A DNA stretch of 64,000 bases from Diadema setosum. Lineage: Eukaryota > Echinodermata > Echinoidea > Diadematoida > Diadematidae. Shown piece after piece: positions 1 through 64,000 of this stretch (positions are counted from its first letter, which is position 1; every line of letters starts with the position of its first letter). The notes beneath the pieces were generated by a model, which worked only from the letters and a program-made list of their open reading frames with translations, searched no databases and was not told the DNA's origin. Location of the stretch: the NCBI RefSeq assembly GCF_964275005.1, contig NC_092700.1:17579649-17643648 (forward strand), written 5' to 3'. The translations under genes and the position numbers were made by a program.

Positions 1-419
1 ATATACTCTAGTAGTCTCATGGCATGTACTGAATCGGTCTCATGGCATGTACTGAATCGGTCTCATGGCATGTACTCTAGTAGCCTCATGACTGAATCGG
101 TCTCATGGCATATACTCTAGTAGTCTCATGACTGAATCGGTCTCATGGCATATACTCTAGTAGTCTCATGGCATATACTCAACGAGTCTCATGGCATATA
201 CTCAGTCTCATGGGATATTGTCAATCAGTCTCATGGCATATACTCAATCGGTCTCATGGCATATACTCTAGTAGCCTCATGGCATATACTCAATCGGTCT
301 CATGGCATATCGGTCTCATGGCATATACTCTAGTAGTCTCATGGCATATACTCAACCGGTCTCATGGCATATACTCAATCGGTCTCTTGGCATATACTCA
401 ACCAGTCTCATGGCATATA
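1..419. repeat. 23-bp minisatellite, locus 1, left part
   Basis: Tandem copies of a 23-bp unit of the form tctcatggcatatactcaat plus cgg. Three main endings alternate: tcaatcgg, tcaaccgg and tctagtag. The array starts before the window. The short reading frames through it (MAYT..SWHILN..HGIY) only reflect one unit read in three frames, because 23 is not a multiple of 3; they are not a protein. The same family recurs at 1358-1640, 16268-16815 and, inverted, at 16923-17058. Confidence 0.95.
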
Positions 420-1355
420 CAGTGGAAACTCGATATAACGAGATGGTCGGGACCGAGTCATTTTCCTCGTTATAGCCGATATCTCGTTATATCAGTAGGC
501 ATAAAAGAAGGCATAAAATAAAGACATTAATTTGCACATGTGGGACTACCCATCATATTTCAATCAATACTGATAACTTGATATTGTGTGTGAGGGAATT
601 ACTCACCTTTATGGGTAAGAAGATGTTTTTCGACAAGGAAATCCAATATCAAGAATGTGTTTCTTATTAATTGTAGATGTTTGAATTTGTAAATTTATAT
701 AGCTTGCGATTGTATCAAGATCGTCTGTGGATTGGTATGTGGTTATCGTATGGGTGTGTGTTGTGTGGAAAGCTTGAATAATGGTCTGCACAATGCTGTG
801 TGTGTATGTGACACATACTGTATGTACATTATGACTGCGTGTGTGTGAAGACGGGGAATTCCTTAAAGTAGAAGGCCAATCACAGCATCAGATTGCCTCA
901 CACCTGCTAAACATCATGATGATGTCATGTATACATATGGCCGTCTCACCACATTTTCTGCATGTATCAGTGTGCGTGCACACACACACTTCACACGTAC
1001 AACATGCAGTGCTAGCTGGAGTGCACTGAAGAAAATGATTACATGTATGTGTGTACAAGACAGTTTTTGGCGCATCAAGCTTTACAATCTCGGAAGATGA
1101 TAGCACAGGCGACATAAAGCTTTACCGAAGGCATTTTGCTTTACCTCGCTATAGCAGATTTGATTTACTATGTTTTTCTTTGTTTGGAAGTCACAAAATT
1201 CATCTCGTTATAGCAGTTATTTCGTTATAGCCGATCTCGCTATAAGAGTAGCATTTTACGTAGACTTGTGTGGAAGGAAATTTGGGACCGAGAAAATTTC
1301 CTCGTTATAACCGATATCTCGTTATAGCAGTGTTCGTTATACCGAGTTTCCCCTG
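420..1355. mobile_element. pogo/Tigger-like non-autonomous DNA transposon (936 bp)
   Basis: The left end reads CAGTGGAAACTCGATATAAC; the right end, read on the other strand, is CAGGGGAAACTCGGTATAAC. The inverted ends extend inward for roughly 80 bp with repeated 'cgttata' motifs. A TA sits on each side (418-419 and 1356-1357), as expected for a Tc1/mariner-pogo target duplication. The minisatellite continues on both sides, which fixes the insertion limits. The interior is GT-rich and AT-rich and has no transposase frame, so it would need a transposase supplied in trans. The pogo assignment rests on end sequence and TA target only. Confidence 0.8.
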
Positions 1356-1357
1356 TA

Positions 1358-1640
1358 CTCTATAAATTGTAGCCTCATGGCATATACTCAATCAGTCTCA
1401 TGGCATATACTCAACCAGTCTCATGGCATATACTCAACCAGTCTCATGGCATATACTCAACCAGTCTCATGACATATACTGAATTAGTCTCATGGCATAT
1501 ACTCAACCGGTCTCATGGCATATACTGTACTAGGATCATGGCATATTTTCAATCGGTCTCATGGCATATACTCTAGAAGTCTCATGGCATATACTCAATC
1601 GGTCTCATGGCATATACTCAACCGGTCTCATGGCATGCAC
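1358..1640. repeat. 23-bp minisatellite, locus 1, right part
   Basis: Continuation of the 23-bp array after the transposon at 420-1355. About 12 units are present, with variants such as 'ctgtactagga' and 'catgacatat'. It fades into unique AT-rich DNA near 1640. Confidence 0.95.
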
Positions 1641-2429
1641 TAATTTTCTTCAAATAAATTGTATTCATCTCCAGAGATCCTACCAATGTCAACGGTATAT
1701 AATATAATACTTCATATGGCCAATATCCATGAAACTCAAACACAAGTATTTATTTTTCAATCGATTTTCCACAAGAGATCACGTTTTTTTCCAGAAAATC
1801 ATGTACAGTGAAACCTCGCCTAAAGTTATGGCCAGTAATACAACAACATAGATTAAGCCTTTGCCTAGTATAGAAATAGATGTACATGTGTCAATTGATC
1901 ATGTCATATTATGCACAGCATGCATCGTAAACATTCAAATAGGCATGAGGAAAAAGACCAAGGGTATATCTGGAGATCAAGCAATGTAACAAAGATTGTT
2001 TAGAGGTAGACTTGATACAGGATGAAGTAGACTGACCATATCTATTTTACACAACAGGCATCTTGGCGAGTAAAATTTGCATTGGAGAAAGAGGACACAT
2101 CTCCTGTTAAAGATTCCACCAAACATGTATAGGGTTGCACACCTAATGTCATGTACATGTACCAAGTACAAGTAAAATGCATTTTTAACAAAATAGAAGA
2201 TGTAAATAAGAAAGGCATTAGAGCATATTAAAATGGGGGGGGGGAGGGGTTAAGACAAACAAGTTATCATGATATATGGATATCTTCGACCACATCATGT
2301 ACGTACTACATTGTACATGAGAGTTGACATGACATCAAACAATGAACAAGTGCTTGCAAAAGAAAATGAAAAAGAATAGGTAAATGTACATACTGTATAC
2401 CTAAAAAGGACTGACAGTGTGACTTAAGA
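1641..2429. other. AT-rich spacer without recognised genes
   Basis: No frame with coding character was seen. A short 'acagtgaaacctcgcctaaa' near 1804-1823 resembles one end of a pogo-like MITE and may be a fragment. A G-rich run lies at about 2235-2250. Confidence 0.4.
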
Positions 2430-2820
2430 TTAAAGGGACTGTACAGTACTGGGTGAGGTAGGGATTCATGTTTTGAACATTCCTAAGTGAGATAATGAAA
2501 AGCCTCTTATGAAATATGAAAGAGCATGTAATTTTAAGAAGGTTTCAACGTTTATTTGATGAAAATTGGTTTTCAAATGGCTGAGATATCCAAAAAAGTG
2601 CTAATAATAAAAGGCGACATGCCCCAACTTTATTAGTATCTCTTTGTTTCACTTTGTTTTTTGATATCTCAGCCATTTCAAAACCGATTTTCATCAAATA
2701 AACTTTTGATACCCTTTAGAACTGCATGCTCTTTGACATCTCATATAGTGGTTTCTGAATATCTCACAAAACGTTAAAAGCTAAATCTTCACCTCGACCA
2801 GAACTGTACACACCCTTTAA
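2430..2820. mobile_element. Hairpin MITE with TTAAAGGG ends
   Basis: A near full-length inverted repeat of about 390 bp. The left end reads TTAAAGGGACTGTACAGTAC; the right end, read backwards, is TTAAAGGGTGTGTACAGTTC. The arms remain alignable to the middle, for example 'tttatttgatgaaaat' against 'attttcatcaaataaa' and 'ggctgagatatc' against 'gatatctcagcc'. The target site is TTAA or TA; TTAA would point to a piggyBac-like source and TA to a mariner-like one. No coding capacity. Confidence 0.75.
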
Positions 2821-2999
2821 TACTTTCACATACAATAGTGTTAATTCTAAACAAAGAGAAAACTAAGTCATGATGTGTACATGTATATAATCATACACAT
2901 GAAAAACTATAGTAGGATTGATGTATATACAGTAAGTAAGCACAATATAAGAGGTAACACGAGTATAATATCAGGCTAAAACCTGGAAACTACAGAAAC

Positions 3000-4251
3000 A
3001 AGAGACCCGCAGGTCTAGCGCTCACCTGAGTATCGCAAGTTCACCTTTCACGCAGTCACTAATCTAAATTATTCACAGCTCTACCAAAATTTGACCAGGC
3101 ATTCTCAAGTAGAAGATGAAAATGTACAATAAGGGCCCAAATTTTTTTAAGATTCCTTAATTTGGGGGGATTGGGGCCCCCTGGGGCCCTCTGGGTGGGG
3201 CATGGTGCCCATTTTGATAAATTGAGATCCTGACCCCTAGGGATGCTACCTGCCAAGTTTGACGAAAATCCATTATGAGGTTTTCAGGAAGACGATGAAA
3301 ATGTACAATTCAGGCCCCCATTTGGACCTTCCCAACCACCCCCCACCCCTGCCCCCAAAAGGGGCACCCCTGGATCTCCTATGAACAAACTTGAAACTAC
3401 AGTCATTAATGTACTCACTCATAGTATTATCTTAGCTCTATAACTTCTGATTCTATAGAAGATTTTTAAAGATTCCTTCATTTTGGGGGTTTGGGCCCCC
3501 CTAGGGGCCCCCTGGGTGGGGCATGGTGCCCATTTTAACAAATTGAGATCCTAACCCCTTAGGGATGCTACCTGCCAAGTTTGGTGAAAATGGGTAATGG
3601 GGTTCTCAAGAAGAAGATAAAAATGTACAATTTAGGCCCCATTAGGACCCCTCCTCACCCCCCTCCCCTGGGTCACAAGGGGGGCACCTCTGATTCTGCC
3701 ATGAACAAACTTGAAACTACAGTCATCAATGTACTAACTCATAGTATTAACTTAGCTCTATCACTTCTGGTTCTAGAGAAGAAGATTTTTACAGATTCCA
3801 TAATTTTGGGGGGTTTGGGCCCCCTAGGGGCCCCCTGGGTGGGGCACGGTGCCCATTTTAACAAATTGAGTTCCTAACCCCCTAGGGATGCTACCTGCCA
3901 AGTTTGGTGAAAATGGGTAATGGGGTTCTCAAGAAGAAGATGAAAATGTACAATTTAGGCCCCATTAGAACCCCTCCCCACCCCCCTCCCCTGGGTCCCA
4001 AGGGGGGCACCCCTGATTCTGCCATGCACAAACTTGAAACTACAGTCATCAATGAACTAACTCATAGTATTAACTTAGCTCTATCACTTCTGGTTCTAGA
4101 GAAGAAGATTTTTACAGATTCCTTAATTTTGGGGGGTTTGGGCCCCCTAGGGGCCCCCTGGGTGGGGCACGGTGCCCATTTTAACAAATTGAGTTCCTAA
4201 CCCCCTAGGGATGCTACCTGCCAAGTTTGGTGAAAATGGGTAATGGGGTTC
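3000..4251. repeat. ~323-bp GC-rich tandem repeat (about 3.8 units)
   Basis: The landmark 'ggatgctacctgccaagttt' occurs at about 3241, 3563, 3886 and 4209, giving spacings of 322, 323 and 323. Each unit holds C-runs ('cccctccccaccccc'), 'gaaactacagtcat', a 'gttctagagaagaagat' segment and 'ggggccccctgggtggggca'. It opens with 'gacccgcaggtctagcgctc' near 3005. Homologous but diverged units form the inner arms of the foldback element at 53-58 kb. Frames through it are repeat artefacts. Confidence 0.9.
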
Positions 4252-7200
4252 TACTGGCGATGCATTTCTCTAGAACTGCATTTTTCGCGGAAATCAAGAC
4301 ACCCACAGATGTTCTTTGATGGAGTGCTGCAGGCATGAGCATAAATCTCAGTTGAGATATATATTCCTGATGAAATACCCTCCCTTTCTTGACTTCAATT
4401 ACCAAGTGTTCTTTGCTTACGCTTTCCAGAACGTAACGTGACTCAGAGAAAATGTGACGGGGGTCCCCACCCTTATACAATATTACAATAGATATCTTTC
4501 AAGAGGTTTTGCATGCCGGCCACAAGAGAATCTGGCTCGAACTCGTAGACACCTCTCTGAAAACTCACAATGCCATTACTGGCGATGCATTTCTCTAGAA
4601 CTGCATTTTTCGCGGAAATCAAGACACCCACAGATGTTCTTTGATGGAGTGCTGCAGGCATGAGCATAAATCTCAGTTGAGATATATATTCCTGATGAAA
4701 TACCCTCCCTTTCTTGACTTCAATTACCAAGTGTTCTTTGCTTACGCTTTCCAGAACGTAACGTGACTCAGAGAAAATGTGACGGGGGTCCCCACCCTTA
4801 TACAATATTACAATAGATATCTTTCAAGAGGTTTTGCATGCCGGCCACAAGAGAATCTGGCTCGAACTCGTAGACACCTCTCTGAAAACTCACAATGCCA
4901 TTACTGGCGATGCATTTCTCTAGAACTGCATTTTTCGCGGAAATCAAGACACCCACAGATGTTCTTTGATGGAGTGCTGCAGGCATGAGCATAAATCTCA
5001 GTTGAGATATATATTCCTGATGAAATACCCTCCCTTTCTTGACTTCAATTACCAAGTGTTCTTTGCTTACGCTTTCCAGAACGTAACGTGACTCAGAGAA
5101 AATGTGACGGGGGTCCCCACCCTTATACAATATTACAATAGATATCTTTCAAGAGGTTTTGCATGCCGGCCACAAGAGAATCTGGCTCGAACTCGTAGAC
5201 ACCTCTCTGAAAACTCACAATGCCATTACTGGCGATGCATTTCTCTAGAACTGCATTTTTCGCGGAAATCAAGACACCCACAGATGTTCTTTGATGGAGT
5301 GCTGCAGGCATGAGCATAAATCTCAGTTGAGATATATATTCCTGATGAAATACCCTCCCTTTCTTGACTTCAATTACCAAGTGTTCTTTGCTTACGCTTT
5401 CCAGAACGTAACGTGACTCAGAGAAAATGTGACGGGGGTCCCCACCCTTATACAATATTACAATAGATATCTTTCAAGAGGTTTTGCATGCCGGCCACAA
5501 GAGAATCTGGCTCGAACTCGTAGACACCTCTCTGAAAACTCACAATGCCATTACTGGCGATGCATTTCTCTAGAACTGCATTTTTCGCGGAAATCAAGAC
5601 ACCCACAGATGTTCTTTGATGGAGTGCTGCAGGCATGAGCATAAATCTCAGTTGAGATATATATTCCTGATGAAATACCCTCCCTTTCTTGACTTCAATT
5701 ACCAAGTGTTCTTTGCTTACGCTTTCCAGAACGTAACGTGACTCAGAGAAAATGTGACGGGGGTCCCCACCCTTATACAATATTACAATAGATATCTTTC
5801 AAGAGGTTTTGCATGCCGGCCACAAGAGAATCTGGCTCGAACTCGTAGACACCTCTCTGAAAACTCACAATGCCATTACTGGCGATGCATTTCTCTAGAA
5901 CTGCATTTTTCGCGGAAATCAAGACACCCACAGATGTTCTTTGATGGAGTGCTGCAGGCATGAGCATAAATCTCAGTTGAGATATATATTCCTGATGAAA
6001 TACCCTCCCTTTCTTGACTTCAATTACCAAGTGTTCTTTGCTTACGCTTTCCAGAACGTAACGTGACTCAGAGAAAATGTGACGGGGGTCCCCACCCTTA
6101 TACAATATTACAATAGATATCTTTCAAGAGGTTTTGCATGCCGGCCACAAGAGAATCTGGCTCGAACTCGTAGACACCTCTCTGAAAACTCACAATGCCA
6201 TTACTGGCGATGCATTTCTCTAGAACTGCATTTTTCGCGGAAATCAAGACACCCACAGATGTTCTTTGATGGAGTGCTGCAGGCATGAGCATAAATCTCA
6301 GTTGAGATATATATTCCTGATGAAATACCCTCCCTTTCTTGACTTCAATTACCAAGTGTTCTTTGCTTACGCTTTCCAGAACGTAACGTGACTTAGAGAA
6401 AATGTGACGGGGGTCCCCACCCTTATACAATATTACAATAGATATCTTTCAAGAGGTTTTGCATGCCGGCCACAAGAGAATCTGGCTCGAACTCGTAGAC
6501 ACCTCTCTGAAAACTCACAATGCCATTACTGGCGATGCATTTCTCTAGAACTGCATTTTTCGCGGAAATCAAGACACCCACAGATGTTCTTTGATGGAGT
6601 GCTGCAGGCATGAGCATAAATCTCAGTTGAGATATATATTCCTGATGAAATACCCTCCCTTTCTTGACTTCAATTACCAAGTGTTCTTTGCTTACGCTTT
6701 CCAGAACGTAACGTGACTCAGAGAAAATGTGACGGGGGTCCCCACCCTTATACAATATTACAATAGATATCTTTCAAGAGGTTTTGCATGCCGGCCACAA
6801 GAGAATCTGGCTCGAACTCGTAGACACCTCTCTGAAAACTCACAATGCCATTACTGGCGATGCATTTCTCTAGAACTGCATTTTTCGCGGAAATCAAGAC
6901 ACCCACAGATGTTCTTTGATGGAGTGCTGCAGGCATGAGCATAAATCTCAGTTGAGATTATATTCCTGATGAAATACCCTCCCTTTCTTGACTTCAATTA
7001 CCAAGTGTTCTTTGCTTACGCTTTCCAGAACGTAACGTGACTCAGAGAAAATGTGACGGGGGTCCCCACCCTTATACAATATTACAATAGATATCTTTCA
7101 AGAGGTTTTGCATGCCGGCCACAAGAGAATCTGGCTCGAACTCGTAGACACCTCTCTGAAAACTCACAATGCCATTACTGGCGATGCATTTCTCTAGAAC

Positions 7201-8006
7201 TGCATTTTTCGCGGAAATCAAGACACCCACAGATGTTCTTTGATGGAGTGCTGCAGGCATGAGCATAAATCTCAGTTGAGATATATATTCCTGATGAAAT
7301 ACCCTCCCTTTCTTGACTTCAATTACCAAGTGTTCTTTGCTTACGCTTTCCAGAACGTAACGTGACTCAGAGAAAATGTGACGGGGGTCCCCACCCTTAT
7401 ACAATATTACAATAGATATCTTTCAAGAGGTTTTGCATGCCGGCCACAAGAGAATCTGGCTCGAACTCGTAGACACCTCTCTGAAAACTCACAATGCCAT
7501 TACTGGCGATGCATTTCTCTAGAACTGCATTTTTCGCGGAAATCAAGACACCCACAGATGTTCTTTGATGGAGTGCTGCAGGCATGAGCATAAATCTCAG
7601 TTGAGATATATATTCCTGATGAAATACCCTCCCTTTCTTGACTTCAATTGCCAAGTGTTCTTTGCTTACGCTTTCCAGAACGTAACGTGACTCAGAGAAA
7701 ATGTGACGGGGGTCCCCACCCTTATACAATATTACAATAGATATCTTTCAAGAGGTTTTGCATGCCGGCCACAAGAGAATCTGGCTCGAACTTGTAGACA
7801 CCTCTCTGAAAACTCACAATGCCATTACTGGCGATGCATTTCTCTAGAACTGCATTTTTCGCGGAAATCAAGACACCCACAGATGTTCTTTGATGGAGTG
7901 CTGCAGGCATGAGCATAAATCTCAGTTGAGATATATATTCCTGATGAAATACCCTCCCTTTCTTGACTTCAATTACCAAGTGTTCTTTGCTTACGCTTTC
8001 CAGAAC
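4252..8006. repeat. 325-bp tandem array made from the 3' end of a coding exon (about 11.5 copies)
   Basis: Near-identical copies at exactly 325-bp spacing; one is 324 bp because of a single-base loss near 6958. I found only about four differences along the array (near 6393, 6958, 7650 and 7793), so expansion is recent or homogenisation is strong. On the minus strand each unit holds the C-terminal ~95 codons of the exon at 7722-8359 (from VLESVSKEHL to the stop) plus ~38 bases after the stop. In the copies the residues just before VLESV are ESRY rather than VPDI, so they lack the PD motif. Since 325 = 3 x 108 + 1, the frame shifts at every unit and the copies cannot form one long protein. The left end is cut directly against the ~323-bp array. 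Confidence 0.97.
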
Positions 8007-8359
8007 AATGTCTGGTACGAACTTGATGACTTTTGAGTCTGAACAGGGGGCTATATCTAATTGTCTCTGAACAGGATTGCAAGGTGAACGTTTTAGCGGC
8101 AGAGATTCTGGTGGCAACTTCGCAGGAGATTCTGATGACGAGGATTCATTGTCACTTCCCTCAAATGTAATTCTAAATAATGTATCCCGAACTGCTGGCT
8201 CATTGGCAGTACTGTTACCACCAATATTCACCACTTTCATTGAGCTTTCTGAGGCGAATAGATCTGTCATGAGTCCTGCGCACATTCCTCTGCCACGGGA
8301 GCTGGCCATTTCCGCGACAAAGCCTTGTGTGATAGTTTGTTCCTCTGGGGTTAAGTCAC
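7722..8359 (-). CDS. 3'-terminal exon of a PD-(D/E)XK-nuclease-like gene
   Basis: A clear splice acceptor (pyrimidine-rich TCTTTCTATTCTTTTCAG) ends at 8360, and the frame runs ~211 codons to a stop at 7722. The N-terminal part is acidic and Ser-rich (GSDNESSSSESPAK). The C-terminal part contains VPDIVLESVSKEHLVIEVKK, which gives a PD pair followed 13 residues later by E-V-K, the usual metal-binding layout of the PD-(D/E)XK fold. A QLRFM helix and a VGVLIS strand follow, as in other members. The exon begins in phase 1, matching the donor at 10769, so exon 10770-11034 can join it directly (split codon TGT, Cys). Its last ~285 bp are the source of the 325-bp array downstream. The stop is followed at once by repeat copies, with no AATAAA within the unit. 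The nuclease reading is an inference from motif spacing; the exact family is unknown to me. Confidence 0.65.
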
Positions 8360-10769
8360 CTGAAAAGAATAGAAAGAGATGATCAAACATGATTTGGCAA
8401 GATCAAACAAAACACCGATTATCAAGAAGGGTTCCTGAAAAACACTAAGCATACTAAGAGTATTGCACTTTATTTTATTTGACAATAACAATAACAGATA
8501 GCTTTAACCAACATAAATACAACCCTATGGATCCTCTGTACATCAGAAAAACCCAAGGTTACCAGACCTTTGCTTTGACCCGAGAAAAAATGCCTTTAAC
8601 AAGTCAGATCAAAGGGGTACGGACACTGAAAAAGTATATATCTGCAAAATTTGCTCCTTCAACAATTATAAATAGAGTAAATTGGAAAATAACAATTAAC
8701 AATTAACTGCAGATTTTTTTTTTCTGTGAAATACTAACAGTATTTTAGCCTTTATGACAAAAATTACACCCCTGTCAAGAGGACAGGTTTGTGTTGTGTA
8801 TGAAACAGTTAGGCCAGACTTTTGGTAAAATTTACAAAGTGTTGTCAAATGTGTGTAGTAAAATAATTGATGCTGACATAGGTAAACTTCTTAAAAAGTG
8901 GTTATAACATTTTGAGAAGAGTCAAGTTGTAGTTAGATCAACTTTAAAGGTACGGACACTGAAAGTCTATATGGAAGTTACCTGCTTACAGCAGTTATGA
9001 TGTCAGGCAGGATCTTTCTGTTCAATATTAGAATTAAACTTTAGAATGGAAAGAAAAAGGCATGTTTAGTGCCCTGCAGTAATAGGTGTATATAACAAAT
9101 ATTGAGTTTAGGCAAAAAAGTGTGTTTCAGGTTACCTTGCCCTACCTAGAAATTTGGTTGAAACCTAAATTTTTTATTCCACATTTTATTCCACATTAGG
9201 CATATATTCTGAATATGTTGCGCATCTGGAATACAACCACACAAAATTCAGTGTCCGTACCCCTATCACTTTATCAAGAATGTTCATACCACATGCACCT
9301 TATTTCAGCCAGTAACATTTCAAAAATTTTCATTATAAATAATTCCCAATTTCTCAATGCAACAACAGCTATCTTTTGTTGGATTTTTGCACAAATTTCC
9401 TATATGAACAATAGTTGAAACACTATGCTTCTAAATCTGGAATTGATAAGTTATTTTAGCAGTAATGGCTACAACAGGCAAACTGACATTTATTTTGCTG
9501 TTAAAGGGCCTGATTCATTTTGTGGGGGGTGTACGGACACTTAAAAAAGGGTACGGACACTGAATTGACATAATAGTAAAGTTCTGCCTCATGAACAAAG
9601 ACCGATACCTAATGGCCATTTTTCTGGGGAGTGTGTAAGTAGCCCTATAGTTTGTACCAACTGTTCATTCTCAGTGGTTGCTCATGTCAGAAATAAGAGG
9701 GGGGGGGGTACGGACATCAAAAATTTGTGGAAAATAGATACTAACATTTCACGGGTGTATTTTACTAAACATAAAGCATCTGAATCCAATGCCAGTATAT
9801 GATGTGATTAAACATACTTCTTCCAAAAGTACATAAGTATATAAACAATTACTTCATCACTGTACAGACTAGGTATGGCACTTAATTAAGAACCCTTCTT
9901 CAAAATACAAAAATCCGTAACGAGTGCATATTTTTGAAAATCTGAAGTTTCGTGGTCCAAAAACTTGTAAGCCTCTTGCATATTGCAATGAATCATTGCT
10001 AAACACAATCTGCTTCCTAATGAATATACATTCATCAGCATTTTTCATGCTTATAGACAAGAAACACGCATGCTTATTATTGTGAAAATGTGAGTGACCC
10101 TTCGCAACGACCAAAATTGCCCTTTTTGGGGTTAGAAAAATTGTCATATCTCTGTCAAATTTCTACGGATTTGGATAAATCTTGTTGCGTTTTGTAAGTT
10201 GTTCATCATTTCAATTAGAAATAACACCAACTTCCTTCAGTTAATTTTATCTACCCATCAAAAGCTGCGTAACGACCCAAAAAAAATTTTGTACCATTTA
10301 TTGTAAAACAGCCGTATACACACACGGATGGTCCCTCTCTGTTTCATAATGCATCTCTGAGCTTTCTTTTCGACATACATAACAAACGTACAGCTTTGTA
10401 GTTCTATTAACTGTTATCCCGTTGTTAGCCTGTTGTTATCCTGTGACCTTGTGACTGTTCATTCTTGACCTCACTCTGCAACTTTAGCAGTTCTCCAGAC
10501 TGGAGGAATTCAAGCAAAGAAGAAGAGGTCTTGAATCCGCATGTCCACAACTGTGATTATTAATCGATCATCGATCACTCTGATTGAGTGATGATCAAAC
10601 TTGAAAATTCACACCGATTCCGAACACTATATATTAGGCAGTAGACAGAGAATATATAGTTAGTTTTATTCACACTCAAATAAATATTTCACAAATTAAC
10701 TTTTTTTTTTAAATTTGGTAACGGAATTAGTAACAAATTTTTCTAACGACGATGCAAGACAACACTTAC
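8360..10769 (-). other. Intron between the two minus-strand exons
   Basis: A 2.4-kb AT-rich interval flanked by GTAAGT (donor) and CAG (acceptor). It holds five copies of a 'gtacggacac' motif (8614, 8949, about 9531, 9549 and about 9708, with one inverted copy at 9247). The 93-codon frame at 9869-10147 has no splice context and looks like chance. Confidence 0.5.
8614..9263. mobile_element. MITE-like segment with GGGGTACGGACACTGAA ends
   Basis: A perfect 17-bp inverted repeat, GGGGTACGGACACTGAA at 8614-8630 and its reverse complement at 9247-9263, encloses ~650 bp with no coding capacity. Further direct copies of the end motif at 8949-8963, about 9531, 9549-9564 and about 9708 suggest several nested or overlapping copies of one family. 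No target duplication could be fixed, so the exact limits are uncertain. Confidence 0.45.
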
Positions 10770-11034
10770 AATTTTCCTTGTAATCCCATAATTGTGAAGT
10801 ACTGTCGAAGTACAAGGATTGAAGTGGCCTCACGAGTTTCACAATGTTAGCTGTAACTTCTTCAGGAACAGTTCTATCAGTTGAGAGTTTACTGGCCGAC
10901 AGACACACCCAGTCTTCTATATCATACACCAATTGGTTTCCTTCGATGGAACTAGGAGTCACGTCTTTCCAAGTCCACACTACCGGCATGCCTCGAATAT
11001 TGCCACTTATTGTGCAAAGTGGGAATCGACTTCT
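10770..11034 (-). CDS. Internal exon of the same minus-strand gene
   Basis: The exon is bounded by a good acceptor (TTTTTGTTTTCAG just before 11034) and a consensus donor (GTAAGT at 10769-10764). It reads through 88 codons without a stop, including GMPVVWTWKDVTPSSIEG, DIEDWVCLSASKLS and LQSLYFDSTSQLWDYKEN. At 265 bp it ends in phase 1, which fits the downstream exon at 8359. I do not recognise the domain. The Trp and aromatic content and the splice sites favour real coding. Upstream exons should lie above 11034 but I could not identify them. Confidence 0.6.
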
Positions 11035-11342
11035 CTGAAAACAAAAATGGGTAAGGTCAAGTTATAGTGTATGTCATACAAAACTAGAATTGTCAGTTGA
11101 GTCTGCATGCTGTATGGAACCAACCAACAACATCTGTATGGAACACTTTGTTAAATTTTAAGTATTTACTCATTTACATGACTGGTTCACGAAATGCGGG
11201 GCCTCACGAAGTGCGGACACACGCTATGGGTAAACAATTTATTTTCAATATATTTTCCGATCTGATTCAAAGGCCTTTGACTTGCCTGAAGTGAGTTTTG
11301 TAATTTTAACTTGCACAGGGCAGTAGGGCAAGTGCTATGCCT

Positions 11343-13609
11343 GGGGCCTGTTTCACAAAGGTCGCACTTAGTAAGTCAGACTTAGCGCTAGTCAAACTTA
11401 GTCTAAGTGCGACTTTTTAAGTCTGTTTCACAAAGTCAATCTTAGGTTAAGACTGACTTATTCGATTTGAATAATAATGTACGAGCCAAAAATATGCAAA
11501 TTAGCCATTTGTTGTCTGCTGATGATTTTTGAGTAATTTCTGGAAGGGAAATTGCTTTGATTTTCTGCAAGTACGATTCATATGACATTACTGTATCATT
11601 CGTTATTCACAGTGCTCATTTACTGACTCATGTTATTTCTCTTTTGTACATGAATAGCCGCTCGTTTGATGATTATTTTGATGTAACAGATGTTTTGTGC
11701 ATGAGGCCTCTTTAATCCAGTCCCACATGTATTGGACTGTGTGAAAGTTAGGATGAATGGGGTTGCTCGCGCAGCTCGCAGCAGCTAGCTGGCACTGATG
11801 ATATGATCTCTGCATTCTAAATTCTGTACAACCATTCACATTGCACAATTGGTAACTGTGGACCTTGGTAGAAGAGGATTCTGGCTAGCCTCTTCTTGCA
11901 CACGAGGAGAAGTTTTCTTTTCCAGCTAGCTAGGGTTGGTCATAACTACAGAAGTGAGTGTAGCTTAATCTGTTAGTCATTAGGTAGGTCCTTGAAATTA
12001 AATGTAATTTGAGCAAGAGATGATTCATCGAAAAGTTAGGAAGGGACTGAATATTATGAACTCTGTGTGTGTTGTACCGATACTTGTATTGAAATTTGTA
12101 GAGTCTGCTCATTTCATGTCATTACGACATGTCATTAGACAGTGTCTACATTAGCCCGACCAGACGCTGTTAATACGATGTGCGAATAACTGGGCTGTGT
12201 ATAGTTATGTATGCATAAAAGTTCTAGTTTTAGTATGGGATGGCTATGCCTAACAGTAATAGTGTAGAGTCTGTGCATTGTGATATTAATCAAGATAGGG
12301 GCACAGTGCCACATCTTCATGATTTTGAAGAAAACAAAGTGCATGATTGCCCTAGACTGCATGTGTAAGGTTAGTTAGAACCATAATAAATCATGGCTAT
12401 GGCTATCAATTGGTCGAATTTTAAAGTCCAATTGCTGGGCCCTGAGTTGAATTGGAAAGTAATTGATGACTTTATGCATTTTCGGATTTTGGAATGTGTT
12501 TGAGAACTGCATCAATCAAGTTTAGGCATAGAAACTACTAGACCTCTAACGTTTTCCGTGTATACGTTTAATACTGTGTCTGTAGCCTTTGATGCGAGGC
12601 AAAGGTGACTGTCTATTGGCTAACCGTTTCCTCTAACTGACACAAAATGCTGGGGGGGGGGGGAGGGGGTTGTTATGTCTTATTTTGTTTTGTTTTTTGC
12701 TTCCAGGAAAAAAAAAAAAGCATTCATTAAGATGTTACTGGTACCGTAGAAATGGAACTTGGCTAATTTCATTGGCAGTCATGTGTAGAGGTACTGTAGA
12801 CCAATAAATCTGCCTCTTGTTGGGTAGCCTCTTGTTAATTGTATTTATACGGTCGCTAATGCAGTCGACCGTATTTCAGACTGTACAGATACAATTAGGC
12901 TACCAAACAAGAGACAAATTTATCGGTCTAACCAGTTAGTGTAGATAGACACAGCCCCGTCCTGTACACAAGAGGTATGATATTTCTAACAAGTATAGGT
13001 CTAATTAATTTGTTGGGTTTTTCTAATTTGTTGTGAATGCATGATATTTATAATGGATAGGCATGCATTAATATTCATGGGTAAGCAGCTAAGAAGATAA
13101 CACAGGTAAGAAAGGATTAGTAGAAATATAATTAATTTCCAAAGTCCAGATACATGTAGATTATATAGCTCTTTATGAGCTAAAAAAAAAAAAAAGTTCA
13201 AACTACCAGTACATTTGTAGGTAGGGATCTATTTTTATGACTATTTTTAATTTGGACCATTGTTCAGTGAATAGTGTAGGAGTAGACCCTCTACGAAACT
13301 AGTGATTCTCTAGTTTGTTAAAAATACTTCCATCTCACTCAGGATAAGATAAAGTGGAAGAGATTAATGAATATTAGGAGTTGATTATGCTTTTGAACTT
13401 CCCATTTTGGAATTTAAGTCTGACTTTACGCATGGCTTCAGGCCATGCGTAGAGTTACGCAGGACTTGGTGGGACTTACGCATGACTTAAGCTTTGTGAA
13501 ACAGGATTTAAAGTCCTGCGTAAATTTACGCAGGACTTTGGGATTTACGCAGGGTTTGGGGATTTACGCATGAGTTAAGTCAAACTTAAATCTTTGTGAA
13601 ACACCCCCC
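11343..13609. mobile_element. DNA transposon with GGGGCCTGTTTCACAAAG ends (non-autonomous)
   Basis: The left end reads GGGGCCTGTTTCACAAAG; the right end, read backwards, is GGGGGGTGTTTCACAAAG. Subterminal stretches carry repeated motifs: 'gacttag' and 'agtctaagtgcgact' on the left, 'tttacgcaggact' and 'ttacgcatgac' on the right. The interior (~2 kb) has no long frame. Such ends are common in PIF/Harbinger-type elements, but I could not define the 3-bp duplication that would confirm this. It probably lies in an upstream intron of the minus-strand gene. Confidence 0.6.
12798..12929. repeat. 132-bp hairpin inside the transposon
   Basis: Imperfect inverted repeat. AGACCAATAAATCTGCCTCT at 12798 pairs with the end at 12929 (AGACCGATAAATTTGTCTCT on the other strand), and 'atacggtcg' with 'cgaccgtat' near the centre. 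It may be a small nested MITE or a structural part of the larger element. Confidence 0.6.
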
Positions 13610-13661
13610 AGACCCTGTGTACCCAACCCTCCTCATGACTAATGTATCATGTATGGAGGTG

Positions 13662-14167
13662 TATCCTATTACCGAACGATTTTTGTTTTATTGCTCCAAA
13701 CGGGCAACATTATGCAATAATTCAGCCAAAAATATCCTTATAGATAATTGAAATGCTGATGACTTTAGCTGTAAAGAAAATACTTGAAAAATAAGCCAAC
13801 TTCTAGAAAAAATCCGTATTTCAAATAACCCTTCCACAAAAGTTGTCTCTTTTTACCGACGCAAATCGTATTGTATTACCGAACGTGCGCCCTCTGTATG
13901 GGGAAAATTATACATTGTATTTTCGGTCAATGTTTATTAACGCAGGACAACGAATATCGAAATCTTAGCAATTATTACGTAAATTTGATGTAAATTGCGT
14001 TTTGTTTTGTTTTTTGATGCAGTTTAGCAATTTTCGGCACTGGCTTCCCCTGTGGCTGTGAGAAAACAGCGCGTAGTGCAATGAATGCGTATTCAAGTTG
14101 TTGTACGCGCTCCATTGACAAAGTACGCGTTCGGTAATAGGATACCGTTCGGTAACATAATAGGATA
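13662..14167. mobile_element. MITE-like segment with TATCCTATTACCGAACG ends
   Basis: TATCCTATTACCGAACG at 13662-13678 is mirrored by its reverse complement at 14128-14144. A second, slightly longer inverted copy follows at 14146-14167. A partial direct copy ('gtattaccgaacgtgc') lies near 13872. The interior is AT-rich with no coding evidence. The doubled right end may mark two overlapping insertions. Confidence 0.5.
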
Positions 14168-14542
14168 CCTGACTATACTTGACCAGAAGATTATGGTAAT
14201 ATATTTGAGCTCTGATACCTAGTAGAAAGTTACAAAATAAGTCAAAATGCCTTGCAAAAATGTCGCGAAACACGCCGCGCCAAAATCTCCTGTCAGATTT
14301 AGAATGGATTTCAGGTGGCAGATTAAGGGAGATTTTCAAACGCGGTGACCGACAATGCCTCCTTCATTGAAGCGTATGTATAACACACACGCTAATAATA
14401 TGTGGCAGGCTACGGGCGGCGAACTAATTCAGTGCCGATATTGGTTCGCCAGCGCGGACGTGCACAAGAATTACACACAAGTGGCGACCATACGGTAATA
14501 GACGCGCTAAATTATGAACGCTCCCTTACACGTATATCCAAA

Positions 14543-15484
14543 ATGGAACGGTTTTCTTCCATGTCTTCTGGTTCTAGTGATGACTCCCAGCGTGTTCGTT
14601 TTCTTCCGGTGGCCATTCTGCGATTCGGAATCAGCGTTGCCAGGTCCCAACAAAGCAAAATCACCAAAAGGCATGTGAAAAATCACCAAAAGCCATAAAA
14701 AATCACCAAATTCAGAAACGCTGGGTCAGGCTTCAATTTAAAAGACAAAATGATGTCAATAAACCTTCATCAAACACTCTGCTCTACACAGCTCTGCGCT
14801 AGTCTCGGTGCAATTTACGGCGCGCGCGCCGTAGTCAAACACTAAATGCAAAATGTGCACGATGTGCATGGATGAATATCTGTGTGTGGTCAGTGGTGCT
14901 GAGTGACAAAAAAGGGGCACATGTTCTGTTTCTACGGGAAATAAGGGGAAAACTTTGGGCAAAATGCATTTTCGTTTTCTTTGGTGTGATTATTTTCCAT
15001 TGGTCTAAAAAATCACCAAAAAATTACCAAAAATCACCAAATTTTGATTTGGTTACCAGGCTAAAAATTTGTCACCAAACAACTTCAGAAATCACCAAAT
15101 TTTACCCTTTTTGGTTACCGAAATCACCATCTGGCAACACTGTTCGGAATCCCATTCACACGCGTACAATTTGAGGATCAAGTGCGCTATTTACAGATCG
15201 CCCAACGTCTCCGGTTTAATTGTCCTTTAGCATGTGGGACATACCACCGAACTAAAACATACATGTCATCAAATAGATGTCCGTCCCGTCATGCCCGTTC
15301 GTCCGTCTGTGTGTCCACTCCGTCAATGAAAAATGTTCTGGATGTATTCGGCCCCCCCCCCCCCTTGTATCCGCCAGTGCTATATCTGACAGTGCTTGAT
15401 GCGGGGTTCAAACCTGCTGCACAGAACTTGAAATTAAGAATAAACGTCTCTCAGGATGTCATTTCCTTGCCAATTTTGACGTGA
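14543..15484 (+). pseudogene. Candidate ORF split by a hAT insertion
   Basis: An ATG in good context (aaaATGG, 14543) opens a frame with a Ser-rich start (MERFSSMSSGSSDDSQRVRF), interrupted at 14631 by the 511-bp hAT element. Leaving out the element and one 8-bp duplication, the frame resumes at 15151 with no shift and stops at 15484 (about 140 codons). The later part (from about 15290) has 'ccgttcgtccgtctgtgtgt'-like low-complexity sequence and may be intron or non-coding. I recognise no domain. It could also be a chance frame. Confidence 0.3.
14632..15142. mobile_element. Non-autonomous hAT element (511 bp)
   Basis: Ends are CAGCGTTGCCAG and, read backwards, CAGTGTTGCCAG. It is flanked by a perfect 8-bp direct repeat, TTCGGAAT, at 14624-14631 and 15143-15150. 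An 8-bp duplication plus CAG..TTGCCA ends is the hAT signature. About eight copies of 'aatcaccaaa', all on one strand, lie near both ends and may be subterminal transposase-binding repeats. No transposase frame. The perfect duplication suggests fairly recent insertion. Confidence 0.85.
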
Positions 15485-16230
15485 CGCGGGCTTCAAAGGC
15501 TTCTACATAGAATTTGCAAATTCTATGTTATGCAAATTTATTCAAAATTAACAAAACTGCTACATCTCTGTCATTTTTTGGTCATTTTTATTAGTACATG
15601 TATGTTTGTTTTATCTGATATGGCCCCGGTTTGGTACAAGCTTCAAAACATCTACCCGGAACATCTACACAGAATTTTGAAATTCATGTTATGCAAATTA
15701 ATGCAAATTTATTCCGAATCAACGAAAATGCTTCATTTCTGTAATTTTGGGGTCAATTTTCTTCACGTATGTTTGTTTTATCTCATGACATGGCTCGATC
15801 GCTTGGTGCTAGTCGTCAAAACCGTACCCGGGACTTCTACACAGAATTTTGATATTCATTAATAATGCTAATTTATGCAAATTTATTCCAAATCAATGAA
15901 AATTGCTACTTAAATTTGTCATTTCTTCGACGATTTTGATTCAGTTTATTAAAGTTATCTGATAGGCCCTTGAGTGGGCTTCAAAACTTTTGCACAGAAC
16001 TTTGAAAATACTTAAGTATGCAAATGACGGTATGCAAATTATTTCTTTTTTCATTTGACAAATCAATGATATATTATGCTATTTCTCTGTCATTTTCTTG
16101 CCAATTTTGATTTGGTTTATTTCATAAAAGTGGTAGGACGTGGAGTAGGCGTCAATAGCTTTTACTTACCGAAATGGGAAATTTGTAAATTTGCAAATTT
16201 ATGTCAATGTATTCAAAATCAACGAAATGT
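15390..16230. repeat. Degenerate ~165-bp tandem repeat
   Basis: The landmark 'ctacacagaattttg' or variants recurs at about 15418, 15502, 15666, 15837 and 15992. It is followed each time by 'atgcaaatttattc', 'atcaacgaaa' and 'ctgtcattttt'. Copies are strongly diverged, so this is an old array. Frames through it are not coding. Confidence 0.7.
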
Positions 16231-16267
16231 ATAACTTCTCAGTTACATTATTAGATTTATTTGCTGT

Positions 16268-16396
16268 TCTCATGACATATACTCAATCAGTCTCATGGCA
16301 TATTCTCAATCAGCCTCATGGCATATACTCAATCAGTCTCATGGCATATACTCAACCAGTCTCAAAGCATATACTCTAAAAGTCTCATGGCATATA
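16268..16396. repeat. 23-bp minisatellite, locus 2, left part
   Basis: The same 23-bp unit as at 1-1640, in the same orientation; about 5-6 units before the MITE at 16397. Confidence 0.95.
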
Positions 16397-16582
16397 CAGT
16401 GGACTCCCGTTATAACGAAGTCCTCGGGACCGGCAATTTTCTTTCGTTATATCGAAATTTCGTTATAACCGAATGAATAAACAATGAAAATACATAGAGT
16501 TTACAATGTTGCGGCCCTAAATTTTACTTCGTTGTAACCGGAATTTCGTTATAACCGTGTTCGCTATAACGGGAGTGCACTG
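16397..16582. mobile_element. pogo-like MITE (186 bp) in the minisatellite
   Basis: Ends are CAGTGGACTCCCGTTATAAC and, read backwards, CAGTGCACTCCCGTTATAGC. TA flanks it at 16395-16396 and 16583-16584. Internal 'ttcgttata' motifs are repeated in both orientations. It belongs to the same broad end type as the element at 420-1355, but the sequence differs enough to be a separate subfamily. Confidence 0.85.
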
Positions 16583-16815
16583 TACTCAATCGGTCTCATG
16601 GCATATACTCAACCGGTCTCATGGCATATACTCAATCGGTCTCATGGCATATACTCAACCGGTCTCATGGCATATACTCTAGAAGTCTCATGGCATATAC
16701 TCAATCGGTCTCATGGCATATACTCAACTAGTCTCATGGCATATACTTAACCGGTTTCATGGCATATACTCAACCGGTCTCATGGCATATACGCTAGTAG
16801 CCTCATGGCATATAC
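16583..16815. repeat. 23-bp minisatellite, locus 2, right part
   Basis: About 10 units continuing after the MITE, ending at the 'gctagtagcc' variant near 16800. A 105-bp unique spacer then separates it from inverted copies. Confidence 0.95.
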
Positions 16816-16922
16816 TTTTTTGTTGCGGGGGTTTTATCACTGTTTATGGGCAATGGGCATTTAAAACACTTTTCACCAATAAAACTTACCTGATTCGAAT
16901 CCAGTCTTTACCGCATCTAAAT

Positions 16923-17058
16923 CTACTAGCGTATATGCCATGAGACTGGTTAAGTATATGCCATGAGACTGATTGAGTATATGCCATGAGGCTACTAGCG
17001 TATATGCCATGAGACTGGTTGAGTATATGCCATGAGACTGATTGAGTATATGCCATGA
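16923..17058. repeat. Inverted 23-bp minisatellite units
   Basis: About six units of the same minisatellite in reverse orientation (tatgccatgagactg..). The first carries the rare 'ctactagcg' variant that mirrors the last unit of the forward array, so the two arrays form a large inverted repeat around the spacer 16816-16922. Confidence 0.95.
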
Positions 17059-17439
17059 TACACAGATATACAAATATACAAAAATATTACACTAAGCGTT
17101 GTGGTTGTATTTAATTTACCGCTAATGTAACAATTACTATGATGTTACATGCGTTTACTGCGTGTTGATCACAAGACAATATAGCAATGATATACTATAA
17201 TGGTGTATGTCCCCGTCAAGATTTGGATTGAAATAAGGTCAGAAATTGGGGTAAGGATAGAGGAAGCTGAAGAGTGGGACTTAAGTCAATGTAACCACAA
17301 TATGTAAATAAGGAGAGTCTAATTCATTGTAGATCAATCACTTTAAAGTTAAATAGTGAAATGTAGAAGTAAAAAAGTCGAGATTGAGATTCAGGTCAGA
17401 ATATGTGGATTTTGAAATTATTTGTTATGTTAGTGTTAA

Positions 17440-18060
17440 TGGCATTTGCGAAATACGTTAATCAAAATTATAATCTATGGTTAAGTTCTAGTTTTCGGCC
17501 AGCATCTAATTAATTTCTGGGAATGAGTATATTTAAGGTTTTAAATACACCTTTATTTTACATTTAGGGATTAACTAGAGTCATAATTATGCATTTTCAA
17601 AGTTATCATTACCGAATGAGATTAAATTTGTAGTTGGTTTCCAGTTTTTCGGCCATCATCTAGTTAATCCTCAGGGTAGGTTACAACTTAAACTTAGAAA
17701 CTGAGGGTTAACAAACTTCTTGGGTATTTTCGACTTTAGGGTCAACTGCTAAGGATCAATGTTCAGCTAAGTTTCAGTTTCGGGTGACAATCTAACTAAT
17801 CTCTAAGGATAAGTGCAAAATGATGTTAAAGTTTAGGGTTAACCTGAACTAACCTTAAAATCAGAAGGGTGAAGATTAATTAACGCCATTGGTGTTTTCA
17901 AAGTCAGGGTTACCTTATAAGGTTGAATTGATAATAAAATTCCAGGTTCTGGCCAGCATCTAGTTATTTTTGGATAAGTGTAACGCCATGTTAGGGTTTA
18001 CGGTTAACTTGAAACCTAATCTTAAACTCATAAACTTTTGGGTTCACCAACTTCTAACCC
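17440..18060. repeat. Degenerate ~150-bp tandem repeat
   Basis: A 'ggccagcatctagttaat' landmark recurs at about 17497, 17651, 17782 (diverged) and 17951, each followed by 'ggataagtgtaa..' and 'agggttaac..' segments. Spacings of 131-169 bp show strong decay. The 'tagggtt' pieces are part of this repeat and are not telomeric. Confidence 0.5.
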
Positions 18061-18863
18061 TAAGCATGCGCAAGTATCGGGTTTTGTCACGTGGTGCCTG
18101 TAGGCGAACTAGTCCCTATGAGTGTGTTGCATTTTTTACTGAGCACGTTCTGACGAGAGGACTGACTAAAACAATGACATCGCGGGCAACATTTTATTTT
18201 GGATCGTACTATGAATTCCTACATGCAGTAAAGTTTTCATATCACGATTTCATTGGCTCACATTCAGGCAAAAGATTTGCTTGTTATTTCATTGACGTTT
18301 AGAGCTTTCATGGCTGATGACATGCCGGTTGCATTTTGTGTGTACGACACAGTCGATGAATGTCATCAGGGTGTCATACACAGTTTTCAAAGTGGGTTTG
18401 ACTACATGGACGATGATCATGGGGTTGCCAACCATAGCGTTGTTCAACTTCCATGACCTCGTCGGCCTCATGTATTTTAACCTGCAACAAGGTCTCATGT
18501 ACCCGGTGTACAGGATCGTTTAGAAATGTATATATTCTTTTTTTTTAGTTTGTATTGTACGTAATTGGCGTGTGATTAGCCGTGATGATTAAAAATTGAT
18601 TATGCCTTACCAAATCAGGTATGGGCTGAAAACCAAACAAAAAACAGGTCCCTAAGAAACCCCATTTCAGACCCAAATGAATGGGTTGTGAATGTCCCTC
18701 TCCAAACTTTCTGTTGACTGTCTTTTTTTCTGTTTTTTTTTTCATTTTCTAGTTATTTTGTTTGTTGCTTTTTTGTTTTCTGTTTTCGTTCGTTTTCTTT
18801 TCTTCCCTAATTTTGTTTTAACGCTTCTGAATTAGAATGCTGATTTTCCCGCCGAATGGACAC
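18061..18863. other. Unassigned flank before the satellite
   Basis: Mixed-composition DNA with overlapping short frames (17970-18523) on both strands and no convincing coding bias, followed by a T-rich stretch at 18538-18830. Nothing recognised. Confidence 0.35.
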
Positions 18864-19044
18864 CACGTGGTGAGATGGATCACGTGGTTTTTAAATAACG
18901 TTTTTATTGGCTGACAATCAGACGTTGCCATACCGACGTCACTATACAAAACGCACGCGCTTCCCGCTGGAGTATACTCGGCTTGTGCATTTCATAGCAT
19001 GATGGCGAACACACCAGTGACTTCGTTTAGTTTTGACACTGTGC
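18864..19044 (+). promoter_or_regulatory. Promoter-like segment abutting the satellite
   Basis: Within ~140 bp there are two CACGTG E-boxes (18864-18869, 18881-18886), an ATTGG inverted CCAAT box (18906-18910) and a GACGTCAC CRE-like site (18935-18942). Overlapping ATGs follow at 18999 and 19002, the second with A at -3 and G at +4. The frame from the ATG runs 21 codons and enters the first satellite monomer, where it stops. One reading is the 5' end of a gene whose body was displaced by the array. It could be chance clustering; no start site or transcript can be seen. Confidence 0.3.
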
Positions 19045-19890
19045 TAATCGATTTCATAAGATGAAAAGTTGTTTCAGGTCCGTAGAATTCATAATTTCAA
19101 GAGCAATGTCATAAGCCGTCATTTTGGTGTACAAAGCCTATGGGGTTGTAACGGGGGAGGGGTCAGAGGCAAAAAAAGCTTTCCGCTTTGAAGATAACTA
19201 AATTGATGTCAAGTTAAACCTATAGAAGTTGTAGTCTGATATCTCCTTAACACATTCTAATCGATTTCATGAGATATAAAGTTGTTTCAGGTCCGTAGAA
19301 TTCATAATTTCAAGAGCAATGTCATAAGCCGTCATTTTGGTGTACGAAGCCTATGGGGTTGTAGCCGGGGAGGGGTCAGAGGCAAAAAAAAAGCGTTCCG
19401 CTTTGAAGATAACTAAATTGATGTCACGATAAACCTATAGAAGTTGTAGTCTGATATCTCTTTCACACATTCTAATCGATTTCATAAGACGAAAAGTTGT
19501 TTCAGGTCCGTAGAATTCATAATTTCAAGGGCAATGTCATAAGCCGTCATTTTCGTGTACAAAGCCTATGGGGTTATAGCCGGTTAGGGGTCAGAGGCAA
19601 AAAAAGCGTTCCGCTTTGAAGATAACTAAATTGATGTCAAGATAAACCTATAGAAGTTGTAGTCTGATATCTCCTTCACACATTCTAATCGATTTCATGA
19701 GATATAAAGTTGTTTCAGGTCCGTAGAATTCATAATTTCAAGAGCAATGTAATAAGCCGTCATTTTGGTGTACAAAGCCTATGGGGTTGTAACGAGGGAA
19801 GGGTCAGAGGCAAAAAAAGCTTTCCACTTTGAAGACAACTAAATTGATGTCAAGTTAAACCTATAGAAGTTGTAGTCTGATATCTCCTTA

Positions 19891-22800
19891 ACATATTCTA
19901 ATCGATTTCATAAGACGAAAAGTTGTTTCAGGTCCGTAGAATTCATAATTTCAAGGGCAATGTCATAAGCCGTCATTTTCGTGTACAAAGCCTATGGGGT
20001 TATAGCCGGGGAGGGGTCAGAGGAAAAAAAAGCGTTCCGCTTTGAAGATAACTAAATTGATGTCAAGATAAACATATAGAAGTTGTAGTCTGATATCTCC
20101 TTCACACATTCTAATCGATTTCATAACATGAAAAGTTGTTTCAGGTCCGTAGAATTCATAATTTCAAGAGCAATGTCATAAGCCGCCATTTTTGTGTACA
20201 ATGCCTATGGGGTTATAGTCGGGGAGGGGACAGAGGCAAAAAAAAAAGCGTTCCGCTTTGAAGATAACTAAATTGATGTCAAGATAAACCTAAAGAAGTT
20301 GTAGTCTGATATCTCCTTCACACATTTTAATCGATATCATAAGACGAAAAGTTGCTTCATGTCCGTAGAATTGATCATTTTTCAAGGGCAATGTCATAAG
20401 CCGTCATTTTGGTGTACAAAGCCTAAGGGGTTGTAACGGGGGAGGGGTCAGAGGCAAAAAAAGCGTTCCGCTTTGAAGATAGCAAAATTGATGTCAAGAT
20501 AAACCTATAGAAATTGTAGTCTGATATCTCCTTCACACATTCTAATCGATTTCATAAGATATAAAGTTGTTTCAGGTCCGTAGAATTCATAATTTCAAGA
20601 GCAATGTCATAAGCCGTCATTTTTGTGTACAAAGCCTAAGGGGTTATAGCCGGGGAGGGGTCAGAGGCAAAAAAAAAGCGTTCCGCTTTGAAGATAACTC
20701 AATTGATGTCAAGATAAACATATAGAAGTTGTAGTCTGATATCTCCTACACACATTCTAATCGATTTCATGAGATGAAAAGTTGTTTCAGGTCCGTAGAA
20801 TTCATAATTTCAAGAGCAATGTAATAAGCCGTCATTTTGGTGTACAAAGCCTATGGGGTTGTAACGAGGGAGGGGTCAGAGGCAAAAAAAGCTCTTCGCT
20901 TTGAAGATAACTAAATTGATGTCAAGTTAAACCTATAGAAGTTGTAGTTTGATATCTCCTTCACACATTCTAATCGATTTCATAAGACGAAAAGTTGTTT
21001 CAGGTCCGTAGATCTGATAATTTCAAGGGCAATGTCATAAGCCGTCATTTTGGCGTACAAAGCCTATGGGGTTGTAACGGGGGAGGGGTCAGAGGAAAAA
21101 AAAGCTTTCCGCTTTGAAGATAACTAAATTGATGTCAAGTTAAACCTATAGAAGTTGTAGTCTGATATCTCCTTCACACATTCTAATCGATTTCATGAGA
21201 TATAAAGTTGTTTCAGGTCCGTAGAATTCATAATTTCAAGAGCAATGTCATAAGCCGTCATTTTGGTGTACAAAGCCTTAGGGTTTGTAACGGGGAAGGG
21301 GTCAGAGGCAGAAAAAGCTTTCCGCTTTGAAGATAACTAAATTGATGTCAAGTTAAACCTATAGAAGTTGTAGTCTGATATCTCCTTCACACATTCTAAT
21401 CAATTTCATAAGATGAAAAGTTGTTTCAGGTCCGTAGAATTCATAATTTCAAGAGCAATGTCATAAGCCGCCATTTTTGTGTACAATGCCTATGGGGTTA
21501 TAGTCGGGGAGGGGACAGAGGCAAAAAAAGAGCGTTCCGCTTTGAAGATAACTAAATTGATGTCAAGATAAACCTAAAGAAGTTGTAGTCTGATATCTCC
21601 TTCACACATTTTAATCGATATCATAAGACGAAAAGTTGCTTCATGTCCGTAGAACTGATCATTTTTCAAGGGCAATGTCATAAGCCGTCATTTTGGTGTA
21701 CAAAGCCTAAGGGGTTGTAACGGGGGAGGGGTCAGAGGCAAAAAAAGCGTTCCGCTTTGAAGATAACAAAATTGATGTCAAGATAAACCTCTAGAAATTG
21801 TAGTCTGATATCTCCTTCACACATTCTAATCGATTTCATAAGATATAAAGTTGTTTCAGGTCCGTAGAATTCATAATTTCAAGAGCAATGTCATAAGCCG
21901 TCATTTTTGTGTACAAAGCCTAAGGGGTTATAGCCGGGGAGGGGTCAGAGGCAAAAAAAAAGCGTTCCGCTTTGAAGATAACTAAATTGATGTCAAGATA
22001 AACCTATAGAAGTTGTAGTCTGATATCTCCTTCACACATTCTAATCGATTTCATGAGATATAAAGTTGTTTCAGGTCCGTAGAATTCATAATTTCAAGAG
22101 CAATGTAATAAGCCGTCATTTTGGTGTACAAAGCCTATGGGGTTGTAACGAGGGAAGGGTCAGAGGCAAAAAAAGCTTTCCACTTTGAAGACAACTAAAT
22201 TGATGTCAAGTTAAACCTATAGAAGTTGTAGTCTGATATCTCCTTAACATATTCTAATCGATTTCATAAGACGAAAAGTTGTTTCAGGTCCGTAGAATTC
22301 ATAATTTCAAGGGCAATGTCATAAGCCGTCATTTTCGTGTACAAAGCCTATGGGGTTATAGCCGGGGAGGGGTCAGAGGAAAAAAAAGCGTTCCGCTTTG
22401 AAGATAACTAAATTGATGTCAAGATAAACATATAGAAGTTGTAGTCTGATATCTCCTTCACACATTCTAATCGATTTCATAACATGAAAAGTTGTTTCAG
22501 GTCCGTAGAATTCATAATTTCAAGAGCAATGTCATAAGCCGCCATTTTTGTGTACAATGCCTATGGGGTTATAGTCGGGGAGGGGACAGAGGCAAAAAAA
22601 AAGCGTTCCGCTTTGAAGATAACTAAATTGATGTCAAGATAAACCTAAAGAAGTTGTAGTCTGATATCTCCTTCACACATTTTAATCGATATCATAAGAC
22701 GAAAAGTTGCTTCATGTCCGTAGAATTGATCATTTTTCAAGGGCAATGTCATAAGCCGTCATTTTGGTGTACAAAGCCTAAGGGGTTGTAACGGGGGAGG

Positions 22801-24652
22801 GGTCAGAGGCAAAAAAAGCGTTCCGCTTTGAAGATAGCAAAATTGATGTCAAGATAAACCTATAGAAATTGTAGTCTGATATCTCCTTCACACATTCTAA
22901 TCGATTTCATAAGATATAAAGTTGTTTCAGGTCCGTAGAATTCATAATTTCAAGAGCAATGTCATAAGCCGTCATTTTTGTGTACAAAGCCTAAGGGGTT
23001 ATAGCCGGGGAGGGGTCAGAGGCAAAAAAAAAGCGTTCCGCTTTGAAGATAACTCAATTGATGTCAAGATAAACATATAGAAGTTGTAGTCTGATATCTC
23101 CTACACACATTCTAATCGATTTCATGAGATGAAAAGTTGTTTCAGGTCCGTAGAATTCATAATTTCAAGAGCAATGTAATAAGCCGTCATTTTGGTGTAC
23201 AAAGCCTATGGGGTTGTAACGAGGGAGGGGTCAGAGGCAAAAAAAGCTCTTCGCTTTGAAGATAACTAAATTGATGTCAAGTTAAACCTATAGAAGTTGT
23301 AGTTTGATATCTCCTTCACACATTCTAATCGATTTCATAAGACGAAAAGTTGTTTCAGGTCCGTAGATCTGATAATTTCAAGGGCAATGTCATAAGCCGT
23401 CATTTTGGCGTACAAAGCCTATGGGGTTGTAACGGGGGAGGGGTCAGAGGAAAAAAAAGCTTTCCGCTTTGAAGATAACTAAATTGATGTCAAGTTAAAC
23501 CTATAGAAGTTGTAGTCTGATATCTCCTTCACACATTCTAATCGATTTCATGAGATATAAAGTTGTTTCAGGTCCGTAGAATTCATAATTTCAAGAGCAA
23601 TGTCATAAGCCGTCATTTTGGTGTACAAAGCCTTAGGGTTTGTAACGGGGAAGGGGTCAGAGGCAGAAAAAGCTTTCCGCTTTGAAGATAACTAAATTGA
23701 TGTCAAGTTAAACCTATAGAAGTTGTAGTCTGATATCTCCTTCACACATTCTAATCAATTTCATAAGATGAAAAGTTGTTTCAGGTCCGTAGAATTCATA
23801 ATTTCAAGAGCAATGTCATAAGCCGCCATTTTTGTGTACAATGCCTATGGGGTTATAGTCGGGGAGGGGACAGAGGCAAAAAAAGAGCGTTCCGCTTTGA
23901 AGATAACTAAATTGATGTCAAGATAAACCTAAAGAAGTTGTAGTCTGATATCTCCTTCACACATTTTAATCGATATCATAAGACGAAAAGTTGCTTCATG
24001 TCCGTAGAATTGATCATTTTTCAAGGGCAATGTCATAAGCCGTCATTTTGGTGTACAAAGCCTAAGGGGTTGTAACGGGGGAGGGGTCAGAGGCAAAAAA
24101 AGCGTTCCGCTTTGAAGATAACAAAATTGATGTCAAGATAAACCTCTAGAAATTGTAGTCTGATATCTCCTTCACACATTCTAATCGATTTCATAAGATA
24201 TAAAGTTGTTTCAGGTCCGTAGAATTCATAATTTCAAGAGCAATGTCATAAGCCGTCATTTTTGTGTACAAAGCCTAAGGGGTTATAGCCGGGGAGGGGT
24301 CAGAGGCAAAAAAAAGCGTTCCGCTTTGAAGATAATTCAATTGATGTCAAGATAAACATATAGAAGTTGTAGTCTGATATCTCCTACACACATTCTAATC
24401 GATTTCATGAGATGAAAAGTTGTTTCAGGTCCGTAGAATTCATAATTTCAAGAGCAATGTCATAAGCCGTCATTTTGGTGTACAAAGCCTATGGGGTTGT
24501 AACGAGGGAGGGGTCAGAGGCAAAAAAAGCTCTTCGCTTTGAAGATAACTAAATTGATGTCAAGTTAAACCTATAGAAGTTGTAGTCTGATATCTCCTTC
24601 ACACATTCTAATCGATTTCATAAGACGAAAAGTTGTTTCAGGTCCGTAGATC
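19891..24652. repeat. Higher-order repeat block A: 6+5 = 11-mer (~2,356 bp)
   Basis: The variant 'cttaacatattc' occurs at 19891 and 22247 (2,356 bp apart). 'gttgcttcatg' occurs at 20351, 21635, 22706 and 23990, so spacings are 1,284, 1,071 and 1,284, i.e. 6, 5 and 6 monomers. 'agatctgataatttc' occurs at about 21011, 23368 and 24653 (2,357, then 1,285). The block is therefore an 11-mer that itself contains a duplicated ~6-mer. Confidence 0.9.
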
Positions 24653-25950
24653 TGATAATTTCAAGGGCAATGTCATAAGCCGTCATTTTGGTGTACAAAG
24701 CCTATGGGGTTGTAACGGGGGAGGGGTCAGAGGAAAAAAAAGCTTTCCGCTTTGAAGATAACTAAATTGATGTCAAGTTAAACCTATAGAAGTTGTAGTC
24801 TGATATCTCCTTAACACATTCTAATCGATTTCATGAGATATAAAGTTGTTTCAGGTCCGTAGAATTCATAATTTCAAGAGAAATGTCATAAGCCGTCATT
24901 TTGGTGTACAAAGCCTATGGGGTTATAGCCGGATAGGGGTCAGAGGCCCAAAAAGCGTTCCGCTTTGAAGATAGCTAAATTGATGTCAAGATAAACATAT
25001 AGAAGTTGTAGTCTGATATCTCCTTCACACATTCTAATCGATTTCATAAGATGAAAAGTTGTTTCAGGTCCGTAGAATTCATAATTTCAAGGGCAATGTC
25101 ATAAGCCGTCATTTTGGTGTACAAAGCCTATGGGGTTGTAACGGAGGAGGGGTCAGGGGCAAAAAAAGCTTTCCGCTTTGAAGATAACTAAATTGATGTC
25201 AAGTTAAACCTATAGAAGTTGTAGTCTGATATCTCCTTAACACATTCTAATCGATTTCATGAGATATAAAGTTGTTTCAGGTCCGTAGAATTCATAATTT
25301 CAAGAGCAATGTCATAAGCCGTCATTTTGGTGTACGAAGCCTATGGGGTTGTAGCCGGGGAGGGGTCAGAGGCAAAAAAAAGCGTTCCGCTTTGAAGATA
25401 ATTAAATTGATGTCAAGATAAACCTATAGAAGTTGTAGTCTGATATCTCCTTCACACATTCTAATCGATTTCATAAGACCAAAAGTTGTTTCAGGTCCGT
25501 AGAATTGATAATTTCAAGGGCAATGTCATAAGCCGTCATTTTCGTGTACAAAGCCTATGGGGTTATAGCCGGGGAGGGGTCAGAGGCAAAAAAAAACGTT
25601 CCGCTTTGAAGATAACTAAATTGATGTCAAGATAAACATATAGAAGTTGTAGTCTGATATCTCCTTCACACATTCTAATCGATTTCATAAGATGAAAAGT
25701 TGTTTCAGGTCCGTAGAATTCATAATTTCAAGAGCAATGTCATAAGCCGTCATTTTGGTGTACAAAGCCTTCAGGTTTGTAACGGGGGAGGGGTCAGAGG
25801 CAAAAAAAGCTTTCCGCTTTGAAGATAACTAAATTGATGTCAAGTTAAACCTATAGAAGTTGTAGTCTGATATCTCCTTCACACATTCTAATCGATTTCA
25901 TAAGACCAAAAGTTGTTTCAGGTCCGTAGAATTCATAATTTCAAGAAAAA

Positions 25951-28900
25951 TGTCATGTAGGCCGTCATTTTGGTGTCCAAATCTTATGGGGTTATAACGG
26001 GGGAGGGGTCAGAGGCAAAAAAAGCGTTCCGCTTTGAAGATATCTAAATTGATGTCAAGATAAACCTATAGAAGTTGTAGTCTGATATCTCCTTCACACA
26101 TTCTAATTGATTTCATAAGAGGAAAAGTTGTTTCAGGTCCGTGAAATTGATAATTTCAAGGGCAATGTCTTAAGCCGTCGATCATTTTGGTGTCCAAAGC
26201 CTATGGGGTTATAGCCGGGGAGGGGTCAGAGGCAAAAAAAGTGTTCCGCTTTGAAGATATCTAAATTGCTGTCAAGATAAACCTATAGAAGTTGTAGTCT
26301 GATATCTCCTTCACACATTCTAATCGATTTCATAAGACGAAAAGTTGTTTCAGGTCCGTAGAATTCATAATTTCAAGGGCAATGTCATAAGCCGTCATTT
26401 TCGTGTACAAAGCCTATGGGGTTATAGCCGGGGAGGGGTCAGAGGCAAAAAAAGCGTTCCGCTTTGAAGATAACTAAATTGATGTCAAGATAAACATATA
26501 GAAGTTGTAGTCTGATATCTCCTTCACACATTCTAATCGATTTCATAAGATGAAAAGTTGTTTCAGGTCCGTAGAATTCATAATTTCAAGAGCAATGTCA
26601 TAAGCCGTCATTTTGGTGTACAAAGCCTATGGGGTTGTAACGAGGGAGGGGTCAGAGGCAAAAAAAGCTTTCCACTTTGAAGATAGCTAAATTGATGTCA
26701 AGTTAAACCTATAGAAGTTGTAGTCTGATATCTCCTTAACACATTCTAATCGATTTCATAAGACGAAAAGTTGTTTCAGGTCCGTAGAATTCATAATTTC
26801 AAGGGCAATGTCATAAGCCGTCATTTTGGTGTACAAAGCCTATGGGGTTATAGCCGGGGAGGGGTCAGAGGAAAAAAAAGCGTTCCGCTTTGAAGATAAC
26901 TAAATTGATGTCAAGATAAACATATAGAAGTTGTAGTCTGATATCTCCTTCACATATTCTAATCGATTTCATAAGAGGAAAAGTTGTTTCAGGTCCGTGA
27001 AATTGATAATTTCAAGGGCAATGTCTTAAGCCGTCATTTTGGTGTACAAAGCCTATGGGGTTATAGCCGGGGAGGGGTCAGAGGCAAAAAAAGTGTTCGG
27101 CTTCGAAGATATCTAAATTGCTGTCAAGGTAAACCTATAGAAGTTGTAGTCTGATATCTCCTTCACACATTCTAATCGATTTCATAAGACGAAAAGTTGT
27201 TTCAGATCCGTAGAATTGATAATTTCAAGGGCAATGTCATAAGCCGTCATTTTCGTGTACAAAGCCTATAGGGTTGTAACGGGGGAGGGGTCAGAGGCAA
27301 AAAAAGCTTTCCACTTTGAAGATAACTAAATTGATGTCAAGATAAACCTCTAGAAGTTGTAGTTTGATAGCTCCTTCACACATTCTAATCGATTTCATAA
27401 GACGAAAACTTGTTTCAGGTCCGTAGAATTGATAATTTCAAGGGCAATGTCATAAGCCTTCATTTTGGTGTACAAAGCCTGAGGGGTTGTAACGGGGGAG
27501 GGGTCAGAGGCAAAAAAAGCGTTCTGCTTTGAAGATAGCTAAATTGATGTCAAGATAAACCTATAGAAGTTGTAGTCTGATATCTCCTTCACACATTCTA
27601 ACTGATTTCCTAAGACGAAAAATTGTTTCAGTTCCGTAGAATTCATAATATTTCAAGGGCAATGTCATAAGCCGTCATTTTCGTGTACAAAGCCTATGGG
27701 GTTATAGCCGGGGAGGGGTCAGAGGCAAGAAAAGCTTTCCACTTTGAAGATAACTAAACTGCAGGCACCGTAACACATTCTAATCGATTTCATAAGACGA
27801 AAAGTTGTTTCAGGTCCGTAGAATTCATAATTTCAAGGGCAATGTCATAAGCCGTCATTTTCGTGTACAAAGCCTATGGGGTTATATCCGGGGAGGGGTC
27901 AGAGGCAAAAAAAGCGTTCCGCTTTGAAGATAACTAAATTGATGTCAAGATAAACATATAGAAGTTGTAGTCTGATATCTCCTTCACACATTTTAATCGA
28001 TTTCATAAGACGAAAAGTTGTTTCATGTTCGTAGAATTGATCATTTTTCAAGGGCAATGTCATAAGCCGTCATTTTGGTGTACAAAGCCTACAAAGGGGT
28101 TGTAACGGGGAAGGGGTCAGAGGCAAAAAAAGCTTTCCGCTTTGAAGATAACTAAATTGATGTCAAGTTAAACCTATAGAAGTTGTAGTCTGATATCTCC
28201 TTCACACATTCTAATCAATTTCATAAGATAAAAAGTTGTTTCAGGTCCGTAGAATTCATAATTTCAAGAGCAATGTCATAAGCCGCCATTTTTGTGTACA
28301 ATGCCTATGGGGTTATAGTCGGGGAGGGGACAGAGGCAAAAAAAAAGCGTTCCGCTTTGAAGATAACTAAATTGATGTCAAGATAAACCTAAAGAAGTTG
28401 TAGTCTGATATCTCCTTCACACATTTTAATCGATTTCATAAGACGAAAAGTTGTTTCATGTTCGTAGAATTGATCATTTTTCAAGGGCAATGTCATAAGC
28501 CGTCATTTTGGTGTACAAAGCCTAAGGGGTTGTAACGGGGGAGGGGTCAGAGGCAAAAAAAGCGTTCCGCTTTGAAGATAGCTAAATTGATGTCAAGATA
28601 AACCTCTAGAAGTTGTAGTCTGATAGCTCCTTCACACATTCTAATCGATTTCATAAGATGAAAAGTTGTTTCAGGTCCGTAGAATTCATAATTTCAAGAG
28701 CAATGTCATAAGCCGTCATTTTGGAGTACAAAGCCTATAGGGTTGTAACGGGGGAGGGGTCAGAGGCAAAAAAAGCTTTCCACTTTGAAGATAACTAAAT
28801 TGATGTCAAGATAAACCTCTAGAAGTTGTAGTCTGATAGCTCCTTCACACATTCTAATCGATTTCATAAGACGAAAACTTGTTTCAGGTCCGTAGAATTC

Positions 28901-30409
28901 ATAATTTCAAGGGCAATGTCATAAGCCTTCATTTTGGTGTACAAAGCCTATGGGGTTGTAACGGGGGAGGGGTCAGAGGCAAAAAAAGCGTTCTGCTTTG
29001 AAGATAGCTAAATTGATGTCAAGATAAACCTATAGAAGTTGTAGTCTGATATCTCCTTCACACATTCTAATTGATTTCATAAGACGAAAAGTTGTTTCAG
29101 GTCCGTAGAATTCATAATTTCAAGAGCAATGTCAGAAGCCGTCATTTTCGTGTACAAAGCCTATTGGGTTATAGCCCGTTAGGGGTCAGAGGCAAAAAAA
29201 GCGTTCCGCTATGAAGATAACTAAATTGATGTCAAGATAAACCTATAGAAGTTGTAGTCTGATATCTCCTTCACACATTCAAATCGATATCATATAATGA
29301 AAAGTTGTTTCAGGTCCGTAGAATTCATAATTTCAAGAGCAATGTAATAAGCCGTCGTTTTGGTGTACAAAGCCTATGGGGTTGTAACGAGGGATGGGTC
29401 AGAGGCAAAAAAAGCTTTCCACTTTGAAGATAACTAAATTGATGTCAAGTTAAACCTATAGAAGATGTAGTCTGATATCTCCTTAACACATTCTAATCGA
29501 TTTCATAAGTCGAAAAGTTGTTTCAGGTCCGTAGAATTCATAATTTCAAGGGCAATGTCATAAGCCGTCATTTTCGTGTACAAAGCCTATGGGGTTATAG
29601 CCGGGGAGGGGTCAGAGGCAAAAAAAGCGTTCCGCTTTGAAGATAACTAAATTGATGTCAAGATAAACATATAGAAGTTGTAGTCTGATATCTCCTTCAC
29701 ACATTCTAATCGATTTCATAAGATGAAAAGTTGTTTCAGGTCCGTAGAATTCATAATTTCAAGAGCAATGTCATAAGCCGTCATTTTGGTGTACGAAGCC
29801 TATGGGGTTGTAGCCGGGGAGGGGTCAGAGGCAAAAAAAAGCGTTCCGCTTTGAAGATAATTAAATTGATGTCAAGATAAACCTATAGAAGTTGTAGTCT
29901 GATATCTCCTTCACACATTCTAATCGATTTCATAAGACCAAAAGTTGTTTCAGGTCCGTAGAATTGATAATTTCAAGGGCAATGTCATAAGCCGTCATTT
30001 TCGTGTACAAAGCCTATGGGGTTATAGCCGGGGAGGGGTCAGAGGCAAAAAAAAACGTTCCGCTTTGAAGATAACTAAATTGATGTCAAGATAAACATAT
30101 AGAAGTTGTAGTCTGATATCTCCTTCACACATTCTAATCGATTTCATAAGATGAAAAGTTGTTTCAGGTCCGTAGAATTCATAATTTCAAGAGCAATGTC
30201 ATAAGCCGTCATTTTGGTGTACAAAGCCTTCAGGTTTGTAACGGGGGAGGGGTCAGAGGCAAAAAAAGCTTTCCGCTTTGAAGATAACTAAATTGATGTC
30301 AAGTTAAACCTATAGAAGTTGTAGTCTGATATCTCCTTCACACATTCTAATCGATTTCATAAGACCAAAAGTTGTTTCAGGTCCGTAGAATTCATAATTT
30401 CAAGAAAAA
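25951..30409. repeat. Higher-order repeat block B: ~21-mer (~4,460 bp)
   Basis: The variant 'tgtcatgtaggccgtc' recurs from 25951 to 30410 (4,459 bp). The truncated monomer recurs from 27761 to 32227 (4,466 bp), and 'gtacgaagcc' from about 25335 to 29792 (4,457 bp). It is a shorter relative of block C, lacking about four monomers. Confidence 0.9.
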
Positions 30410-33400
30410 TGTCATGTAGGCCGTCATTTTGGTGTCCAAATCTTATGGGGTTATAACGGGGGAGGGGTCAGAGGCAAAAAAAGCGTTCCGCTTTGAAGAT
30501 ATCTAAATTGATGTCAAGATAAACCTATAGAAGTTGTAGTCTGATATCTCCTTCACACATTCTAATTGATTTCATAAGAGGAAAAGTTGTTTCAGGTCCG
30601 TGAAATTGATAATTTCAAGGGCAATGTCTTAAGCCGTCGATCATTTTGGTGTCCAAAGCCTATGGGGTTATAGCCGGGGAGGGGTCAGAGGCAAAAAAAG
30701 TGTTCCGCTTTGAAGATATCTAAATTGCTGTCAAGATAAACCTATAGAAGTTGTAGTCTGATATCTCCTTCACACATTACACATTCTAATCGATTTCATA
30801 AGACGAAAAGTTGTTTCAGGTCCGTAGAATTCATAATTTCAAGGGCAATGTCATAAGCCGTCATTTTCGTGTACAAAGCCTATGGGGTTATAGCCGGGGA
30901 GGGGTCAGAGGCAAAAAAAGCGTTCCGCTTTGAAGATAACTAAATTGATGTCAAGATAAACATATAGAAGTTGTAGTCTGATATCTCCTTCACACATTCT
31001 AATCGATTTCATAAGATGAAAAGTTGTTTCAGGTCCGTAGAATTCATAATTTCAAGAGCAATGTCATAAGCCGTCATTTTGGTGTACAAAGCCTATGGGG
31101 TTGTAACGAGGGAGGGGTCAGAGGCAAAAAAAGCTTTCCACTTTGAAGATAGCTAAATTGATGTCAAGTTAAACCTATAGAAGTTGTAGTCTGATATCTC
31201 CTTAACACATTCTAATCGATTTCATAAGACGAAAAGTTGTTTCAGGTCCGTAGAATTCATAATTTCAAGGGCAATGTCATAAGCCGTCATTTTGGTGTAC
31301 AAAGCCTATGGGGTTATAGCCGGGGAGGGGTCAGAGGAAAAAAAAGCGTTCCGCTTTGAAGATAACTAAATTGATGTCAAGATAAACATATAGAAGTTGT
31401 AGTCTGATATCTCCTTCACATATTCTAATCGATTTCATAAGAGGAAAAGTTGTTTCAGGTCCGTGAAATTGATAATTTCAAGGGCAATGTCTTAAGCCGT
31501 CATTTTGGTGTACAAAGCCTATGGGGTTATAGCCGGGGAGGGGTCAGAGGCAAAAAAAGTGTTCGGCTTCGAAGATATCTAAATTGCTGTCAAGGTAAAC
31601 CTATAGAAGTTGTAGTCTGATATCTCCTTCACACATTCTAATCGATTTCATAAGACGAAAAGTTGTTTCAGATCCGTAGAATTGATAATTTCAAGGGCAA
31701 TGTCATAAGCCGTCATTTTCGTGTACAAAGCCTATAGGGTTGTAACGGGGGAGGGGTCAGAGGCAAAAAAAGCTTTCCACTTTGAAGATAACTAAATTGA
31801 TGTCAAGATAAACCTCTAGAAGTTGTAGTTTGATAGCTCCTTCACACATTCTAATCGATTTCATAAGACGAAAACTTGTTTCAGGTCCGTAGAATTGATA
31901 ATTTCAAGGGCAATGTCATAAGCCTTCATTTTGGTGTACAAAGCCTGAGGGGTTGTAACGGGGGAGGGGTCAGAGGCAAAAAAAGCGTTCTGCTTTGAAG
32001 ATAGCTAAATTGATGTCAAGATAAACCTATAGAAGTTGTAGTCTGATATCTCCTTCACACATTCTAACTGATTTCCTAAGACGAAAAATTGTTTCAGTTC
32101 CGTAGAATTCATAATATTTCAAGGGCAATGTCATAAGCCGTCATTTTCGTGTACAAAGCCTATGGGGTTATAGCCGGGGAGGGGTCAGAGGCAAGAAAAG
32201 CTTTCCACTTTGAAGATAACTAAACTGCAGGCACCGTAACACATTCTAATCGATTTCATAAGACGAAAAGTTGTTTCAGGTCCGTAGAATTCATAATTTC
32301 AAGGGCAATGTCATAAGCCGTCATTTTCGTGTACAAAGCCTATGGGGTTATATCCGGGGAGGGGTCAGAGGCAAAAAAAGCGTTCCGCTTTGAAGATAAC
32401 TAAATTGATGTCAAGATAAACATATAGAAGTTGTAGTCTGATATCTCCTTCACACATTTTAATCGATTTCATAAGACGAAAAGTTGTTTCATGTTCGTAG
32501 AATTGATCATTTTTCAAGGGCAATGTCATAAGCCGTCATTTTGTGTACAAAGCCTAAGGGGTTGTAACGGGGAAGGGGTCAGAGGCAAAAAAAGCTTTCC
32601 GCTTTGAAGATAACTAAATTGATGTCAAGTTAAACCTATAGAAGTTGTAGTCTGATATCTCCTTCACACATTCTAATCAATTTCATAAGATGAAAAGTTG
32701 TTTCAGGTCCGTAGAATTCATAATTTCAAGAGCAATGTCATAAGCCGCCATTTTTGTGTACAATGCCTATGGGGTTATAGTCGGGGAGGGGACAGAGGCA
32801 AAAAAAAAGCGTTCCGCTTTGAAGATAACTAAATTGATGTCAAGATAAACCTAAAGAAGTTGTAGTCTGATATCTCCTTCACACATTTTAATCGATTTCA
32901 TAAGACGAAAAGTTGTTTCATGTTCGTAGAATTGATCATTTTTCAAGGGCAATGTCATAAGCCGTCATTTTGGTGTACAAAGCCTAAGGGGTTGTAACGG
33001 GGGAGGGGTCAGAGGCAAAAAAAGCGTTCCGCTTTGAAGATAACAAAATTGATGTCAAGATAAACCTATAGAAATTGTAGTCTGATCTCCTTCACACATT
33101 CTAATCGATTTCATAAGATATAAAGTTGTTTCAGGTCCGTAGAATTCATAATTTCAAGAGCAATGTCATAAGCCGTCATTTTGTATACAAAGCCTAAGGG
33201 GTTATAGCCGGGGAGGGGTCAGAGGCAAAAAAAGCGTTCCGATTTGAAGATCACTCAATTGATGTCAAGATAAACATATAGAAGTTGTAGTCTGATATCT
33301 CCTTCACACATTCTAATCGATTTCATGAGACGAAAAGTTGTTTCAGGTCCGTAGAATTGATAATTTCAAGGGCAATGTCATAAGCCGACATTTTCGTGTA

Positions 33401-36400
33401 CAAAGCCTATGGGGTTATAGCCGGGGAGGGGTCAGAGGCAAAAAAAGCGTTCCGCTTTGAAGATAACTAAATTGATGTCAAGATAAACATATAGAAGTTG
33501 TAGTCTGATATCTCCTTCACACATTCTAATCGATTTCATAAGATGAAAAGTTGTTTCAGGTCTGTAGAATTCATAATTTCAAGAGCAATGTCATCAGCCG
33601 TCATTTTGGTGTACAAAGCCTTAGGGTTTGTAACGGGGGAGGGGTCAGAGGCAAAAAAAGCTTTCCGCTTTGAAGATAACTAAATTGATGTCAAATTAAA
33701 CCTATAGAAGTTGTAGTCTGATATCTCCTTCACACATTCTAATCGATTTCAAAAGATGAAAAGTTGTTTCAGGTCCGTAGAATTCATAATTTCAAGAGCA
33801 ATGTCATAAGCCGCCATTTTTGTGTATAAAGCCTAAGGGGTTATAGCCGGGGAGGGGTCGGAGGCAAAAAAAAGCGTTCCGCTTTGAAGATAACTAAATT
33901 GATGTCAAGATAAACCTATAAAAGTTGTAGTCTGATATCTCCTTCACACATTCTAATCGATTTCATAAGAGGAAAAGTTGTTTCAGGTCCGTGAAATTGA
34001 TAATTTCAAGGGCAATGTCTTAAGCCGTCATTTTGGTGTACAAAGCCTATGGGGTTATAGCCGGGGAGGGGTCAGAGGCAAAAAAAGTGTTCAGCTTTGA
34101 AGATATCTAAATTGCTGTCAAGGTAAACCTATAGAAGTTGTAGTCTGATATCTCCTTCACACATTCTAATCGACTTCATAAGACGAAAAGTTGTTTCAGA
34201 TCCGTAGAATTGATAATTTCAAGGGCTATGTCATAAGCCGTCATTTTCGTGTACAAAGCCTATGGGGTTACAGCCGTGGAGGGGTCAGAGGCAAAAAAAG
34301 CGTTCCGCTTTGAAGATAACTAAATTGATGTCAAGATAAACATATAGAAGTTGTAGTCTGATATCTCCTTCACACATTCTAATCGATTTCATAAGATGAA
34401 AAGTTGTTTCAGGTCCGTAGAATTCATAATTTCAAGAGCAATGTCATAAGCCGTCATTTTGGAGTACAAAGCCTATAGGGTTGTAACGGGGGAGGGGTCA
34501 GAGGCAAAAAAAGCTTTCCACTTTGAAGATAACTAAATTGATGTCAAGATAAACCTCTAGAAGTTGTAGTCTGATAGCTCCTTCACACATTCTAATCGAT
34601 TTCATAAGACGAAAACTTGTTTCAGGTCCGTAGAATTCATAATTTCAAGGGCAATGTCATAAGCCTTCATTTTGGTGTACAAAGCCTATGGGGTTGTAAC
34701 GGGGGAGGGGTCAGAGGCAAAAAAGCGTTCTGCTTTGAAGATAGCTAAATTGATGTCAAGATAAACCTATAGAAGTTGTAGTCTGATATCTCCTTCACAC
34801 ATTCTAATTGATTTCATAAGACGAAAAGTTGTTTCAGGTCCGTAGAATTCATAATTTCAAGAGCAATGTCAGAAGCCGTCATTTTCGTGTACAAAGCCTA
34901 TTGGGTTATAGCCCGTTAGGGGCCAGAGGCAAAAAAAGCGTTCCGCTATGAAGATAACTAAATTGATGTCAAGATAAACCTATAGAAGTTGTAGTCTGAT
35001 ATCTCCTTCACACATTCAAATCGATATCATATAATGAAAAGTTGTTTCAGGTCCGTAGAATTCATAATTTCAAGAGCAATGTAATAAGCCGTCGTTTTGG
35101 TGTACAAAGCCTATGGGGTTGTAACGAGGGATGGGTCAGAGGCAAAAAAAGCTTTCCACTTTGAAGATAACTAAATTGATGTCAAGTTAAACCTATAGAA
35201 GATGTAGTCTGATATCTCCTTAACACATTCTAATCGATTTCATAAGTCGAAAAGTTGTTTCAGGTCCGTAGAATTCATAATTTCAAGGGCAATGTCATAA
35301 GCCGTCATTTTCGTGTACAAAGCCTATGGGGTTATAGCCGGGGAGGGGTCAGAGGCAAAAAAAGCGTTCCGCTTTGAAGATAACTAAATTGATGTCACGA
35401 TAAACATATAGAAGTTGTAGTCTGATATCTCCTTCACACATTCTAATCGATTTCATAAGATGAAAAGTTGTTTCAGGTCCGTAGAATTCATAATTTCAAG
35501 AGCAATGTCATAAGCCGTCATTTTGGTGTACAAAGCCTTAAGGTTTGTAACGGGGGAGGGGTCAGAGGCAAAAAAAGCTTTCCGCTTTGAAGATAACTAA
35601 ATTGATGTCAAGTTAAACCTATAGAAGTTGTAGTCTGATATCTCCTTCACACATTCTAATCGATTTCATAAGACCAAAAGTTGTTTCAGGTCCGTAGAAT
35701 TCATAATTTCAAGAAAAATGTCATGTAGGCCGTCATTTTGGTGTCCAAATCTTATGGGGTTATAACGGGGGAGGGGTCAGAGGCAAAAAAAGCGTTCCGC
35801 TTTGAAGATATCTAAATTGATGTCAAGATAAACCTATTGAAGTTGTAGTCTGATATCTCCTTCACACATTCTAATTGATTTCATAAGAGGAAAAGTTGTT
35901 TCAGGTCCGTGAAATTGATAATTTCAAGGGCAATGTCTTAAGCCGTCGATCATTTTGGTGTCCAAAGCCTATGGGGTTATAGCCGGGGAGGGGTCAGAGG
36001 CAAAAAAAGTGTTCCGCTTTGAAGATATCTAAATTGCTGTCAAGATAAACCTATAGAAGTTGTAGTCTGATATCTCCTTCACACATTCTAATCGATTTCA
36101 TAAGACGAAAAGTTGTTTCAGGTCCGTAGAATTCATAATTTCAAGGGCAATGTCATAAGCCGTCATTTTCGTGTACAAAGCCTATGGGGTTATAGCCGGG
36201 GAGGGGTCAGAGGCAAAAAAAGCGTTCCGCTTTGAAGATAACTAAATTGATGTCAAGATAAACATATAGAAGTTGTAGTCTGATATCTCCTTCACACATT
36301 CTAATCGATTTCATAAGATGAAAAGTTGTTTCAGGTCCGTAGAATTCATAATTTCAAGAGCAATGTCATAAGCCGTCATTTTGGTGTACAAAGCCTATGG

Positions 36401-39400
36401 GGTTGTAACGAGGGAGGGGTCAGAGGCAAAAAAGGCTTTCCACTTTGAAGATAGCTAAATTGATGTCAAGTTAAACCTATAGAAGTTGTAGTCTGATATC
36501 TCCTTAACACATTCTAATCGATTTCATAAGACGAAAAGTTGTTTCAGGTCCGTAGAATTCATAATTTCAAGGGCAATGTCATAAGCCGTCATTTTGGTGT
36601 ACAAAGCCTATGGGGTTATAGCCGGGGAGGGGTCAGAGGAAAAAAAAGCGTTCCGCTTTGAAGATATCTAAATTGATGTCAAGATAAACATATAGAAGTT
36701 GTAGTCTGATATCTCCTTCACATATTCTAATCGATTTCATAAGAGGAAAAGTTGTTTCAGGTCCGTGAAATTGATAATTTCAAGGGCAATGTCTTAAGCC
36801 GTCATTTTGGTGTACAAAGCCTATGGGGTTATAGCCGGGGAGGGGTCAGAGGCAAAAAAAGTGTTCGGCTTCGAAGATATCTAAATTGCTGTCAAGGTAA
36901 ACCTATAGAAGTTGTAGTCTGATATCTCCTTCACACATTCTAATCGATTTCATAAGACGAAAAGTTGTTTCAGATCCGTAGAATTGATAATTTCAAGGGC
37001 AATGTCATAAGCCGTCATTTTCGTGTACAAAGCCTATAGGGTTGTAACGGGGGAGGGGTCAGAGGCAAAAAAAGCTTTCCACTTTGAAGATAACTAAATT
37101 GATGTCAAGATAAACCTCTAGAAGTTGTAGTTTGATAGCTCCTTCACACATTCTAATCGATTTCATAAGACGAAAACTTGTTTCAGGTCCGTAGAATTGA
37201 TAATTTCAAGGGCAATGTCATAAGCCTTCATTTTGGTGTACAAAGCCTGAGGGGTTGTAACGGGGGAGGGGTCAGAGGCAAAAAAAGCGTTCTGCTTTGA
37301 AGATAGCTAAATTGATGTCAAGATAAACCTATAGAAGTTGTAGTCTGATATCTCCTTCACACATTCTAACTGATTTCCTAAGACGAAAAATTGTTTCAGT
37401 TCCGTAGAATTCATAATATTTCAAGGGCAATGTCATAAGCCGTCATTTTCGTGTACAAAGCCTATGGGGTTATAGCCGGGGAGGGGTCAGAGGCAAGAAA
37501 AGCTTTCCACTTTGAAGATAACTAAACTGCAGGCACCGTAACACATTCTAATCGATTTCATAAGACGAAAAGTTGTTTCAGGTCCGTAGAATTCATAATT
37601 TCAAGGGCAATGTCATAAGCCGTCATTTTCGTGTACAAAGCCTATGGGGTTATATCCGGGGAGGGGTCAGAGGCAAAAAAAGCGTTCCGCTTTGAAGATA
37701 ACTAAATTGATGTCAAGATAAACATATAGAAGTTGTAGTCTGATATCTCCTTCACACATTTTAATCGATTTCATAAGACGAAAAGTTGTTTCATGTTCGT
37801 AGAATTGATCATTTTTGAAGGGCAATGTCATAAGCCGTCATTTTGGTGTACAAAGCCTAAGGGGTTGTAACGGGGAAGGGGTCAGAGGCAAAAAAAGCTT
37901 TCCGCTTTGAAGATAACTAAATTGATGTCAAGTTAAACCTATAGAAGTTGTAGTCTGATATCTCCTTCACACATTCTAATCAATTTCATAAGATGAAAAG
38001 TTGTTTCAGGTCCGTAGAATTCATAATTTCAAGAGCAATGTCATAAGCCGCCATTTTTGTGTACAATGCCTATGGGGTTATAGTCGGGGAGGGGACAGAG
38101 GCAAAAAAAAAGCGTTCCGCTTTGAAGATAACTAAATTGATGTCAAGATAAACCTAAAGAAGTTGTAGTCTGATATCTCCTTCACACATTTTAATCGATT
38201 TCATAAGACGAAAAGTTGTTTCATGTTCGTAGAATTGATCATTTTTCAAGGGCAATGTCATAAGCCGTCATTTTGGTGTACAAAGCCTAAGGGGTTGTAA
38301 CGGGGGAGGGGTCAGAGGCAAAAAAAGCGTTCCGCTTTGAAGATAACAAAATTGATGTCAAGATAAACCTATAGAAATTGTAGTCTGATCTCCTTCACAC
38401 ATTCTAATCGATTTCATAAGATATAAAGTTGTTTCAGGTCCGTAGAATTCATAATTTCAAGAGCAATGTCATAAGCCGTCATTTTGTATACAAAGCCTAA
38501 AGGGTTATAGCCGGGGAGGGGTCAGAGGCAAAAAAAGCGTTCCGATTTGAAGACAACTCAATTGATGTCAAGATAAACATATAGAAGTTGTAGTCTGATA
38601 TCTCCTTCACACATTCTAATCGATTTCATGAGACGAAAAGTTGTTTCAGGTCCGTAGAATTGATAATTTCAAGGGCAATGTCATAAGCCGACATTTTCGT
38701 GTACAAAGCCTATGGGGTTATAGCCGGGGAGGGGTCAGAGGCAAAAAAAGCGTTCCGCTTTGAAGATAACTAAATTGATGTCAAGATAAACATATAGAAG
38801 TTGTAGTCTGATATCTCCTTCACACATTCTAATCGATTTCATAAGATGAAAAGTTGTTTCAGGTCTGTAGAATTCATAATTTCAAGAGCAATGTCATAAG
38901 CCGTCAGTTTGGTGTCCAAAGCCTTAGGGTTTGTAACGGGGGAGGGGTCAGAGGCAAAAAAAGCTTTCCGCTTTGAAGATAACTAAATTGATGTCAAGTT
39001 AAACCTATAGAAGTTGTAGTCTGATATCTCCTTCACACATTCTAATCGATTTCAAAAGATGAAAAGTTGTTTCAGGTCCGTAGAATTCATAATTTCAAGA
39101 GCAATGTCATAAGCCGCCATTTTTGTGTATAAAGCCTAAGGGGTTATAGCCGGGGAGGGGTCGGAGGCAAAAAAAAAGCGTTCCGCTTTGAAGATAACTA
39201 AATTGATGTCAAGATAAACCTATAAAAGTTGTAGTCTGATATCTCCTTCACACATTCTAATCGATTTCATAAGAGGAAAAGTTGTTTCAGGTCCGTGAAA
39301 TTGATAATTTCAAGGGCAATGTCTTAAGCCGTCATTTTGGTGTACAAAGCCTATGGGGTTATAGCCGGGGAGGGGTCAGAGGCAAAAAAAGTGTTCAGCT

Positions 39401-42400
39401 TTGAAGATATCTAAATTGCTGTCAAGGTAAAAATATAGAAGTTGTAGTCTGATATCTCCTTCACACATTCTAATCGACTTCATAAGACGAAAAGTTGTTT
39501 CAGATCCGTAGAATTGATAATTTCAAGGGCAATGTCATAAGCCGTCATTTTCGTGTACAAAGCCTATGGGGTTACAGCCGTGGAGGGGTCAGAGGCAAAA
39601 AAAGCGTTCCGCTTTGAAGATAACTAAATTGATGTCAAGATAAACATATAGAAGTTGTAGTCTGATATCTCCTTCACACATTCTAATCGATTTCATAAGA
39701 TGAAAAGTTGTTTCAGGTCCGTAGAATTCATAATTTCAAGAGCAATGTCATAAGCCGTCATTTTGGAGTACAAAGCCTATAGGGTTGTAACGGGGGAGGG
39801 GTCAGAGGCAAAAAAAGCTTTCCACTTTGAAGATAACTAAATTGATGTCAAGATAAACCTCTAGAAGTTGTAGTCTGATAGCTCCTTCACACATTCTAAT
39901 CGATTTCATAAGACGAAAAGTTGTTTCAGGTAAGTAGAATTCATAATTTCAAGGGCAATGTCATAAGCCTTCATTTTGGTGTACAAAGCCTATGGGGTTG
40001 TAACGGGGGAGGGGTCAGAGGCAAAAAAAGCGTTCTGCTTTGAAGATAGCTAAATTGATGTCAAGATAAACCTATAGAAGTTGTAGTCTGATATCTCCTT
40101 CACACATTCTAATTGATTTCATAAGACGAAAAGTTGTTTCAGGTCCGTAGAATTCATAATTTCAAGAGCAATGTCAGAAGCCGTCATTTTCGTGTACAAA
40201 GCCTATTGGGTTATAGCCCGTTAGGGGTCAGAGGCAAAAAAAGCGTTCCGCTATGAAGATAACTAAATTGATGTCAAGATAAACCTATAGAAGTTGTAGT
40301 CTGATATCTCCTTCACACATTCAAATCGATATCATATAATGAAAAGTTGTTTCAGGTCCGTAGAATTCATAATTTCAAGAGCAATGTAATAAGCCGTCGT
40401 TTTGGTGTACAAAGCCTATGGGGTTGTAACGAGGGATGGGTCAGAGGCAAAAAAAGCTTTCCACTTTGAAGATAACTAAATTGATGTCAAGTTAAACCTA
40501 TAGAAGATGTAGTCTGATATCTCCTTAACACATTCTAATCGATTTCATAAGTCGAAAAGTTGTTTCAGGTCCGTAGAATTCATAATTTCAAGGGCAATGT
40601 CATAAGCCGTCATTTTCGTGTACAAAGCCTATGGGGTTATAGCCGGGGAGGGGTCAGAGGCAAAAAAAGCGTTCCGCTTTGAAGATAACTAAATTGATGT
40701 CAAGATAAACATATAGAAGTTGTAGTCTGATATCTCCTTCACACATTCTAATCGATTTCATAAGATGAAAAGTTGTTTCAGGTCCGTAGAATTCATAATT
40801 TCAAGAGCAATGTCATAAGCCGTCATTTTGGTGTACAAAGCCTTAAGGTTTGTAACGGGGGAGGGGTCAGAGGCAAAAAAAGCTTTCCGCTTTGAAGATA
40901 ACTAAATTGATGTCAAGTTAAACCTATAGAAGTTGTAGTCTGATATCTCCTTCACACATTCTAATCGATTTCATAAGACCAAAAGTTGTTTCAGGTCCGT
41001 AGAATTCATAATTTCAAGAAAAATGTCATGTAGGCCGTCATTTTGGTGTCCAAATCTTATGGGGTTATAACGGGGGAGGGGTCAGAGGCAAAAAAAGCGT
41101 TCCGCTTTGAAGATATCTATAAATTGATGTCAAGATAAACCTATAGAAGTTGTAGTCTGATATCTCCTTCACACATTCTAATTGATTTCATAAGAGGAAA
41201 AGTTGTTTCAGGTCCGTGAAATTGATAATTTCAAGGGCAATGTCTTAAGCCGTCGATCATTTTGGTGTCCAAAGCCTATGGGGTTATAGCCGGGGAGGGG
41301 TCAGAGGCAAAAAAAGTGTTCCGCTTTGAAGATATCTAAATTGCTGTCAAGATAAACCTATAGAAGTTGTAGTGTGATATCTCCTTCACACATTCTAATC
41401 GATTTCATAAGACGAAAAGTTGTTTCAGGTCCGTAGAATTCATAATTTCAAGGGCAATGTCATAAGCCGTCATTTTCGTGTACAAAGCCTATGGGGTTAT
41501 AGCCGGGGAGGGGTCAGAGGCAAAAAAAGCGTTCCGCTTTGAAGATAACTAAATTGATGTCAAGATAAACATATAGAAGTTGTAGTCTGATATCTCCTTC
41601 ACACATTCTAATCGATTTCATAAGATGAAAAGTTGTTTCAGGTCCGTAGAATTCATAATTTCAAGAGCAATGTCATAAGCCGTCATTTTGGTGTACAAAG
41701 CCTATGGGGTTGTAACGAGGGAGGGGTCAGAGGCAAAAAAAGCTTTCCACTTTGAAGATAGCTAAATTGATGTCAAGTTAAACCTATAGAAGTTGTAGTC
41801 TGATATCTCCTTAACACATTCTAATCGATTTCATAAGACGAAAAGTTGTTTCAGGTCCGTAGAATTCATAATTTCAAGGGCAATGTCATAAGCCGTCATT
41901 TTGGTGTACAAAGCCTATGGGGTTATAGCCGGGGAGGGGTCAGAGGAAAAAAAAGCGTTCCGCTTTGAAGATAACTAAATTGATGTCAAGATAAACATAT
42001 AGAAGTTGTAGTCTGATATCTCCTTCACATATTCTAATCGATTTCATAAGAGGAAAAGTTGTTTCAGGTCCGTGAAATTGATAATTTCAAGGGCAATGTC
42101 TTAAGCCGTCATTTTGGTGTACAAAGCCTATGGGGTTATAGCCGGGGAGGGGTCAGAGGCAAAAAAAGTGTTCGGCTTCGAAGATATCTAAATTGCTGTC
42201 AAGGTAAACCTATAGAAGTTGTAGTCTGATATCTCCTTCACACATTCTAATCGATTTCATAAGACGAAAAGTTGTTTCAGATCCGTAGAATTGATAATTT
42301 CAAGGGCAATGTCATAAGCCGTCATTTTCGTGTACAAAGCCTATAGGGTTGTAACGGGGGAGGGGTCAGAGGCAAAAAAAGCTTTCCACTTTGAAGATAA

Positions 42401-45400
42401 CTAAATTGATGTCAAGATAAACCTCTAGAAGTTGTAGTTTGATAGCTCCTTCACACATTCTAATCGATTTCATAAGACGAAAACTTGTTTCAGGTCCGTA
42501 GAATTGATCATTTCAAGGGCAATGTCATAAGCCTTCATTTTGGTGTACAAAGCCTGAGGGGTTGTAACGGGGGAGGGGTCAGAGGCAAAAAAAAGCGTTC
42601 TGCTTTGAAGATAGCTAAATTGATGTCAAGATAAACCTATAGAAGTTGTAGTCTGATATCTCCTTCACACATTCTAACTGATTTCCTAAGACGAAAAATT
42701 GTTTCAGTTCCGTAGAATTCATAATATTTCAAGGGCAATGTCATAAGCCGTCATTTTCGTGTACAAAGCCTATGGGGTTATAGCCGGGGAGGGGTCAGAG
42801 GCAAGAAAAGCTTTCCACTTTGAAGATAACTAAACTGCAGGCACCGTAACACATTCTAATCGATTTCATAAGACGAAAAGTTGTTTCAGGTCCGTAGAAT
42901 TCATAATTTCAAGGGCAATGTCATAAGCCGTCATTTTCGTGTACAAAGCCTATGGGGTTATATCCGGGGAGGGGTCAGAGGCAAAAAAAGCGTTCCGCTT
43001 TGAAGATAACTAAATTGATGTCAAGATAAACATATAGAAGTTGTAGTCTGATATCTCCTTCACACATTTTAATCGATTTCATAAGACGAAAAGTTGTTTC
43101 ATGTTCGTAGAATTGATCATTTTTCAAGGGCAATGTCATAAGCCGTCATTTTGGTGTACAAAGCCTAAGGGGTTGTAACGGGGAAGGGGTCAGAGGCAAA
43201 AAAGCTTTCCGCTTTGAAGATAACTAAATTGATGTCAAGTTAAACCTATAGAAGTTGTAGTCTGATATCTCCTTCACACATTCTAATCAAGTTCATAAGA
43301 TGAAAAGTTGTTTCAGGTCCGTAGAATTCATAATTTCAAGAGCAATGTCATAAGCCGCCATTTTTGTGTACAATGCCTATGGGGTTATAGTCGGGGAGGG
43401 GACAGAGGCAAAAAAAAAGCGTTCCGCTTTGAAGATAACTAAATTGATGTCAAGATAAACCTAAAGAAGTTGTAGTCTGATATCTCCTTCACACATTTTA
43501 ATCGATTTCATAAGACGAAAAGTTGTTTCATGTTCGTAGAATTGATCATTTTTCAAGGGCAATGTCTTAAGCCGTCATTTTGGTGTACAAAGCCTAAGGG
43601 GTTGTAACGGGGGAGGGGTCAGAGGCAAAAAAAGCGTTCCGCTTTGAAGATAACAAAATTGATGTCAAGATAAACCTATAGAAATTGTAGTCTGATCTCC
43701 TTCACACATTCTAATCGATTTCATAAGATATAAAGTTGTTTCAGGTCCGTAGAATTCATAATTTCAAGAGCAATGTCATAAGCCGTCATTTTGTATACAA
43801 AGCCTAAGGGGTTATAGCCGGGGAGGGGTCAGAGGCAAAAAAAGCGTTCCGATTTGAAGATAACTCAATTGATGTCAAGATAAACATATAGAAGTTGTAG
43901 TCTGATATCTCCTTCACACATTCTAATCGATTTCATGAGACGAAAAGTTGTTTCAGGTCCGTAGAATTGATAATTTCAAGGGCAATGTCATAAGCCGACA
44001 TTTTCGTGTACAAAGCCTATGGGGTTATAGCCGGGGAGGGGTCAGAGGCAAAAAAAGCGTTCCTCTTTGAAGATAACTAAATTGATGTCAAGATAAACAT
44101 ATAGAAGTTGTAGTCTGATATCTCCTTCACACATTCTAATCGATTTCATAAGATGAAAAGTTGTTTCAGGTCTGTAGAATTCATAATTTCAAGAGCAATG
44201 TCATAAGCCGTCATTTTGGTGTACAAAGCCTTAGGGTTTGTAACGGGGGAGGGGTCAGAGGCAAAAAAAGCTTTCCGCTTTGAAGATAACTAAATTGATG
44301 TCAAGTTAAACCTATAGAAGTTGTAGTCTGATATCTCCTTCACACATTCTAATCGATTTCAAAAGATGAAAAGTTGTTTCAGGTCCGTAGAATTCATAAT
44401 TTCAAGAGCAATGTCATAAGCCGCCATTTTTGTGTATAAAGCCTAAGGGGTTATAGCCGGGGAGGGGTCGGAGGCAAAAAAAAGCGTTCCGCTTTGAAGA
44501 TAACTAAATTGATGTCAAGATAAACCTATAAAAGTTGTAGTCTGATATCTCCTTCACACATTCTAATCGATTTCATAAGAGGAAAAGTTGTTTCAGGTCC
44601 GTGAAATTGATAATTTCAAGGGCAATGTCTTAAGCCGTCATTTTGGTGTACAAAGCCTATGGGGTTATAGCCGGGGAGGGGTCAGAGGCAAAAAAAGTGT
44701 TCAGCTTTGAAGATATCTAAATTGCTGTCAAGGTAAACCTATAGAAGTTGTAGTCTGATATCTCCTTCACACATTCTAATCGACTTCATAAGACGAAAAG
44801 TTGTTTCAGATCCGTAGAATTGATAATTTCAAGGGCAATGTCATAAGCCGTCATTTTCGTGTACAAAGCCTATGGGGTTACAGCCGTGGAGGGGTCAGAG
44901 GCAAAAAAAGCGTTCCGCTTTGAAGATAACTAAATTGATGTCAAGATAAACATATAGAAGTTGTAGTCTGATATCTCCTTCACACATTCTAATCGATTTC
45001 ATAAGATGAAAAGTTGTTTCAGGTCCGTAGAATTCATAATTTCAAGAGCAATGTCATAAGCCGTCATTTTGGAGTACAAAGCCTATAGGGTTGTAACGGG
45101 GGAGGGGTCAGAGGCAAAAAAAGCTTTCCACTTTGAAGAGAACTAAATTGATGTCAAGATAAACCTCTAGAAGTTGTAGTCTGATAGCTCCTTCACACAT
45201 TCTAATCGATTTCATAAGACGAAAAGTTGTTTCAGGTCCGTAGAATTCATAATTTCAAGGGCAATGTCATAAGCCTTCATTTTGGTGTACAAAGCCTATG
45301 GGGTTGTAACGGGGGAGGGGTCAGAGGCAAAAAAAGCGTTCTGCTTTGAAGATAGCTAAATTGATGTCAAGATAAACCTATAGAAGTTGTAGTCTGATAT

Positions 45401-45508
45401 CTCCTTCACACATTCTAATTGATTTCATAAGACGAAAAGTTGTTTCAGGTCCGTAGAATTCATAATTTCAAGAGCAATGTCAGAAGCCGTCATTTTCGTG
45501 TACAAAGC
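30410..45508. repeat. Higher-order repeat block C: 25-mer (~5,306 bp), about three copies
   Basis: Independent markers agree. 'tgtcatgtaggccgtc' lies at 30410, 35719 and 41024 (5,309 and 5,305). The truncated monomer lies at 32227, 37529 and 42837 (5,302 and 5,308). 'cattttgtatacaaagcc' lies at about 33178, 38486 and 43790, and 'ctattgggttatagcccg' at 34898, 40203 and 45509. Copies differ by only scattered bases, far less than monomers differ within a copy. One of the 25 monomers is the truncated one. Confidence 0.93.
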
Positions 45509-48500
45509 CTATTGGGTTATAGCCCGTTAGGGGTCAGAGGCAAAAAAAGCGTTCCGCTATGAAGATAACTAAATTGATGTCAAGATAAACCTATAGAAGT
45601 TGTAGTCTGATATCTCCTTCACACATTCAAATCGATATCATATAATGAAAAGTTGTTTCAGGTCCGTAGAATTCATAATTTCAAGAGCAATGTAACAAGC
45701 CGTCGTTTTGGTGTACAAAGCCTATGGGGTTGTAACGAGGGATGGGTCAGAGGCAAAAAAAGCTTTCCACTTTGAAGATAACTAAATTGATGTCAAGTTA
45801 AACCTATAGAAGATGTAGTCTGATATCTCCTTAACACATTCTAATCGATTTCATAAGTCGAAAAGTTGTTTCAGGTCCGTAGAATTCATAATTTCAAGGG
45901 CAATGTCATAAGCCGTCATTTTCGTGTACAAAGCCTATGGGGTTATAGCCGGGGAGTGGTCAGAGGAAAAAAAAGCGTTCCGCTTTGAAGATAACTAAAT
46001 TGATGTCAAGATAAACATATAGAAGTTGTAGTCTGATATCTCCTTCACACATTCTAATCGATTTCATAACATGAAAAGTTGTTTCAGGTCCGTAGAATCC
46101 ATAATTTCAAGAGCAATGTCATAAGCCGTCATTTTGGTGTACAAAGCCTATGGGGTTGTAACGGGGAAGGGGTCAGAGGCAAAAAAGCTTTCCGCTTTGA
46201 AGATAACTAAATTGATGTCAAGTTAAACCTATAGAAGTTGTAGTCTGATATCTCCTTCACACATTCTAATCAATTTCATAAGATGAAAAGTTGTTTCAGG
46301 TCCGTAGAATTCATAATTTCAAGAGCAATGTCATAAGCCGCCATTTTTGTGTACAATGCCTATGGGGTTATAGCCGGGGAGGGGTCGGAGGCAAAAAAAA
46401 GCGTTCCGCTTTGAAGATAACTCAATTGATGTCAAGATAAACATATAGAAGTTGTAGTCTGATATCTCCTACACACATTCTAATCGATTTCATGAGATGA
46501 AAAGTTGTTTCAGGTCCGTAGAATTCATAATTTCAAGAGCAATGTCATAAGCCGCCATTTTTGTGTACAATGCCTATGGGGTTATAGTCGGGGAGGGGAC
46601 AGAGGCAAAAAAAAAAGCGCTCCGCTTTGAAGATAACTAAATTGATGTCAAGATAAACCTAAAGAAGTTGTAGTCTGATATCTCCTTCACACATTTTAAT
46701 CGATTTCATAAGACGAAAAGTTGTTTCATGTTCGTAGAATTGATCATTTTTCAAGGGCAATGTCATAAGCCGTCATTTTGGTGTACAAAGCCTAAGGGGT
46801 TGTAACGGGGGAGGGGTCAGAGGCAAAAAAAGCGTTCCGCTTTGAAGATAACAAAATTGATGTCAAGATAAACCTACAGAAATTGTAGTCTGATCTCCTT
46901 CACACATTCTAATCGATTTCATAAGATATAAAGTTGTTTCAGGTCCGTAGAATTCATAATTTCAAGAGCAATGTCATAAGCCGTCATTTTGTATACAAAG
47001 CCTAAGGGGTTATAGCCGGGGAGGGGTCAGAGGCAAAAAAAGCGTTCCGATTTGAAGATAACTCAATTGATGTCAAGATAAACATATAGAAGTTGTAGTC
47101 TGATATCTCCTTCACACATTCTAATCGATTTCATGAGACGAAAAGTTGTTTCAGGTCCGTAGAATTCATAATTTCAAGGGCAATGTCATAAGCCGACATT
47201 TTCGTGTACAAAGCCTATGGGGTTATAGCCGGGGAGGGGTCAGAGGCAAAAAAAGCGTTCCGCTTTGAAGATAACTAAATTGATGTCAAGATAAACATAT
47301 AGAAGTTGTAGTCTGATATCTCCTTCACACATTCTAATCGATTTCATAAGATGAAAAGTTGTTTCAGGTCTGTAGAATTCATAATTTCAAGAGCAATGTC
47401 ATAAGCCGTCATTTTGGTGTACAAAGCCTTAGGGTTTGTAACGGGGGAGGGGTCAGAGGCAAAAAAGCTTTCCGCTTTGAAGATAACTAAATTGATGTCA
47501 AGTTAAACCTATAGAAGTTGTAGTCTGATATCTCCTTCACACATTCTAATCGATTTCAAAAGATGAAAAGTTGTTTCAGGTCCGTAGAATTCATAATTTC
47601 AAGAGCAATGTCATAAGCCGCCATTTTTGTGTATAAAGCCTAAGGGGTTATAGCCGGGGAGGGGTCGGAGGCAAAAAAAAGCGTTCCGCTTTGAAGATAA
47701 CTAAATTGATGTCAAGATAAACCTATAAAAGTTGTAGTCTGATATCTCCTTCACACATTCTAATCGATTTCATAAGAGGAAAAGTTGTTTCAGGTCCGTG
47801 AAATTGATAATTTCAAGGGCAATGTCTTAAGCCGTCATTTTGGTGTACAAAGCCTATGGGGTTATAGCCGGGGAGGGGTCAGAGGCAAAAAAAGTGTTCA
47901 GCTTTGAAGATATCTAAATTGCTGTCAAGGTAAACCTATAGAAGTTGTAGTCTGATATCTCCTTCACACATTCTAATCGACTTCATAAGACGAAAAGTTG
48001 TTTCAGATCCGTAGAATTGATAATTTCAAGGGCAATGTCATAAGCCGTCATTTTCGTGTACAAAGCCTATGGGGTTACAGCCGTGGAGGGGTCAGAGGCA
48101 AAAAAAGCGTTCCGCTTTGAAGATAACTAAATTGATGTCAAGATAAACATATAGAAGTTGTAGTCTGATATCTCCTTCACACATTCTAATCGATTTCATA
48201 AGATGAAAAGTTGTTTCAGGTCCGTAGAATTCATAATTTCAAGAGCAATGTCATAAGCCGTCATTTTGGAGTACAAAGCCTATAGGGTTGTAACGGGGGA
48301 GGGGTCAGAGGCAAAAAAAGCTTTCCACTTTGAAGATAACTAAATTGATGTCAAGATAAACCTCTAGAAGTTGTAGTCTGATAGCTCCTTCACACATTCT
48401 AATCGATTTCATAAGACGAAAACTTGTTTCAGGTCCGTAGAATTCATAATTTCAAGGGCAATGTCATAAGCCTTCATTTTGGTGTACAAAGCCTATGGGG

Positions 48501-51500
48501 TTGTAACGGGGGAGGGGTCAGAGGCAAAAAAAGCGTTCTGCTTTGAAGATAGCTAAATTGATGTCAAGATAAACCTATAGAAGTTGTAGTCTGATATCTC
48601 CTTCACACATTCTAATTGATTTCATAAGACGAAAAGTTGTTTCAGGTCCGTAGAATTCATAATTTCAAGAGCAATGTCAGAAGCCGTCATTTTCGTGTAC
48701 AAAGCCTATTGGGTTATAGCCCGTTAGGGGTCAGAGGCAAAAAAAGCGTTCCGCTATGAAGATAACTAAATTGATGTCAAGATAAACCTATAGAAGTTGT
48801 AGTCTGATATCTCCTTCACACATTCAAATCGATATCATATAATGAAAAGTTGTTTCAGGTCCGTAGAATTCATAATTTCAAGAGCAATGTAATAAGCCGT
48901 CGTTTTGGTGTACAAAGCCTATGGGGTTGTAACGAGGGATGGGTCAGAGGCAAAAAAAGCTTTCCACTTTGAAGATAACTAAATTGATGTCAAGTTAAAC
49001 CTATAGAAGATGTAGTCTGATATCTCCTTAACACATTCTAATCGATTTCATAAGTCGAAAAGTTGTTTCAGGTCCGTAGAATTCATAATTTCAAGGGCAA
49101 TGTCATAAGCCGTCATTTTCGTGTACAAAGCCTATGGGGTTATAGCCGGGGAGTGGTCAGAGGAAAAAAAAGCGTTCCGCTTTGAAGATAACTAAATTGA
49201 TGTCAAGATAAACATATAGAAGTTGTAGTCTGATATCTCCTTCACACATTCTAATCGATTTCATAACATGAAAAGTTGTTTCAGGTCCGTAGAATCCATA
49301 ATTTCAAGAGCAATGTCATAAGCCGTCATTTTGGTGTACAAAGCCTATGGGGTTGTAACGGGGAAGGGGTCAGAGGCAAAAAAGCTTTCCGCTTTGAAGA
49401 TAACTAAATTGATGTCAAGTTAAACCTATAGAAGTTGTAGTCTGATATCTCCTTCACACATTCTAATCAATTTCATAAGATGAAAAGTTGTTTCAGGTCC
49501 GTAGAATTCATAATTTCAAGAGCAATGTCATAAGCCGCCATTTTTGTGTACAATGCCTATGGGGTTATAGCCGGGGAGGGGTCGGAGGCAAAAAAAAGCG
49601 TTCCGCTTTGAAGATAACTCAATTGATGTCAAGATAAACATATAGAAGTTGTAGTCTGATATCTCCTACACACATTCTAATCGATTTCATGAGATGAAAA
49701 GTTGTTTCAGGTCCGTAGAATTCATAATTTCAAGAGCAATGTCATAAGCCGCCATTTTTGTGTACAATGCCTATGGGGTTATAGTCGGGGAGGGGACAGA
49801 GGCAAAAAAAAAAGCGTTCCACTTTGAAGATAACTAAATTGATGTCAAGATAAACCTAAAGAAGTTGTAGTCTGATATCTCCTTCACACATTTTAATCGA
49901 TTTCATAAGACGAAAAGTTGTTTCATGTTCGTAGAATTGATCATTTTTCAAGGGCAATGTCATAAGCCGTCATTTTGGTGTACAAAGCCTAAGGGGTTGT
50001 AACGGGGGAGGGGTCAGAGGCAAAAAAAGCGTTCCGCTTTGAAGATAACAAAATTGATGTCAAGATAAACCTACAGAAATTGTAGTCTGATCTCCTTCAC
50101 ACATTCTAATCGATTTCATAAGATATAAAGTTGTTTCAGGTCCGTAGAATTCATAATTTCAAGAGCAATGTCATAAGCCGTCATTTTGTATACAAAGCCT
50201 AAGGGGTTATAGCCGGGGAGGGGTCAGAGGCAAAAAAAGCGTTCCGATTTGAAGATAACTCAATTGATGTCAAGATAAACATATAGAAGTTGTAGTCTGA
50301 TATCTCCTTCACACATTCTAATCGATTTCATGAGACGAAAAGTTGTTTCAGGTCCGTAGAATTCATAATTTCAAGGGCAATGTCATAAGCCGACATTTTC
50401 GTGTACAAAGCCTATGGGGTTATAGCCGGGGAGGGGTCAGAGGCAAAAAAAGCGTTCCGCTTTGAAGATAACTAAATTGATGTCAAGATAAACATATAGA
50501 AGTTGTAGTCTGATATCTCCTTCACACATTCTAATCGATTTCATAAGATGAAAAGTTGTTTCAGGTCTGTAGAATTCATAATTTCAAGAGCAATGTCATA
50601 AGCCGTCATTTTGGTGTACAAAGCCTTAGGGTTTGTAACGGGGGAGGGGTCAGAGGCAAAAAAAGCTTTCCGCTTTGAAGATAACTAAATTGATGTCAAG
50701 TTAAACCTATAGAAGTTGTAGTCTGATATCTCCTTCACACATTCTAATCGATTTCAAAAGATGAAAAGTTGTTTCAGGTCCGTAGAATTCATAATTTCAA
50801 GAGCAATGTCATAAGCCGCCATTTTTGTGTATAAAGCCTAAGGGGTTATAGCCGGGGAGGGGTCGGAGGCAAAAAAAAGCGTTCCGCTTTGAAGATAACT
50901 AAATTGATGTCAAGATAAACCTATAAAAGTTGTAGTCTGATATCTCCTTCACACATTCTAATCGATTTCATAAGAGGAAAAGTTGTTTCAGGTCCGTGAA
51001 ATTGATAATTTCAAGGGCAATGTCTTAAGCCGTCATTTTGGTGTACAAAGCCTATGGGGTTATAGCCGGGGAGGGGTCAGAGGCAAAAAAAGTGTTCAGC
51101 TTTGAAGATATCTAAATTGCTGTCAAGGTAAACCTATAGAAGTTGTAGTCTGATATCTCCTCCACACATTCTAATCGACTTCATAAGACGAAAAGTTGTT
51201 TCAGATCCGTAGAATTGATAATTTCAAGGGCAATGTCATAAGCCGTCATTTTCGTGTACAAAGCCTATGGGGTTACAGCCGTGGAGGGGTCAGAGGCAAA
51301 AAAAGCGTTCCGCTTTGAAGATAACTAAATTGATGTCAAGATAAACATATAGAAGTTGTAGTCTGATATCTCCTTCACACATTCTAATCGATTTCATAAG
51401 ATGAAAAGTTGTTTCAGGTCCGTAGAATTCATAATTTCAAGAGCAATGTCATAAGCCGTCATTTTGGAGTACAAAGCCTATAGGGTTGTAACGGGGGAGG

Positions 51501-52996
51501 GGTCAGAGGCAAAAAAAGCTTTCCACTTTGAAGATAACTAAATTGATGTCAAGATAAACCTCTAGAAGTTGTAGTCTGATAGCTCCTTCACACATTCTAA
51601 TCGATTTCATAAGACGAAAACTTGTTTCAGGTCCGTAGAATTCATAATTTCAAGGGCAATGTCATAAGCCTTCATTTTGGTGTACAAAGCCTATGGGGTT
51701 GTAACGGGGGAGGGGTCAGAGGCAAAAAAAGCGTTCTGCTTTGAAGATAGCTAAATTGATGTCAAGATAAACCTATAGAAGTTGTAGTCTGATATCTCCT
51801 TCACACATTCTAATTGATTTCATAAGACGAAAAGTTGTTTCAGGTCCGTAGAATTCATAATTTCAAGAGCAATGTCAGAAGCCGTCATTTTCGTGTACAA
51901 AGCTTATTGGGTTATAGCCCGTTAGGGGTCAGAGGCAAAAAAAGCGTTCCGCTATGAAGATAACTAAATTGATGTCAAGATAAACCTATAGAAGTTGTAG
52001 TCTGATATCTCCTTCACACATTCAAATCGATATCATATAATGAAAAGTTGTTTCAGGTCCGTAGAATTCATAATTTCAAGAGCAATGTAATAAGCCGTCG
52101 TTTTGGTGTACAAAGCCTATGGGGTTGTAACGAGGGAGGGGTCAGAGGCAAAAAAAGCTTTCCACTTTGAAGATAACTAAATTGATGTCAAGTTAAACCT
52201 ATAGAAGATGTAGTCTGATATCTCCTTAACACATTCTAATCGATTTCATAAGTCGAAAAGTTGTTTCAGGTCCGTAGAATTCATAATTTCAAGGGCAATG
52301 TCATAAGCCGTCATTTTCGTGTACAAAGCCTATGGGGTTATAGCCGGGGAGTGGTCAGAGGAAAAAAAAGCGTTCCGCTTTGAAGATAACTAAATTGATG
52401 TCAAGATAAACATATAGAAGTTGTAGTCTGATATCTCCTTCACACATTCTAATCGATTTCATAACATGAAAAGTTGTTTCAGGTCCGTAGAATCCATAAT
52501 TTCAAGAGCAATGTCATAAGCCGTCATTTTGGTGTACAAAGCCTATGGGGTTGTAACGGGGAAGGGGTCAGAGGCAAAAAAAGCTTTCCGCTTTGAAGAT
52601 AGCTAAATTGATGTCAAGTTAAACCTCTAGAAGTTGTAGTCTGATATCTCCTTCACACATTCTAATCAATTTCATAAGATGAAAAGTTGTTTCAGGTCCG
52701 TAGAATTCATAATTTCAAGAGCAATGTCATAAGCCGCCATTTTTGTGTACAATGCCTATGGGGTTATAGCCGGGGAGGGGTCGGAGGCAAAAAAAAAGCG
52801 TTCCGCTTTGAAGATAACTCAATTGATGTCAAGATAAACATATAGAAGTTGTAGTCTGATATCTCCTACACACATTCTAATCGATTTCATGAGATGAAAA
52901 GTTGTTTCAGGTCCGTAGAATTCATAATTTCAAGAGCAATGTCATAAGCCGCCATTTTTGTGTACAATGCCTATGGGGTTATAGTCGGGGAGGGGT
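45509..52996. repeat. Higher-order repeat block D: 15-mer (~3,198 bp), about 2.3 copies
   Basis: 'ctattgggttatagcccg' lies at 45509, 48706 and, with one change, 51903 (3,197 each). 'ggggagtggtcagagg' lies at 45951, 49148 and 52346. 'cattttgtatacaaagcc' lies at about 46989 and 50190. The monomer set overlaps block C but lacks about ten of its monomers, including the truncated one. The last monomer is cut at 52996 by the foldback element. Confidence 0.93.
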
Positions 52997-53217
52997 GTGG
53001 AGCCGGGAAATGTGCAAACGCCGGGAAATGTGCAAACGCCGGGAAATGTGCAAACGTCTTACCAGGAAATGTGCAAACGCCGGGAAATGTGCAAACGTCT
53101 CGCCGGGAAATGTGCAAATTTCATCAACGGGAAATGTGCAAACGTGACGCCGGGAAATGTGCAAAAGTTCAATTTTGCCGGGAAATGTGCAAAACGTCGC
53201 CGGAAATTGTGCAAATC
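52997..53217. repeat. Left outer arm: ten copies of a 15-bp core
   Basis: The core cgggaaatgtgcaaa occurs ten times (two copies altered by one or two bases) with spacers of 2-13 bases (ac gc, cgtctta, tttcatcaa, agttcaattttg and others). Frames reading GNVQT, MCKR or GKCAN across it are periodic artefacts. Confidence 0.95.
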
Positions 53218-54707
53218 ATTTACTTTAGCGATATTGTGTATAAAGATAGTAGATAAACTCCACATCAGAACTGCCCATGAACTTCCGCCATTTAGATTTT
53301 CTTAATGAAATCCTTGACAGATTTTAAACAAAATTGGTAGGTAGTACGATTATGGCAATGGGATCTCAATTTGTTTATATAGTAGCCACCCCCCCCCCCC
53401 CCCGAAAAAGGGGAGGGGGCCTCAAAGTCCCAGAACTACGGTATTATCAAAATTCTTCTATATAACCAAATAAGAATGAGCTAGGTTGGTTCTTTAAAGA
53501 TATTGATGACAGGAGTTCACGTTTAATGGCAGATCCAGGGATGCAGGGCACGGGGCCATACGTGGGGAGGAGTCTTCAAATTGAAGCATCAGAGTCCCTA
53601 AAGTAAACTAGTGCTATGAAGACATTAATGACTGAAATTGCATGTTTGATTATGACGGATCCAGAGGCGTCCGGATCGCGGGGGGGGGGGGGGGATGAGG
53701 GGAGGAGAGGAATGTTCTACATTGTCAGTATCTTCTTGAAAAGTCTAGGACAGATTTTCACTAAACTTGTCAGATAGCCTCATTACGGTGAATTCATAAA
53801 GATCATATTATGATCTTTATGAATTGAAATTAGCCCCCAATCCCCCCCCCCCCCAACCCCGGCCGAAAAGGGGGGAGGAGAGTTGAAGCCTCAGAGTCCC
53901 TAAACTCTGGATTTTAAAAAAAATCTTTTTCTGTCGAACAAAAAAAAAAAAGAAAGATAGAGCTAAGTAAGTGCCTTGAGAACATTAATGACTGAAATTT
54001 CATGTTTTATCATGGCGGATCCAGGGGTGCCCTGATTGGGGGTGGGGGAGGGGAAGTAATGGAGAGGAGGGGAATTGTCAATATTTACTGCATCTTCTTG
54101 ATAAATCTCAAGAAGGATTTTCACCAAACTTGGCAGATACCATCTTTACGGTGATATGATCTTATAAATTATGGTAAAATGAGCCCCACCCCCTCGCACC
54201 GCCAAGGGGGGGGGGGGGGGGGGGGAGGAGGAGTTGAAGTTTCAGGTCCCTAAACTCTGGAATTTTTAATCTTCCTCTGTTGAACCGAAGCATATGGAAC
54301 TACGTTATATGAAGACAATATCGTTACTAAAATTTCAGGTTTGATTATGACGGGTCCAGGAGTGCCCTGATAAGGGGTGTGAGGGGGAGGAAGGGGATTT
54401 TCCACATTTTCTGCATAGTCTTGTAAAATCTATGACGGATTTTCACCAAACTTGGCAGATAGTATATTTATGGTGATTCGATCTTAATTTGTTAAATTGA
54501 ATCCCCCCCCCCCCCCGCCGACAAGGAGGGGGGGGGGGGTGAACCCTCAGAGTCTCTATTCTCTTGATTTTTTTTTTTTTTTTTTAACTTCTGTCGAACC
54601 GAAAAAGTTAATGCTGTAAAGACATTAATGACCGTAATCTCATGTTTGATTATGGCGGGTCTTGGGGTGCTCTTATCGGGGGTAGGTGAGGGTGAGGGTG
54701 AGGGGGT

Positions 54708-55700
54708 GCTGTTCGTTAATGGGAAGGTTCGTTATTCTGAAGGGTCGTTAATCTGAAACACGCAAAGTCCCTATACCTAGAGGTTCGTTAACCCTAACTT
54801 ACCTGGGGGGGGGGGGCATAATGCCCCCCCCCCCCCCCCGACGAATTCCGCGACCATTCCGGCGCGCAAATTTTTTTGACCGCGCCGCTAGCTGACTTTT
54901 TAATTTCAAGTCTCGCACAACTTTTGAGACCAAATTTGTCGCGCCCGGGCATACCGTTCAGAAGCCACGCCCCTTCAAAAAATGTTTGTAAACCCCAAAA
55001 TTGCTCAGAAACGTGATTTTGCGTACAAAGTCAATACAAATTGTTTTTTCAATTAATTCATATAAAAATTCATATTTTTAATTTGAATGGCTGAAATCAA
55101 TTTCTTTTAATATAACTATGCTTCAAAAAATTTGTATGACAAATTCTACTGAAAGAAACTGCAAAAACAGAAGTTCAAAAAAAAAGAGGAAATATATAAA
55201 GAATTGATAAAACAATAAAAAAACATAAGAAATTAATTTTGATACTGATTTTTTTTAACGCACAAATGTTTGAAATGTCACTAGGAATATTTACACCAAA
55301 AATCAGCATTCCATAAGCTTTTATAAGCCAATTACAGACGAAAATGTGTTTTTTTTTTGTATATATTTGCATAATTAATTGATATAAAATAGAAAATGCA
55401 ATTTTTTTTGAAACTTTAACTAAACAATCTTGTAGATTACATCCGGCTTCATGTTCATGCAAAATTTTGCGGCGATCGCGCAATCAACGGCCGAGATCAT
55501 TCTGAAGGGGGGCATAATGCCCCCCCCCCAAGAATTCAAGCTCTCTAAATAGCCCAGGTAAGTTAGGGTTAATCCGAAAATGAAAAAAGGATACGTTAAT
55601 CTGAAAATTTGTGGCGTTATTCCGAATGTTCGTTATTCCGAAGGCTCATTACGGATTAACCAGTCTTCGGAATAACGAACCTTCGGAATAACGAGCTGTA
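54708..55700. mobile_element. Nested element with 'ttcgttattccgaa' ends
   Basis: The left end (tgctgttcgttaatgggaag) and the right end read backwards (tacagctcgttattccgaag) form inverted repeats of about 35 bp, rich in 'cgttattccgaa'. Host 'aggggg' repeat sequence resumes on both sides. Without its own insertion (54792-55568) it is only ~210 bp, so it is a MITE. Superfamily unknown. Confidence 0.65.
54792..55568. mobile_element. piggyBac-like MITE (777 bp)
   Basis: Perfect 16-bp terminal inverted repeats CCCTAACTTACCTGGG, with TTAA on each side (54788-54791 and 55569-55572). CCC ends and a TTAA target are the piggyBac signature. Both ends also carry a 'ggggggcataatgccccc' palindrome next to long C-runs. 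The interior is AT-rich with a GC-rich 'gcgcgc' flank and no transposase. Perfect ends suggest it is young, the latest of three nested insertions. Confidence 0.85.
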
Positions 55701-55920
55701 ACCAGGGGGAGGAGGGGGATTTTCAAAATTTTCTCCATCTTCTTGAAAAATCTATGACGAATTTTCACCAAACTTGGCAGATAGCATCTTTATGGTGATA
55801 GTACTGTAAATACAGTTAGTGCATTATGTAGGTTCAAGTTTACTATGACAGATGAAGGGATGCCCAAAAAGGGGAGTGGGTAGGAAGGAGGCTTAATTTT
55901 CACATTTTTTGTCTTTTTCC

Positions 55921-56519
55921 TGAAAACTCAAGACGCATCCCTCGGATAGTAAAATCATATATCAGCTTAAAAAAAAAGCCTATACAAAAATGATGGCGCT
56001 AATAGAGTGCTGGTGCCTGTTATGGTAAGTTAATTCATGAATTAATGTTAAGTGCGGCGGAGGCGGATTTGTCACATATTCAGCGTCTTCTTCAAACCCT
56101 TATAGATATTTGCCAAGCTTGAAACGTAGCGTAGCGTATTTATCTGGTAAAATGACCCCAATTTGTCTAGATGAGCACTGCCCCAACCCCTAAGGTGGGT
56201 GGAGATGGACCCCCCCCCCACCCCATCTCCGCCCCTTGAACTTGAAAGGGACCAAGACGAGGGGGTGGGGTCGTTCGGGTGGAATACAGAATTTTATTGA
56301 AAACCCTATACATACGAAAAAAAAAAACCGGAATACGTACTTTTTAAAGAAATTTTCTATACAACCAAGAGTAATAGAACACAATTCTTATCACATTTTT
56401 AGAAGGTAGATCTATACTTTGATGACATTTCACGTCTGCTTACTAAATGACGTGGGGGCTACCCTGGTCGTATCCCTAGATTTGGGGAAGGGGAACAACT
56501 TGGGACTTGTTGCCCCTTC
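55921..56519. other. Central spacer of the foldback element
   Basis: Non-repeated DNA between the two arms, with a C-rich stretch at 56180-56240. No transposase or other coding frame recognised. Confidence 0.5.
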
Positions 56520-57790
56520 GAACAAAGTGGGATTCTATCACACTAGAGATGCTACCTCCCACGTTCGGTGAAAATCCATCAAAGATTTCTCAAGAGGATG
56601 CAGAATATGTGAAAATCCCCCCTCCTCCCCCTCACCCCCTCCCCCCCCCCCCCCCCATACGGACACCCCTCGATCCGCTACAATCAAACGTGAAATAACA
56701 TTCCAGGCATTAATGTCTTCATAGCACTAACTAAGCTCTCTTTTCCGGTTTGACAGAAGAAGATAAAAATTGAGTTTAGGGACTCCGAGGCTTCACCCCC
56801 CCCCTCCCCCCTCCTTAAGCGGTGTGTGTGTGTGTGTGTGTGTATGGGAGGGGGCTCATTTTAACAAATTAAGTGCATATCACCGTAAAGAGGCAATCTG
56901 CCAATTTTGGTGAAAATCCGTCGTAGATTTTTCAAGAAGATGCTGAAAATGTGGAAAATTCCTCTCCTTGCCCTCACCCCCCTCGATCTGGAGACCCCTT
57001 GATCCGCGCCATAACCAAACATGAAATTTCATTCATTAACGCTGTATCTTCATAGCACTAACTAAACTCTATCTTTATCGGTTTGACAGAAGAAGATTAA
57101 AAAAAAAATTCCAGAGTTTTGGGGACGCTGAAACTTCAAACCTGGCCCCGCAGCCCCACCCCCTCATTTGAACAAATTAAGATCATAACTATTACCATAA
57201 TCTTGCTATCTGTCAAGTTTGGTGAAAATCCCTCACAGATATTTCAAGAACATGCTAAAAATGTGGAATATCCCCCTCCAACCATCACCCCTCCCCCCCC
57301 CCCCCCCCCCGATCTGGGTACCCCTTGATCGGCCATAATCAAACATGAAATTTCATTCATTAATCACATTAATGTCTTCATAGCACTAACTTAGCTCTAT
57401 CTTTTTCGGTTTGACAGAAAAATATATATATTTTTTTTTAAATCCAGATTTTTGGGATGTTAAAAGTGAAGCTTTAACCCCCTCCCCCCCTCCCCCTCAC
57501 CTCCGATCAGGGCACCCCTGGGTCCGCCATAATCAAACATGAAATTTTAGTCATTAATGTCTTCATAGCACTAACTTAATTAGCTCTCTCTTTTTCGGTT
57601 CGACAGATGAAGAAAAAAAATCAAGCGTTTAGGGACTCTGAGGCTTCAACTCCCCCCCCCCCCCTCCTTAGGACTGGTGTGTGTGTGTGTGGGGGGGGGG
57701 GGCTTATTTTGACAAATTACAGATCATATCACCATTAAGATGTTATCTGCCAAATCTGGTGAAAATTCGTTGTAGGGTTTGCAAGAAAAT
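56520..57790. repeat. Right inner arm: ~330-bp units (forward orientation)
   Basis: 'attaatgtcttcatagcact' landmarks lie at about 56709, 57035 (altered), 57365 and 57553. Units show 'ttggtgaaaatcc', 'ggtttgacagaagaagat' and C-runs in the same order as the 3000-4251 array. (GT)n runs occur at about 56822 and 57677. Short frames here are repeat artefacts. Confidence 0.75.
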
Positions 57791-57930
57791 GCTGAAAATG
57801 TAATAATAATAAAAAAAACAAAACAAGACAGATGGTCGCTAAGACAGGTGGTAAAGATGGTAATGGTTCGTGCGCAGCTTTGATTGAGAGTTTCTCTTCC
57901 ATCTCTACATAATATAGGTGAAATGAATGG

Positions 57931-58134
57931 TTTGCACATTTCCCGGCAAAATTGAACATTTGCACATTTCCCGGCGTCACGTTTGCACATTTCCCGTTGA
58001 TGAAATTTAGAGATTTGCACATTTCCCGGCACGACGTTTGCACATTTCCGGCGTTTGCACATTTCCCGGCGAGACGTTTGCACATTTCCAGGCGTTTGCA
58101 CATTTCCCGGCGTTTGCACATTTCCCGGCTCCAC
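57931..58134. repeat. Right outer arm: nine copies of the 15-bp core, inverted
   Basis: Nine copies of tttgcacatttcccg (one with 'ccagg', one missing a C). Spacers correspond one by one to those of the left arm (gacg, tgatgaaattt, gtcacg, caaaattgaac), so both arms derive from one ancestral arm. Confidence 0.95.
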
Positions 58135-58300
58135 AGATCTTCACTGTGTATACGTCTGGTGGATATTGCTCTTTATACTGTCAATGACCACATACTCAAA
58201 CGGCAGCAAATGTATTGATGACTTATTACTATTCTCAGTTACTTATAGGACAACGAGTTGTAATGTGATTAGCAAACACATGAATAACCCCCTCAAGAAT

Positions 58301-58435
<135 letters not shown>

Positions 58436-58637
58436 TCTTTGATCTTTGTGTCATCTCTCATTGACTGAACGAATTATTTGAAAATCTAATAATTGGGTCT
58501 GGAGGAAAAGGGAGGGGCAACTCCGCCATGGCCATATACGAAAGTTCAGTTCTCAGTTTATTTTTGTTTTATTTTGGCACGGAGCCTGCTTCAGTAAAAA
58601 AAAAAAAAGAAAAAGAAAAAAGATAATAATAATGATA

Positions 58638-58638
58638 G

Positions 58639-58673
<35 letters not shown>

Positions 58674-58772
58674 ATGAATAAATAAATAGATAAATAAATA
58701 GGTAAATAAATGAATGAATGAATGAATAAATAAATGAATAAATAAATAAATAAACAAATAAATAAATAATTA
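58638..58772. repeat. (AAAT)n microsatellite
   Basis: About 135 bp of AAAT tetramers with GAAT, GATA and GGTA variants. It gives long Leu/Ile/Tyr/Phe frames on the minus strand that are not coding. Confidence 0.95.
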
Positions 58773-60939
58773 ATTAAAATATTAAAAAAAAAATCTTCAG
58801 CTGGTCCGTGCCCGATAAAATCACATACAATGTATATACACATCGTCATACATTATACAATAACAAAATAACAATACAAACAAAACCAAAAATACAATGC
58901 ACTGATTAAAATTAAAAAAAAACCTCTCCCATCCCCCGTCCATTCATAACAAAATACTGAATATTCACATTATAATTGTATCTTAATTCATCAAATATGT
59001 TTCATAAATTAACACCATTTCAGTCTAAATTACTTATTTTTTTTTATATGTAAGAGAAGCTGATTCCTTGTGTGATTTGAGGTATGATAAGAAATATAAT
59101 GTACAAATATGGAATGTTTAGGTTTCAGAAGTAGAGCCTAGTAACAATGGTATGACTCACAGTCACTAATTATGAGGTATCTCGCTGCGATTATCAATGG
59201 AAGTGGGCTATTCACATTCAAACAGTGTCACGATAAGAAAATCAGCAAAGTGGTGTTTATTCTTGAAATAGATACAGCATCCATCGTATGTCAATCAAAT
59301 AGTGTACAGGCCCTACTGTGTCAGATATTACCTTGCCCTTTTTAGTTCATAATCTTGTTTATGCATATTCCAAAATTCACATAGATTTATTATCAATATA
59401 CAAAATAGAGCTATAAACGTATATAAAGCTATAACTTGTATCTTTTATAATAATCGTCACGATAAACCTATACACGCTGGTGCCAAATCCTGTAAAAGGG
59501 AAGCTACCAACAAAATGTTTTGACACCAATGATGCTAATAATCAAAGTAATCTATTATGTCCTGCATGAGATTAAACATATTAATTGCAAACACTAGGTT
59601 TGTAATTGTGAAAATTATACATCATTAGTTTGTCCATTATCGTCGTCTTCCGAGGATCCACTCTTCCCCATCACCCCCCCCCCCACCATCACTCTGACAT
59701 TACTGACTTGTCATTGATACAGCCTATATTCAATAGCTGCGTTTTGAGTTGTTGGGGAAATGTGGACATTTTCAAACTTTGAGTTTTCCGTAGGCGTTGA
59801 TCTTCAAAAGAGGAAGTTTTAATTGCCCATAAAACACAAAAACTAAACAAAAGAGACAGTTTTAGTTCCTTAACGAAATTAACAATAGAACAAGTAAAGT
59901 TCGCAAACAAGAATGATAAAAACAATAAACATTAAACGACTGTTGCGGTTCAGAACGCAGTTTCAAGGTCATTATATAACCCCTGGTCGACGCTATTTAA
60001 AGAGCATAATTTTCACTGCCTCTTTTTCACCGTAAAATGATGAATTTCTCCTCAGCTGTCATATTCTGTATTCAGAGGGCAGTTTACAGGATAGAAATTT
60101 AACGCGAACCCGGTGAAGGGGAATTCTTTTTCACCCCTTGAAATATCCAAGGAGCTTCGATTAACCCCTTCCCTGGCCTAGTTCTGCAACTTGACCAATT
60201 AGAGAAACTGTACAATACGCTCTTTCGGTCAGTCGTGGACCAATGAACGACGCCGTATATCGCTTCAGAGCATTACATAGACAGAGAAAATGTCGACCTA
60301 AAGAATCTTCGAAGGAACTGGGAGATTTATCTACTAGAGTTGGACATGAAATATCCCTTTCTTTCGTGGGTAAATGAGTAATTGATCAACTATGACGACA
60401 GTTCATTTTGTCGTCCATCCGTTACCGGGTACAGAGGATCAATTGAATGATAGGTAAGGACTAAAAAATGATTTTGAACGTGATCCAACACAACGACTAC
60501 GTCGCGGTGCAATGACCCTCTACTTGCTTTATCCCTAGCAGTATCATGCGTAGTCCCATTCACTGTGATTTACGTTCGCATCGTGTTGTTGATTGAAAAG
60601 CTCAGAAGCATGGTCCTGCAGTCCAAACAGTGGACTCTAGAGAGCATATTATTAAGTGTGGTATCGTACAAATACACAAGAAAGCATAATTTGTCGAGAT
60701 ACGTTGTCCAGTTCCACGTCTGATTAGTTTTTACTTTGTCTTTGAAACCTTATTTAGACTCGAAAATTGTCTGATGTCAGCACTGGTCAGTGTCTATGCA
60801 ACTGCCAGTGCAGCTTGTTGCCATGTTGGGATTGGCTTGGGAAATTGTGCATACATGGTTTAATGCTGTGAGTGAGAGATTACTATGATATGAGCAATGA
60901 GTGGGGTCTTAAATTTCATTGGTGAGATCTCTTCAAGCT
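58773..60939. other. AT-rich region, no recognised gene
   Basis: Mostly AT-rich unique DNA. Two CCAAT-like sites lie near 60196 and 60240 in a somewhat GC-richer stretch (60100-60600), but with no accompanying start of a coding frame. Nothing else supported. Confidence 0.4.
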
Positions 60940-61215
60940 TCATACTATTATTCCTGTGCGTGACACAGCTCCGTAAGAAGAGAAGGATAGGATTAGGAGT
61001 CTAGTCTGAAAAAAAAAAAGTATATTGTTTGTTGACTGTAGTGTTTCCTGTGCATCAGCAGAGATGAGCTCGAGTTTGTTGATGGAATTGATGATGACAA
61101 AGCAGCTTGCAACACAGTGAGAATTCTGCCACCCTGCCACAAAGAAGTCTCCTGGGAATGCAGCCGAGTTGTCATTAAATCCTTCCAGAGTCACATAGAG
61201 GAGAGCGAGAAAAAC
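60940..61215 (-). CDS. Possible exon, unknown product
   Basis: The minus-strand frame reads LEGFNDNSAAFPGDFFVAGW followed by HCVASCFVIINSINKLELIS, compositionally more protein-like than its surroundings. No clear donor or acceptor was found, and a long A/T homopolymer ends it near 61008. I recognise no family; it may be a relic exon or chance. Confidence 0.2.
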   Translation of the reverse strand, partial: VFLALLYVTLEGFNDNSAAFPGDFFVAGWQNSHCVASCFVIINSINKLELISADAQETLQSTNNILFFFQTRLLILSFSSYGAVSRTGIIV

Positions 61216-61647
61216 ATCTATATTATTTGAAGCAAATTGTCCAAGGTTTTACCTTCCGTGCCAAAATTCAACCACACGCAAAAGGCATAGGTTTTACATA
61301 CATGTATCAGGCAGTCAAATTTTGGATGATGTTGCAGTTGAATTATGGGCGGCTTGGTTTACTTACTCATAAAGCAGGATGGGATAAAAATCAGGGTTCC
61401 ACATTAGTGGTTTCCGGTCCCATGGCCACTGAAAATTTGATGTCGGGCCACCAAATTTCCCAAAAGGTTATGTTTTACCGGCCCAGTCTGGCAGCGAAAA
61501 TTCAAAATAAATTTTTATATTTCCTTTTTCTTTTGGGGCACCTAAATTTCAAATTGCAATGTTTTAGTGGCCCGAATGTCCCACCAGAGAGAGAAAGAAA
61601 AGTTAGCGTCAAGTCCTGTATAGAGATTGATTATGATGTGTCACATG

Positions 61648-62763
61648 TGTAGGTATTATGGTGCGGGCCTATGATGAAATACCTAACTAAATTATTACTC
61701 ACCGAGTGGCTAACGGGACTTGGAGCTGAAGGCACCACCAGCAGGAATGGTAGGCGACCGTATCAGTAGTGGAATGCACTAGGGCACCAGAAAAGGTGTA
61801 AAGTGTCCTTGTAGGTTGTATTGCACTTCCCGAAATAATATGGACTAACTCCGAATGCACTAAGGGTGTCCGAAGACGACAGTGTCCCATAGAAATATGT
61901 ACAAAATATCCAGCGGCAGCGTGGAGTATCCTCCGAGTGCCGCGGCTAGCACAAGCGAGGGTAAAGTCGATCCACAGCTGGAGCGCTGGATAGAAGAACT
62001 GCACGGTCCCTAGCTGGTTGTGGTAGAGTCTGCACACCACAGACCACGCGCTAGCAGGACAGAAACAGCGATGTGATGGGACGCAGCTCGTGTTGAATGC
62101 AGCGATGTAACGAGGCGCCGATCGCGTTGAATGCAGCGATGTAACGAGGTGCCGGTCGCGTTGAATGTAGCGATGTTAAGATCCCCAGGTTGGAGTGTAG
62201 CCTGAAGAAAGGGCGAGTCGCGACGAAAAGTAGCGAATGCCGCGAAGTACGAAATCCGGGAAAGTGTAATAATCCGTATTGTATGATCCGTATGAAATGC
62301 CAGTCCACGGCGCGAGGTATCGTCAGCGCGAGAAGACGTGGGAAGTACGGACGTAGTATGCGGACGTGAGTGACTCCAACGATTAGGACGCGCTCTCGGG
62401 ATGAAAGCTAATCGTGAAGTGAGGAAGCGTGGAAAATGAAACAGCGTGGTCGGAGAAAACATGTCACGGACAGGAGCTTTGAGAGTGGTAATTGGCTGAT
62501 GAGAATGCACAGCTCGCCACTAATTGGTAGGTTGTTTCCGTGACACCAAAACAAGATGTGTGTTTATGAAAATCCGACTACTGTTGGAATGTGAAATACG
62601 CGTACCTCGGCACGATGACAAAAGCGAAGAATGTAGTGCGCACCTGTCGTGTGTCGGCGCACAAAGAAAGTTCGCGTGGATGTTGACAGAATGCTGGGTT
62701 GTCAGACAGCATAATTGACAGCAGGCAGACAGTAAAAATACCGAGATATTGGAAACCGCTACA
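61648..62763 (-). repeat. 3' LTR (1,116 bp)
   Basis: Bounded by TGTAG..CTACA short inverted ends. A purine-rich tract (GGAAGGGGGCTAAA on the minus strand, 62764-62777) lies just before its start. Its outer end (tgtaggtattatgg at 61648) matches the LTR piece at 63943. The conceptual frames at 61699-62510 lie inside this LTR and are not genes. Confidence 0.7.
62082..62180. repeat. 34-bp tandem repeat inside the LTR
   Basis: About 2.6 copies of a unit beginning gcgttgaatgcagcgatgta. It lies within the LTR and may be a regulatory repeat of the element. Confidence 0.8.
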
Positions 62764-62865
62764 TTTAGCCCCCTTCCAGATCGCTAGTGTAGGAGAAGTC
62801 AATGGAGTGAAGACTAAAAACAAGCGATCGATACGAAAAGGGAAACCAAGTAGAGGCTGAAAATA

Positions 62866-63864
62866 TCAGGTATCAAAATACATGTATTGAACGTAATGGG
62901 CTGGCCAGTGTACATGCTTACCGCCAGTGCGTGTCGTTCGTGTTGGCTGCTGGAGTGGTGTTGACTGCCGCAGTGTCGTCTGCTGCGGTTGTGTAGGCTG
63001 CTGCAGTGTCGTCTGCTGCGGTTGTGTAGGTTGCTGCCGCGGTATGGTGAGAGGGACGCTCGGTGTGCTCGCTGTGCTCCTGGCAGGGACAGGCGTAGGC
63101 TGTTGCCGCGATGTGGTGAGCGGAATGCTCGTCGTGGTTGTCTCCCTTTTGGCGTTGATCTCCAGAGTGAGATGCTTGGGATCACGCGTGGAGTTGTGTG
63201 GACGAGCGGGAGCGTGGGATGTGGTGTTCCGCTTGCGTTTGCGTCGAAGATTGCGACGCGGGCCAAAGTCGGGCGTGAACGAACGCTCTCCGAGAGTGGT
63301 GACGGGGGGCTTCACCGCCTGTGAGTGCGGTGCAGGCGGGGGCTTCGTCTTGTTGGGGGGTGAAGGAGGGAGGGCGCTGACTTCAGCTCCGGTGACGGTC
63401 GAGGAGTGTGTGCCGTAGTCGACAGCCCGGTGTTGTCGATCCGAAGTGGGAGATCGGCGACCAGTTGTGTCGCTGCCAGAGGGGCTCGTTGCCGCTGAAG
63501 TCTGGCTGGGCTGTTTCCCTGATGCGTTGGAAGTGACTGGTCTCTTTCGCCGCGAGCAGGGTGAGCAGCACTGCCGGGCGGCGTCACCAAACTTCCAATG
63601 GAAGTAGCACTCACTGCCAGCGTGTCGGATTTCGGAAGGAGTTCGCTTCCGCGGCGAGCTGCGCGGCCCGCCTCCATGGCCGCGGTTGCCGCCTCTGGAC
63701 CGCTGACGAGGACGAGGACGGTATTTCCGTTGCGAACGGCGTGATGTTCGCTGAGACCGTCGTTCGTCCATGCGTGCTACCAGTATGAACAGCTGCTCTG
63801 TTAGCAGCAGGACCTGCGCCGTGAGGTTCGCTATGACGTCCGCCGGAGGGCTGGTGGTAGCCAT
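62866..63864 (-). CDS. gag-like ORF of the LTR element
   Basis: A frame of 332 codons starting ~78 bases inside the primer-binding site. After an Arg-rich region comes a Cys/His cluster (CYFHWKFGDAARQC, residues 86-99), resembling the C-terminal part of gypsy-type Gag proteins. A long Pro/Gln/Thr-rich tail with short repeats (QQPTQPQQTT) follows. Treated as part of a retroelement fossil. Confidence 0.6.
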   Translation of the reverse strand: MATTSPPADVIANLTAQVLLLTEQLFILVARMDERRSQRTSRRSQRKYRPRPRQRSRGGNRGHGGGPRSSPRKRTPSEIRHAGSECYFHWKFGDAARQCCSPCSRRKRPVTSNASGKQPSQTSAATSPSGSDTTGRRSPTSDRQHRAVDYGTHSSTVTGAEVSALPPSPPNKTKPPPAPHSQAVKPPVTTLGERSFTPDFGPRRNLRRKRKRNTTSHAPARPHNSTRDPKHLTLEINAKRETTTTSIPLTTSRQQPTPVPARSTASTPSVPLTIPRQQPTQPQQTTLQQPTQPQQTTLRQSTPLQQPTRTTRTGGKHVHWPAHYVQYMYFDT

Positions 63865-63921
63865 TGTATTCGTCGAAGTGAAGGGTGAGGACGTAGAATG
63901 GGACGTGAAGTTGGCCCTATA

Positions 63922-63942
63922 CGATCACGTCGGGGTCACCAA
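63922..63942 (-). other. Primer-binding site of the LTR element
   Basis: TGGTGACCCCGACGTGATCG on the minus strand lies immediately inside the 5' LTR, in the form used by many Ty3/gypsy elements for tRNA priming. Confidence 0.65.
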
Positions 63943-64000
63943 TGTAGGTATTATGGTATGGGCCTATAATGTAATACCTAACAACTCACCGAATGGCGAA
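63943..64000 (-). repeat. 5' LTR, inner end only
   Basis: Matches the 61648 end of the 3' LTR (tgtaggtattatggt.., ..aatacctaac.., ..actcaccga..) with several differences. The remainder lies beyond the window. Confidence 0.75.

Follow-up and report, generated by a model that had tools for sequence, protein, structure and literature searches.

How does a satellite array come into being, and by what route does it reach the place on a chromosome where it is found? Origins of satellites and their movements between loci are usually inferred from statistics. Both questions are raised by one locus of the sea urchin Diadema setosum, in a stretch of 64,000 nucleotides (NC_092700.1, positions 17,579,649 to 17,643,648 of the forward strand), which is called the window here. 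TRF finds there a single tandem array at 19044-52996 with a period of 213 and 159.6 copies, and decompositions by anchor and by nhmmer give 160 monomers with a mean of ~213 bp, all on the plus strand and the last one partial. It is to be noted that 52996 is already the first base of a transposon, TE-B, so that the satellite truly ends at 52995. The original prediction of ~159 monomers of ~214 bp at 19045..52996 is thus confirmed as to the array by all three decompositions, and its number, length and borders are slightly refined (Table 1). No structured RNA of Rfam matches within the window at gathering scores. Mitochondrial code and gene order likewise mark the host as an echinoderm.

Table 1. 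Features of the satellite locus, in positions of the window.
Feature	Positions	Strand	Remark
Segment between the TE-B copies, part in window	1..52995	.	53,254 bp in all, starting ~260 bp left of the window
Left flank of array	17100..19043	.	single copy over full length in the assembly
Satellite array, subfamily SF4	19044..52995	+	end fixed by first base of TE-B
11-mer HOR copy 1	19685..22040	+	DCEFGHIJEFG
11-mer HOR copy 2	22041..24394	+	
21-mer HOR	25675..30133	+	
25-mer HOR copy 1	30134..35442	+	first 13 monomers are those of the 21-mer
25-mer HOR copy 2	35443..40747	+	
25-mer HOR copy 3	40748..46053	+	
15-mer HOR copy 1	46054..49250	+	
15-mer HOR copy 2	49251..52448	+	
Start of third 15-mer	52449..52995	+	cut within E-type monomer; final AGGGG is half of target-site duplication
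TE-B, right copy	52996..58135	+	5,140 bp
GATCT	58136..58140	.	equals outer flank of left TE-B

The monomers are arranged in higher-order repeats (HORs), which we read from the assembled sequence with the assembly accepted as given. From left to right, units of 11, 21, 25 and 15 monomers (~2.36, 4.46, 5.31 and 3.20 kb) are present in two copies, one copy, three copies, and two copies plus a start, and their lengths (2,356/2,354 bp; 4,459 bp; 5,309/5,305/5,306 bp; 3,197/3,198 bp) reproduce all four periods that had been predicted (2,356; ~4,460; ~5,306; ~3,198 bp). If distance between HOR copies is taken as the sum of monomer-wise edit distances, the two 11-mers are 7 edits apart and the two 15-mers 6, while the 25-mers differ by 30 (first and second copies), 26 (second and third) and 30 (first and third). 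Monomers inside one copy, in contrast, are 15.8-17.7 edits apart on average, a divergence of ~8%. Thus, 6-30 edits per whole copy of 2.4-5.3 kb stand against 15.8-17.7 per single pair of monomers within a copy, in agreement with the claim that HOR copies are nearly identical and their monomers differ by several percent. Along the diagonals, near-identical monomers (4 edits or fewer) follow one another in runs of up to 47, against no more than 4 when their order is shuffled 500 times, and the multi-level HOR structure is confirmed as real. A MAFFT alignment of the first two 25-mers gives 99.08% with 864 gap bases, which is a misalignment, given their 30 monomer-wise edits. Monomer types also recur inside a HOR copy; in the 25-mer, type C appears five times. 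For several types a pair of parents gives a better fit than a single one, but some 900 pairs were compared for each type in an uncontrolled trial, and such hybrid monomers are therefore not counted here as traces of unequal exchange.

Is this array a centromere, as had been proposed from its likeness to primate alpha satellite? Counted across the chromosomes, as that proposal calls for, a 36-mer of the SF4 subfamily has 154 matches with up to 3 mismatches in the 912.7-Mb assembly, of which 142 are in the array and 12 on the unplaced contig C26; this count, which covers SF4, places the subfamily at two loci only and not at one major site per chromosome. Sister subfamilies, 69-74% identical to SF4, form arrays and also occur as a few tandem copies in the inverted repeats of a transposon, X. 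That the array recruits CENP-A for this chromosome while others use other arrays of the family would be in keeping with its position at 46% of a 37.9-Mb contig, with the HORs that are typical of some centromeres, and with the sister arrays on other chromosomes, one of which, on C12, runs into a stretch of N and is possibly longer than what is visible. We regard this as quite improbable from the sequence, since the array is only 34 kb long with SF4 at 2 loci, since sister repeats are found at two or more positions on each of C13, C16, C19 and C24, partly within transposon ends, and since neither strand of the array matches the strict CENP-B box. A CENP-B box is not required in all centromeres. 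In a thin sample of contig ends, comprising the initial 2.5 kb of 12 contigs (one of them mitochondrial) out of the 76 from C27 to C102, there is also no match to the monomer profile. The proposal of a centromere is thus left unsupported. Only part of the likeness to alpha satellite stands, namely the multi-level HORs: their near-identical copies with differing monomers, and the recurrence of monomer types as in 'cascading' HORs, are shared with it, while the monomers of an alpha-satellite HOR diverge by 20-40%, and SF4 has one to three copies per HOR instead of many, a divergence of ~8%, no strict CENP-B box and two loci (compared with the part of PMC11157248 available to us).

Where, then, do the monomers come from? 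In element X, whose termini number 16 in the genome, monomers of the sister subfamily SF1 lie in tandem at corresponding places of both terminal inverted repeats. Matching target-site duplications of 6 bp (GGTTGT, GTAATA) flank two of the four copies examined and are absent from the other two. On C11, 19 monomer hits in a run continue directly into internal DNA of X at 95-97% identity, and the array on C12 consists of 35 near-full monomers with a mean identity of 99.5% and without clear HORs, which are 89-95% identical to the monomers of X. It may be that SF4 likewise descended from a transposon end, although none of the transposons found carries SF4 itself in its inverted repeats, and the sequences on either side of the array do not match X. 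The opposite order, in which the satellite came first and X later acquired monomers in its inverted repeats, agrees with arrays of the family that have no recognisable X ends in the stretches examined; we consider it rather unlikely in view of the corresponding places of the monomers in both inverted repeats, the similarity of the C12 monomers to those of X, and the longer run that adjoins X DNA on C11. As for the coding capacity of X, no transposase was recognised among ORFs of at least 100 amino acids in three copies, and two ORFs near X and elsewhere had no Pfam match above cut-off. A 28-kb copy on C24 has ORFs resembling LINE reverse transcriptases by eye in the parts examined, which are all but 5.5 kb of it. 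On C13, an open frame 357 bp past an inverted pair of SF3 encodes an ISXO2/IS1595-type transposase domain (PF12762, E 4.6e-9), an observation of adjacency only.

A similar pair of element and satellite is known in Drosophila virilis, where Tetris, a non-coding foldback transposon, has long, internally repetitive inverted repeats with a few ~220-bp tandem copies, and the same repeat forms long homogeneous arrays elsewhere, the TIR-220 satellite, of up to 66 copies (PMC4079207). By description, X is like Tetris in its long, internally repetitive inverted repeats and in having no recognised coding capacity: a repeat in tandem in both inverted repeats is seen for SF1, not for SF4, and long homogeneous arrays exist on C12 (35 monomers) and for SF4 (160). 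The differences are that the duplications of X are 6 bp long, in two of four copies, against 8-10 bp for Tetris, that four HORs exist among 160 monomers here whereas the accessible part of that report describes none for the at most 66 copies of TIR-220, and that the exact parent of SF4 was not found (PMC4079207).

How the array may have arrived is suggested by its borders. A second copy of TE-B lies outside the window (C16:17574195-17579389) in the same, direct orientation. The segment between the copies begins with 175 bp of satellite: the array terminates at the right TE-B in half of an E-type monomer, and the other half adjoins the left TE-B, 53 kb upstream. The two halves overlap by exactly 5 bases, restoring a 45-bp site which is intact at 20205, 46574 and 49771. 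The inner flanks of the two TE-B copies are both AGGGG and the outer flanks both GATCT, and 5-bp duplications flank all five readable control copies of TE-B, a sixth being unreadable. Thus, neither copy has a matching duplication of its own while the pair matches crosswise, which rejects independent insertion of both; inversion between them is rejected by their orientation, and unequal crossover between them would, by argument and not by computation, leave a single hybrid copy. The upstream satellite fragment matches several E-containing places of the array almost equally, the best at 98.3%, below the identity between HOR copies. The pair differs by 12 substitutions in 5,111 (0.23%) and mostly by indels, many in single-base runs. 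This divergence does not decide between recombination and duplication, the independent copy on C5, the next one compared, being only 0.53-0.60% away.

The exchanged duplications and the permuted halves of the E monomer fit a circle of ~58 kb that was integrated through TE-B. In the history that we propose, one lineage of a ~210-bp repeat family, with a sister subfamily in the long terminal inverted repeats of X, would have been amplified in tandem, and unequal exchange or other tandem duplication may then have produced the four HORs one after another, with only a few recent duplications of each. Once complete or almost so, the array would have travelled on the 53-kb segment together with one TE-B copy, most likely in circular form, and recombination with a resident TE-B would have integrated it. 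Taken as a whole, it is rather likely that this is a young local satellite, a relative of transposon-end repeats, probably brought as a circle and with no cellular function to be seen; it would most likely be neutral or selfish and driven by recombination. That the locus records to the base the integration step in the circle model of satellite spread, namely germ-line recombination of a ~58-kb circle of HOR satellite and TE-B with a resident TE-B, is a narrower claim, to which we give a little less than an even chance. No donor locus of the segment was found in a search with 17100-19043, no second copy of which exists in the assembly (seven other matches are of 86 bp or less at 75-84%), and no repeat is common to 1-19043 of the window and the outer flanks as a point of closure.

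Could the same structure arise otherwise? Two direct TE-B copies from an earlier tandem duplication might have moved as a composite transposon, their outer ends acting and GATCT being newly duplicated. The same exchanged duplications are expected then, and the TE-B pair is closer to each other than to the C5 copy. Such a transposition requires a prior tandem duplication with the right half of the array ahead of the left half, and 17100-19043 has no second copy; we consider it a minority possibility. We are not aware that TE-B has ever carried 60 kb with it. If a TE-B-bearing circle formed a replicative cointegrate, the result would be indistinguishable from that of composite transposition. It is less probable still that a separate or circular satellite-bearing molecule was misassembled here by way of TE-B, a repeat of 5.1 kb. 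The two junctions coincide exactly with these near-identical repeats, the assembly contains stretches of N, and the homopolymer indels of the pair point the same way, while TE-B would be resolved by any reads of more than 5 kb, and even a misassembly still presupposes that the segment was circular or tandem, since the right half of the array comes before the left.

Apparent successive stages of satellite formation are thus seen in one genome, as monomers in transposon ends, a run on C11, a homogenised array on C12 and the HOR array of SF4, and the SF4 locus adds an apparent footprint of how this array moved. If integration of a circle is the true reading, transposons would supply the monomers and would also act as landing pads by which finished arrays move between loci. 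Two transposon copies with each other's duplications are known from inversion breakpoints of Galileo, where they are read as ectopic recombination; those copies are inverted and yield an inversion, whereas the TE-B copies share one orientation, and the segment between them is permuted (PMC2775673, in the part available). Permuted order of segments has been used as the sign of a circle for human segmental duplications via circular intermediates, whose junctions have microhomology only, in contrast to the transposon homology and the satellite-bearing segment here (PMC7450558, likewise in part). What is new here is halves of one E monomer at two direct TE-B copies with exchanged AGGGG and GATCT. 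Should the event be as recent as the divergence of 0.23% between the TE-B copies suggests, presence and absence of the array should still vary between animals.

The satellite at 19044-52995 consists of 160 monomers, all on the + strand and the final one partial, and 101 of the 159 spacings between monomer anchors are 213 bp, in agreement with the original prediction of about 159 monomers of ~214 bp. When all-versus-all edit distances were clustered at distance 6, these monomers fell into 31 types, and the string of types bears out the multi-level higher-order repeats (HORs) that had been claimed, with 11-, 21-, 25- and 15-mer blocks (table). Indeed, the longest run of near-identical monomers at one lag is 47 in the array versus at most 4 in 500 shuffles of monomer order. 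The 15-mer is made up of the final 13 monomers of the 25-mer and two that replace its first 12; the 13 monomers shared with the adjacent 25-mer differ by 13 edits in total, and the first 13 common to the 21-mer and the first 25-mer by 12. Since type C recurs five times per 25-mer, these are "cascading" HORs as PMC11157248 uses the term. Among other invertebrates, dimeric HORs are described for low-copy Tribolium satellites (PMC10218199). The titles and abstract openings listed from the open PMC literature yielded no description of an echinoderm satellite with HORs.

Features of the satellite array, of the bounding TE-B transposons and of element X (bare positions are those of the window)
Feature	Position	Length	Strand	Remark
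Irregular start	monomers m1-3		+	
11-mer HOR, copy 1	19685-22040		+	
11-mer HOR, copy 2	22041-24394		+	irregular stretch follows
21-mer HOR	25675-30133		+	
25-mer HOR, three copies	30134-35442, 35443-40747, 40748-46053		+	
15-mer HOR, two copies	46054-49250, 49251-52448		+	then start of third 15-mer
TE-B, window copy	52996-58135	5,140 bp		ends TGTGGAGCCGGGAAATG and complement
TE-B, upstream copy	C16:17,574,195-17,579,389			same orientation as window copy
Element X	C16	6,948 bp		duplication GGTTGT
Element X	C19	8,378 bp		duplication GTAATA
Element X	C13	10,205 bp		without matching duplications
Element X	C24	~28 kb		without matching duplications

How did the array come to its present position? 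It lies on a 53,254-bp segment (C16:17,579,390-17,632,643) between two copies of the transposon TE-B, with the satellite in permuted order: 175 bp of it directly follow the upstream copy. That copy is preceded by GATCT and followed by AGGGG and satellite, and the window copy is preceded by satellite and AGGGG and followed by GATCT. Control copies of TE-B have matching 5-bp duplications in five of six cases (GGTCT, GGGGC, ACCCT, AACCT, ATACC), the right end of the sixth not being located. If the two satellite halves are joined with one AGGGG kept, they yield a 45-bp site that is present uninterrupted in three monomers of type E (20205, 46574, 49771), and among overlaps of 0-11 only 5 restores it. 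Thus, the TE-B insertions seem to have swapped partners: from these flanks, one TE-B appears to have been inserted into the array at AGGGG and another into other DNA at GATCT, with subsequent exchange. The final 125 array bases are identical to two places with d-E monomers; for the upstream fragment, identity is 98.3% at two E-Y places ungapped and, once one gap is allowed, at three further E places.

A circle made up of the 53,254-bp segment and a single TE-B could have recombined with a TE-B already in place, which would explain the exchanged duplications and the permuted satellite in one step. Inversion between the TE-B copies would require inverted copies, and both share one orientation; unequal crossover would, by argument, yield a single hybrid copy. 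Composite transposition following tandem duplication, or a replicative cointegrate, is rather unlikely, and misassembly via the 5.1-kb TE-B repeat is decidedly more so. Between the two TE-B copies there are 12 substitutions over 5,111 bases plus 30 gap events, many in single-base runs, and copies on C5 and C14 are 0.53-0.60% and 3.2-3.3% away from them; this makes the event a recent one, and its versions cannot be told apart by the number of substitutions. No donor locus was found in the assembly, where the array flank 17100-19043 is single copy, nor, in the titles and abstract openings listed from open PMC, any satellite bounded by exchanged transposon duplications. The window copy of TE-B has no open frame of at least 150 aa. 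The TE-B family is present in high copy number (a first look gave 948 candidates, of which 40 were scored); its members have internal repeats, and its young copies are very much alike.

The same segment carries two adjacent tandem arrays at 3144-8006 with units of 323 and 325 bp, the latter (4252-8006) with 11.6 copies and 99% matches. It is overlapped by a 226-aa open frame on the - strand (7722-8402), for which Pfam gives no match up to E 0.1. A 23-bp unit (CTCATGGCATATACTCAACCAGT-like) is repeated in tandem at 1-420, 1374-1636, 16268-16816 and 16923-17058; the last two of these arrays form an inverted pair resembling a small foldback element, and the upstream satellite fragment ends where one of the 23-bp arrays starts.

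The assembly comprises 912.7 Mb in 102 contigs, the window's own (C16) being 37,886,898 bp, of which the window takes up 17,579,649-17,643,648. Over all of it, a 36-mer of the window's subfamily, SF4, has 154 matches with at most 3 mismatches, all on the forward strand (control pattern, 0); 142 are in the window and 12 on C26 (761,563 bp), so that every match is placed. Sister repeats occur on at least C4, C8, C9, C11, C12, C13, C16 (7.8 Mb), C19, C24 and C26; their counts are lower bounds, because 39 of 48 candidates were scored and very common words skipped, the window's own array being missed. For 207 monomers of 180 bp or more, among them 30 from the window (one per type), a tree and an identity table set apart four subfamilies: SF1 (C12, C11, C9, element-X copies), SF2 (C4, one C24 site, C8), SF3 (one C13 site, part of C26) and SF4 (window, rest of C26; mean identity between them 89.7%). 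Identity between SF4 and the other three is 69-74%. C26 has a run of SF3 monomers (nine near-full) that changes within ~40 bases to SF4 monomers (13 near-full), orientation unchanged.

The suggestion that this is a candidate centromeric satellite fares poorly in that count, with SF4 at two loci only. The array's place near the contig centre (46%), its HORs and the sister arrays elsewhere, counted as minima, would suit a centromere, but it is just 34 kb long and has no match to the strict CENP-B box, and some chromosomes carry sister sites in at least two places. Moreover, a scan of the initial 2.5 kb in 12 of the 76 contigs C27-C102 gave no match to the monomer profile. Among these 12, C102 (15,708 bp) is the mitochondrial genome: a large-subunit rRNA match lies immediately ahead of COX1, an order consistent with echinoids or holothuroids, and COX1 is readable with table 9 (AAA = N, AGR = S, TGA = W). 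A centromeric role of the array is very improbable.

Monomers of SF1 are found in the terminal inverted repeats of a DNA transposon, element X. Its termini, TACGGAGCCCCTAAGGGGACA and the complement, are both present in four copies, and genome-wide 16 termini (9 forward, 7 reverse) were found with at most 3 mismatches. Each of the four copies has an inverted pair of SF1 monomers, the right arm on C16 having two weak partial matches only; the runs amount to 2.4-3.1 copies where TRF calls them, and the inverted repeats also contain a tandem array with a 21-bp unit and a run of TA. On C11, 19 monomer matches in a run are joined directly to X internal DNA (95-97%), which looks like expansion in place. 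The C12 array has 36 matches and a mean identity of 99.5% over 35 monomers; it repeats mostly at one-monomer distance without clear HOR and continues into a stretch of N. Inverted-repeat monomers together with arrays are the arrangement of Tetris/TIR-220 in Drosophila virilis, as presented in PMC4079207. No transposon carrying SF4 was found among the loci examined in the assembly, and X sequence is absent from the flanks of the array in the window.

Sister loci show further arrangements. At C9:24,083,000-24,102,999, sister monomers and a ~978-bp spacer form a composite higher-order unit of ~2,066 bp; three copies of the spacer share 99.6-99.8% identity, with a fourth at ~93.5%, and the left edge of this array adjoins a TE-B end. 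At C13:14,149,000-14,157,500, two SF3 monomer runs face each other as an inverted pair close to an open frame whose product has a transposase domain of ISXO2/IS1595 type, and at C24:16,976,500-16,981,000 opposite-strand SF2 matches meet head to head, without spacer, at ~396-399 of that stretch.
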